Part shown: positions 1 through 64,000 of the stretch, piece by piece | Layout: each line of letters opens with the position of its first letter | Position numbering within the stretch: position 1 is the first letter of the stretch | From: Plicaturopsis crispa FD-325 SS-3 | Taxonomy: Eukaryota > Basidiomycota > Agaricomycetes > Amylocorticiales > Amylocorticiaceae | Length of the DNA stretch: 64,000 nt | Reading direction: 5' to 3' | Assembly (NCBI GenBank): GCA_000827205.1 | Contig: KN832555.1 | Location: 626,366 to 690,365, forward strand | Made by a program: the position numbers and the translations under genes | The notes under the pieces: model-generated | Seen by the model: the letters and a program-made list of their open reading frames with translations, nothing else | Told to the model about the DNA's origin: nothing | Databases searched by the model: none

Positions 1-1445
1 GCGTCGTGGCCGGGCTCATCATAGGGCACCCAGGAATGCGACAGGACCTGCTCCATCTTCAGCATCTCGAACTCGGGTAACGAGTCGTCCTCGATCATCG
101 CCGCGCGTGCATCCACGGTCGAGCATTCCGAAACTGCATCGGACTCTGCGTCAGTCATGACTGGCGTAGACATCCCGGGGTGATCAGGTGCAGGACTCGC
201 GGCAGGAACAGTCGGGTCTGGTCGCGGCGTTGAGCGTCCTGGGGTAGCTACTGGCGCAGGAACGCTGTCCACCATGGGCGTGCTCTGTCGCGTTTGACTG
301 AGCTGCGACTGCATAGACATTTCCGGGTGATCAGGAGCAGGACTCGCGGCCGGAACAATCGGGTCCTGTTGCTGTCCGGGGGTAGCTGAAGCCAACGCGT
401 TGTCCACCACGGGCGTGCTCTGTAGCGTGCGACTGGGCTGGGACTGCATGGACATTTCCGGGTGATCAGGAGCGGGACTTGCGGAAGGAGCGCTAGGATC
501 CTGCTGCTGCTTTGCGCGTCTTGGGGTATCTGACGCCGGCGCGCTATCTACCACAGGAGTGCTCTGTCGCGTGTGGCTGGGCTGTGACTGCATAGACATG
601 TCCTGGTGGTCAGGGGAGGGACTCGCGGCAGTAACACTCGGGTCCGGTCGCTGCTTGATACGCACTGGGGTAGCTGACGCCCGCGCGCTGTTCACCATAG
701 GCGTGTTCTGTCGCGTGCGGCTGGGCTGGGACTGCGAGATGCCGCACTCGCTCGTGGCAGGCGTAGTCAGTCTCCGACGTTTTGACGGAGGAACGTCTGC
801 GTCAACTGCATCGCCGGTTTGAGCTAGCCCGCGATGGATGGCCGCGTATGGGACCGCCGCCTTCATGGAAAGCCTTGCCGACGCACGCGTGCGCTCCGAC
901 GCCTCCACTGACGGCGCAGGCGTCAGCAACCCCCGGCCCGTATTTCGGGGTGGCGCGGGAACGGACGTAGCGCGTTTCCTTTTCTTGGATGGCTCGGCGA
1001 TAGTGGACGCGTCGTCAGACTTCGGTGCACTTCTCTTGCCCTTGCGTGCACGAGGCGTCTTGGCTTGCTTCGAAGAGCCCGGGGTGGCGGTCGATGCGCG
1101 TGAGCGCTTTTTTGGAGTGACGACGGCTTCCGGATGGGCATCGAGCTTTGTAGCTTTGGAAATGGCAGCAGCTGGGAATGGTCGATTCTACTTGGTAGAT
1201 TTCCGGCAGGGCGAAGAGAGTCACGTACCTAAGAGAGATGGACCTGAATTTGGTGGAGGTGGTGCACTCGCTGCTCGCCTCACCGCACGACTGTTATCTA
1301 GTTCTGTGACAGACCAGAGCCGCACAAGCTACGGTTAAGCGGAAAGATTGGCACGACGCAACGGCAGGTACTCACGTCCACTGCGCGCGGCATCGCTGGC
1401 ACCCTCTGCTACTATTTGCGCATTCTGCGACGCGTCGTCTGCCAT
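1..1445 (-). CDS. Unknown repeat-containing, probably nuclear protein (3' end outside window)
   Basis: Minus-strand gene read as exons 1445-1376, 1303-1229 and 1153 to beyond base 1. The two introns (1375-1304, 1228-1154) have GT-AG ends and keep frame. The protein starts MADDASQNAQIVAEG. It has a Pro-rich patch, then a Lys/Arg-rich, AT-hook-poor basic region (for example TPKKRSR, ARKGKRS, PSKKRKR) that would serve as a nuclear localisation signal. After this come four imperfect 45-49 residue repeats rich in Ser, Thr, Pro and Gln, each with MSMQSQ and a PAASPAPDHP-like end. It then enters an acidic stretch (SECSTVDARAAMIEDDSLPE) at the window edge. No catalytic domain is visible in the part present. 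I do not recognise the family; a chromatin or transcription role is only inferred from the basic, disordered composition. The long open frames on the plus strand here are shadows of this exon. Confidence 0.6.
169..740 (-). repeat. Coding tandem repeat, four units of 135-147 bp
   Basis: On the plus strand the unit boundary is marked by gacat(t/c/g) followed by ggtgatcagg-like sequence, seen near 169, 316, 451 and 595. Spacings are 147, 135 and 144 bp, all multiples of three. Units encode variants of MSMQSQPSxTRQSTPVVDSA ... DPSVPAASPAPDHPE. Length differences are whole codons, so the array stays in frame. Confidence 0.85.
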
Positions 1446-1944
1446 TCCGATGTGAGATATCGATGATTGAGGTGTTCCAGCAGCTCTCGGAGGCGAGCCT
1501 CATGGAAACGACTTGCACGTCTGCCAAATCTCATCTATAAAGTTTTTGTACAGGGGTTAATTGGGACTTCGTCGTGGGAGATTTCCCCGCAGTGGCTTTG
1601 CTCGCAGCTCGTCTGGTGTTGGTCTGGTGAGTAAGTTACTGGCGCCAGTATACATGACCGACCGTACTGTTCGTTTTTACTGAGGGTAACAGGCGGGCAG
1701 CTGTAGGTAGTCTCATGGATGCAATGCATCTCTCCTCCGAAGGTCAGCTCGTACATGCATGTAGATAGCAAAAGCAATATGTAGGTAGATAGCAAGAGCA
1801 GCGTTTGTGTACATTCCGTAACCCTAGATCCTATGAACGATAGATAAGTCACAGTAAATCCATCCCTCTCTCCGTATACTTGGTCAGTTAATTAGTCCGT
1901 GTATCCCCACCACATTGAATCCGTCCACTCAAACGCGTCGATGC
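1446..1944. other. Gene-free interval
   Basis: Lies upstream of the unknown repeat gene and downstream of the dehydrogenase, both on the minus strand. It holds a short A/T- and GTAGATAGCAA-containing stretch near 1760-1800 repeated twice, and no coding block I can support. It presumably contains the promoter of the left gene and the 3' UTR of the right gene. Confidence 0.5.
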
Positions 1945-3743
1945 CTATGCCGGAACGGGCTCGAGGACCTTCCCGGGGTTCATGATGCCGTGCGGGTCGA
2001 AGAGGTGCTTGATCTTCCGCATCAGGTCGATGTTCGCCTGGCTCTTAGAGAAGTGCAGCGCGTGCGTCTTGGCGGCACCGATGCCGTGCTCGGCGGATAC
2101 GGAGCCCTTGTATGACGCTGGCGGCTCGTTTGAGTACGACGGAGGAGGGGGGAAGACTAAGGAAGGTTACGTACCGACGAGTTCAAAGACGAAGGGCTCG
2201 AGGGCGTCTTCGATTTCTTTGGAGTAAACGTCCGCAACGACGTTTAGATGCAGATTCGCTGCGGCAACATCAGTACGATTGTCGTGTCCAGTGAATTGCA
2301 AGACTCACAGTCACCACAATGCCCGTATCCGATGACACACTTGACGGCCTTGTCGTGGAGGAGGCCCTTGCTGCGGAGGTGCTCCCTTGTCAGGTCGACC
2401 ACCTCCTTGAATTTAACCAAGGGGACGGAGATGTCGTATTTGTACGCCTTCCCCTCCTTCGACACAGCCTCCGTGACACCCTCACGCAGCGCCCACAGCG
2501 ACGAGAACTGTGCCGGATTCTGCGAGATCACACCCGTATTAATGAGCGGCTCCTCCGCCTCCATCAGCGTCTCCAACAAACGGTTCAGCTTCTCCTCATC
2601 ATGCTCACGGCACCCGCCGCTCGTCTCAATCAGCACAAAGCACTCCGCGCCCTCGACGTCCTCATCGTTCAGCGCGCGCCCCTGCCCGTGCTTCACGGAC
2701 AGCTCGTACGCGCGCCGGTCGATGAACTCGAACGCGGACAGGATCTCGGACAGCTCGCGCTGCGCGACCTGGAATAGCGGCGCGACGTTCGCGAAGCGCG
2801 GCAGCGCGAGGATGACGTTGTTCGACGCCTGCGGGGACGGCGGCGTGAGGATCGACACCGCGGTGACGACGCCGAGCGTGCCCTCCGCGCCGATGAACAG
2901 CTGCTTCAGGTCGTAGCCTGTGGGATGTTAGCATGATGCGGAAGTGGGTGGGGGGAGCGGCTGACCGGTGTTGTCCTTGCGCAGGGTAGAGAGGCCGTCG
3001 AGGATCGTGCCGTCCGGCAGCACGACCTCGAGGCCGAGCACCGATCCGTGCAGGGAGCCGTACCGGAGCAGCCGTAAGCCACCTGCGTTGGTGGCTACGT
3101 TTCCGCCGATCTGGCAGCTGCGTCATATAAGTATTTGTATATTATTTCTGCGGAATTACAGACACATACCTGCCTTTCGCACCGAGATCGAGGGGCATGA
3201 TGTGGTTGTGCGGCGCTATGTAGTCGGACAGGGCCTCCAGCACGCACCCAGCCTCCGCAACCAGCACGCCTGACATCGGGTGAGCACAACGTCGGTGACT
3301 TCGGGAATAGGCGGCTCACCAGATACTGGGTCGAACGACCGTACTTTGTTCATGTTCCCGAGACTTAGGATGACCTCGTCGTTGATGGGCACGCTCCCGC
3401 CGACGAGGCCCGTGTTCCCGCCCTGTGGAACGACCCCTATGCGCTTCTCCGCGCACCACTTTATTATTTCGCTGACCTCCTGCGTCGTCTTCGGCCGAAG
3501 CACGGTGGTGGCCTTGCCGTGGTACTTTCCCATCCAGTCATCGTTGTATGGCAAGAGCTCTGAGGACTCTACTGCGCCTGTGGTGGGTAAAGTCGAGAGA
3601 ATCGAGGAGGGCGCGAGGATTTTCGAAAAGTGGGCCAAGTCGACGTCTGTGACATGATTCAAGAGCGGTGCGGTCGAGTGTGCGCAGCGGCGTGTGCGAG
3701 TAGTCGCAGCCAGCTGACTTTGTATGCGTCTAGAGGCGAGCAT
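1945..3743 (-). CDS. Mitochondrial D-2-hydroxyglutarate / D-lactate dehydrogenase (FAD-linked, DLD2/D2HGDH type)
   Basis: Flavoenzyme of the vanillyl-alcohol-oxidase fold that oxidises D-2-hydroxy acids in mitochondria. The chosen ATG (3743) gives [20 protein letters not shown], a basic Ser/Arg-rich presequence; an ATG ten codons upstream in the same frame would bury it. In order: the FAD-binding domain with [14 protein letters not shown], a second block [31 protein letters not shown], then the C-terminal oxidase domain with [21 protein letters not shown] and [19 protein letters not shown], ending [11 protein letters not shown] and stop at 1945. Short GT-AG introns separate these blocks, one splitting GHCGD/GNLHLNV. 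The block order and near-complete motifs fit an intact enzyme of about 520-540 residues. Yeast homologues Dld2/Dld3 use D-2-hydroxyglutarate; choosing between that and D-lactate cannot be done from sequence alone. Confidence 0.93.
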
Positions 3744-5044
3744 ATCACGAAAACGAGGATCCTGCAAGTTCAAGCTCGAGCCTTGGCACTTCCAAACAGG
3801 ATAAATAATTGCGTATTTTGCGGCGCGCGTCGTAATTTCGTCTCAGACCGCGGTATTCGGATTCTGCTCGGGTTTCGGCTCTCATCCGGATCGTGCTTAC
3901 CCCGGACTCGCTTGTGTCTCCTCCCACTGCCGTCGTTTGTCTCCCACAGCACGTTCTACTCTCATACATCTTTCGAGAATACGAAGAACTACGCGTCAAA
4001 TCCATTCACTGGGCCTGCACTTGCAGGGGTCGGCCCTGGGAGCGTAGACAAAAACGATGCACAGTATCGTGCTTGGCAGGCGAGGGCCTAGCGGTAAGCG
4101 TATTAGTGAACGCAGCGCAGCTTCTGACTCGCACTGCATACGGTTTCTCCACCTACTTCTTAAGGTTCATACGCCTTATTCGGTTGAGACTGTTCTTCGC
4201 AGTCCTTCACGCAGCACACGCCAACTCGAGGTGCTTGGCTTTTGACACGCTCTTACGCGTCTGCATCTCGCGTTCCTAGGTCACTGGCCGTTAGACCAGG
4301 ATATCCGAGCCCGCCATGGATGAAGGAGTTGTTTCGATGGATGCTAAAGGAGACTAGGTCAGCCCCCATCACCGCCTCTCTTGATGCCATCCACAGCACT
4401 TGAAGCTACTTTGGCGGTGTTGGCACTCAGCACGAAGAATACAGCTTACACCTGCCTCTATGCGTTTCGAAACCTTCCCCCTCATTTACAGGGTGCCGGC
4501 GACTGTGTAAGATGGCTTCACTGCTGTCCCAGGTGCATGAAATTTGGGCAGTTCAACGGCCAGACAAGGAAGCGCTCCGTACACCCTGGAAAGTTGACGT
4601 CGGCTGTCCATACTGCACAGCAAGTCGCACATCCTTTTCGCGCTCGATACAAGTACTGCATTTCCTGTCATCGGTACCGCGTATACATAGGCAGTTTATA
4701 TTTCGTTACAAGACATGCTCGACTTGAGAACAAGGTCGCGGAGTTGACGGCTGTCGGGATTCGTCCGGGTCGACGCGTGGGAATAAGCAATCTGCTCGGA
4801 TCACGGCGCCTCCTCGGCAAGGGAGCGCCGCGGTGGCGAGTCGACGAATCCTTGAGCGCTCCTTCGCCTGTCCTGGCCTTTTTATTCTGCTCGGCGCTCG
4901 TTTACACCTCCTTGCCCGTTATTTCATCTCTCACACTGTGTTTTACCCGCGGAATGCACTTCCGTTAACATTTAATACCATTTACCCCCGGCCTAATCTT
5001 CCCCAGTTTGCGCTCTTTCTACCCGTCTTTCAACCATCCTTCCC
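3744..5044. other. Gene-free interval, 1.3 kb
   Basis: Divergent intergenic space between the D-2-HG dehydrogenase (minus) and the CNH/GYF gene (plus). Several open frames of 60-195 codons cross it in different phases, but none shows a recognisable domain, consistent codon use or splice pattern. The stretch just before 5045 is C/T-rich, as is common at fungal promoters. I see no repeat or RNA gene in it. Confidence 0.5.
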
Positions 5045-8000
5045 ATGCCAGAACTCGACGATCCCGACGAACATTGGAGCGATGCACCGGAAACAGCAGA
5101 CGACGAGCACTCGCTGCGCGGTGACCCCATGGAGGTGCAGGAAACGGCGCAGCCCGGCGACCAAGAACAAGACCTGACAGTCAGAGGCATCAAAATAACG
5201 GGCGACGAGAGCAAGACCGAAATGGGGCCTCCGTCTCTGGGCACCATTGGCGCGAACTCTCCGCTCTCAGCGCAGGAACAAATTGATCCCTCTGCCAGCG
5301 TGCACAGTCTACCTGCTGTGCATGTCTCCGAACCCACCTCTCCGCCACGTCGCCCTTCGACCGCGCGCGCACCACAGGACGCTGAAAATGCGACGTCTAC
5401 ATCACGAACTCATATATCCGCAGACGGCGGACTGTCGGCAACGGAGAGAAGAAGCCGACATCGTTCAGGCATAGACGTGCGTATATGACTTCATTCCCGT
5501 TAACACACCCCACTCAACACACATACGCTATCCCACAGCCTCGCTCGTCCAACCGTCTCTCTGGATTCTTCTCCAACTTTCTGCACCGGCGAGACAACCC
5601 ACCCATGCCGCAATCTAGAAGTACACTGCGCGAGGAGCAGGAGCCGCCGACATCTCCCGTCGTCGGTTCTGCGCCTAGATCACGATCCACCTCACCCGCG
5701 CCGACTAGACCCAGTACGCCACCACCACAGCTCCCCGCTCCGACCCTCAACGAACTCGGTCTCTCGCTTTCTGTTCTCACATCCGACCTATCGCCTTCCC
5801 ACTTCAGCACTCCTCCCACCAGCGGTGCATTTTTGGGTCCCCATTACTTGCTATTATGTCACGTGCAAGGCCTCGACGTCCTTCCGCTGGTCTCGCCGCC
5901 TGCCTTGCAACCTTATGCTCTCGTGCGCAGAGTTAGTTTCAAAAGCGTGGTGGTTATGGAGCAACGCGGAGTCTTGGTTGCCATTGCAGGTAGGAGGGAT
6001 GGCGTCCGGGTCTACGCGCTGGAGGAGATTAAGAAGGCGGTAGAATGGCGGTTGGACGTTGAGATTAGACGGGAACGAGAGCGCGCACGGAGAGAGGAAG
6101 CGAAAAAGACCACGACAAGTCTCGACCGTACACTTCTCCCTTCCCGCGACTCGGCAGAGAAAAAGTCCAAGGCACGGCTCTCCACTTCCCCGACTCCCCC
6201 ATCTCCCACGAAGGGCAAAGCTCCTCGAAAGAGCTCTACAGCCTCTACAAACTCTGTGCTTGTCCCACGCACGCCCACCACGCCCCGGAAACCCAAACCA
6301 TCGCAGCCACCGCCACAATCAGTCCCTGTCCCGCCAATACCACCCATACCCACTGATGAAACTGCTGGCCGCCCTCCACCCTATACAACTAGCGCCACGC
6401 GCCTACGTAGTCAAACCTCGATCGTCGAGCTGCATCGCCGGGGCCGTGCGGGATCCGTGTCAGAGGTAATGGCTGGTGCGCCCCCAAACCGGCGGAGTGC
6501 CGAGCGCTCGTCCAGGCCGCGTAACGAAGACACGAAAACAGACGACTGGGTAGAGGCGCGCGGAAACAGCGACGACGAGGCGATTGACATCGTAGCCGCC
6601 GGCCCAAGTGGCGGCGAGGCACTCGACGAACGCACCAGTGCGCGCGGAGCGGCGCCACCGGTGCCCGGCTCGCCCATCATACGCACAGAAGCGCTCCCAG
6701 CGTCCTCCCGTCCGCGTCCGCTGTCCCAGGGCACCCGACGGAACCGTCCCGCTAACCTTGACCTCTCGTTGACGAACAGCCAGGCCGTGGTGCCCTCCGA
6801 GCCCTCGCCGACGCCAACACTGATGACCCTGCGGCAGGCGCTGTCGCACCCGCAGGGCGGCGACGCGACGGATCCGGACACGCCGAGGGACTTTGATGAG
6901 GACACGGATGGCGCGCATGATGGGACGGGTGATGAGCTCACGCTTGCGCAGGCGTTGATGGAGAGCCGGATCCCTGATCTGCCCCCCGCTGGCTCGCGGA
7001 GGTCTCAACAGCCCATCCTAATCACCGCATCGCATTCTGTCGTCGACGCCGAGGCGGAGCCTGCGAGCCCGCGCTCGTCAGACGTGCAGTCGTCGATCAG
7101 CGCGTCGAATGCCTCCGTTGCAGCCCGCCGGCGCAGGCGGTGGTCTGTGAACCTTTTTGCCAACCAGACTACTGTGCCGGAGACGACGGTGCCGAATGCG
7201 ACTTCACTGGCGGACTCGAGCGGCACGACGCTGGTGTCGGCGGAGCCGCCTGTTGCGTCGACGTCGGAGGGGGACACCTCGGCGAGGAGGCTCGCGCGGT
7301 CCAATTCAGCCCACTCCCATGTCTCGACGACGTCTGCGCCCACACCAGCGCGGCCTGCGACGTCTGCGTCTTCTGCTGGCCGGCGAGCGCGGCTCACTGA
7401 GAACCCGCCTCCCGTACCGCCCATGTCCCATTCTCCTACATCCTCGAATCATTCGCACTCCCGATTCTTTGCACGGATGATCAGTAATGCCTTCCACACA
7501 CGTCGATCGGAGGATCAATCCCAAACTCTTGCGCTGAGAAATCAGGTGGATGCGGAGAACAGTAGGAACGGCGGGCCGGCTGCTGGCCATGCTGCGCCTC
7601 CGAAGTTGGAGTACGTGAAGCTCCCTGGGACTAAGGGTGCTCTGCTTGTGAAGGCTGTGGAAACTCCTAAGAAAAGGTATGTCGCCTCTTGCAACACTCA
7701 CAATGAATATGTTGCTTATGTGTATCTTCAGTTTCCTTGCTATCTTGTGTGGAGAGAACGGAGAGAAGGTCGAGTTGTTTGCTGGGACATACAGGACTGC
7801 CCTTGGGCTGTCGCGTACCTTCATCCTACCTGATTCGCCTCGCTCTCTGGAGCTACAACTCCAGGGCGATGACCTTGTCGAAGTGTTCTTGGTCTTCTCG
7901 CAGAACGTCTTCGGACTGGAGCCCGCCACCGTCAGGGTGCGCGAGGTCCGTATAGGCCGCGCTGAGCGCAGGGCTGCGCGGCGGCGGGCTCGGGAGCTTC

Positions 8001-9422
8001 GCGTAGGCGATGCCGCTGGCGACACCCCCGGGAATGCCGAGGAGGACGCCAATGTGAACGTCAGCATCGGCGTATCTGTCGCTGCGAGTGCGGACGTCCT
8101 TGCCCCGGGCACGGGTCGCCATCCCGCTGATTCTGCCGCTCAACCCGCTGCGGATCCTCCTGTCAACGCGATGTCTAACGACGCGCCCGCTCCTCAAACG
8201 ATCGGCGAGTCTTTGACGGCGAACGCCCTAGCGCCCCATGCCGAGGAGCTCGTAGCGCTGGCGACTGCGCAAATGGGCCCGTACACGACGTTCCAGCAGT
8301 TGTCGTTCGCCCCGAACTTCCCTTTGGCCTCGATCGCGGATGAATATATAATACCCCCGACATATCCCTCGTTCCTGGACTATCGCACGGAGCACGAGCC
8401 TGAAGTGAACGGCGATAGTAATGTAGATCTTGCGCAAATACAGTTCTCTCCGCCGGGGCTTCCGGTGCCAGCCGCCTCGCCACCGTCCAAGTGGTTCTAT
8501 CGAGATCCAAAGGGCCTTGTGCATGGTATGTCGCTCTTATATATGCGCTGCGATGTCCATCTTCTCACACTCCCTTTCAGGCCCGTGGAAAGCTTCGTTG
8601 ATGCAATCGTGGTACAAAGATGGATTGCTACCTCCCGACCTCCCTGTTAGGAGGGAAGAGGACACGGACTATGTGTTGCTCAAGGTCTTGAGGCTGCAGA
8701 GCGTTGATCCTACGCACCCCTTTCGGTCGCCCCCTCCTCCTCTCATGTCGGAACCTCTGCCACTACAAGAGACATCAAAGCCGCTCCTTGAACCCATCTC
8801 CCTCCTCTCCCAGCCCAAGCATTTCGGACCGCCAGCGCTGTTTTTCTCGTCGCGTGGGGGACATAGCACGACAATCGTGGATGCCCGAGGTAGATCCGTG
8901 CTGAAGGGTCGCTTTGTGTGGAGTCCAGATGACCAGGATGACGATGATATGCCAATTCCGCTGGCGCGTATGGGCGACGTGAAGCGGCTGGAGGCTTTCG
9001 ACGTCAAGGAGCGTTCTGTTCTCGTCGCCTTGCGGCAAGGCGGGCTGGAGGCGGTTGATCTCGGCGACGCGCTCCTCAAGCCGGCCGATGAATCGCGCAC
9101 GGTGCTGCCTCAGTTCAGCCCCCCTCCCTCGAACATCAACCGCCGGAGTCCGTTCGTGTGGAAGATCGGCACACCGGTATCCTCCTCGCCGACGTCGTTC
9201 ACTGCGTTGTCGGCCCGCACGCGGGGCGGGCAGTCCGTGCACAAGAAGCTGAGCACCGGTCCCGGGAAGTCCCCCGGGCGCACAGACTTCACGCTGAGCT
9301 CGGACGCAGACGCGGACAACCCGAACGAGGTCCTCTTTCTCGGGCGGAAGGGCGACGAGATATATTTATGTGAGCGGATAGCGGGATCTTTCCGCCTGCT
9401 ACGACTGCGGCCTAGCGCCTGA
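5045..9422 (+). CDS. Large CNH-like and GYF domain protein
   Basis: Exons 5045-5476, 5539-7676, 7732-8525 and 8581-9422 join in frame to 1,401 codons. The first ~145 residues are acidic and low-complexity. Residues ~230-360 (SGAFLGPHYLLLCHVQGLDV ... VAIAGRRDGVRVYALEEI) and ~860-950 (KGALLVKAVETPKK ... FLVFSQNVFGLEP) resemble the split beta-propeller strands of a citron homology (CNH) domain, separated by ~480 residues of Ser/Pro-rich linker. A clear GYF domain follows near 8490-8720: WFYRDPKGLVHGPW, MQSWYKDGLLPPDLPVRR and YVLLKVLRL; the intron at 8526-8580 falls inside it, between the glycine and GPW. GYF domains bind proline-rich peptides; CNH domains often bind small GTPases. The rest is partly disordered and ends SFRLLRLRPSA. 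The GYF call is strong, the CNH call moderate, the cellular role unknown. Confidence 0.8.
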
Positions 9423-9690
9423 TGAATTTCCTCGCGGGGCTCGTGCTGTCTTGTGCCTATACTTCCTCTCTCCTACTTATCGCATCTCAGGGATCCTTTC
9501 CTCTCCAATCGCAACCTTATTGCAATGTAGTATGCGCCCCAATTTTTTATACATGTTACGGCTTGCTAGTATCCCCTCCAACTGTGCAACTATCCATTAA
9601 ATTTCCCGCTCTTCCTCTACCACAAGTTCTGTCTCGCTCGTTAGCTACCGCCTAAACTTTATTAAATCGTAGCTATGAGTGCAATGCTAT

Positions 9691-12277
9691 CTAAAGCTTT
9701 GCAACTATCTTCCGTAAATCTGTCTTCAATATCTTCCCGGTGGACGTTTTCTTCAAGCCGACCAGATTGTTCTCAGCACAGGAAAGGTAGAGATAATGTA
9801 GGCGCAGACGACTCACCGGCAATTCTTTGACAACCTCCACCCACTCGGGGTGTGCGAACCCCGGCAATCGCCCCCGGACGTGTTTCTTGAGCTCTTGGTG
9901 GAACTCCCCGTGTCGCCCGTGCCATCGCGCACTATGCTGTGGATGTATGACCACGAATGCCATCGGACGCTCACCCCATTTCGGATGAGGCCGCGCGACT
10001 ACAGACACTTCGAGGATGTGGGGGTGGCTTGCCAGCTCTGTTCAAATCAGCCGTGTTAGAGGGCTTTGTGGGTACCGGAAGCTGCTTGGGGGGTACCTTG
10101 CTCTATAGCGAGACTCGACGCGTTCTCTCCGCCGCTGATAATCAAGTCCTTGGACCGGTCTGGAGAACGGATCAGTGTAAGTAAGACCGCGCACGCAAGA
10201 GCGATGCAAGACTCCGTACCCATGATTGCGATAGAGCCATCTGGGTGCATGACAGCGAGGTCTCCGCTATGAAACCATCCGCCTTGGAAAGCCTTCCGAG
10301 TAGCCTCCGCGTCCTGGAAATACTATATGCGCGAACAGTTAGCATCGAATACACGCGCCATTTTCCCCTGACCGACCTCTTTCATGACGATATTCCCCCT
10401 GGTCACAATTTCGCCGACGGTCTTCCCATCCCGCGGAACGTCTACCAGGACGTCCGGGTCCGCGTGTGCATCCTCGGGCTGGTATACAATGCGCACATCC
10501 TCCGCTGTCGCATACGTGAAGCCCTGCCTCGCCATTAATTTGGCGCGGTCGGATAGAGAAAGCTTCGACCAGAATGGCTGGGCATAGTTGCGCGTGAAAG
10601 GCCCGTATGTCTGCGGCATTCTGAGTTAGTACGGAGTTGATCAATATTTATCGGCACGTACCTCGCTATCGCATTATAAGATATACAACAAATTCCGTGT
10701 AAGTTATTGCATATTAATCCGGAAGTACTGATACGCACGTCAGCCCGTATACATGCACTGGGTTGATGCCTATCTTCTCCAGTTCACTGATTAGATGCGC
10801 GGTAGGTGCGGCACCAGCAATAACCGCGGTGATGCTCTGCGGTGGACGTGCTGCTGCGGGATGGTTCACAATACCAATCTGCGGATGATGGACGATGTGT
10901 AAGTCAGAATACAATGGGTCGTGGACAGGCGCGACACGTACTTGGACAGTGGGTGCAGCGCAGTAGTGTGTGACGCCGTTGTGGAGAAACTGTTTCCATA
11001 TCGTGGAATATTCGACGGTCCTCAGGGTTATCTGGACAAGGGGTAGTGCATGGGAATGGGCTAAGTATTCGCAAAGAGTTGCTGATTTTCTACCTGAGTC
11101 GCGAAAGCAAAGACGTTGGCCCACGGATATGTCCATCCGGCGGCGTGGAACATAGGCAGGATCCTGTGTTAAAAGTAGCGGGGGGTGGTCAGTGAGCGCA
11201 ATGAGATATGATCACGAGTCAAGACTCACCATAGATATGTAGAGTCGCGATTTATGCTAGTGGGGAGTGATACATATCAGACAAAGGACAAGAATCGGCA
11301 TGGCATGGACGTACCGGCCTTCAGACGCATTCGCGATCGCAGCCAGATACGAGCCTGAATGTGCGATTCAATCTATATGAGTATTATTATGAGGAAGTGA
11401 GAAAAAATCCCGTCACCTCGTAGTGTCGTGAGCACTCCTTTGGGCTGTAAAGTGTTCAATTACAAGGCTAGCCATGAATCTATGAACCGCAAACGCACGC
11501 GACCAGTTGTTCCGGACCTACATGCGCAGAAATTAAGTCAGTGCCCGAATGAAGCGAATAACAAAGTGCGCCAAACTGCTAACGTGTAGCACAATACCGC
11601 AGGTGCATTCTCATCCCCCTCCGCCTGCAGACCTGCCCATCCTTTCTCACCACTGAACCTCCGTCCGGCACTCAAGAACTCCTCGTACGGATCGCCCGCG
11701 CGTCCTGTGTCTTTGGAGACAACGACAGGGACTTTCGAATCGCGCGGAATGAGGTGCGCGCATTCGTGGTCGACAAGAATGAGCCTTGCACCACTGTGGT
11801 CAAGGATATACGCGACTTCGGCTGGTGTTAGACGCGTGTTGACCGGGGTGAGTACGGCTCGTGCGGCGAGTACACCGTAGTGCGCGTCTATTGAACGGTC
11901 TTAAGGCCAGCCATGAACAAGATAGAACGATGAGGAGGTACCAGCTATTATAGGCCTGTACGCAGTTTATGAGCATTGATTCCAGTGCAATATTCTGTTA
12001 CGGTGCTCACGCGTTAGGCGCGATGATTGCGACGCGATCGCCAGGCTGGATACCTGCTTGGATCAAGGCATAGGCCAAGTTCTGTATTCTCTGTGACCTA
12101 TCACGTCCAAGGATTGGTCCTGTGGTACTCTCAGTTAGCCGAACGAAGTGACTCACCATACAGCGAAAGAATAGTATGCAGGATATGGCACTTCAGGGTG
12201 TGCCAGAGCGAGTTTGTCGGGATAAATCTGGGCAGCACGCAAGATAAATGCGAGGGGATTCTGCAGATAGTTTGGTT
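9691..12277 (-). CDS. Peroxisomal AMP-dependent acyl-CoA ligase
   Basis: Member of the ANL (acyl-CoA synthetase/AMP-ligase) superfamily: carboxylic acid + ATP + CoA gives acyl-CoA. Blocks in order on the minus strand: NPLAFILRAAQIYPDKLALA, QNLAYALIQAGIQPGDRVA, PAEVAYILDHSGARLILVDH, the P-loop CYT-SGTTGR-PKGVLTTLRG split by two introns (11460-11590), LPMFHAAGWTYPWANVFAFA, HYCAAPTVQ, PVHVYGLTETYGP, GWFHSGDLAVMHPDGSIAI, DRSKDLIISGGENAS and KTSTGKILKTDLRK with the catalytic lysine. The C-terminus is VAKL, so AKL is a canonical PTS1 peroxisome import signal. The gene is cut by more than ten tiny introns; one (about 12110-12168) is only consistent if AG at GTGATAG is used. The first exon could not be fixed, so the right boundary is approximate. 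Substrate chain length cannot be told. Confidence 0.88.
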
Positions 12278-12659
12278 CAGCATCTGTATGTCCGAATCCT
12301 GGTTTGATAACGCACGAGCGGGTGTATGTTCACGGGCAGCCCCGGGGCCTGCTTAAGGCGTAAACCATAGCTCACAGGCGGTATGCTCTCTCGTGTTGGC
12401 TGAAAGGCTGCGTTAGCTAGAATTTTGAGAATTTTTGTTAGAAAACACTGAAGGAATGGAGGACCGAATGCGTACATACCGAAGGACATGGCCGTTCCGA
12501 AGAAAGAGCAGGTGCTGGGAATTTGGCATTTGCTTATGTAGGTCCCTGGCCAGGCTTCCCCGCATTGCGTATCCGGGGTATTACGTTCACGGTTCCCCGC
12601 ACTGATAACCGGACGCGTGGCTACTTTTTCATTGACCAAGTTTCGATAATAAACACATG

Positions 12660-13043
12660 GCGTGGCGGTAACTTTTAGGCACGCAAAATTCTACCCAAAA
12701 TGTAGCGCGAAAGTTGAGCTTTTAGGTGATGTTTTGGGCATAAAAAAGAATACATTTTGGCACTGCAACATTGGTCCCAAAAGGAAAGAGGGCTGGCCGA
12801 CCAAAATCTTACATTTCGCGCTCGCGAAAGGCTACGGGAGCGCGAAAGGTAATCTTTTGGGGTTAGCCGAGCCTTTCGCGCGCGCAAAATGTAAGATTTT
12901 GGGATCGCTGAAAGGGAAGATTTTGGGTGGCGTCCTGGCGTGCCAAAAGGAAAGATTTTGGGGCCGAAAAATCTTGCCCTACCTGTTTGTTTTTGGCACC
13001 GATTTTGGGTAGAATTTTGGGAGCCCAAAACTTAGCGCCACGC
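12660..13043. mobile_element. Foldback / MITE-like element with nested inverted repeats
   Basis: The ends are inverted copies: 5' GCGTGGCGGTAACTTTTAGG and, reading inward from 13043, GCGTGGCGCTAAGTTTTGGG, both followed by CAAAATTCTACCCAAAAT (about 45 bp arms). A second inverted pair sits inside: 12799-12832 (CCAAAATCTTACATTTCGCG...) against 12867-12901. The interior repeats the words GATTTTGG and AAAGGAAAGA. The whole segment could fold into a long hairpin. No coding capacity is credible; the open frames on both strands arise from the repeats. Flanks read AAACACAT and TTGTGAAAC, with no convincing target duplication, so the superfamily is undetermined. Confidence 0.75.
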
Positions 13044-13499
13044 GTTGTGAAACCTCCTTCCATATCTTTCATTCTCAACAAACGTACGCTGCTTTCTTTT
13101 GGGAATATGGTCCTTGCCTGAGCCATACTCTCTTGTCTAGCACTGGTTGTGCATGCGTAGGATGTGTGCCCCGAGGCCGTCACGACCGCGCTGGTCTGCC
13201 AAACCACGCTTCCGAAGACCAGTACTACTTACGAGGCTTCACGATTGAGAGCCTTGACTTGGATATCGTGTCTCCCACTATCGCTGCATAGCCTCACAGA
13301 CGGAATGCACAGAACCTCCTGTTCTAAACCAGACTCCCGACAATGTTTCGGGCTGTCTCGGATGATATTGTATAATCTGCCAGCCAGCCAGCCAGCTACT
13401 TATAGCGCGATATGAGGCGTAAGTTCTCCTCAGTTTTCCTTTCGCTAATACCCCAGGAGGGATCCCTTCTGTCACTTCACTCGCTTTGGATCGTATAAT

Positions 13500-15803
13500 A
13501 TGCCGGCCTTACTTCCGAAAATCATCTCCCTCGCTGCGCTAGCCGTTTCAATCGGTCCTGCTATAGGTCAGTCTCCAGACTCTCCACGGCTGACGAATTC
13601 AAATATATAAATTAATGTATTTTGTTTCAGCGGACCCCACTGATTGGGTGAATGTCCAATACGCGGTCGGCTCGAAAGCCTCTGTGAATCAGGCCATGAC
13701 ATCGAGTGCGCGCACCTCGATCATCAACGCGGCTGCGTCGACCGCGAAGAAAGGGCCATGGTGTAGGCTCTTGCTTTCTCTGACTCTCTCAGATGATACT
13801 TAAACAATCTCCCGTAGCCGTTACCAATGCTAAGGGATACACGGCTCCCAGCGGAGACCTGCACGATTACCTCAGCTGGGCACCTTAGTGAGTAGTGCAT
13901 CCATTTAATGCGTGTTATATCTTTACCAATACATTTTACTCGACAATTCAGTCATTGGCCGAACTGCAACTGGTGCCCCAGAGGTAAGAACCACCTCGCG
14001 AGCAACTCTACCGGTATCGATGACGGAGATGGAACAGGCCCGGACGACGACCCAGATGCAGATGACGGTGACTCAGAACCAGTTGACATGGACACTGGCG
14101 ACGCACCAGGCCTAGACGCAAGAAAGCGAGCGCTTGACTCTAGAGACGATTTGGCTGCTCCGGATGCACCATCGGTGCCGATACCAGTGGACGACGTGTT
14201 TCCGGCAGTCCCAATCGCCGGACTACCTCCCGTACCAACCGGTCTACCCGACATCCCTGTGGATGACCCAGTCCAGACTACGGAGCAGATAGCACACACT
14301 GGAACGGCCCCCCAGGCGGCCGCAAAGACGACAGGCCGTAGCTCCTGCACCCCATCCCCGACAAAGAGCTTAGCCCCCAGCGCTAGTAAATATCGATCAT
14401 TTTCTTTCGGTTGCAGCGTTAACATATTTTTCTGTTTAGCTTGGACGACATGTCCCTACATAGCCCGCGACGGCAAGGTCAACCCCGACGTTCGCAACCT
14501 CAACGGCGCGGGAGCGATCAACGATGCCGCGCAGTCTATTCTCTACAACGCTGTCACCTACAGCATCCAGCAAACGGCTGCCGCCTCCAAGAACGCCGCC
14601 AGCTTCATCGACGCGTTCTTCCTTGCCTCGGCTACGCGCATGAACCCCAACATGAACTTCGGCCAGCTCATCCGTGGCCCCGGCGCCGACGGCCAGATGG
14701 GCACATTCACGGGCATCTTGGACCTGCGGGGCATTGTCAAGATTGCGAACGCGATCCTGTTGCTGAAAGCGTCCAAGAGCCCTGACTGGACAGCTGCGAG
14801 AGATTCGGGAATGGCTGCGTGGACGAAAGCCTACTCGGGGTGGCTGCAAACAAGCGATATCGGGAAAAGGACGGCGTCTCGTCCGAAGTAAGTCATGAGA
14901 TGGTATCATCTCCATGTACGCTGCTAACTAAACGGTCGTACCTGATAGCAACCACCTGACCTTCTATGTGGCGCAGCTTTCGGCTTTGAAGGTTTTAATC
15001 GGCGATAATGCTGGGTCGAGCTCTGCCGTCCAAGGCTTCTTCAGTGACGCATACCTGGATCAAGTGGCCAAATCTGGAGAGCAGCCTTTCGAGGCCGTGC
15101 GTACTCGTCCCTACCATTACCGCTGCTTCAATCTCGAGGCCTTGATAGTAAGATCTGGGCTCAGCATCACATATTGAATCAAACTAATATGTTCTGTGAA
15201 CAGACGAATGCCAAGATCGGCGACCAACTCGGTCTCAACCTCTGGGCTTCCAAGTCGAAATATGGAGCGACGATACAAACAGCGCTCGACTACACCATGG
15301 CACTGAACCCGAAGGGCGAAGATGTCGCTGAGATCCTCCCGCACGTTGCATCGATCGCCGCTGCATACGGCGACCCCACAGGAAAATACGCCGCATTTTT
15401 GAAGAAGAACCAACCGGGCTACCAAAGCAAGTCCTACTGGTATTACGACCAGACCACCGCATACCAGTCCTCCCCTGCATTCCAAAGCGCGAAGAAGTCG
15501 CGGTCTGTGGAGTGGGCTCGGGATGACGCGACCGGTATGTCTGCTTCGGCTTACGGCCTCACGTTCAAGGATTCATGATTAATTTGATCTGCTTCAGCGA
15601 CACCAAGCAATGCGACACTCCCCGCCGCGGGTGCAGCGGCGCCAGACGCAGCGGACATACCCTTCCAGTGCCCCGGGGTCTTCGACAAAGACAAAGAAGT
15701 AGAGATCTCGGACGGCGTGTTCGTCACTTGCGACCAGCTGAAGCCGTTCTATGAGATCGCTGGAATGCCAGTTGACTCCTCTGCAGCTAAGACTGCTGTC
15801 TAA
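13500..15803 (+). CDS. Secreted alginate-lyase-domain protein
   Basis: Eight exons (13500-13566, 13631-13762, 13818-13887, 13952-14385, 14440-14887, 14949-15147, 15204-15534, 15598-15803) join in frame. The N-terminus MPALLPKIISLAALAVSIGP plus AIA is a signal peptide. Mature sequence begins DPTDWVNVQYAVG. Conserved blocks are HDYLSWAPYHWPNCNWCPRG, CPYIARDGKVNPDVRNLNG, NNHLTFYVAQLSALKVLIGD and RTRPYHYRCFNLEALI, matching the alpha/alpha-toroid alginate lyase family (PF05426; CAZy PL5/PL38-like), with the Asn-His and Arg/His/Tyr motif regions present. Between the Cys-rich block and CPYIARD lies a ~145 residue insert rich in Asp and Pro (14000-14385). The tail carries FQCPGVFDKDKEVEI and two cysteines. 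In wood-decay fungi such enzymes probably act on uronic acid polymers such as glucuronan rather than alginate; the substrate is inferred. Confidence 0.85.
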
Positions 15804-16088
15804 TTTTCTACGTTGCATCATATTATATATTTGCTATAATCTAATAATTGAACCGGCCTTTTCTTTCTCAATTCCTTGTCTACGAAAGTACTAAGCGTCG
15901 CATTTCATTGAACTTCAATTTGAAGGATTTGAAGGCGGCCCGTGGCGCATCCCCGCATACTCGGCAATCAATGCATCAATCTCAAAGGTCCGCCCGCCCT
16001 TGCGGGGTAAATCATAAATGAGCCCAGCTTGAAACTACTTGCCATCTGCCCTACGCTCTGCATACCCGTTATACTACTAGCCCTCGAC
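15804..16088. other. Short intergenic region
   Basis: A/T-rich 3' flank (near 15820-15850) of the lyase gene followed by the MCC alpha promoter. Nothing else seen. Confidence 0.4.
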
Positions 16089-19000
16089 ATGATACCGTCA
16101 AAGCGCTCGGCATCGCGTTCCTTGCGTCACGTTCATGCGCCCCAACACTCGCGACCTAACGCAAGCACCATCCCGTCGCTGCAAGGTCTGCGCACCGCAG
16201 GAGGTCTGGGGCGCACCAGCGCTTCATACGCACGGTCTGATTCGCGTGCATATGGTCAGATACATGGGTCTTTGTCTCGCGGTTTTGCCACTGAGGCTGT
16301 CTCTGGTATGCCTCCTCCGAGTCGCGTTGCATCACGCATACTGAGATAGAGCGCGTCATTACTGTCCGGCAGCTTCACCGAAAACATCGTTTCGGAAGCC
16401 ACACTTCGACAAGATACTGATAGCGAACAGGTGGGCGAGAACTTGAATACCTGAATATCAAGTGCTCAACGGGACGGCTTCATGCAGAGGAGAGATCGCG
16501 TGTCGTGTAATACGCACAGCGCGGAAGCTCGGTATCAAGACTGTAGCGGTATACAGTGAGGTCGATGCCGATGCCCTCCATGTCAAGATGGTACGTGACA
16601 ATTCAGCATATTCCTCTGTGCACTCGCTGAAACAGTGTGCCCTAGGCCGACGAGGCTTTCTGCATCGGGCCTGCACCTTCCGCGGAGAGTTATGTGGGTG
16701 ATGAGTTATGCTCCGTTTCCTGAGCTCTCAGCTAATTACAATGCACCAGCTTCGTATGGATAAAATTGTAGAAGTGTGCCATAGAAGCGGAGCGCAGGTA
16801 TGTCCCTTTCTTCTCTAGGAGGTTTGAATATCAAATCAACGTTTATAGGCCGTGCATCCAGGGTAACTACTCAAGCCCGTCTCTACGAATTGAGCATTGA
16901 ATTTACTGGATCTATTTAATGCTTCCCAAAGGTATGGGTTTCTCAGCGAGAACGCTCAATTTGCAGAGTTGCTCGCAGCAGAAGGAATAGTATTTATCGG
17001 TCCCCCTTCGAGTGCCATCGTAGCAATGGGTTCGAAAAGGTAAGAGGACGCTTCTCAGCTGTTTGTTGCCCACTACTTATTCCGGTTTCTCTACAGTGAA
17101 TCAAAGAATATTATGTCCAGTAAAGCGCCTATCATTTTGCACGTCCATTCACGCATGAACAACGCTCTTTTTAGATGCGGGCGTCCCATGTGTCCCAGGC
17201 TATCACGGTGATAATCAGGATCCCTCCTACCTTTACAAGGAGGCCGAGCGGATAGGCTATCCTGTCCTTATCAAGGCCATACATGGCGGCGGAGGAAAGG
17301 GCATGCGGCGGGTAGACACCGCAGACGAGTTTTACGAGTCGCTAGACTCTGCCAAACGCGAGGCCCTGAAAGGCTTCGGTAACGATATTGTGCTGATCGA
17401 GAAGTACATTGTGCGTCCACGGCACATTGAAGTCCAGGTATTCGCGGACACGGTTGGCGGATGCGTCAGTCTGTGGGAGCGAGATTGCTCTGTACAGAGG
17501 AGAAACCAGAAGGTTATTGAAGAGGTATGTGGAGATTAGCGGATAGAAAACACAGCTGCGTTTACGACCATATCTGCTCACATTGTATCTATAGGCACCT
17601 GCGCCAGGCCTGTCACCCGAACTTCGCGCAGATCTCAGTGCGAAAGCAGTAGCTGCTGCGCAAGCTGTGGATTATGTCGGCGCAGGAACGGTCGAATTCA
17701 TCTTTGACAACGACACGAAACAGTTCTTCTTCATGGAGATGTACGTCTCTTCCTAACACCTGTGTCCTGTATTCCCGTAGCTCACCATGTGCTGTGCAGG
17801 AATACGAGGCTGCAAGTCGAGCACCCCGTGACGGAAATGGTGACCGGGCTTGATCTCGTCGAATGGCAATTAGAGGTCTGTGCTCCTTACTACGCATTCC
17901 ATGCAGTACTAACATGCCTCGACTGTCTAGGTTGCAGTAGGTAATCCCCTGCCTCTTCCGCAAGTCGCTATACCGCTTGTAGGGCATGCGTTTGAGGCAC
18001 GTATTTATGCTGAAAATCCGCGGAACGGTTTCCTCCCCGATTCTGGTCCACTCCTCTATTTATCGACGCCCGCGCCTACCCACACATTTGCGCCTACGTT
18101 GCCTGCAGTCACTCCCAGCCCCACAGAGACGCCCTATCTCCTGAGCCCCGTCCTCGAGACCGTGACGCCGATAGCACCGTCACTGCGATTGGAGCAAGGG
18201 TTCCCCCAAGGCTCGAGCATTGGCGTTTATTACGATCCGATGATTGCGAAGCTTGTCGTTCACGGACGCGATCGCACGGAGGCACTGCGGATGCTTAGGA
18301 AAGGGCTGGACGATTATAAGGTCGTGGGCGTCGCGACGAACGTCGAGTTTTTGCGGACGCTAGCAGGCAATCCTGCGTTCATCGAAGGCGACGTAGAGAC
18401 TGGATTTATCCCCGTATGTGCCTCCGTTCATTCAAAATACCTGGAAAATGCGACCTAATATGCCGTTTATCTCCCAGAAACATTTCGACGAGCTCTTTCC
18501 CGCAATACCCGACCCATCCCCAGAGGTTTTGGTCCAAGCCGCGTTGTTCGTTGCTTTGCGAGACCATCCCGCGAAGGCTTCGAGGCAGTCATCTCCGTGG
18601 GTTTCCTTGATATCGCGCCGCTTCGGAGGCGATACCTACGAACGGCACATCACTCTGCGGCGAGAGGACACGTCGTCCGAGGCCGTCACCGTGCATGTCA
18701 AGGCTGCGTCCGCGGGGCGTTTTGACATTACCGTGCGCACAGGAACTTACACCAAATCATTCGAGTCTGTTCCTGCCCAGCTTATCTCGCCCACTACCCT
18801 CTCCACGACATTGAACTCTCAGTCGTCACAGACGACCATCGTGTCTCAGCCGCCACCGCCTTCCGTCCCGGCATCCCTGTCTCCGGCTACCATGGAGCGC
18901 CTTCATATATTTGACGGCGGTCGGAAGACGACTCTGGTATTGCCGTCACCGGACTGGCTACTCTCGATTGGTGGGGATGTGCTGAACGCTGCGAAGGGTG

Positions 19001-19215
19001 CATTGAAAGCACCCATGCCGAGTCTTGTTGTTGAGGTTCGCGTCAAGATTGGCGACAAGGTCGAGAAAGGTCAGGCTGTCGTGGTGTTGGAGAGCATGAA
19101 GACGGAGACTGTACTACGCGCTGATGCCGCGGGCGTGGTGAAGGCCGTTGGCTGTAAGAAGGGAGAGATGGTCGAAGAAGGGCGGGAGCTTGTCGACATT
19201 GAGGCGGAAGAATGA
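16089..19215 (+). CDS. MCCA: Methylcrotonoyl-CoA carboxylase alpha (biotin-containing) subunit, mitochondrial
   Basis: Biotin carboxylase/BCCP subunit of 3-methylcrotonyl-CoA carboxylase, in mitochondrial leucine breakdown. The ATG at 16089 gives [20 protein letters not shown], an Arg/Ser-rich presequence. Exons 16089-16305 and 16373-16430 lead into [22 protein letters not shown], split by an intron (16431-16487). Then [45 protein letters not shown], the ATP-grasp loop [62 protein letters not shown] and [18 protein letters not shown]. The C-terminal biotinyl domain has [19 protein letters not shown] and [11 protein letters not shown], where K of ESMKTE is the biotin site (most relatives have AMKM or SMKM). 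Ends DIEAEE. The linker around 18780-18900 is Ser/Pro-rich. Many short introns, all frame-consistent. Confidence 0.95.
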
Positions 19216-19369
19216 GCAGGTCATTTAGAAAAGGCAGACGACATCTACCTCGAGTGGAAAGTATTAGTGTACGAGCGGACGACCGAGACATTCAAGGATT
19301 AACTTCAATCTATGAAACGGAGCGAATAAATTATGAATCCTAAAATTACAGACTCGAATGAACATGCAA
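19216..19369. other. Convergent 3' flanks
   Basis: 154 bp between the stops of MCC alpha (plus) and Exo84 (minus). AATAAATTATGAATCC near 19325 is the only A/T-rich polyadenylation-like stretch. Confidence 0.4.
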
Positions 19370-21992
19370 TCATATCATGCCTTCCCTACGAGGCACCGCT
19401 ACCGGCGGGGGACGATTTCCACTTGGACCTGCTGAGCTGCCAGGACGATTGGTGGACCTCGGTGGTGGTGCTGGGCTTCCGCGCACAGTGCGCGGTGGCC
19501 GATTATGTTCGGGCGTACTCGGCGGCACTGCGCGTGGTGACTGCGCAGAGGGTGGCGGAGAGCGTCTCCGTCTCGGCGTGGGGGATGCCAAGGGCGGCAG
19601 ACCAGGGGAAGACGGAACGGGAGGCTGCGGTGTGCGTGAACGACCGGTAGGCGGCGCGGGAGAGCGAATACGAGGTGTCGGTGCTGGTGTCGACGGCTCG
19701 AGGCGCTTTGGCAATTGATGGGCTTTGAAGGAGAATGGGGGTGGCGAACGATCCTTGGGCCTTTCAACTAGCAGCTCGTCAAAGAGGAACCGGAAATCCA
19801 ATCCATATTCTTGTAATAGCTAATGCGTCCGTTAGTGCAGATTATAGAAAGACATTGAAGAAACGATGTGCACACCTTCTTGCTTTGGTTGAGAGTGATG
19901 CGACGAGCATCTTCCACAACTTTCGGGTCAACGTCTGAGCTATAGACCTGCTTGCGGAACATTTCCGCGTAATGTTCGATTTGCTGTTTCGCCCAGTCGA
20001 TGAAGCCTAGATAGCATTCAGCATTTATCAGAAGACACGCCCAAGTAAATACGCACAACTTGCTACTTCATTTTCCTTGAAACTGGCTAAAAACCAATCT
20101 GCAGTATGTTTGATACCGGTGAAGACGACCACAGCTAGATCGTTGATGTACATCCCGATGTGGCCTTCGAAACGGATGGCACGGATGTGTCGACGCATGG
20201 ATTCCGTGCGTGCGTTTAGGAACGTACTGCGCGCAGCTGCGCCCGCGTTAAGACGCAGTAACAAGGATATTATATTTACGACGGTGGATTTGCGATTTGT
20301 GGGTGACGAGAGCGAATGAAGCAAGGAAGTGGTCAGCGAAGTGGTCAAGGGCGTCAGTTTAGCTGCGAGCGGTGGTGTAGTGGAGAGCTTGGCTTTGCCT
20401 GTATCGACAGCATCAGTACAACGGCACCTGTTGGATATGGTTCGAGCTGACCTTGCTCAACCAATGCGACTGCTTCGTCCCATTGTCGTAGGGCGATGGC
20501 AACAGTCAGCTCATCTGCAAATTCGCCCACCCAGCGTGCATCACGCTCAGCCTTGTCTTTCGCACTGCTACCTTCGGCACCTGTTGGTGATAGCGCTGAA
20601 AGCCAATCAGGGACGGCAAGGGTGTTTTCCGGCGTCATAAACGAGTTGCGCTACGGTAGTGTCAGTCAATGCAGGTGAGATAGCCTCAAGAAACTTACAT
20701 CCCCGCCAGCCCAAAGACTCTTGCGTCGCTCGTGTTCTCCTTCACGTTCCTTACGCTTCTTAGCTGCCAACTCCTCCGCTACGCTACGGAACTGGGACAG
20801 CAGAGCCTTCTTATCTGCCGCGTGTTCAGCCCGATAGACATGCGTCTCTTTCCCATGCCGGATTTTGAACACGTTTGTCATGTCTAAGCAAGGCGTCAAC
20901 TTATATCTGGCAGTTCGAATATGGCCAACCTACTGGCAGTATCTTTGGTATCCAGGACGAGCATCTCACTCAGTGGCCAGCATCGCTCTGCCACGAGCTT
21001 TCCGCTTTCAGCGTTGTTACGCCGCCGGCGCCGGCGCGCTACAAGTACAGCGTCGTCGAGAACGACAAACCGGACAGAGTGGTCAATCTTGTATGTTGCA
21101 GCATTGAGCGCCAAAAGACCGTCCATCTCGGTGACCACATGCCGTCCAGCAGTCGTTGGCGCAAATTTGGCGGAGCCTTCAATTTGCGCATGCAATGTCT
21201 GCATTTGGTTTGCGTAGAGAACGCGGAGGTCGGCAACAGAAGAGCGCGTATTGCGTCGGCGTTCTGTGAAACACTAAGCTAAACGGATGGGACACATATA
21301 GGGACGGGAAGGCTTACCGGACACGGAAGCCGACTCGTCAATATGGAGAAGAGAGGGCATGTTTTTCCACTCTGTAAGACTGTCCTTGAGTTCCAGCATC
21401 TCATTTTCGAGAGTGCTGATCTCTTTGGATATAAGGACGAATTCCGCATAGCTGAAAGACACCGTCAGGGAAGAGGACCTTTCTGCGTGAGATAACGCCT
21501 ACTTTTTGAACACGTTTCGTTGCAAGTCCACTGCAGTATCTTCTTTGGAAGCCCGGAGAGAAGACTGTAAGGTCTTGAGTTCCGACTCAGTCGAGTTTGC
21601 GAGCTTCACTTTGAGGTCTGCACATCCTCTCGGTAACGGGTCGATGAAGCTCTTCCCTAGTAGTACTCACAAGCATCCGGATCGAAATCTTCTTTGTCCA
21701 AGATTCGTTTATCGGAAAGCCGTGGGTCCTCCTTTACGGGCCCACGATCCTTGACAACCTCATCCTGCTCCCGCCCAGGACGTGCGTCCATGACAGGGAG
21801 GCTTGGCACGGCAGGAATGTTGACATCCGTGGGCGCAGAGATATCGGCATATCGCATTGACATGCGCTTCTTGATTTTGTCGTCGATACGCGATTTGCGC
21901 GCGTCTCTGGTAGGTTTCGCCAGCTTGGTCCCCTGCCGTTGCGGCTTGGCGGGCGATGGCGCAGAGGACTTCCGAGTGCGCAGCGATTGCAT
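19370..21992 (-). CDS. EXO84: Exocyst complex component Exo84
   Basis: Subunit of the octameric exocyst that tethers secretory vesicles at growth sites. Starts at 21992 with MQSLRTRKSSAPSPAKPQRQ, a basic disordered leader. Then the coiled-coil Vps51/Exo84 region: DLKVKLANSTESELKTLQSS, NYAEFVLISKEISTLENEML and EWKNMPSLLHIDES. A PH-like domain follows (MDGLLALNAATYKIDHSVRF, VVLDDAVLVARRRRRR, NVFKIRHGKETHVYRAE), then KALLSQFRSVAEELAAKKRK and the helical C-terminal domain (WVGEFADELTVAIALRQWDE, FIDWAKQQIEHYAEMF). The final ~130 residues (19370-19790) are a Pro/Ser/Arg-rich tail with several SPxP repeats. Several GT-AG introns separate these. Divergent with the Skt5-like gene, 260 bp away. Confidence 0.87.
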
Positions 21993-22253
21993 GGTGACCT
22001 ATGCCGATATAAAGGGTCTACGCTGAGTTGTAGGTGCGGGTGTAAAACAGGAGCCTAGCCCGCTTGTCCTATACCGAGTGCATAAGTAGGTTAGACCACA
22101 ATCTCAGCTAATTTCATTGATTATCCGACGCCCTACCGGTCGTTCTCTATATCGGCAAGATACGTTCAAGATAGCAGGTCGCTGTCTACGCCTGTTGCAA
22201 GCAATAGTTTAGACAAGCAAAGCAATTGTTGAAAGTGGTGGACAAGAGCAGAC
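21993..22253. promoter_or_regulatory. Short divergent promoter, EXO84 / SKT5-like
   Basis: About 260-360 bp (depending on the Skt5 start) separate the starts of two genes for polarised secretion and wall synthesis. The interval is pyrimidine-rich with no TATA-like box that I would defend. Shared regulation is inferred from arrangement only. Confidence 0.45.
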
Positions 22254-24046
22254 GTGCAACGCGTGCAGTGGATTCAGAAGGCGGATCCGGAGATTTACGC
22301 AGGTCGTTCGGACTTTCTTACATATGACGGCGCCTTGTCGACGACCGCCATGTACGCTCCCCAAGCTCAGTCTCGCCCTTCATCTTTCCATCCAAATGGC
22401 GATGGCCAGCCCCGGTCATCCTCGGGTGGCTCAAGAGATTTTCTAGGGAACGATTTTTCTTCGTCGCTAGATGCGCAATACGATATGCGGCCGCCTCGCC
22501 AGTCGAGGAATCTTCCGCCAACACCACCACAGCAGCAGCCAGAGCAGTACGACGAGGACGAGGGGGAAGATGAGCAGGTTCCGCCATCGCCGCCAGAGCA
22601 CGATGGCGATGACTTTTTTACCTCGCAAAATAACAACGGCAATGGCTATGCAGACTACCAGCAATCGGGTACCCGGTCGGTAGCAACACAGTCCATTCGC
22701 GCCCCATCTCCACCACCTGGACCTCTCCTAGATCACTCTCATCTACGGCCGGGCAACCAGGCCTCCCTTCTATCCCATGAACGCACCCTCGAACTCTATC
22801 GCGCAAATGCCAAGAAGACACAGGACCCTGACCTCCAATTCGAATTCGCAGTCTTTATGATTGACGCATCAAAGTCCCTCCCCATTCCAGCCCTCACAGC
22901 CGGGAATGTCATCGAGGTTGAGCGTGCAACAGAGAAGCGTGAAGACCTCGTGAAAGAGGCCACCTCCCTCCTTAAACGTCTCGCCGACCGTGGCCATCCT
23001 GCCTCACAGTACTTCCTCGCGGACTGCTACGCAAATGGTATTGGAACCGTGAAGAACCGACAGGATTTCGACCGCGCATATCCATTGTTCGTGCTTGCAG
23101 CGAAGCATGGTCACCCCGACGCGGCATACCGCGCCGGGACGTGCTGCGAGAATGGCTGGGGCTGCCGTCGCGAGTCCGCCAAGGCGCTGCAATTTTTCAA
23201 GAAAGCTGCAGCGGCGTTACATCCTGGGTCGATGTACCGACTCGGAATAGCGGAGCTCAATGGAGAGTTGGGTCTTTCGAAGCGGCCAAGGGAAGGTGTG
23301 AAGTGGCTGAAGCGCTCCGCCGAGCATGCTACGGCAGAGTTCCCCCATGCGCTACACGAGCTTGCACTGCTGCACGAACGCGGAATAGACAACGTCGTCT
23401 TCGTCGACTACGAATATTCAACGGAATTGCTTGCGCAGGCGGCGGAGCTAGGCTACGCGCCGTCTGCGTACCGCCTCGGCGAATGTTACGAATACGGGAA
23501 AATGGGGTGTCCTCAAGATCCCGCATTGTCGATCCACTACTATGTTCGTTCTATCCGTCGTACCGATGTGTTCTATGCTTACCACCCAATAGAATATTGC
23601 CGCACAGCAGAACCATCGGGATGCCTGTTTCGCATTAACGGCGTGGTACCTCGTAGGCTCGCCGGGAGTTTTACCACAATCTGATACGGAGGCGTTCCTA
23701 TGGGCAAAGAAGGCTGCTGACGCAGGTCTCGCAAAGGCCATGTATGCAATTGGATACTTCTTGGAGGTCGGAATCGGTACACCTGCCAATATGCCCGAGT
23801 AAGAAATCATCTTATCATGCCCTTTACTGTATCTCATTTCCCCCCTTCAGAGCCATCTCGTATTACAAGCGCGCTGCCGATCTAGGTGACAAACGTGCAG
23901 CACAGCGGCTGAAATCGTCACCCAATGCGCCTTTACCGCAACCCGGCGGTCCTGGATCAATACTGCGTAGAGATGGTGGCGATTCTGCTTCCGCATCTGG
24001 ATCTGGGAAGAGCGGGGGGAAAGACAAGGACTGTGTCATTATGTGA
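22254..24046 (+). CDS. Skt5/Chs4-like chitin synthase activator, Sel1 repeats, C-terminal CAAX
   Basis: Exons 22254-23543, 23593-23798, 23851-24046. The N-terminal ~170 residues are Pro/Gln/Glu-rich and disordered. From ~residue 180 (LLSHERTLELYRANAKKTQD) come Sel1-type tetratricopeptide repeats: ADRGHPASQYFLADCYANGI, AAKHGHPDAAYRAGTCCENG, AALHPGSMYRLGIAELNG, AAELGYAPSAYRLGECYEYG, NHRDACFALTAWYLVG and DAGLAKAMYAIGYFLEVGIG. The protein ends GKDKDCVIM, a CAAX box that would be farnesylated, as known for yeast Skt5/Chs4, which brings chitin synthase III to the bud neck. Codon 22254 is GTG; the first in-frame ATG is 22350, so either translation starts at 22350 or a short upstream exon supplies the ATG. 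Confidence 0.87.
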
Positions 24047-24841
24047 GGGGGCGACTTGCCTATTAACGGTGTCTAAGGACTTCGTTTCTACAGCAGCAGA
24101 TCGCACGGACAGCGGACTCTTTGTAATTCTCTTATAGCGCACGTTCCTTTCGACCAGGACAACCTAATTGCATATCCAGTCTTTTTCTTGCCTTGACGCT
24201 CAGGATGGGACGCCGGCGACGGTAGGGACAGGCCTGTGTACTGTGTAACTGTAATTTCTCACTGAAGCCTGGCCACGCCGCCATAGGGCTGCAGTCTTCT
24301 CCGCCGAAGGAAGTCGGCCTCAGGTGACACTGGAGGAAGTGGCCCATGTAACGCTCTGTAACATGCGAGCCACACGAAATACACCGTCACATTAAAGTGT
24401 TCCGCCTGTGACGAGCAGTTACACACAAAATCCATTCAAACTGGGTCTTTGCTGACACGGCCTCGTTCCACGGTAAAGTCAGTCTCAATGAAACCATCCT
24501 GTTATAGACGAAACATTCATCTTGTATCCAACATGGATTTTGTATGGAATAAAGTGCTAAATTTTGAATAATCCCTGCATGTGACAGAGAGGACCAGTGT
24601 GAATACATGCAGTGGGGCCCGACACTCAGACACATTTGCAGGTAGCCTGGTGACCGACTGTCTATGAAGCAAAACTGCGCTGGACCCACAAGCACCTACG
24701 CGCAGGGACGGCCGCTGGGTTTAAATTGAACCTACGTGTTGGTATCGTTCGTTGAGCTTCAAGTTCCAACTTCGTCAAGACGGTCGCTTCAATCCCCCCG
24801 TTCATCGCCTTGGTCAATCGTTTCAGCGATTGTATCTGAAG
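24047..24841. other. Gene-free interval, ~800 bp
   Basis: Between the Skt5-like gene and unknown gene A. Base composition is more even than in neighbouring coding sequence and stop codons are frequent on both strands. No repeat, RNA gene or domain seen. It may hold an unrecognised first exon of gene A. Confidence 0.4.
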
Positions 24842-27800
24842 ATGATATTCAATGGTATCTTTTCATCCCATGCCGTTCGAACCTTGCTCATTTGTGTCTA
24901 GGGGCGTCAACGCGCACGCAACAAAGCCTCGCCATATTGGATGCATCTCTGCAGGCGATACTGGCTAATTGTAACGTCGTTCCGCGAGGATCCCCGGAAC
25001 AAGAGTAAGCCAATCATCTGTTTAACGTGTATTTACTTACTCAGATAATCGGTCAAGATGGTATTTTCACGATATAAGTTCTCCTTCACGTGCTAGCTCG
25101 TTAACAAATATAGAACGACAACTTGCGTACCTTGAAGATATGAAACACCAATGGGATCCATGCAATATCGCACTTCCTGAGGCTTGGCTGGTAAGTGCCT
25201 TATCATCGTCTGTAGTGAAATGTCCCATTTGTCAATGCCGACGTTTTTCATCGACTGCTGCAGCACGATCTTCCTCAGGACGACAACTTCGGCAGGCAAC
25301 ACGCAGGGAAATTAAGATTGGTCATATCCGCTCTTCTGCAGCTTGTGATCAATGATATCAGGCGCATTCCAACTTCTGAAGTATACGAACGCAACAAAAA
25401 CATCTTCAGCCTCGCACCGGATTTTTGTCTATCGGTCCCACGGGCCAGGCCTCGCAGCTGTAAATTCGGTGAACATATGGACCTTGAGCACTCCGAGCAC
25501 TGCCAAATGGTCTTATCATCATTTCTCGACTACTCCGGAACGGAGTCGTCAGCAGAATTCTGCATTTCGAATATGTTCACGGGTGTCCCAGGATGCTGGA
25601 TGAGGCGGTAAGTGCGCGTACAAGGCTCCATGGTGTTTCCTTATTGATCTTGGTATACTTAGAGATCCGTCAACTTCTTTCCCTCCGGTACTCGATGTTG
25701 CTTCCGATGTTCGTACGCGCCTCGATTTCGCCCTTCTCTTGCACCAATATTGCCCATTTCACCCGACGTCTGCAGAGCGCGATTCTTTTCTACGGATCAG
25801 TGCCACGCACCCTGCACTTGTTCTGGCGGTAAAGGGTCCGGTCCCGTGGATTGACGACTTGTCGTCGCAACGCCCTGGGCAAACCATGGGCAGCATCTTA
25901 CAAGACTTGGCCCTTCATGCTCAACCTAGCGTTGACCTCATGCTAGCGACGCTGCATTTGCGTCATCAGCAAGAACTCGGGTCCAATGGGCATCTGGGTC
26001 CCGAACTGCCCGACTTTGCTTGCATAGTCGGCTTAATATTCGACGCGGAAGCTGTCTCCATTGTCGCGCACATCCCCGTGGTACCTCAGCGACACTCGAA
26101 TACACCTACAGCTCCTGGTGCAATGTCAGGACCACGGTACATTTCACATATCGTCGACACCCTCCCTTTCCCTAGCCGCCCAAGCCCTGGGAGTACTATC
26201 CAAGAATGGATAGTGCAACGCCTTCGAGTAGCTACTGCTCTACTCACTATCCAGCGCCACGCGCATCGTTTATCGGCAATATGGGACGATGTGATGCTGC
26301 CTCAAAACATCCGAGATGGCGATGATGCTCTCGAGACGGAATCTGCATATATGGGCCCATGCGTCCTCCGTAGCCCCAGCATTGCGGTCAACGAGTATGC
26401 AGGCCCGGTGTTCGAAATTGACGAGGAAGCTTGGCAGACCTATCTCGGCTCCGAAGACGAAGAGGATTCGGACAGCGAGGCTCAGTGTGCGCTAAATGAG
26501 AGGGTGGAGCAATGGAGAGAATCGGTGAGTTGCTATTGTATAGATGTTGTCCAAGTCATCGTGAGTTGACGAAGTTGCCTATCAGATTCACTCGGACGCA
26601 TATACCCATCTTGACCTTTGCTCCGTGGAATTTCCAAATGCTCTGCATACCGATTCAATTCAATCACCATGTTCAACACCACTCCCTGAACCTGATGTTC
26701 AACTGTTCGAGTAAGTTTCGCATTTCTCCATAGTTCTGTTACTTTTATACCGACCATTTTTTTACCAAACAGGCCCTTCGGGGAAGACACGCGAGGACAC
26801 AGTACCATGCCCTTTTCAACTATATATCCATGGACCTATCCCGACCTGACGCCGCTTGCTCACGAACGGTACGCTCATTCTTCGACTCGTTGTAAATTAC
26901 CTATCAGTACTGTGAGTGTTAACCCTTCATGCTTTCGTGGCGTTAGCTGGCATTACGGTCGTTTCCTCGACCAGAGCAGCCGTTCCCCCGTGAGCCGCGG
27001 AATTTCCGACATGTGCTCTACTCTCAACAGGATTTATGCCTTTTTCCTACCTGAAAGCTGGGTGGTAAGCTCTTTATACATTCGCTGTAAGTCGCCGCTG
27101 ACTATCAGTATCTAGACATCGGATCCCGCAAGATACCCTGAGTCTGCCCCTGCATGGTATAAGCCTCAGAAACGTGCCATACATTTAATGAGGCTTGCCC
27201 TAGTCCTTCTCCACAGTATAGAACCTATACCCGACCACGAATACACCGTTGACCCACCATACCCGGAGCCCGATGTCTATCTCAACCCTCATCGTGCCGA
27301 CGAAGACCCACGCTCACTTCACAGATCGCTCGGCCACATGTTCTCAAATGCTACATTAACGTCCTACGAAATGCCCTATGCAACATTGATGACCGATGTC
27401 CTTCGCGGGTTTCTTAATATTCCACTATGCTCTTTGACACGGTGCGAACCCTTGTTCTACTCGTTCATGCAGGGGCTGCAACTTACACCCATTCATGTTA
27501 TTTTATCGTTAGTGATACATCCTCCAGCCCATTCGGTCCTGCTCTGGTCGTTCGCGCTACTCAACTAAGCTGTCAGATACCTATTCTGGTCGCGCTTCCG
27601 TGGTTCGTTCAATACCAACATGCGGCCCACCACTTCGCCACATTCTTCGACGAGACGCTCTCCTTCCTGGTCGATCTATTCACTAGAGATGCTGGGGATC
27701 ACGCGGGGGATCTCAACGATCTCATCCCTCGTTGGTGCTTTCTCTTTGGGGTCGTTTACAGTCCTGAGGGTGTTGTCATGTCCGCACACAGGCCGGAATG

Positions 27801-27987
27801 GAATGCAGAGGGGCAAAAATGGCATTTTCTAACGACGGAGCTTTCTACCAGATACAAGGGCTCGTTCGCAGTGAGTGCTGTATCACGAGGCGAACTTCCG
27901 GCTACTCTTCTTGTCATTCAGCGACACACTGCACATTTCAAACAAAATCTTGACGCATACATAGCGTCAAAAACTCACAGATCCTAA
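24842..27987 (+). CDS. Unknown two-module protein A (family A/B/C)
   Basis: Large multi-exon gene, paralogue of the gene at 44138. The start is uncertain: ATG 24842 gives MIFNG spliced to ASTRTQQSLAILDASLQAIL. Module 1: YLEDMKHQWD, ALPEAWL|intron, LQLVINDIRRIPTSEVYERN, SAEFCISNMFTGVPGCWMRR|intron|D, THPALVLAVKGPVPWIDD, FDAEAVSIVAHIPVVP, LLTIQRHAHRLSAIWDD. An acidic linker follows (LGSEDEEDSDSEAQ). Module 2 repeats the order: FFLPESWV|intron, LVLLHSIEPIPDHEYT, NATLTSYEMPYATLMTDVLR, LTR|intron|D, IPILVALPWFVQ, IPRWCFLFGVVYSPEGVVMS, AHRPEW, LLVIQRHTAHFKQNLDAYI. The introns marked have the same place and phase in both modules. No signal peptide, membrane span or known catalytic motif. Tail-to-tail with the methyltransferase gene. 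Function unknown. Confidence 0.75.
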
Positions 27988-28160
27988 CAAGCAGTTGTAG
28001 TGACGACAGCGATGTATTAGGTTATGGAGATATAAATCGATGCTACTAGTTCTATGATTTGAGATATGATGCTAACATATGGCAACCAACAAAGAATTAA
28101 AAACAACACTGGGCGCTGGGAGTGAGCGCTGTTGAATTCGAGTGGGGTCAGCCTTCCTGT

Positions 28161-31100
28161 CTATGCGTCATCGACAACGATAGCCTCCTCCCTGTCCTGA
28201 GCCCATTTCTTGAACATGGCGGCCTTGATCTCACGGCCTATAGCGGTCGCCACAGGCCATGGTACAGCATTCCCAATCTGACGGTGCATCTGTGGGCGAT
28301 GTTTGTGTCATTAGCTATCAAGGAACTGTTCTCCGGGATACTCACGGTGACTACATCATCGTTGATGGAATGGAACACAAAGCTATCAGGGAACCCTTGC
28401 GAGCGCGCTAGTTCACGGACTGTAACCATACGTTTACACTAAGAGTAAATGAGAAATGTGCATCGAGGTAGGTGACACTGCACGTACATATGGATTGAGC
28501 ACTCGACTCTGTTTTGCCGTCGGCTCCATATTCGTCACAGTCGTTGAGAACCACTCTTTGGATGCTGTTCAGTCAGGCCCTAGGATACTGAGAATATGCT
28601 TACTCTCTTTGTCTAGTCTTCCGTAAAGCCCTACACCGATCTTGTCAGCAGACTTGAAAAGACAGTCGAGGATAAAGTATACCTGGACGCCACCCTGATT
28701 TACCAACCGCTGAAGACGGATTGGCAAACTGCCACTCGTAGTCCTCTTGTTGCAGAGCTATCGCAGGCATGTTTTAGCACAGACCACGATTTCGAACAGA
28801 TCATCGCTTACATCGGTAATCTGCACCTGCCTGGAGAGGGATATTAATCACTCTGTCTACCTTCTTAGGGACCATGCTGCGCGTGTACTGCTGTAAGTCG
28901 CTCGTAGGTTTACGTCGACACCATCGCTGGAATGACGTATAGGGCTGGTGTCGATATTGAGCTGTATCTTCTCCATGGAATCCGACTTGCCGCGAGCCCT
29001 CACAGGAAAAGGCCGGTATTTTGAGGACTTCAGCACGATGACGTGCCTCCCGACGTCGCTCCGGGGGCTGGTTGGATGAATTTGAGTATTTCCTAGTACC
29101 AAGCAGTGTATAAGGAGGCGCCGAAAGCAAACGGAAGAAACATGCATACCAGTCAAACCAAGGCAAGTCTCGGATAGCGTCGTCAATCGTGACAAACTTG
29201 TGCGGCGCATTTCCGGTTACGGTACTGAACGAAGAGATTGTCCTTCCGTTGGGTAGCTTGATTTGTAGGGAATCTACGAGCGGGAAATCGTGTGTCGGTC
29301 GGGGGAGCGACGGCAGCGGGAGGCCCTGTTTTGCGGCGATGAAGAAAAAGCGAACACGAGCTTGCGGCGTCCCGTAATGTGCAGCCTGCAGTAGACCAAA
29401 CCGTACTTGGTACCTCGGATATGTGTGAGTATGCCATAGATCATGGAATGGTCAGACAACAACCTACTGCATTGCAAGCATTGCACGCACAACAAATTTG
29501 AGGCCTCCCATGTCGATTCCACCATCCACCTTGTGTTTGGATTCTTGAATTGCGTTGAGGTTGTACTGGAGAAAACCCCGGACATTCTCGAAGACGCAGA
29601 AGTTGGGCTTCAGGAAGTCGACCCACGACAGAACATTTAGGATTAAGTGACTCTTGCTGTCATCCGCCTTTTGGAACATGTTGAGGCGGGAGTGGGTCTG
29701 ACTGTGGGGAGGGTCAGTTGCGGCCCAGGTGCAGTGAGAAAATGCTTACCATGGAAATCCTGCGATGACACATTCGAAGTTTCCGGGTTGAGGCGGCAGC
29801 GGCATCCGCGTTTTAGAACCGTCCATACTGAGCGGGGCATCGACAGGGTGTCGCTGGTGTGTTTTGATGGCGTATCGCAAGATTTCGTTGGAGCACTGGT
29901 TGTATACAACCGTATCCGGAGAGTTATGGCTGGTTTCTGGACACGTTAATCCAAGATGAAAACAATAGTGAAAATGACGTACGCGAGAGTTTTGGCGGCA
30001 CTCGGAGAAATCTCTACGGCGTGAGTGGTCTTGAAACAGCCCACCTCACTAAGTCCCAGACCAAACGCACCAACACCACCGAAGGGGTCAAACGTCCGCA
30101 ATGGTTCGGTAGCAGCGAAGGCTGAGAAGACAGTGAACCGATTTACCTCTTCCCACCTGGCCTGGTAGCAAGTGCCACAGACGTGGAGGGCGTCGGGACG
30201 CAGTCGGGTTCGCTGATCCCAGGACTTGACTTCTAAGGAAGGAAACTGGTACGTAGCGAGGAAATGGTCAGGCGAAAAGGAGAGCCAATTTTCGACTTCA
30301 CCATCCTCAATCGAGTCCAAGGGGCACACGAAGCAGACACGGATTAATGCCTTGACAGGAATCTGCTCTTGTTGAGTAGTGAGAAATAACTCTCGCTGTG
30401 GCACACTATATTAGCAAAGTCCGACCGGAAAATAGACAGACATGGGTGGAGTCGGCATACCTCGTTGCGATATTTCGTGGCGGGATATGAGGAGATCGAG
30501 GTCACACGACCAAGTGCTTGCACCGTAACCAGAATTGTACTGTCACGGTGAGGGCGTCTTGGATGCTGGACTGAAAGAATATGGCCGACATGCGCAGGGC
30601 CGTGGTCGGACATGTAGAGCACGAAATCATTCACATGGTAATCTATACCATGCAAAGATACACCGTTATGGATCTGTCGGCCGTGCTCGTCGCGGTCTCT
30701 CTGAGCTAAGAGGGGGCACACGGGGCAGTTGTTGGGCGGGTCATCTGCAAGGGCCATATGACGAGAATCAGGATCCCTAAAACACGCCGTGTGTGTATCG
30801 TAGTGAAATCTGTAGAACCAAGCACATTCAGAGAAGCAGGAGACAGATACTAGACCAGCTAACCTGTAGTAGTACTCTTCGGCCTTGAGTGGGGGCCTCC
30901 CAGATTTGTTGACCCATGAATGAACTGTGACCTTGCCCACAATCGTGCTGAGGTCAACCATATCGCATATTTCTGTCATGAATAATTCATGGCTATCCGA
31001 CACCTCTTCCATTACGGTTCTTGCGCTGTGCTCAAACCATTGCACATGGGCTGTACCATGCTCCGGATCTATGTATATGATCTTCGCAAACCTGAAATGA

Positions 31101-33286
31101 TGAAACCGCTGAGTCGTCTCCAGGTTCAGAATAGACTGCGACATACCAGAAATAGTCCGATATCTCTGCCTCGGATGGTATCCGGTCTGGCGGTGGCAGC
31201 TCAGGAGGCGCTGTCTCGTCGTTGTGTCCGATTGGGACAACAACAACGTCCGATACCTAGANNNNNNNNNNNNNNNNNNNNNNNNNNNNNNNNNNNNNNN
31301 NNNNNNNNNNNNNNNNNNNNNNNNNNNNNNNNNNNNNNNNNNNNNNNNNNNNNNNNNNNNNNNNNNNNNNNNNNNNNNNNNNNNNNNNNNNNNNNNNNNN
31401 NNNNNNNNNNNNNNNNNNNNNNNNNNNNNNNNNNNNNNNNNNNNNNNNNNNNNNNNNNNNNNNNNNNNNNNNNNNNNNNNNNNNNNNNNNNNNNNNNNNN
31501 NNNNNNNNNNNNNNNNNNNNNNNNNNNNNNNNNNNNNNNNNNNNNNNNNNNNNNNNNNNNNNNNNNNNNNNNNNNNNNNNNNNNNNNNNNNNNNNNNNNN
31601 NNNNNNNNNNNNNNNNNNNNNNNNNNNNNNNNNNNNNNNNNNNNNTGAAACCGCTGAGTCGTCTCCAGGTTCAGAATAGACTGCGACATACCAGAAATAG
31701 TCCGATATCTCTGCCTCGGATGGTATCCGGTCTGGCGGTGGCAGCTCAGGAGGCGCTGTCTCGTCGTTGTGTCCGATTGGGACAACAACAACGTCCGATA
31801 CCTAGAGGATATACAGGTTCAGTGACTTTACAGAACAGCTCGGTCTCTGAAAACAAACGGACCGAATACATATCATCTCCCACGAATACAGATTTGAGGT
31901 ACTGCGAGCGTGGCTTGAGGCGATGCCGTTTATCGTGGCGGACGTTGTGGTCCGAGTCGGTGTGCGTCTTTTGCAGCAATCGCCGCAGATGGAGGCGATC
32001 AAATTTCCGGTGGTTCACAAGACCGACACTTTCTAGCGGTTTCCCGATAACGCGCAGCTGTTCTCGAAAGAGGCCTGTAGCCAACGAGGCAATGAAGGGG
32101 GTCACAGTTGTTGGATTCCTGACCCGTAGGGCAGCCAGGTCTAAGTTTCCCGTCGATGGCTGGGAGGGTACAGCCAGTATTACAGGAGCCCGTCGCTTCC
32201 CTGCGGACCTACGGTGACTGCTCGAGGCGGTATGCGAGTCAATCCCATGAAATAGTTTAGTCATAATCGGGCTAGATTTGAGGTCGTCACGATCTTCGAG
32301 GGCTCCTTCAATCAGAGAGGTCTGGATGCATCTGCTCAGTGACTAACGCGAAATATTGTCCTCTTGAATACATACTGCACTAAGGATATCGGCATCCGTC
32401 CAGTTGAAACCGTCGTGTAGGTCGTGCATGTATCGTTGAAGACTGGCAAGGGGCTCGTCTTGGTGGTCTCGGGCAAACGCGATGACTAGCTGCGCCGCTC
32501 GGTGCGGCCGATAGAAGTCGAGAAATAAAGGCTGGTATAAGCGCGACGGTGTGTCCAAACGATACCATGCATGCATCGTCTCTATCCATACCGGACTAGA
32601 ACACGATTAGTGATAGTTAGATGACAAAAATAGATATGCCCACTCGTCTTGCTGCAGAGGGTCGACAGTACAAATCAGAATAGCCCCGAGACGTATCCTG
32701 TGCACCTGAAGCTCGTCGTCAAGCCCGTCCTCCTGGCCCTCGTCCTCGTCGTTTGAAAACGGTCTAGCAAAGCCAGCGGCCTCAAATTGTCGATCGGGGA
32801 CACCGTCGTGAGTCTCAAGCAGATGCAGAGAGACAAGCTCCATGCCATGACCGGGGTCGAATATAGTGAAGTCGGTCAATACACGGACCGGCTTTGACCC
32901 ATGATCCGCTTCATCGTCGAAGTCCATGTTCACGATGAGAGCATCGTCCTCCGGACAATCTGCCTTTGTTGACTTATAAAACAAAGCTTCAGGGAGAGAC
33001 GAACGTTAGTGCCGGGTGCAACTGCGCATAAACAGTAAGTAGTAGCGAGGTGCTGACCTTTCTCGACAGCGGGTCGCTTTCCTGGCTTCACGTCGGTTGA
33101 GCGTGCGATCTGTCAGCGCAGACGTAGTAGAGACATCGGGCAACGTGTACACACCCTAGTGTTATGAAGCTCCTCTGCACCTCGCTTCTGCCCGCCGAAA
33201 GTCGCGTCGTTCCGACTGCTTAAAGGCGCGGGGTCCACTTCATCGGGAAAGCTGACTTCGAAGGCGCTGGGTCGTGAGGGAGGCAT
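28161..33286 (-). CDS. DNMT1-type DNA (cytosine-5) methyltransferase, interrupted by an assembly gap
   Basis: Starts MPPSRPSAFEVSFPDEVDPA (33286). The N-terminal replication-foci-like domain reads TDFTIFDPGHGMELVSLHLL, WIETMHAWYRLDTPSRLYQP and FYRPHRAAQLVIAF. Two BAH domains follow (VSDVVVVPIGHNDE, DYFW-FAKIIYIDPEHGTAHVQW; later YHVNDFVLYMSDHGPAHVGH). Methyltransferase motifs: I, LRTFDPFGGVGAFGLGLSEV; IV, AGFPCQTHSRLN, where the catalytic Cys codon TG|T is split by an intron (~29703-29752); VI, FCVFENVRGFL; VIII, GTPQARVRFFF; IX/X, VRELARSQGFPDSFVF and HRQIGNAVPWPVATAIG. Ends EEAIVVDDA. All core motifs are present, so it is probably active in CpG methylation maintenance. The N run at 31262-31645 with identical flanks appears to be an assembly artefact; collapsing one copy keeps the BAH frame open. 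DIM-2 would be the alternative subfamily. Confidence 0.92.
31101..31261. repeat. Left copy of 161 bp duplication flanking the N gap
   Basis: Bases 31101-31261 (tgaaaccgctgag ... gatacctaga) recur at 31646-31806 at a constant offset of 545, with no difference that I can see. Both copies encode the same start of the first BAH domain and the same 58 nt intron. This is what two overlapping contig ends look like when joined with Ns instead of merged. Confidence 0.92.
31262..31645. other. Assembly gap (384 N)
   Basis: Run of undetermined bases inside the methyltransferase gene. Because its two flanks are the same 161 bp, the real genome may have no missing sequence here, or a short tandem duplication. 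Confidence 0.99.
31646..31806. repeat. Right copy of 161 bp duplication flanking the N gap
   Basis: See the left copy at 31101. On the minus strand this copy follows on from the exon ending at MYS (intron, then VSDVVVV), so it is contiguous with the upstream gene, while the left copy is contiguous with the downstream part. Confidence 0.92.
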
Positions 33287-33880
33287 TTGACGCGTACGAT
33301 TCGTCGACTGACAGTGACTTATAGATACGAACACGAAAGCGAGAACAGACGGATTGCAAACGGCTTCAAAGCCTTCAATAATGGCCCAGAATGGGGACCG
33401 CTGGGGGACCGTATAAACGCGCGAGGCCCGCGTTAGAAGCCACGTGGTTCTGCACTCCTCGGATAATCGAACCTGGTGAGAAGACGTTCCTGCTAAGTAT
33501 ACTGGCAGTGAGTCCTCCCAAACAGCTCCTCAGTTCTCCCTTTCAAGTCGAAGCAACTGTATACTACAACGAATAAATTGAGGTTTATACCTGTACGTGT
33601 ATAACAGGGCTACATATGATACTGTTGTTGCTTTCATGATCAAGGGGTACTAAGAACTACAGAGCGTTCGGGAGAAAGATTGAGACGACAGAAGTGCCAG
33701 GAGGAGGCGGCGGGGTGAGATATAGTTATGGGAAGAGGCGGCACTCGATTGCGGACCATAGAGCGAGAGCAAGATATGCATGCGTCTAAAGTAACCCAGA
33801 GACCGCCAGACGCAACGGAAAGGAGGCACTGAACCAAGATAAGAGGAAAGGAAATTCAAAACACCAGTGCTACGTACGGC
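33287..33880. other. Gene-free interval
   Basis: Between the starts of the methyltransferase and the 3' end of the Hog1-type kinase, both minus strand. It should hold the methyltransferase promoter and the kinase 3' UTR. No repeat or further gene seen. Confidence 0.45.
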
Positions 33881-35659
<1,779 letters not shown>

Positions 35660-36150
35660 CGTTTGTCGAGGAGATCAGAGGAAAATGGCAGCTAGGGTCC
35701 TATCGTCGAGAAAATCGTTGAAACTGGCAGGATAAGAACGAGTGAAACAGCTTGTGTGCAACGAAAGGAAAGACGACGAGCGGATTGACTGAGTGCCAAA
35801 ACCGTAACGGTGACCTCAGACTCCAAAAGCGTTCGGCTACAGCCGCTTCGCGCAAACCACAAAGTATGTAGACTCTTTTCCCTCCACACATGTATGCACC
35901 TTCACGGTCGCCTCATAGGCCTATAATCCAATCATTTGATCTCTAATACTGTATCTAAAGCTCTCAGTGCGCCACAGGTAACACTGATATCGATTTTTAT
36001 CTACAAAATATTGTACGGCATTGGTGGAGAGATTGCCGCCAAATTTCTGGTTCCCGGTCACGACATCGGACGGGAACTTGCACAAGCGGCAGCTCCGTTC
36101 TACCCTACGGTCGACTTTCTCAGCTACACCCCCTTCAGAGCTTCAGTGAC
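35660..36150. promoter_or_regulatory. Divergent promoter, HOG1 / cytochrome b5 reductase
   Basis: 491 bp separate the two start codons. An A/T-richer stretch around 35930-36010 lies nearer the reductase. No box that I can name with confidence. A plus-strand open frame here (35936-36193) is not supported by any domain. Confidence 0.5.
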
Positions 36151-37530
36151 ATGTCTTTCATTCGAGCGGCAGCAACAGCGCGTTCAGTCGTAAATACAGC
36201 GCGCTCTTGACATCATTGACGCCCGACTGACGACGCATCTTCATAGGCGGCGGGCACGCGTCGGTTTGCGACAGCACCTCCGAGTGCTGCCCCCAAGAAA
36301 TCCTCGAACGCCCCACTCTACCTCATAGGTGGTGGATTTGCGGGAGTGGGTGCCTATTTGTATCTTGACAAGAACGGTATCCTTGCTACGAAGAAGGTGC
36401 AAGAGAAGAGCCCGCTCGACCCGAAGGAATTCCTGGATTTCAAGCTGAAGGCAGTGGAGAAATACAATCACAATACGTCTAAGTACGTGGCACACTAGCG
36501 TAGACCGCTATCAACTTCTAATTGCTTCGTGTGCCGCAGGTTTATATTCGAGCTCCCCAATGGCGAGGCGTCACTGTTACCTGTAGCATCCTGCCTTGTT
36601 GTCAGGTCGTCAGACCCGGAGGCCTTGAAAGATGACAAGGGCAAGCCTATCATCCGCCCTTACACGCCCATTTCGCCGTCGGATAAGGAAGGAGAGCTTA
36701 CGCTTCTGGTGAAGAAATACGTGGACGGCAAGGGCTCCTCACACATACACTCGCTTCAACCCGGAGACAAGCTAGCGATCAAGGGACCTTTCCCCAAATT
36801 CCCCTACAAAGGTATGTGTGTCCGAGTCAAATTGTCGTTACAGATTCATTTATCGTAGGCAACAGCTAACGAATTCGAGGATGTTGCGCTGATTGGTGGC
36901 GGTAGCGGCATGTGAGTCTCGAGCTTCGAGGCTAAATGTCGTTGCGTTGACCCGCCTAATACACAGTACACCTCTATACCAAATCCTGACCCACGCGCTT
37001 GCTGACAAGGGCAACAAGACGAAGTTCAAGCTGCTCTTCTCGAATGTCACCGAAGAGGACATCCTACTGCGCGAGGAATTCGATGACCTGAAGAAAAAGT
37101 TCCCCGATACTCTTGATGTCGTATACATCCTCGACAAGCCTCCCAAAAACTGGACTGGTACGTTATGTGCTTTACAATAATTTGTGCTGGGATACAATGA
37201 TATTTTCAGGACCGACGGGCTACATCAATGCCGACCTACTCAAGAAGCACGTCGCCCCCGCTGCCAATGGGGAGAAGGTCAAGGTATTCGTCTGTGGTAT
37301 GTACTTCTATCCCTGTGCCTTTGGCGATATGTAGTAACCGTCGATGGGTATAGGTCCTCCGGGTCAGGTCGCAGCCGTTGCCGGAAAGAAGGACGGCGGA
37401 AAGCAGGGTGCCGTGGGTGGTGTTCTCAAGGAACTTGGCTACACGGAGGACCAGGTACGTTGACCATGTTTCATTATTCTTTCTACCGTAATCCTGAGCG
37501 TCCTTCGGATTACAGGTGTACAAATTCTGA
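36151..37530 (+). CDS. MCR1: Mitochondrial NADH-cytochrome b5 reductase
   Basis: Flavoprotein passing electrons from NADH to cytochrome b5 and related acceptors. The first exon (36151-36189) gives MSFIRAAATARSV, continuing after a 57 nt intron with AAGTRRFATAPPSAAP, together a mitochondrial presequence. A single membrane span follows (APLYLIGGGFAGVGAYLYL), the arrangement known for yeast Mcr1. FAD domain: FDLPN-like FIFELPNGEASLL, IRPYTPISPSDKEGE (the RxYTxxS flavin motif) and GKGSSHIHSLQPGDKLAIKG. NADH domain: FEDVALIGGGSGI-TPLYQIL, FKLLFSNVTEEDILLREEFD, KVFVCGPPGQVAAVAG. The last exon is only VYKF and stop (37516-37530), giving the conserved EDQVYKF end. Six introns or so, all GT-AG. Complete and intact. 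Confidence 0.94.
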
Positions 37531-37774
37531 GCGGGTGTTTAAAGCCTGGCATATTGTGTGCTCCATATATTATCAGCTCGTGTCTGTCCACGGATTTGAA
37601 TAAATCACACAAACCATCTTTCCATGGAACGTTGAAAGCTCCAGCAGGCTTGTCAGCTTGCGCGTAGAGTACTCGTTAGCCCATTTGCCGTCGCAGCAGC
37701 AGCACTCGCCACAGATGGCACATTACGTAAGCTCTGCGTACGCGCCTCAGTCGCGGACTCTGCAAGTCCTGGTC

Positions 37775-37782
37775 GACGACAT
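37775..37782. repeat. Target site duplication, left copy
   Basis: GACGACAT directly before the element's CAGGGG terminus; the same eight bases follow the right terminus. Confidence 0.92.
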
Positions 37783-38651
37783 CAGGGGGGGACCGGAACC
37801 AGAAATCCGACAGTATGCCCTATAGGTGGGTGTAATTCGAAGCACCCGGTATTCGGGGTCCCGGGTGTAAAAAACGAGGCAATCCACGTGAGCGGCACAG
37901 CGGCAGTAGGTCGGTGGTCGCGTCGCGTGCGGCGTCGGTCTTAAGCGCTTGAGCACCTGCACATACAGCGCTTAAACCGTCGCGTACATATATGTATGGA
38001 GTCAATCTCAGCGACGGACTAGGTCTAGAAAGTTGGCTGAAACGTGGTTGCCACAGAAAAACGGCCGCTCATTTGCGGGTGGTAAGACTGCTGGCTCCTC
38101 AGGCTTGCCACACGCATTAGCGATACAGGTTGAGAGCGCACACAAAGCCCTGCAAAGCGCCTCGCAATTCCAGCGGTGAAAAATGTAGCTACGTGTATAG
38201 CTAAACGCAGTTCGGATAAAAGAACGAGCAATAACGCCACTCCGCGTCCGAAAATTATTAGCGCTCGCACTGATTCTGTAATAGCACACGTCGTAGGCAA
38301 AACTTTAGCTATCTCTACTCTCTGCGAGTTGTAGCAACGCCGCTTGCATACACGGATTTATTGAGCAGAACTACAGTGCATTTGTTGCAACACTGCAGGC
38401 CCTTTGAATCTGGGGCTGCAATCCTAAATCACACCCCGGAAACACTCGGATTTGTGAGCAGTACATATATCCATTGCTCCCGGACGGCTTAGGCCAAAAC
38501 ATATCGATTATCTCTAGTTTTTGTTGCTCAACGGACGAGGAACGCTGCTCAGCGCTATAGATTCAAGCAATCTTATCTTATCCATGGCCCCGGGGTCCCT
38601 TCTCGTCGCTTAGAGGCATGTTGTCGGGATTCTGGTTCCGGTCCCCCCCTG
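37783..38651. mobile_element. hAT-like MITE (non-autonomous), 869 bp, with 8 bp target site duplication
   Basis: The left end reads CAGGGGGGGACCGGAACCAG and continues AAATCCGACAGTATGCC. The right end, read inward on the other strand, starts with the identical 20 bases and continues AATCCCGACAACATGCC. Terminal inverted repeats are therefore at least 22 bp perfect, then imperfect to ~38 bp. Both ends are flanked by GACGACAT (37775-37782 and 38652-38659), a perfect 8 bp duplication. CAG(G)G termini with 8 bp duplications are the signature of hAT elements. No transposase is encoded, so it needs a partner in trans. The element ends 213 bp before the Ubp2-like start codon. Confidence 0.92.
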
Positions 38652-38659
38652 GACGACAT
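38652..38659. repeat. Target site duplication, right copy
   Basis: GACGACAT directly after the element's CCCCTG terminus. Confidence 0.92.
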
Positions 38660-38863
38660 ACTCCTTACCGATCGTGGTTTTGCCTTGTCTGCTTCATTCT
38701 GCTTTGCACCTCCATACTTCATCACAACACAACGACTTCGCATACTGAGCTCTCACACTTGACGACACGACTCACGAACGCATAACATTGGACTCGGGCG
38801 CAGCTGCAGTGGCTCACCGGGACCTTGCTCCTTTGGCAGCGTAACTATATCTAGACTGCTACC

Positions 38864-41800
38864 ATGGATAGAGGAGGCAGCCCAAAGTCAAGACGGCCTT
38901 TACCAAATCCAAAGGGCTCTCCAGATGCCCAACACACAGAGCCAAGCACTGCTGTGCCCCCGACCAGTTTCTATTCATCTAGGGCGTCTCCCAAACCGCC
39001 ACCATTACCGTCACGTCCTAAAGACGTTGGATCTTCCCATACAGGCTACAGACCTCCTCCTTCTACGCCGCCACCACCTGCATATGTGCCGGAGAAGACA
39101 CCATTTCGCGAGCCCGTGCTCGTTACGGAGGATCTGATACAGGACGATCCTGTACCCGAGCTCATTCCCCCCGATGCCGAGGGTGCACCAATCGACTGGA
39201 GTGGGGGATGGGACCATTCTACAGCTGACTGGGGAGCGCTGGATCCCACCGCGAATTGGTCCTCCCAGTCGTTCTCTAGCAAAAAGATCGCCATAGACGG
39301 TAGAAGTGAAGAGGAAGAGCGGTGTTGGTGGGACGCAGCTTCACGCGCGGAGCACAAACGTCCTGGACCTGGGATGCTTCCCCCGCTGCTGACCGATAAA
39401 CTGCATAACCCAGATCACTCTTTGTTCTCTGTGATCGTCGCGGCGCCAGAGTCAAAGCCCAACCCGGAACCTCCCTCGATTTCTCGGTCACCGCCTGAAT
39501 CTGTACAAAGTGCAGGTCCTTCTACTTCACGAGAATCTGCCACTCCGACCCCGCCTCCTCCACCCCCACCGCCGACCGCGGACGAGGTACGCACCGCTGT
39601 ACCCCATCCGAATGCATACTACTGCCGCGCACATAATGGCTGGGTGCTGCTGTGGTGGAAATCATCCTCCGTTCTTCCTGTCCTCTCGAAATCGTTCCTT
39701 AACAGCACTCACCATCGGCTGCCAGACCAAAATCGACGGAAAAAGACTGGATCGTGTGTCGGTGCCGAGGAGCAGCCATTCGGCCAAGTTAATATGACGC
39801 ACCATTTCCATCTGTACGAGAAGGCAGTCGACGCGCACAAGCTCAATCCGCCGTTCTACCGCAGTCAATGGGAGAAGGTAGAAATGATAAAGAAAAAGCG
39901 AAGACGAATAACAATTAACTCGATCGATTTTAAAAAGGGAATTGTGCCCGTAGACGAAGCCGGTGATATGGACATTGAAACTGGCCCAGAGGAAGAAGGC
40001 GATCTGCTTGATTTATATGTGTGCTGCCAGTGCTCATTGTCCTGCTACGCGTCCGAAATCATCCCTGGCGTTATCCCTGCGAAGCTGGTCAACGAGTTCA
40101 CCCGGGATAAACTGGAAAATCCTGCCGTCGACAGAAGCGGGGAAGCGGGTGTCCTCTGTGGTTGGGAAACCATCATCAAGTGCGTTGCCTCCGCTCCGTA
40201 AAGCGTTTTGAATGCGATTCGAACGCGTTCTAGTATCATCCACAACAAGTTGTGGAAAGGCGAAAGCCGTCCGCTCCCTGTGACCCGAGCGACATTCCTG
40301 AAGAAGTTGGGGTGGAATCCCATCGTGTATGTCGAGCACTGTTTCAGGTTTCTCTTCACAACTAACCAGATAAAAGTCGCCAGGTGTTTGACGCCCTAGG
40401 CTTTGAAGCGAAAATGCTACTGACACCTGGTGCTGAAGTGGAAACTCTGTCGCTATATCCCCCAGCGACAGATGTAACCACACATCAAGGCAGACAGAAC
40501 CGAGCCAGGCTACTCCGAGCATGGGTCGAGATAAGTGCTTGGGCTACTGATTTTCAGAAGCGGTTCGGTAAGTGATTGCGGGACATGCTTCACTGTACTT
40601 GGAAGCCTTATTGCGATACAGGTACGGGCCTCAAAGGATACGTTCCAGTGCCCCTACATGTCAAAGTCGAAAATGCTCGGGAGATGTACCAGTCAGGCGT
40701 GGGGGCACACCCTGACCAAAGTAAGGAGCCGAAGTCGCTGCAATGGTACGATGCTAAATATGATTTCGTTGACTTCTATCTACAGTTCCTCGAGGATTGA
40801 TTCCAGACGTCCTACGCCAGTATGAGCCCATCTCGGCTGACTGGACAGCGCTTGGCCTGACCCCTAGTTCAGCATCTTGGGGTAAGGACTTTTTTATTGG
40901 ACTTGGCTTGCGTTCTCGGCTAATCTGCGTCCAGAGCTCCTCGCATTCGCATACCTCGCCCAGTGCCGATGTGATCCCGCGAACACCGTCAACTATTTCA
41001 CGCATCTGTTCAACATCATTGAGGCCTTGAGCAATGTCGGCGAGATTCCTCCCCAGGACTTGCAGACCCTCGCCCTGGAGGAGAGATCGCGCTACCGCTT
41101 CACGCATCAGGATCTGCAGATGGCCACCGAGCGGCTCGGTTTCGGTAAAGACGGCCAACTCAGTGTTGACTTCGACGACGACGTGGAGGACGAGTTCATC
41201 GTCAACGCATGGAAAGATGCAGTTCGCAGGGCGTGGTCCGATCTCAAGGAGGGCTCACAACTTCAGCGGGATGCCAATGACGCGTTCAGGGTTATCGCAG
41301 AGAGCAGAGGCAGCGCGAAGCTGAGGAAACTGTGGGAGGATACAAACGGGAAAATCATGGACCCTGATCGGGCATACTCGACGCTCGAGGTGCCAAAGGA
41401 GACCGACGATGGGATGTTGCTAACAGTTTTTGCGATAAGGGTCAGTTGTCCATACTTTGGGTTGTCGTTCGCCGGTGAACACGTTCGCGCAGGTCCAAGA
41501 GCAGCCAAGTCAAGACGACAAGATGCGGGAAGCATTGTCTCTTATTGCCGAGATCCGCGACAGTGAACGGATACGTCAGTTCTTGCAAACAGGCGCAGAC
41601 CGTAGGTGTTCTCTCAACTTCGTTCGCACATCTCTTAGAGACTCATGCGATCATAACAGCTGGTGACATTATAGCGCCCGTTCGACAGGATCTACCCCGT
41701 GGTCTCAACCAGCTAGGCAATACGTGTTACCTTAATTCTTTGCTCCAGGTGACTATGAGCTGTGCCAATTCTCTAGCATCCTATCGCTGACCTCGGCGCT

Positions 41801-43863
41801 CAGTACTTCTATACCATAAAGGAGCTTCGCGACGCGGTTATGCCCATGGCCCACCTAGACGACAAGGCCATCGACGACGACAAGCTAACTGACGATGATC
41901 TCAAGCGGCATCGGGTCGGCGGAAGGCTTGTCACTAGGAAGGAGATCGCACGGTCCAAAAAATGTAAGTTGTTCTTCCTTATGTTCCGGGCGTATATCCT
42001 GAACGCCGCGTCTTGTATGTAGTTGTCAGCCAGCTCGCTTCTCTATTCTGGGATCTCGAACACTGCGACACCGCCTCCGTTACACCCTCCATGCAGCTTG
42101 CTAAGCTTGCTTTGACCACCTCGAGGGACGAAGAAGAGGATGAGGTCGACAAAGGCGGGACAGATTCCTCGAACGATACGGACGCGACGCTAGTTGAAGA
42201 TGGCCCTGTCCGACCGCACGGATCAGGGGACAAATCACCTCGCTCCCCTCTTCAGTCGACGGACTCCGTGCTTGGCAAGCGCCTGAGAGACGTCGAACGT
42301 CAAGGCAGCTCCATGGACGTCGACTATCCGTTGTCCCCAGCTGACAAAGACAAGGATGGGTATATCATGGTTTCAAAACCGTCTTCGCCTAGTCATTCAG
42401 GCGACGCAGGTCCGTCGGGAAAGCAGGCGACGTCTGATATCGACCTTGATGGTGATATACAAATGTCAGACCGGCGAACCGACGAGGTATCTACGAGCAA
42501 ATCGCCTCCACCAGCCATCAAACCTCCTTCGATGCCTACGAGGAAAGCATCCGAATCGGTGATGATGTTTGGTAAGGTTCAAGGTCAAGTAGTTTGCTGC
42601 GCTAACACGTCCTCATAGGCAGACAGCACGATGTGGCTGAATGCATGGATAACTGCATGTTCCAGATCGAAACAGCATTGCTCAAATTTAGCGGTCTAGG
42701 TGACTCCTTTGACGACAAGACTAGCGTTGTCAAACGGTACGGTAGTATTATGCTTAACGTTGGCTAGACTGACACATTATTGTGAAGATTATTCTACGGA
42801 AGAATCCGACAACGGTTGGCAGTCGTTGCTGAGTCTCGACGATCTCGACCTTCCATGCACGAAAAGGAAGATCTATTCTCGCATCTACCCGTAAATGTCG
42901 TCGAGGACGGTGTAGACCTTTACGACGGCTTGAGCAGCTACTTCGATGATGCTGTGGAATTCGAGGGCAAGAAAGCGCGGATGGAAGTATCGTTGGTAGA
43001 ATTGCCTCCGTTATTGCAGGTACAACTCCAGGTGCGTTCCACGGTTTCTCTCATATCGACGTTGTTGATGCTGAATTCATGTTTGTAGAGAGTGCAATTC
43101 AACCGGGAGACTCTACAACCTTACAAGTCACAAGCGCACGTGAAGTTTGGCGAAACCATCTACATGGATCGCTTTCTTGAAAGCGCGGATCCGCAGAAGA
43201 GAGCCAGAGCCAAGATCATCCAAGCCGAACTCAGCAGCTGTCGAGAGCGAATACGCCTGTTGACTACAGATAGGGTAAGTTCATCAAGCACATTCTCGGT
43301 ACGGAGGTGCTTATCATTCGCTGTTGCAGCATGCACCTTTTGAGGCAGCACTCGGTGCGACGTGCGACTTCTTGTCAAAACAGGAGGGCCTTGAGCTGTC
43401 CGAGGTGGATACAGATCTCATTGCCGAGCTTAACGACGAGCAAGCTACTGTGAGGGCGGACATCGAGGAACTTCGTGTTCGCATCGCGAAGCTCAAGGAC
43501 GACTTGGAGGCAGTTTGGGCCGACGACAAACAAGCTGCCTACGAGCTGACCTCCGTGTTCATTCACCGTGGTTCATCGCCATCTTGGGGCCATTACTTTT
43601 TCTATTCGCGACATCTCCCCGAGCACCCAGAATCGTGGTTCAAATACAACGACTCCGAGGTTAGCGAAGTGTCGAAGGACGATATCTTCGCGGATACAAC
43701 TGGCTCGACAGCAAACCCATACCTGGTGAGCAACACAGTGTCGTATCAGAAGGCTAGTGCTAACACCCCCATCGTGTAGCTGGTCTTCACGAAGAAAGAC
43801 GCCGGAATCATCCAAACCGTTAAACGTTTCAACGCCGACACATTGGAGGAAGCCGATCCATGA
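38864..43863 (+). CDS. Ubp2-like ubiquitin carboxyl-terminal hydrolase (peptidase family C19)
   Basis: Cysteine protease that removes ubiquitin from proteins. Starts MDRGGSPKSRRPLPNPKGSP; the first ~250 residues are Pro/Ser-rich and disordered, including a run of ten prolines. The region AYYCRAHNGWVLLWWKSSSV, EEQPFGQVNMTHHFHLYEKA and LYVCCQCSLSCYASEIIPGV is the zinc-binding-like N-terminal block of Ubp2 proteins. A long helical section follows (VFDALGFEAKMLLTP, DLQTLALEERSRYRFTHQDL). The catalytic Cys box is GLNQLGNTCYLNSLLQYFYT (41700-41820, split by an intron). The His box is HRGSSPSWGHYFFYSRHLPE with WFKYNDSEVSEVSKDDIF (43560-43690). Between them is an acidic linker (42120-42560) and MFGRQHDVAECMDNCMFQIE. 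Ends DTLEEADP. About fifteen short introns. Known yeast Ubp2 trims K63-linked chains on Rsp5 targets; that role is inferred here. Confidence 0.92.
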
Positions 43864-44137
43864 TCACAGACATTTATGATATTTCGTTACTTACCATATT
43901 ACCCCACTGTATCCTCTGATAGCAAATGCTTCTATGTATTGGGACGGATGTCAATGGACTGCAGCGTCTACTCCGATGAACAGGAAATAGAGACCGACAT
44001 CGTACTAGGAGTTAAGGGGGGTACGCTACGCCACCAATGATATCCCGTCTGACTAGGAGCAAGCGTCGATAGTCAAATCTCATTCTCAGTACCGACGAGC
44101 TCGTCCTTCTTATAAGTACATAGTACTGGCAGCTACT
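43864..44137. other. Short intergenic region
   Basis: Contains the 3' flank of the deubiquitinase and the promoter of gene B. Nothing else seen. Confidence 0.4.
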
Positions 44138-47100
44138 ATGGCAGCTGCAGGTGCAGCAGGATCCTTACGTAATACACAAGGAATTGGAACGCGCCAGCAC
44201 GCGCCGCGTTTCAACTTCGCATTCATCCTTTTAGAGTCATCGTACCTGCGACGGATCGGCGAGCACGACAATCTACTCCCGTCGTCCTCCTGGTACCTGC
44301 CACCAAAGTCCCTTCGTATCGGTGAGATTTCGAAACCACTGTTTTGTTGCTATTTATTTAATTGTCGTTCAGATTTCGTTTCGAGCATGGCATGCGATAG
44401 TGTCGATGCCTTTGACGCATGTCTACACACCCTGTTGTCCGAATGCCATGTACTACCACGCGGACCTGCCGATGATGAGTGCGTACGAATTTCTCCCTAA
44501 GCGCATGAGCGTGTATTTACTGAAAACATATTCAAGATGGATCTTTCGCAACGAGCCTCGCAATCTGGACGTCGATGTAAGTTCACAGCTGCGAGGTCCG
44601 CTTGCATATCTTGCAAACATGAAACATCAATGGAATACAACAAGCATAGAACTCCCAGACGCTTGGCTAGTGTGTATTTACTTCTATTCACCTAGATCTC
44701 TTTGCTTATCATGGAGATTCGGTAATAGCATGACGATATTTGCGAAGACCGCAACTTCAACAATAAACAAATAGGGAGGCCTAACCGGATCCTCTCCATT
44801 CTCCTCGAGCCCGTGCTCGACAGTATCACCCGTATCCCGTCGTCCGAAATATACGATCGCGCTCTACGCACACCCGAGGTCGCACCGGATTTTTGCCTAA
44901 CCGTTCCCCGTGCCAGGCCAGAAGAATGCCTGAGGAATGACGAATTCATGGACCTTGCCCAGTCTGCGCACTGCCAGATGGTTTTGTCAACATTTCTTAA
45001 CTACTCGGGAACAGCTTCCTCAGCCGAATTTTGTATCTCCAACATGTTTACGGGTGTGCCAGGGTGTTGGATGCGACGGTAGGTGCACTTGCAAGCTTAT
45101 GTACTTGCAAGACTAATTGTGATACATTTAGTGACCCGACCAGTGCTTTTCCTGTAGTGCTGGATCCCGGATCCCGCGCGGGGACTCCTCTAGATTTTGC
45201 GCTTCTCCTCCATCAATATGGCTCCTCGCATCCTACTCTTGTCGAGCGTGATCTATTTCTGCGAGTGAGCACTACCCACCCAGCACTTGTTCTGGCCGTC
45301 AAAGGACCAGTTCCTTGGATAGACGACCATTCACCGCAACTTCCTGGACGTACCATGGACACCATTTTACAAGATTTGGCCTTCCATGCTCAACCCAATG
45401 TTGATGTCTTGCTAGCTGCGCTGCATCTGCGTCGCCAGCAGAATTCTCTCAGGTCAAAGGAGAACCCGGATCTGGGATTGCCTGACTTTGCCTTTATCAT
45501 CGGTCTAGTCTTCGATGCAGAGGCCGTATCCATCGTCGCCCACATCCCCGTGGTACCTGACCCAAGCCCGGATGCGCCTGCAGCCTCTCTAGGAAAGTTT
45601 GGCCCGAGATATATATCGCTCACAGTCGATATACTTCCATTTACAGGTCGTCCAGGTCCCGGGACGACGGTGCAAGAATGGATAACGCAGCGCCTTCGGG
45701 TCGCTGTTGCCTTGCTGGTCGTCCAGCGTCATGCACATCGGTTATCCGCAATTTGGCAGGACATCGTCCTTCCGGAAGCCATTCGCGACGGCGAGGATGC
45801 CCTAGAATCCTCTTATCTCGGAGAATGCCCCCTCCGCAGTGTCAGTGTTGCTGCGCAGGATCTTGAAAGAACAGCGCTTGATATAGACCAAGAAGTGTGC
45901 GAGGATTGGGAAACTGATTCTGGCGCTGAGGAGGAAGATGAAGTCGACGACGACGTAACAGAGGCATATCTGGATGTGATACGAGCAAGGGTGGAGAAAT
46001 GGCTTTCGTCGGTCAGCTCTCTTCTAGCTATCGCCCCATTTGATTCTCAATTGCAACATAGATAACCCTTTCCACCGAAATTGAATGGGACTGGCAGGAC
46101 GTTGCCACATACTCCTGCAAGACCATCTCCGAGGTGGTTTTTGATGGCGTGGCGGCTTATGATTATCGGGCGCACAAGTATTATCATTCTCTCTTCACCC
46201 TATCTTTCAGTTAACATAATCCTTTCTGAACAGCATTACTGAGAATATCTCTCTCGTGCATTCCTCTGTCCGTGAATCTGCCTGTACAAGTAGGCTCACA
46301 GATCTGCCATTGCACATGCGGTATGTCTGCTTGCCAAGGTTGCAGCATATATATAAATGGATTGACAGGGGGATTTCGATAACTATAGATATTCCAACTG
46401 GTCTTTTGAGCTCTATGTTTCTCCACACCATAGGTCGTCTGTCGGCGGTGCAGTGGCTAGCATGTACCGTATGTTTCGTAATGGCAATGTGCTCACTCTG
46501 CCTGAAAGTTGGGTGGTAAGTGATTGTGTATCATCGTAGGGTTGGTGCTCGTCTAACCGATTTTCAGTCCTCGGATGGCGCGACATTTCCTCGATCAAAT
46601 ATCGCGTGGTATGAACCTCAGAGGCGCGCATTGCGATTGATGCTGCAAGGGGCGCTTTGTATCTATGGCGTCCACCCCGTTCCAGATTCCGAATTTCCGA
46701 AACATGGATCCTATCCAACTCCGGATATCCACCTGAACCCCCACCAAGCTGCTGACGATCCCCACTCACTTCGTACTTCCCTGGACCATTTTCTGGTTGA
46801 TTCTACTTTGACTTCTTACGAGATGCCGTACTCAGCATTGATGAGCGATATGCTATGCGGCTTTTTCCATATGAAAGGTTGCTCGGTAACACGGTTCGTG
46901 CATTATTTCGCCACTGGTCATTCACGTGCACTGACGGCACTTACAGCGATGTCACCCCCTTGAGTCCATTTGGCCCCGCATTGACTTTACGCATTACCGA
47001 CACTGTCATGGGTACTTCCGCACATGACTTTCCATTACTGGTGGCGCTTCCGTGGCTCGTTCAGTCTGACGATGCTGTACGCCACTTGGCAGCCTTCTAC

Positions 47101-47430
47101 GACCACTCCCTCACTTTTCTCACCGACCTCTTCGCAAAACATGCAGGATGCCACGCAGACAACCCCAATGACCTCATCCCGCACTGGGCTTTTCTAATTG
47201 GCGTTGTCTACACTCCAGCCGGCATGGTCATATATGCCCATAGACCGGACTGGAGTGCAGCCGACTCACAATGGCGATTCGTTTCAACGGAGCTCGTGCC
47301 CGAGTTCCAAACAATATTCATGACACCTTCGACTAGCCAACAGACAGCACTTGCAGACAGGCTTCTTGTTGCTCAGAGGCACACCTCGTATCTCAAGGAA
47401 TGCCTGGATCGCTACCTACCAAAGGTTTGA
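44138..47430 (+). CDS. Unknown two-module protein B (family A/B/C)
   Basis: Close paralogue of the gene at 24842, same strand, about 20 kb away. ATG 44138 gives MAAAGAAGSLRNTQGIGTRQ, joined across introns to SVDAFDACLHTLLSECHVLP. Module 1: YLANMKHQWN, ELPDAWL|intron, VLDSITRIPSSEIYDRA, SAEFCISNMFTGVPGCWMRR|intron|D (first block identical to A), THPALVLAVKGPVPWIDD, FDAEAVSIVAHIPVVP, LLVVQRHAHRLSAIWQD. Acidic linker: DSGAEEEDEVDDD. Module 2: TLPESWV|intron, ALCIYGVHPVPDSEF, STLTSYEMPYSALMSDMLCG, VTR|intron|D, FPLLVALPWLVQSDD, IPHWAFLIGVVYTPAGMVIY, AHRPDW, LLVAQRHTSYLKECLDRYLP, ending KV. Both copies are free of frame breaks where they can be compared, which argues that both are expressed genes. 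No known domain recognised; probably soluble. Followed tail-to-tail by gene C. Confidence 0.78.
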
Positions 47431-47748
47431 TTATGATATATCATTTCTCCCCGCCACTCCTTGTTTGTCCGTTATCGTACACGCATTATCTGGCGTGTTT
47501 ATCCTTAGTTCTTTCTACCATCTGTACGACGCGACGCCAGGCTTTCTACGCAGACCCCCACAATTGCACATTAACTCGAGTGATATTAATTCTGGCCTGT
47601 ACTCCCTCTTCAACTCGATAAGTACAAGGGACACGTTTGTCAATGCGCGTGCACTTGGCGGCATCCTGCGATTTCGTTATGTTGAAAATTTCAAGGACGT
47701 GTTGTTACCATGTTTCTTAGTACTTCGCGGGACATCGATCGCACTACA

Positions 47749-48090
47749 TGAATATTAATCCTCCTGAGGAAGGCAACCACGCCATTTGGACGGTCACCAT
47801 GCGCACGAACTCGATCTGCTTTCGGGAGTACACATTCAATACTCAAGCTTTCGATGCGCAGCTACCAGCTAGCGCAACAAATTCATGTTCAATGGCTAAA
47901 GACGAGCGGTAATGCACATTCTTGGGACGTGCCGTTGCGCGCTTTCATTGAAAGATGTGAAGGAAACGAATTTTTTATAGGGTACATAGACGAGGATCAA
48001 AGTCTTTTCAGTCATTGTCCGAATATTATTGAGCATCTCTATCCGGTCTTGAAAGATGTATCAGTTAGCCGTACACGAGTCAAGCAGTGA
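47749..48090 (+). CDS. Possible small protein, weakly supported
   Basis: ATG 47749 opens MNINPPEEGNHAIWTVTMRT and runs to a donor at ~47908 (GTAATG); an acceptor near 47980 (TTTATAG) would join it to IDEDQSLFSHCPNIIEHLYP with a stop at 48090. The second part overlaps the stop of gene C by 11 bp. The phase of the join is ambiguous, and no family is recognised. It might be a decayed fragment. Confidence 0.25.
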
Positions 48091-49652
48091 TCATTGCCCA
48101 CCACTGGCTCCATGTTGTGCTGCAGTCGTAGAAACACTGAGGGAAAGCATCGTCTCGGTCCAGTAACTCTGTTACTTTATCCCGTACATCGCAGGCATGT
48201 CGCTGAGCAGCTATGAGTTTTGCAGCGAGGCGAGCCCTGTCTTCAATGTCCCCAGTCTCGAGCGATGAAGCCTCCAAAGTGTCATAGCAAATAGACTTGA
48301 ATCTCCACCCGTTCTTTGTATTTTCAAAGGAATGGGCGTATAACGTAACCCCATGGTTATCGTACACTGCACCTGGCAGGAAGCACCATTTGGGCACCTC
48401 GAATGGTGTGCCATCTTGTTCATGACGGTTGAGCAGTAGCGTCAGGATGAGATTCAAAGTGGTGTGAAAGTCGGCGGCGAGTTGAGGAGATACGTCTTTG
48501 GCTTCTTTTTTGCCCTCGGCGGCAAAATAGAGGAGGGAGAGGAAGAATTTACCATTCTGTTTGAGGGTCGTTTTGACGAAGCTTGAGATGTCCGGTCTCC
48601 CCTGCGAGCCGTGTATACCTAGGAAAAGCATATTCGGAATTGCGGAGTTACTGTAGATGCAGAGATATCAGCGCTTTCGAAGACACGGATTAGTGAACAA
48701 AACTCTTGCCTGCCAAACTCCATGTCTTTAACAGAGAAGAATCCTTGCAAATGACCGAGATGGCGCTCTACCATGAGCTCTGTCCCCGCCAGCGACAGTG
48801 TTCCTAAGTGTAACAATTGGAAGATTGTACGTTTAGCCGATAACGAGTCCGATGACTCCGTTGACTTTGCGAAGCTATCGATGTTGCCTCGGGGAGAAAA
48901 ACACAACCAGGCCGGAGGCTCAATGGTGGATGTCTTCTCGTCTTTGTGACCAAATTCTAGGGGTATCTCGCGAAAGAGATTGGCCATGACTACATCACAC
49001 AAACGTGCGGTCTTGGCTGCAGGGTCCGCAGATGGAACGGTGGGTGCCGGGTCATTCTGGAATAAACGGAAAGATTTAAGATATCAATGCATGCATGGAA
49101 CGGATTGTAAGCATGGAACCTTACGAACCTTCCAGCTAACAGGAATATTGAGTGGCTCATCCGCAGCCTTTTGTCGAAACTCTTTGATAGCAGCATATAC
49201 GGGAGACAGTGGAGCGGTCGGCCGAAAAATTTTCTCAAAATCCCAGTGCAGGCCGTTCATGATTGTTGTGGTGACCGTGCTGTCGATAGACATCAGCATC
49301 CTAAGTTGAAGCAGTGTGCAACACGCATAATTACCTCGCGCTGAGCCACGCCGACGATGTCGATTCTTTTTTTCTGGATTAAGGTAGTGATATCAGATTC
49401 ACCCCAAAGATACGTGAGTAAACTATGAACTTTTTCCGCTCGGTAGTCACATTGATTCCGCGGTCCCTCATCCACTTAATGAAGGATTCGAACGCCTCAA
49501 CTTCAGCAGCCAAAGCAAGCTATGGAACATATCGATCACACTGTCAGAGACACCTCCAGAGGTTTACGGCAACGGAAGCGCACCTCGGATGCCGTGGGCT
49601 GTGCGGCATTTCGGGCGCCCAGTAAGTCTTTTCGTTTTTCTCCCGAAGGCAT
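48080..49652 (-). CDS. Unknown single-module protein C, distant relative of A and B
   Basis: ATG 49652 gives MPSGEKRKDLLGARNAAQPT, continuing after an intron with LALAAEVEAFESFIKWMRDR. Then TTIMNGLHWDFEKIFRPTAP, EPLNIPVSWK|intron|NDPAP, which matches the LPESW|DPA position of A and B and has the same phase-0 intron; LCDVVMANLFREIPLEFG; RQEFCSLIRVF; NSAIPNMLFLGIHG; VPKWCFLPGAVYDNHGVTLY, AHSFEN, NGWRFKSICYD; and LAAKLIAAQRHACDVRDKV. The C-terminal half thus follows the order of module 2 of A and B, but the sequence is far more diverged. Introns in the middle (49300-49480) were hard to place: the join through TTERKK to KKESTSSAWLSAR is one reading. Ends WSQWWAMITA. Function unknown. Confidence 0.6.
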
Positions 49653-50386
49653 GGTGAGGGGCGAAAAGGATTCCTTCCTGTGACTTCGAAGGCGGTTTAT
49701 AGTCTTGCTTTATCAGTGCCCATCGCGTTGTAATCTTGGCCATCGGACATGTGGCCAAGCCGATGGGCACGTTTCCTGATGAAGCCTTGAAGGTACTGGT
49801 AGTGTACTTATCTGGAGCACGATGTCGTTGATGGACTCGGAGGCTCATGCCAGCATGGAGTCCTGCACAACTCATGACGACATCTGTCGGGTGATGCACA
49901 AACGTTTCACATTGGTGCATCGCATGAGTTCAGCATTGATACATGGCTGGACCGGGTACCCTATAATCCTGTTGCCAGAGTGCTATCGCGGATTGAAGGC
50001 CAACGAGAGGGTGGTCCGCTGGCGAGTCACGCATACCAACAGTGGCATTCGACGCTAGGGCCAAAGCCTTGTTGCGCGATTGAGAGCCATGCTACAGACA
50101 AAATATTGAAGCCGAGCGTAGAATAGGGAAGCCTACATATCCAGAACAAGTTGGTCTTAGGATTACCTCGTAGAAACATAACATACCAGTTCATGACCGA
50201 CTAAAATGAGGCGCACGGCGTCATGCCATTCAACGCCTCGATTTCCCCTCGTGCCCATAACAAACAGCGATAAGTGAAGACGCGTACAGAGCGATTCATG
50301 TATCGCCACTCCCTAGGCAGATAATTTCAGTGCTATGCGACAGTCTTCTTACGAAGACTCGAGAAATCAGAGGCAACGCCCACCCA
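49653..50386. other. Gene-free interval, ~730 bp
   Basis: Upstream of gene C and downstream of the small coiled-coil gene. A minus-strand frame (49564-49920) overlaps the start of gene C but in a different phase and shows no domain. Nothing else seen. Confidence 0.4.
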
Positions 50387-50668
50387 CTATTTCGCAAGGC
50401 TCTTCCCATTTCCATCCTTCGGTTCGGCTACCTCCGGGTCAAGAGTCTTTAGGAGATTGTCCAAGTTCTCAAGCATCTCATCCAGTCGACTTTCAACGCC
50501 CTGTGCCATACCCTCCGCGCTGTTGAGCCGCCGCAATAGCTCGGCAACTTCATTCTCCGAACCGTTTGCAGGAGGATCCTCTGACAAAAGAGCGCTGAGC
50601 TGGGCTATATCAGCCGACATGTCGTCTGCGCCAGCAGTAGGTTTAGATGAAGAGCCATTGATAGACAT
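50387..50668 (-). CDS. Small coiled-coil protein, 93 residues
   Basis: Single open frame MSINGSSSKPTAGADDMSAD ... ending KDGNGKSLAK with stop at 50387. The centre, EVAELLRRLNSAEGMAQGVE followed by SRLDEMLENLDNLLKTLD, has regular heptad leucines and is predicted to be a coiled coil; the ends are polar. Its start lies only 105 bp from the start of the THO1 subunit gene on the other strand, so the two probably share a promoter. I do not recognise the family with certainty. Confidence 0.65.
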   Translation of the reverse strand: MSINGSSSKPTAGADDMSADIAQLSALLSEDPPANGSENEVAELLRRLNSAEGMAQGVESRLDEMLENLDNLLKTLDPEVAEPKDGNGKSLAK

Positions 50669-50773
50669 CGAAAGTATCCGGGTGTCACTGTTAGGAGGAG
50701 GAGAGCGCTCGAGGCGCGATGGTACAGTGTACCGGAATCGGACACCGGGAACGGCTCATTTCCCGCCACCACA
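50669..50773. promoter_or_regulatory. Very short divergent promoter
   Basis: 105 bp between the start codons of the small coiled-coil gene and the THO complex subunit 1 gene. 5' UTRs may overlap. Confidence 0.5.
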
Positions 50774-53440
50774 ATGTCCACTCCGGCAACGCGTCTCAAG
50801 ACTCTCTTGAAGTCCTTACCTCCACGGCCGGTCGAACAGAAGAAACTAAGGGAGCTAGTACAGAAAGCTCTGACAGACAAATCCAAAACCTCGGCAGAAA
50901 ACAAGAAGAGCAAATGGGAATATCTGTTAAAGGACGAGATCTTCACGCTTGCGGTGAGAACGTCTAGCTATTCGTACTTATCCTGTCAGTGCTCAAGTCG
51001 CCACAATCAATTCAGACTACAGAGGGGAAAGCCTTAAAGGACCCAAATACAACGTACTATGAGGAGCTTAAAGTCAGGCTTGACCTCGTACTGACCTTCA
51101 CGGAGCTCGGTACGTGAATACGTGAACTCTTGTTCTATCAAACTTGCTCTCGCAGGGGCGACGACTTATATCCAATCTACAGAGGCGTGCGACCAAACAT
51201 TTCCGTTCATCGTACTCCAGGATCTTCTCGAAACCCAAACCATAGCATCATGCTCGCATATATTCTCATGGCTCGAAAGCCGCGCGCAGAGACTCATGGT
51301 CGGCATGGTCCCTCAGAAGGGCAAAGCCCTCATCCTACTTCGCACTCTCAATGATCTCCTTCGCCGACTATCGAAAATGGGCTCAACGACCATATTCTGC
51401 GGTCAGATATTGACTTTTCTGAGCGGCGTCTTTCCACTCGGCGAGAGAAGCGGCGTCAATTTGAGGGGCGAATACGGGCCTATATGGGAGGGGGTGAAAG
51501 AGAAGGAGAGGAAAGCAGAGGATGGGAAGGGCGTTGAATCGGACAAACCTGTTGAGGAGAGCGAGAAGATGGAGGTCGACGAGGGTGCAAAGAAAGACGA
51601 GGCCACGGAAAGTGAAGGAGGTATTTGTCACGTCGTATCAATCTCGATTTCTCGGCACCTAAATATTGCTGTAGATTTCTACAGCACTTTCTGGTCGCTG
51701 CAACTCCCCTTCTCTAGGCCTCCGCTATTTGCCATGCCCAACACGTTCAACGAATTTAAAGACGCGGTAAACAAAGTACTCCCTGTCATTAAAGAGGCCA
51801 CGGCAAAAGAGAAGGCCATGATGGGTAGCAGGACATTGGGTGGGGCTTCGGGGCCGACGCTGAAGCGGAAGCGAGAGACAGACTCCCCAGAAGGGTCGTC
51901 TACCAAGGATTATTTCTTTGCCAAATTCCTGACAAGCCCGAAGCTACTCGACCTTGAAGTGAGTGCGAATTCGTTGAAATGCCAGTTTCGTGCACTTACT
52001 TTATGATATGAAGATCGCCGACACCCATTTTAGACGACAGTTTCTATTTCAGCTTCTCATCTTGCTCAACCATCTTCAGACGTTCACAAAAGCTGCCAAA
52101 AACACCTGGTCGACATCTCGAAATTCCCGCTCTCTTCATATGGATTTCACGCTCGAACAGGCCGACGCACAATGGGTCCAAGAAATAATCAACAAAGTGT
52201 CGGAAGAGCTTCGGCAAACCACTCCGAATGGACGCGCGTTCTGGGAAACCGTCAGCACCATCCTCGAACGGGAGCAAAATTGGGTGAAATGGAAAAACGA
52301 GCTTTGCGCACCGTTCGACCGAGAACCATGGGTGGCCGAGATTGACGGCTCGAAGGTTGGCCTGGAAGAAGCTACGCGGGATGCAAGAAAAAAGATGAGA
52401 GAGGATCCAGAGGATTGGCCATGGCGACTGGGCTCGCAACCTTTGACTGAAATATGGGAGATGGGCTTCCGGGAGCTCAGCGACCTCCAAAGACCTTTTG
52501 TGTGAGTCTTGCGTCCATCCTACCCCTTCTAGGTCTAACCGATTCTGTCGCACCCAGACCTGGCGACGTCAAGGACTTTGTGAAAAAGATCGACCAAGAA
52601 AATGCCCGCATCAAACTACGCAAGCAGACACTTGAAAGGCAACGAGAACAGCAGCTTGCACGGGCGCGGGCGAAGGTTGCAGCGTCGAAGCCCGCATCCC
52701 CGGCACCTGCAGCTCCTCCCGCGGACGCGTCCTCAGCCTCGAGCAAAGAGTCGACCCTGAAGGCATCCGCTACAGGTCCAGAAGCGAGACCCGCTGCTCA
52801 GGAAGGTTCGGCACCTATGTCATTGCCTGGAGCTCGCTCGCCTCTGCACCCTTCGCTTCCTGCCAAACCCGGCCTCGGCACAAGTGTCTCTGAGGCGGAT
52901 CCGGGAACTACGGCGCCTCCTCCAGCTGACCCCGTCATTGCATCTGCGCCAAATGGCCCAGCCCCGCCTCCTGCCGCTCTCCCGCAGCCCGTTACGCCAG
53001 CTGCTCCGACCCCGGCTCCCGCACCTGCCCCAGCCCCAGTGGAAGCGCCTCGTGACGCCCAGATTGCGAAATACGAAGAGGTAGGATTTTTCTAATTCTC
53101 TGTGCATTCGGTAACTCATTCCGCAACATTACTCCAGAACAAGCAACGGTGGTCCTGGCTGGCCCTCCGCACGGCGCGTGACCAGCATTTGCAGCATTTC
53201 GGAAAGATCGGCACGGGCGATATCACCCTTCTTGCGCAAGAAATCGAAACGGCAAAGAACAAGGGGGAGGATTCGATAGCTCCCTCCAGCGTTGTCGCTG
53301 GTGCTGTTTCGAAGGACAACCCTGAGAGTCCGTTAGTCGCCGACACGACGTCGCCCAATCGCAATGGCACAGGCCGAACCAAACCAGACAATCCTCCTGC
53401 GATTGAGACCGATGCCGATGTGAAGATGGAGGAGCGATAG
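50774..53440 (+). CDS. THO complex subunit 1 (Thoc1/Hpr1)
   Basis: Subunit of the THO part of the TREX complex, which couples transcription to mRNA export in the nucleus. Starts MSTPATRLKTLLKSLPPRPV. Conserved efThoc1 blocks: YYEELKVRLDLVLTFTEL, FPFIVLQDLLETQTIASCSH, IFSWLESRAQRLM, GKALILLRTLNDLLRRLSKM, TIFCGQILTFLSGVFPLGER, DFYSTFWSLQLPFSRPPLF, FKDAVNKVLPVIKEATAKEK, DYFFAKFLTSPKLLDLE, RRQFLFQLLILLNHLQTFTK and ILEREQNWVKWKNELCAPFD. From ~52600 there is a charged helical stretch (KQTLERQREQQLARARAKVA), a long Ala/Pro-rich linker (APAPAPAPAP), then KQRWSWLALRTARDQHLQHF and an acidic end (ETDADVKMEER). An acidic Lys/Glu insert lies at 51510-51620. Several short introns. Complete. Confidence 0.87.
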
Positions 53441-53856
53441 CGTATCCTGCTCTCCAACTCATCAGCAGAGAGCGTGTGGACCACACGGAGCGCTCAGCCA
53501 CGGATCTCAGAGAATCCATTTGTAGTCGGTGTATCGTATGTATTTACCCAATAATTCACAGCCCTTTCGGTTGGCGGCCCTGTTAGACCGCCTTTTCTGT
53601 CTTGTTCCCTCTGCCGATAGGCCTGGTTAGACCTAGTTTTCAGGCGTGCGAGAGAAAATACTGTAGGCGAGCAGCGCGGAGAAACCGTCGAAATTCGCGG
53701 CGCGGGGTCGACCGTTTAGGGACACGTGCGAGACTGAACGAGACTTGGACTGGATACACCGCTTCCGCTTTCCTTCCACAAGCGCAGATCAGATAAATAC
53801 CCCTCTCGCAGTCTCTGAACTGTACAAAACATATCTCATTTCTATCTTTAACGATC
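53441..53856. other. Gene-free interval, ~415 bp
   Basis: 3' flank of the THO1 gene and promoter of the epimerase. No feature recognised. Confidence 0.4.
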
Positions 53857-55365
<1,509 letters not shown>

Positions 55366-56051
55366 ACGGATCGCCCAGGTATACTTATATATGTTGGATC
55401 GACAATTTGTATGTGTAGAGGAAGAAGACAGGTGTGTATCGAAGCTTTTCAGGTCGGTGTTGGGACTGGAGTACCCCCCTTTGTTATACGCGTACTAATA
55501 CGGCTACAATGTGTTACGCTCTGTATGGAATGTTATTCTCAAGATCTCGGACCCTTACATGTTCTTCAGCTCAGCTAACTTCTCGGCGTCGCTCTCAGTA
55601 TGTTCATCACTTTTAATATCGCCATTTCACCGCCCTCAAAAATCTCACTTCTTCGCTAGGAATTATATCTTGGGCGGTTTCGCTTCGCATCACACTCATC
55701 ACGAGCTCGAGCATGCTAAGATATCCACGGAGATCCCAAGTACCTTCCGGAAAGGTAGTCGTGCTCTCCGACCAGTCGGGCGTGGGCAGAAGTCGCACCC
55801 CGGCGTCATCATGTCCTCCTGACCGGTGCCCCGCTCCTCTTCACCGCCGCCAAGAACCCCTGCATTGAGATCCTAACTATTTATGTGCAGAGCTATCACT
55901 GACCCTGTGACGGACCGTCCCAGGTCATACGGAGAGGGTCGATATATACACCCACTTATTCCCTGTGGACACTGAGGCCGTTGAACTCAGTGTGAATTCG
56001 TAGCTGCTTAAATAGTGTTTGAAGAAGACGGTTTCCTCTGTCTGCACCATC
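55366..56051. other. Mostly gene-free interval (see weak candidate inside)
   Basis: Between the epimerase and the MFS gene. Apart from the possible small minus-strand gene listed separately, no domain or repeat is visible. Confidence 0.4.
55555..55798 (-). CDS. Possible small protein, 3' exons
   Basis: On the minus strand an open stretch (RLLPTPDWSESTTTFPEGTW ... ETAQDIIPSEE) runs to 55649, where a GTGAG donor and an acceptor at 55594 define a typical 55 nt intron in phase 0. It joins SDAEKLAELKNM and a stop at 55555. The intron rescue of the frame suggests real coding, but no start exon could be fixed upstream and no family is recognised. Confidence 0.35.
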
Positions 56052-58558
56052 ATGCCGTTTGGAATTCTCGGTGAGTTTTTCGCTGAACCACTCGAGCTAT
56101 TCGTCTGCTGAAGCACGATACACACAGACGATAAATATCTGAGCGACGTCCCAGGAACTGCGGTGCTGTCCGACTTGAAAATATCACACGGGCACCATCT
56201 CGATGTGAACAACGCTAGTGCCTTGAAGAGAGGTACTGGACGCCACTCACATGTCGTCCTGGTACCCCAGCCGTCGGACGATCCTGCAGACCCGTAAGAA
56301 CCGCATATTCTCTGTGTCTCTGCCACGGATTACTCATCCTGTCCAGACTGAATTGGCCTCGATGGAAGAAAGAAGCTTGTTTCTGGACACTGTGAGACGA
56401 TTAGCTCCTCAAGCTTGACGACACTTACTTGATCTCACATGCATAGAGCATTCACGGCGTCGCTCGATGGCGCACTCTCGCCGATGATGGGTCCTGGATA
56501 TCAACTCCTTGCGCAACAGTTTAACGTATCAGTCGACGAGGTAGCCAGCACCTTCGGCGCGATTCTTTTGGGTCTGGGCTGTTTTATGTGCGCCGTGTTA
56601 TCCGCCTATCGTGCACGTTTGCTGACCTGCTCGGCCTATGTTTCAGGCTTTTTCAAGCCCCTCTCGCCGTTAAATTCGGTCACCGGATTGTTTATCTTAT
56701 ATCTGTGACCTTGGTACATTGCGTTGCCTGCGATCTCCATACTGTATTGACGAAAAGGCCGGTAGATGTTCGTCTCCTGCGTGTGGTGTGCACTCAGCCC
56801 AAATATACCATCCATTACGGCATCTCGTGTATTTCAAGGCTTTGGAATGTCGGCACTGCAAACGTGAGTGCTATTCTGGCATCCATATCTCATCTCGTTG
56901 CTTATCGGTGAGCTGTCAAAGTCTCGTAGGAGCCACAATCGAGCAAATGTTTTTGTGAGGCATCCGGTATTCTTTGCCGTAAAAATGCCTTATAGATGTC
57001 TGCGAAAGTGTCCATGAACGCGGGGCGCGATCCGGGATATGGAGTTTCTCTATCATGGCCGGTATCACTGCGTAAGCTTTTTCGGTTGGGGAAGATAGTT
57101 TGTGCTGATACATACCTACAGTGGACCATTGATTTGCGGCTACGTGATCCAAAACCTCTCATGGCAGATGGGCTTTTGGTTTGTATCTATCGCCCTTGGC
57201 ATGGCAGTATTGATGGTATTCTTCCTCGTGCCAGAGGTAGGTCCTGCGGAGCTCCCCTTTCGTTCTCGTCTAATTTATCATACAGACGACTTATGATCGG
57301 ACACGCATCCCGCAAGCCAGGGCGGAGGTGCTTGTCGGGGAAAAAGATCGTAACCATATGGCAAAGGACGATGTGAAGCAGAGCGACGAACAGCTCAGCA
57401 ATGTATCAGATGCCGAGTTAGGCAGCGATGCCACCTTCCCCCCGGCGCCAAGCTATGCATCCCAACTCAAGATTTGGAATGCTAGGCCCATAAACGACAC
57501 GAATATTGCTCGTATCTTCTTGCGACCGTTTTCATTGCTTTGGTCGCCCGTAGTATGTTTCTTCCCCGGTTTGAAATTCAAGCGGATCTTGACGCTTTTG
57601 TTACAGACTTGGTTCATATTCCTCACCTACGGCATGACAACTGTCTGGCTCAGTACGTTTTCTATTCCTGGACGTTAGCCTGTTTGGCCCCTGACGTGAT
57701 GCTGCAGGTCTTCTCCCCATTTGCTCGTCCACGATATTTACCATAGAATACGGCTTCAATGCATCGCAGACTGTGAGCATTTTGGCAGATGTGTATGACT
57801 CGTGATCCCGATTAATCAAAACTATTACGGGCAGGGACTCACCAACATCGGTGGTCTCGTCGGCATCATCCTCGCTATGGCCGTTTCTAGTGCATTCACA
57901 GATCGCTGGATTGTGTGGATATCCAGGCGCAACGAAGGGATCTACGAGCCTGAATTCCGGCTCTTCTTTACCTTCGCCATGTTGTTTGGGGTGTTCGGAT
58001 ATGCTGGATGGGCAGGTATGATTGTATCTTTGTCGAGGGCAATATGTGTTCCTCATCATCCTTTCCGACAGTGGGCAACTCTCACAGCATGCCATGGATT
58101 GGGGCTGTCATCTGCATTACGTGCGTTTCTCCTACGTGGGCGGCGGATTATGCGGGGTTGCGTACTGATCTCACAACACTCGTTTCTTACAGACTTGCCA
58201 ACTTCAGCATAGTAGTGTCAGGCTCTGCCACGGTGACATACCTCCTCGACACCCACGGTACTGACGCTCTGCATTCCCTCGCCATCACCAATTTCTTCAA
58301 GAATATGGTCATATATGCGCTCAGCTTCTTTATCAACGGGATTGTAGCTAGCAGGGGTGTTGAGACCACGCTTCTCATCCTCGCAGGATGTCAAGCGTTT
58401 TGTTGGCTCTCATGTATCCCTATGTATATCTACGGGAAGAGGGTCAGATCCTTCGTAAGTTAACATATGTCTCCCCTCCCACATGGCCTATACATCTAAG
58501 GCTTACCCTATCCCTTTAGATCGCCCGGCATCCGCAGTTCTTCCTTCGAACAGATTAA
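56052..58558 (+). CDS. MFS transporter, DHA1-like
   Basis: Polytopic membrane transporter of the major facilitator superfamily. Starts MPFGIL, spliced to DDKYLSDVPGTAVLSDLKIS, with the cytosolic block DPLNWPRWKKEACFWTLAFT common to fungal drug:H+ antiporter-1 proteins. Membrane segments include GAILLGLGCFMLFQAPLAV, followed by the motif-A-like KFGHRIVYLISVTLMFVS, GPLICGYVIQNLSWQMGFWF and VSIALGMAVLMVFFLVPE. A long charged central loop (57300-57500; KDDVKQSDEQLSNVSDAELG) separates the halves. The second half: LLWSPV-TWFIFLTYGMTTVW, GGLVGIILAMAVSSAFTDRW, LFFTFAMLFGVFGYAGWA, VVSGSATVTYLLDTHGTDAL, FFKNMVIYALSFFINGIVAS and LLILAGCQAFCWLSCIPMYI. Ends YGKRVRSF-IARHPQFFLRTD. About nine short introns. 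Substrate cannot be told. Confidence 0.9.
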
Positions 58559-58690
58559 GTGCTGGACAGACACGATTCAGGAAGACCTCATGTGTACGAG
58601 TACTTACTTGTACTCCCAATTTATATGCAACGATCAATGTGCATGCACGTGCATGACTTATCCGTGCAAGAGATTATGGGTGCAAGATGT

Positions 58691-60701
58691 TCATGCAGCG
58701 AGCTCATTCCATACGTCAAAGGGTATACAAAAGTGGAACGCATCATTCAGTTTCTGGAACTTGGCCCTGTCTTCCAGTACCTCTGACCTACATCTCTCGG
58801 CGTCTTCCTGGGTCATAAGGCCGTCCACCTCGTCGACTATCCTCGTGACAAGCTCGACGGGAAACCGCGCATCAGCAGAATCTTCAACAGCTCGCCTGAT
58901 CCAGCCCTTCTGCTGAGGCGGCACTCTCGAAGTTGAGATTATAGGCTGTATTTCGGGATCGACCAGAAACAGCGTTAGCACTGTTTGATGCCCCTCCTTG
59001 GTTGGATCAAGCAAATGGAGCGGTGTGCTGCGGTGTTGGTATATGTTCGGGAACGCTATTCCGAACCCAGCGCGTAAAGGTGCTGAACCTACTTGCTGGA
59101 CTTGAGCTTCGCCGTCTTGGAAACCCCAGGTTCGGACCGTTGCCCCAGTATCACCAGCCGAGAAGCCACGGGGAGATGTAACCGCCATCCGAAACTCGGT
59201 GGAACTGTCGACGATATTTTGCTGTGAAACTAAATATGAGTTTTTCCGTGAGGCGTAGTTAGATGATAGCACAAACCATCGACACACAGTAGAAGGCGCA
59301 AGCTACTATGCGTTCATTCCGCATACCTGCTACTTTCCACGTAGAGCCCGTATAATTGGGACCGTTGGGTTGCTTCAATCGAAAAGTCAAGGCGATGAAA
59401 CATATGGCAAAGTCGAAAACATACCAGTCGTACCTCCGATATATCAACAATCATCTGGACAGTCCTCCCTTTCAAAGAGACGACGTGCTTTCTTTGCTCC
59501 AGCCTTCCAGTATAGCCGGCTTCTGGGACATCCGGAAGCCGTATGGGTCTCTCCATCATCCAACGCTCGAGCTCCTGCCCATAAGCAACCCAACCGTCTT
59601 CGTCATCTGAGAACTCCGGTGGTTCAGGCTCGTCCCATTCCGTATAGTGGCACGACTCGCGTATACGCTGATGAAGCGGGTTGTTTCTGTGCAGGTCCGT
59701 AAGAACGTGTTCGAACATCGGCAGGATTTTCTCTACAACAGTCTCGATACTGGAATGTAGAAGCGCGTGCTGAGGATCAATATTGTTGATATATCCGAGA
59801 GCCTTCGCGCCTCCCGCGGCCGAGACAGAGAAATCGGTGGGCAACATCGCAGCCTTTCTTGACACGGTGTATGTTTCCGCGTGATACGGCGGATCCATCG
59901 GGTTTAAGAGACCGCGATTGTGCCTGTCTTGCACTAATGTACGTCCGTAAACGAGACAATGAAGATGGGGATCAACGAGAGCTGTGGTAACGCCATCCTC
60001 GCTCCGACGGCGTCTGCATTGTGACGGTTCTCGCAAGACTGCAATGGCCTGATTGAGGCCCCCAAGTTCTGAGGAGCTTAGGACGTCATTAGACTCCCAT
60101 ATTCGATCAAAACAGGATACCTCGCTAGTAAAAGCACGCATTCAACCGATGTACGTTTTCAAGGACCGAGAAAATTACATACCAATGGTATTCCGTATCA
60201 CGAAGAAGGGCATAGCCAGCGAGCTCATCTAAAGTATAATTTATCTTACGGTAGCGAAGGGCTGAATGAGTGGCGTGTTGCGGAGAGTCGATAGGGCTCA
60301 TGTACTGTGTACACACCTGTCTTTCCGTCAATTGTACAGCGGCCGAAGGTATCGGTATTATCCATGTGCGTTGCATCGCCCGGCGAATCCACTTATTTCT
60401 GAAATCGTCGTCCGCAATTAGCGACCACCAGTCTGATTCCTGGCGCCTAATTTCGGCGGACAAGTAGCACATTGCTAACTCCGAAAGCTATGATGTTTTC
60501 ACGTATATAATGAGACAGACATTCACTTAAAGGAGGTATAATTGCACTTACTGTCCTAGGAACATCACCGACGCCGCCTAGCGCGCAAATTAAATGAGTG
60601 CGCGAACTTGCGACACGTAGAAAATCCGCCGGCTGAACCTAGGTACTGTGTCCCGTTAAGAAAAGGATGTCGATAGCCACGATACTGATTTTTGTGTTCA
60701 T
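58691..60701 (-). CDS. DUF4246 family protein
   Basis: Fungal protein of the DUF4246 family (PF14033), function unknown. Blocks in order: ADFLRVASSRTHLICALGG, DVPRT|intron|LSELAMCYLSAEI, RQESDWWSLIADDDFRNKWI, LDELAGYALLRDTEYHW, GGLNQAIAVLREPSQCRRRR, TALVDPHLHCLVYGRTLV, CHYTEWDEPEPPEFSDDEDG, EQRKHVVSLKGRTVQMIVDI, MAVTSPRGFSAGDTGATVRT, FGIAFPNIYQHRSTPLHLLD, GHQTVLTLFLVDPEIQPIIS and VPPQQKGWIRRAVEDSADAR. Ends FDVWNELAA. The start is inferred: ATG 60701 (MNTKISI) with a 42 nt intron whose TTAAC branch-like site precedes CCTAG, giving VQPADFLRV in phase 0; ATG 60714 in another frame does not join. Many family members end with a similar HxxSP...LxDPxKxGH core, also seen here; some link it to 2-oxoglutarate-oxygenase-like folds, which I cannot test. 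Confidence 0.85.
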
Positions 60702-60859
60702 CCTCGGGCAGCATAATACACGTTACACGGGCGATATCTTGTGTAGAAAAGTCGAGTCAAGTTTCACATCGGGAGTAGTGGTCAATCTTGTCGCTTCACG
60801 CAAGTTCCACGCGTCGAAGTCCTCGAGGTATCGGAGCTGTCGGATTCCGGAAGCACAAC
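60702..60859. promoter_or_regulatory. Short divergent promoter, DUF4246 gene / PIN1
   Basis: About 160 bp between the inferred start codons. No box identified. Confidence 0.4.
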
Positions 60860-61580
60860 ATGAGGTTGACGGTCGAGGACTCGAATGGCCCGAGTCCGCC
60901 ATCCTCTCCCTCGCAGCCTTCGCCGCATAAAGACTCAACACAGAACAACTCCATAATGGTCCGTGAACTATCTTGGCTGAATGTCCAATTGATTGACCCT
61001 CTTTTTTGTCCTCAGCCGACTTGGGAAGTCAAACTTTCGTCGAGAAAGGGCGTGCCGTACTTCTATGACAAGGAGTCGGGGCAATCTGTCTGGGAGGCTC
61101 CTTCAGATCTCTCCAAGGATCAGATAATGACCCTCCCCGGTGCTCAAGAGTACCTCTCGGGGCCCGGATCTGCTTTCGTCGAGGGCAAGCCGGGTCAGGT
61201 ACGAGCTAGCCACCTGCTGGTGAAGCACAAGGACAGCCGCAGGCCATCGAGTTGGAAAGCTGTACGCGATATCCAATCCATTAGTTGTTCCCTGTCGCTT
61301 ATATGAGACATAGCGAAATATAACGCGTACGAAAGAGGAGGCGATCGAGCAGCTCCGTGAATGGCAGCTTCACATTGGCAAGAGTCCTGTGAAGTTCGGC
61401 GAGGTCGCGCAAGTCCACTCAGACTGTTCATCCCACTCAAACCAGGGAGACTTGGGTTGGTTTGGGCCTGGTCAGATGCAGAAGCCATTCGAGGAGGCGA
61501 CGTATGCGTTGAAGGTCAACGAGATCAGCGATGTCATTGAAACAGACAGTGGCGTCCACTTGATCTTGAGGACGGGCTGA
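60860..61580 (+). CDS. Pin1/Ess1-type peptidyl-prolyl cis-trans isomerase (parvulin)
   Basis: Isomerises phospho-Ser/Thr-Pro bonds; yeast Ess1 acts on the RNA polymerase II tail. A WW domain ([20 protein letters not shown], then SVWEAP) is followed by the rotamase domain: [20 protein letters not shown] with the phosphate-binding Lys/Arg loop, WKA|intron|[74 protein letters not shown] and G. The start is ambiguous. ATG 60860 adds a 33 residue Ser/Pro-rich leader. Alternatively ATG 60957, directly before the intron (GTCCGT...CCTCAG), encodes only Met in the first exon, giving M|PTWEV as in most relatives. The intron is 57 nt, a multiple of three, so reading through it also stays open. Confidence 0.93.
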
Positions 61581-61963
61581 TTAGATTCTTGGAAACGAAA
61601 GTACGAAGTAGTAGAAGTCGGCAACAGCAACTGTATCACCTTTCCTTGTTTTCACCATATACAAATCATTCATCATATCTGCGCTTTCCAGAGGACAACT
61701 AGATGGCAGTATACTCTATATATGTACCTATCGTATTGCGCCCCGGGGACCTGCTGTACTCACGACAACGTCTCGAAACCTGGAAGTCGGAGCTCACTTC
61801 AACCTCGACATCACACTGGCTCTTGACTGTCTTGTGGATCTGAAGTATGGCCCTACTACTACTGCAGCTATTTTCCCTTAATATGGTGCAGAATCCCCCG
61901 TGAGCTCTCTGACTCGTGCGGTAGACGGAGTCGGAATCGGCCATGCTTGAAGCAGTTGTCCAC

Positions 61964-63027
61964 TTTCCGCCCTGAACCTTAATCCCTAATAAGGCAATTT
62001 TCTTTTCGGCATTTCGGCCGCGCTTTTGACCGCCGCGTCGGTTCGACGTTCAACAACTGACCAAGTTCAACGCGTACGCGTACGGTCGGTCGACGGCCAT
62101 GCATGGCGTCCTCGCCAAAGTCACATTCAGTAGAATCCAACCCCGAACCAATGTACCTACTGAAGGCAGAACCGAGCATGGATGAGGTTGAACAGATATA
62201 ATTATTATAGCATACACCATACTACAAGGGTAGGGTATATACAAACAATCCCCGCGAGACAAACCACACAGTGCCGCCGCGCAAACAAGACACGCCAGCG
62301 CGGGCTTTGTCACCAGCGCACTACGAAGACGGGGTGCTGGTGCTGAGACGATATCGCGTAAAAGCGCGTCGCAAGAGACGAACACGAGCATTTGCGACGA
62401 TGGCCAACAGCAACGCCGTCGCTGCGTGATTTCCTAGGGGAACGATGGACGTCCACACGTCATCCAGCCGACCCAATCGATACCAGCAGCGAGATGATAT
62501 AGACGCGGGACGTAGGAATGGGGAAGGGATTTGACGTGCACGGGCTCGACGCGGGCGGGGACACCAGATACGACGCACACCGAGTGAGCACAGGGCGTCT
62601 AGCACCGAGACGGCGCGCCATTGGCTGCAAAGATAGAGGGGTACGCGACGGCGCTGCGCCTGCAGACGCGAATGGCGCTATCACGTAAGGCCGGGGGAGT
62701 ACGCGGCGGCGGCGGGAACACGAGGGCGGGGATATGGGGAACGGCGTGGTTGAGAAAAAGAAACCAACGTACTTGCCTATGGATTAGCGACCGCGGCTGC
62801 CTGCTCTGCCCTGAGCGGCGATTGTATCACCGCTTCTCTTTGAATCGGCGGACACATGCGAGGCGACGAACATGCGGCGGGAGATGGGCGGAAGAGTGAG
62901 TGGGACGTAGACGAGGAGTGAGGAGGACAGCGCTCACCGAATCGGTGAGCGCTGTTCGGAGAGCCGAGGCAACGTTCAAACGCCGACCAGGAATCTCCTT
63001 TTTAGGGATTAGAGTTCAGGGCGGAAA
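61964..63027. mobile_element. Putative non-autonomous DNA element, 1,064 bp, 31 bp terminal inverted repeats
   Basis: Left end 61964-61994 and right end 62997-63027 (read inward on the minus strand) both start TTTCCGCCCTGAAC and end AAGG. They match at 28 of 31 positions, the differences being at positions 15, 16 and 27. The flanks (GTTGTCCAC and CTCAAAACT) show no clear target duplication, so either the insertion is old or the true ends lie slightly outside. No transposase is recognised inside. A 29 bp near-perfect palindrome lies close to the right end. Confidence 0.7.
62927..62955. repeat. Palindrome, 14 bp arms with a single-base centre
   Basis: ACAGCGCTCACCGA, one A, then TCGGTGAGCGCTGT: a perfect inverted repeat with essentially no loop. 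It lies 42 bp inside the right TIR of the surrounding element. Confidence 0.9.
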
Positions 63028-63456
63028 CTCAAAACTGGCTTGAAGCTTGATATGCCATTAGTCCCGCTACTTATCAGAGGCTCAGGCGACAACCCGAAGG
63101 TCAAGCACGGTGCATGTTGGATATCGCCTTGAAGGTTTCCTTAGATGACGCAGCAAGGGCCAGAGGGAACACGATATAATCAGGTAGAGAACAGTACAAC
63201 GAGCACGCTGGCACGACACTGTGCGCTTCCGATCTCCGATCCGGATTCCCACGGTCACCTTCACCACCCGATGCTCCAAATATCCCTACAGTGCATACCT
63301 CATATCTCAACCTCCGATCTACCTCATTGGATTGTGTTGAGTTTTGACGTCTACGTTCACGCAATTTGCCAGTGAGCGCCTGCTGAGCGCTGACTTGCAG
63401 TGACTCGTGGACTCCGACGTGTGAACGGCGTCAACGCTTTCCATTCACCTTCTCTC

Positions 63457-64000
63457 ATGTCTTCTACATTCCTCGCATCTTGTGCTGGCTGGTATCGATA
63501 TCTCTCTGAGGACCCTTTCACTCTCTTGGCTGTCTTCGCAAGCCTTCTATTCCTTGCGGTTTTGCTAGTGCGCCGCCCCGGAAGTGCTGGCTCTGCTGAC
63601 AGCCATGCGTTAGACACGAGGATCGAACCGTGTCAGAATCTGCTCAAGGAGATTTATGTGACCAAGATACTCGTGCACCCAATCAAGGTGTGGATACGAT
63701 TGTCGTGGCATAGGCGCTCTCTTGTCATTTTTCAATTTCACATCTGTCATTTAGAGCTGCCGCGGGACGTCCGTGGAGTCCTCGAGATATAACTCGGAGG
63801 GACTTGAGGTGAGCAGCCCTATGGACTGTACATACTGATACACACTAACAGATATCCACGACCACCCAACCCACAACTCAGAATGATCGAATGTGGGCTA
63901 TCATAGAGGGTGATAGTCACGAGATTATCACCGCTCGGAAGACCCCCAAGGTAAGCGCCTCCTCCTCTAGCAATACGCCTACTCGTGACCACTCAATGCC
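63457..64000 (+). CDS. Membrane-anchored MOSC-domain protein, 5' part
   Basis: Starts MSSTFLASCAGWYRYLSEDP and has one membrane span (FTLLAVFASLLFLAVLLV) followed by RRPG. Exons 63457-63687, 63755-63808 and 63852-63950 then join: YVTKILVHPIK|SCRGTSVESSRYNSEGLE|ISTTTQPTTQND, RMWAIIEGDSHEIITARKTP. KILVHPIKSCRG, the GL..DR motif and TxRKTPK are the N-terminal MOSC beta-barrel (PF03476), as in mitochondrial amidoxime-reducing components, which carry a molybdenum cofactor. The N-terminal anchor fits that family. The catalytic MOSC part lies beyond the window, so cofactor ligands cannot be checked. The second intron is only 43 nt. Confidence 0.82.

Follow-up and report, generated by a model that had tools for sequence, protein, structure and literature searches.

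The window analysed here, 64,000 nucleotides of DNA from the fungus Plicaturopsis crispa FD-325 SS-3, carries three related genes, A, B and C (Table 1), and the three-member family proposed in the first-pass annotation holds for this window, to which the claim is limited. The duplication pattern noted there is confirmed, and proves stronger than it was first described. Genes A and B fit the positions first assigned to them as complete ten-exon models with complete frames and no internal stops, and they are paralogues, as had been suggested: 425 of 855 aligned residues are identical, and the three strings quoted earlier as shared occur in both. All splice sites are predicted from the DNA, their choice being partly guided by the paralogue, and for three of the 18 introns (A introns 2 and 7, B intron 4) an alternative with a different donor scores equally well. 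Exons 49056-48710 and 48650-48080 of gene C have good support, and the model is uncertain upstream of 49300; several splice models were tried for the 5' end, none of them convincing. The stretch VEAFESFIKWMRDRGINV of C resembles, by eye only, the N-terminal VDAFDACL stretch of B.

Table 1. Predicted genes, exons, modules and shared introns, in positions of the window
Feature	Position	Strand	Basis or remark
Gene A	24842..27987	+	864 aa; open spliced reading frame, splice-site alternatives enumerated
Gene A exons (n=10)	24842-24854, 24902-25004, 25058-25190, 25264-25607, 25663-26524, 26586-26710, 26773-26868, 26947-27064, 27116-27441, 27513-27987	+	predicted
A module 1	25058..26293	+	exons 3, 4 and first part of 5; module alignment
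A linker	26294..26868	+	rest of exon 5 with acidic stretch, exons 6-7
A module 2	26947..27987	+	exons 8, 9, 10; module alignment
Gene B	44138..47430	+	930 aa; open spliced reading frame, splice-site alternatives
Gene B exons (n=10)	44138-44321, 44373-44478, 44537-44669, 44729-45078, 45132-46011, 46062-46177, 46234-46320, 46389-46515, 46568-46893, 46947-47430	+	predicted
B module 1	44537..45765	+	exons 3, 4 and first part of 5; module alignment
B module 2	46389..47430	+	exons 8, 9, 10; module alignment
Gene C	48080 to about 49652	-	
C single module	48080..49300	-	exons 49300-49129, 49056-48710, 48650-48080; true 5' limit possibly 49279
C 5' part, provisional	49301..49652	-	ATG at 49652 and stretch encoding VEAFESFIKWMRDRGINV
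Phase 2 intron one codon before Trp (third shared intron)	25005..25057 (A half 1), 26869-26946 (A half 2), 44479-44536 (B half 1), 46321-46388 (B half 2)	+	predicted
Phase 0 intron after LPEAWL/LPxxW	25191..25263 (A half 1), 27065-27115 (A half 2), 44670-44728 and 46516-46567 (B)	+	predicted
Phase 0 LPxxW intron of C	49128-49057	-	predicted
Phase 2 intron within the Arg codon preceding Asp	25608..25662 (A half 1), 27442-27512 (A half 2), 45079-45131 and 46894-46946 (B)	+	predicted
Arg/Asp-site intron of C	48651..48709	-	GC-AG, 59 nt, phase 2

In each of the proteins of A and B, one module of ~300-390 residues would occur twice in tandem, with a fast-changing acidic linker between the copies. 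Identity is 61.0% between the first modules of A and B, 46.1% between the second modules and 20.8 to 25.6% between module 1 and module 2, and 19 of 410 columns are invariant in all five modules, including W, PxxW, E, G, AH and QRH. The motifs reported to recur in one order in both halves do lie in modules that align in the same order, but SAEFCI and TSYEMPY, which had been paired, do not align together; the Tyr of TSYEMPY falls on the Tyr of DYSGTESS. The module exons evolve under purifying selection, with mismatches between A and B of 0.367, 0.294 and 0.605 at the three codon positions and dN/dS values of 0.18 in exon 4, 0.14 in exon 5 and 0.14 in exon 10, the only single exons with computable dS. 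The predicted linker between the modules is without conservation (identity to B of 13.2% in exon 6 and 9.7% in exon 7 of A).

How does gene C relate to the twin-module genes? It carries one module with an intron at the LPxxW site, as first annotated; its Arg/Asp intron, which has a GC donor, had been overlooked. Comparison by hhalign gives 96.3% for C against module 2, and 81.7% (local) or 44.0% (forced global) against module 1. Similarly, blastp gives 1e-9 and 7e-9 for module 2 and 2e-4 in both genes for module 1, and shuffle-test Z values are 14.2 and 14.6 to module 2 and 8.9 and 5.9 to module 1. Such closeness to module 2 is compatible both with C as an outgroup, module 1 having diverged, and with C as a single-module gene derived later, so that C may, but need not, resemble the ancestral form as was suggested. 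C could be a later derivative, having arisen from a two-module gene by loss of module 1 or as an incomplete copy of module 2, its 5' end perhaps being in decay, although we rate this somewhat below an even chance. The preference for module 2 and the 5' end that is so hard to model point in this direction, whereas the N-terminal stretch, seemingly common by eye with the region before module 1, and an identity to module 2 of 21.1 to 24.3%, far under that between the two module 2 copies, argue against it.

The impression that the module belongs to no nameable domain was borne out in the searched databases, so that a strong hit to a known family, named at first as one possible refutation, did not occur there. 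Pfam returned no family at E 1 for A, B or C (the last from 49299 on), ten single-exon pieces searched at E 10 gave nothing except Noggin at 0.11, and NCBIfam, PADLOC and PDB sequence searches gave no match. Pattern scans yielded no confirmed relative in viral contigs (four scans, with 0/3, 0/18, 0/8 and 0/3 pattern matches confirmed) or prokaryote genomes (0/66), an absence that is expected because the family is fungal and that has no bearing on fungi. Within the window, tblastn of C gave a weak match at 3855-3989 (E 0.009); since everything that a five-module profile recovered in the window above the inclusion threshold belonged to A, B or C, we take this match as chance and not as a fourth copy. 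A literature search found no description of the family among the listed titles and abstract beginnings, and one may still have been published.

AlphaFold models of two single-exon pieces (pLDDT 50.6 and 49.8) were too poor to use, both showing at this low confidence a helix, strand, strand, strand, helix order in the C-terminal part. Foldseek searches of the two models against the PDB yielded nothing at an E of 0.001 or less, nor any match below E 0.17, and no PD-(D/E)XK nuclease title stands among the matches listed (50 of 324 and 50 of 144). A and B may be soluble intracellular proteins in which both modules fold as alpha/beta domains and form an intramolecular pseudo-dimer. The residues conserved in all five modules (a strand ending in Ala-His, and Gln-Arg-His in the last helix) would line a putative site. 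Because both modules keep these putative-site residues, the two copies have probably retained one common binding role. A more novel reading, which we consider less likely than not, is a fungal twin-module family with a new fold or a binding-adapted pseudo-nuclease fold, in which His and Gln-Arg-His would form a putative site in both modules and the cassette would record the fusion.

Our guess at the fold, though we hold it rather unlikely, is a PD-(D/E)XK nuclease-like domain that has diverged, degenerated in its catalytic residues and been adapted to nucleic-acid or protein binding, as in fungal PDDEXK families. The PD-(D/E)XK superfamily, with its alpha-beta-beta-beta-alpha-beta core, has degenerate members, and the elements follow one another, by eye, as LDFALLL and LVLAVKG strands (in module 1), a helix, the hairpin LPxF..IxGLxFxxxxVxIxAH, another strand and a last helix, to which the element order of the two low-confidence C-terminal models may be added. 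This order may resemble fungal PDDEXK consensus patterns. However, Pfam and PDB sequences gave no match and Foldseek no significant one, and none of the five modules has the catalytic Asp plus E/D-x-K set: in module 1 LDFALLL is followed by LAVKG, so that the E-x-K place holds A-V-K with A replacing E, and the pattern is absent from module 2 and from C at the aligned columns. Moreover, neither the Asp nor the Lys of module 1 stands in one of the 19 invariant columns. Such a fold would be compatible with the duplication described below.

Modules 1 and 2 are homologous by sequence comparison, keep one order and share predicted introns. Aligned independently, they match in hhalign at 80.5% with a score of 45.2 over 287 columns, as against a best score of 22.7 among 100 column-shuffled controls of the same comparison, a significant match, the lack of which the first-pass annotation had named as a refutation; the match also exceeds 200 further shuffles and a reversed control. 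Swapping query and template gives 78.3% and a score of 44.4 over just 82 columns, and when the module 2 profile also includes C, the match to module 1 is 93.7% (78 columns) and 95.1% (77 columns). Whole halves reach only 15.7% and 21.2% over 32 columns. In direct pairwise shuffle tests (n=1000 each) the counts are 0 for B1-B2, 11 for A1-A2, 14 for A2-B1 and 79 for A1-B2, which is weak support in three of the four pairs.

The introns add a second line of evidence. As had been observed for both halves of A and B, the phase 0 LPxxW and phase 2 Arg/Asp introns recur, and they do so in all five modules at the same columns and phases. All three introns of A half 2 lie at the exact column and phase of those in A half 1 (chance 0/300000), the three of the B halves match within three columns (chance 4/300000), the intron before Trp in B half 2 being three columns off, and both introns of C match (chance 3/300000), the second being displaced 19 columns in one of four alignment modes. 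The intron before Trp had not been listed previously. That the two halves are unrelated or have only common short motifs, with coincident or parallel intron gains, is very improbable: the weak pairwise scores and the low whole-half values would suit it, but the module profile match lies well above its controls and three introns agree in column and phase.

Since the introns match in column and phase, exons 3-5 appear to have been duplicated as exons 8-10. The cassette runs from a phase 2 intron through an exon, a phase 0 intron, an exon and a phase 2 intron to a last exon; the same three exons are present twice with their introns kept, and the proteins would therefore have been built by an old internal duplication. 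Sequence, order and intron phase thus lend good support to the tandem duplication of an intron-bearing module put forward at first. The first event would have been duplication of this cassette within one gene, and a later whole-gene duplication would have given A and B, later because A1 is closest to B1 and A2 to B2. Taken as a whole, twin-module proteins formed by cassette and then gene duplication, alongside a C with one module, together with the proposed pseudo-dimer and site, are very probably the best explanation of the locus.

In conclusion, the A/B cassette offers a clean case in which intron positions have outlasted most of the sequence, with ~21-26% identity left between modules, and intron phase may provide a route to further family members where sequence fails. 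As an unnamed fungal family with two copies under selection, it is also a target for structure work. Compared with fungal PD-(D/E)XK domains, the modules lack a profile match and the Asp plus E-x-K set, and in the C-terminal part there is a possible likeness in strand and helix order and in hairpin pattern. Transferrin and serum albumin arose by internal duplication with introns retained in the repeats. A and B differ from them in being fungal, in their unnamed module and in their non-conserved acidic linker, and we claim no sequence relation; like them, they are built of two homologous halves whose introns correspond in position and phase.

Genes A and B are paralogues that each consist of two modules, one in exons 3, 4 and the first part of 5 (A1, B1) and one in exons 8, 9 and 10 (A2, B2), separated by a linker, and gene C contains a single module. 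Profiles of modules 1 and 2, built from two sequences each and independently aligned, match in hhalign at 80.5% over 287 columns with a score of 45.2, compared with a mean of 15.5 and a maximum of 22.7 in 100 column shuffles; E-values in these module profile runs refer to a single comparison. The score is 44.4 with query and template swapped, where the local alignment covers only 82 columns, and forced global alignment gives 92.7 and 94.0%. In four comparisons between profiles cut from the five-way alignment, none of the 200 shuffles run for each reaches the observed score; the reversed controls score 12.2 to 14.9. The homology of the two halves proposed in the first-pass annotation is upheld at the level of modules; whole halves compared in hhalign without module boundaries reach only 15.7 and 21.2%. 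Half against half, blastp is marginal, with 2e-4 for B1–B2 and 0.004, 0.035 and 0.63 for the remaining three pairs. Gene C bridges the two modules, matching module 2 at 1e-9 and 7e-9 and module 1 at 2e-4 in both A and B. Shuffle tests are in accord with this pattern, with Z-scores for gene C of 14.2 and 14.6 against module 2 and 8.9 and 5.9 against module 1, and between modules 1 and 2 of 6.9 (B1–B2), 3.2 (A1–A2), 3.0 (A2–B1) and 1.6 (A1–B2). In hhalign, gene C matches module 1 at 81.7% locally and 44.0% globally.

In three of the four MAFFT modes, the predicted introns described earlier in both halves of A and B, phase 0 following LPxxW and phase 2 at Arg/Asp, each occupy a single column across all five modules. 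Gene C indeed has the LPxxW-site intron, but it was credited with that one only and also has the Arg/Asp intron, in one column with A and B in three of four modes and displaced by 19 columns in E-INS-i. A third intron, phase 2 and one codon before a Trp, is common to A1, A2 and B1; the corresponding B2 intron lies three columns off, and gene C lacks an intron directly before its Trp, with a phase 2 intron slightly upstream of this position in one provisional model. Random placement matches all three introns of A exactly in 0 of 300000 trials (3 with three-column slack), those of B within three columns in 4 and both of C in 3. The exon from the phase 0 to the second phase 2 intron measures 344 nt in A1, 350 nt in B1, 326 nt in both A2 and B2, and 347 nt in C.

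In what order did these duplications occur? A1 is nearest to B1 (61.0% identity) and A2 to B2 (46.1%), so the internal duplication is older than the A–B split; identity across modules 1 and 2 is 20.8 to 25.6%. Gene C, 17.2 to 24.3% identical to the other four modules, may or may not represent the ancestral form in this unrooted comparison of five modules.

The paralogy of A and B is borne out by 425 identities among 855 aligned residues. Mismatches by codon position (0.367, 0.294, 0.605) accompany synonymous change near or beyond saturation in a Nei–Gojobori count, with dN/dS at 0.18 in exon 4, 0.14 in both exon 5 and exon 10, and 0.15 over half 1; dS is out of range for half 2 taken whole and the other exons tested. 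The conserved blocks are the modules, and linker identity is 13.2% in exon 6 and 9.7% in exon 7.

Splice alternatives in A and B were considered up to 12 codons from each junction, with introns of 40–130 nt and the frame kept. By a simple consensus score the selected pairs are top or joint top in all 18 introns, three of which (introns 2 and 7 of A and intron 4 of B) have an equal-scoring alternative with another donor. The final exons of gene C, which lies on the minus strand, are clear once its GC-AG intron is accepted; A and B carry GT-AG introns there. Upstream of 49300, none of several splice models tried for gene C was convincing. Its 5′ end, whose frame is open only with introns that are very short or weak, may have decayed or be modelled incorrectly.

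Features of the window and the basis of their assignment
Feature	Position	Strand	Basis or remark
Gene A	24842-27987	plus	10 exons, 864 aa; reading frame without internal stop
Gene B	44138-47430	plus	10 exons, 930 aa; reading frame without internal stop
Gene C intron	48709-48651	minus	GC-AG, donor GCAAGA
Gene C 5′ end	49280-49652	minus	
C5 cytosine DNA methyltransferase with BAH domain	28801-31801	minus	Pfam on ORF pieces
Ubiquitin carboxyl-terminal hydrolase with RPT repeats	40886-43779	plus	Pfam; upstream of gene B
THO complex subunit 1	after gene C		Pfam
DUF4246 (domain of unknown function) gene	58691-60141	minus	Pfam
ORF with alginate lyase domain	13896-14891	plus	Pfam, E 3e-22

The Pfam-named neighbours of genes A, B and C (the methyltransferase, the ubiquitin hydrolase and the THO subunit) are ordinary fungal genes; the methyltransferase lies downstream of gene A on the opposite strand and runs towards it. 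Several of 29 distinct ORFs have no Pfam match, so annotation of the window is partial.

That no known domain could be named agrees with searches at E 1 of Pfam (genes A, B and C) and of NCBIfam and PADLOC (ten single-exon pieces), which return no family, and with PDB sequence searches using gene C and five-row alignments of exon pieces, which return no match. The sole Pfam match at E 10 on the ten pieces, to Noggin (0.11), was taken as chance. Low-confidence AlphaFold models of two single-exon pieces (pLDDT 50.6 and 49.8) both place a helix, three strands and a helix in the C-terminal part, and Foldseek finds nothing below E 0.17 for the exon-piece models. Nineteen of 410 columns are identical in the five modules, foremost an Ala-His closing a strand and a Gln-Arg-His in the last helix, which suggests that both modules may keep one shared site. 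Although the set of D plus E-x-K is missing from all five, the pattern of strands, judged against consensus patterns, raises the tentative suspicion that the module may be a degenerate PD-(D/E)XK-like domain.
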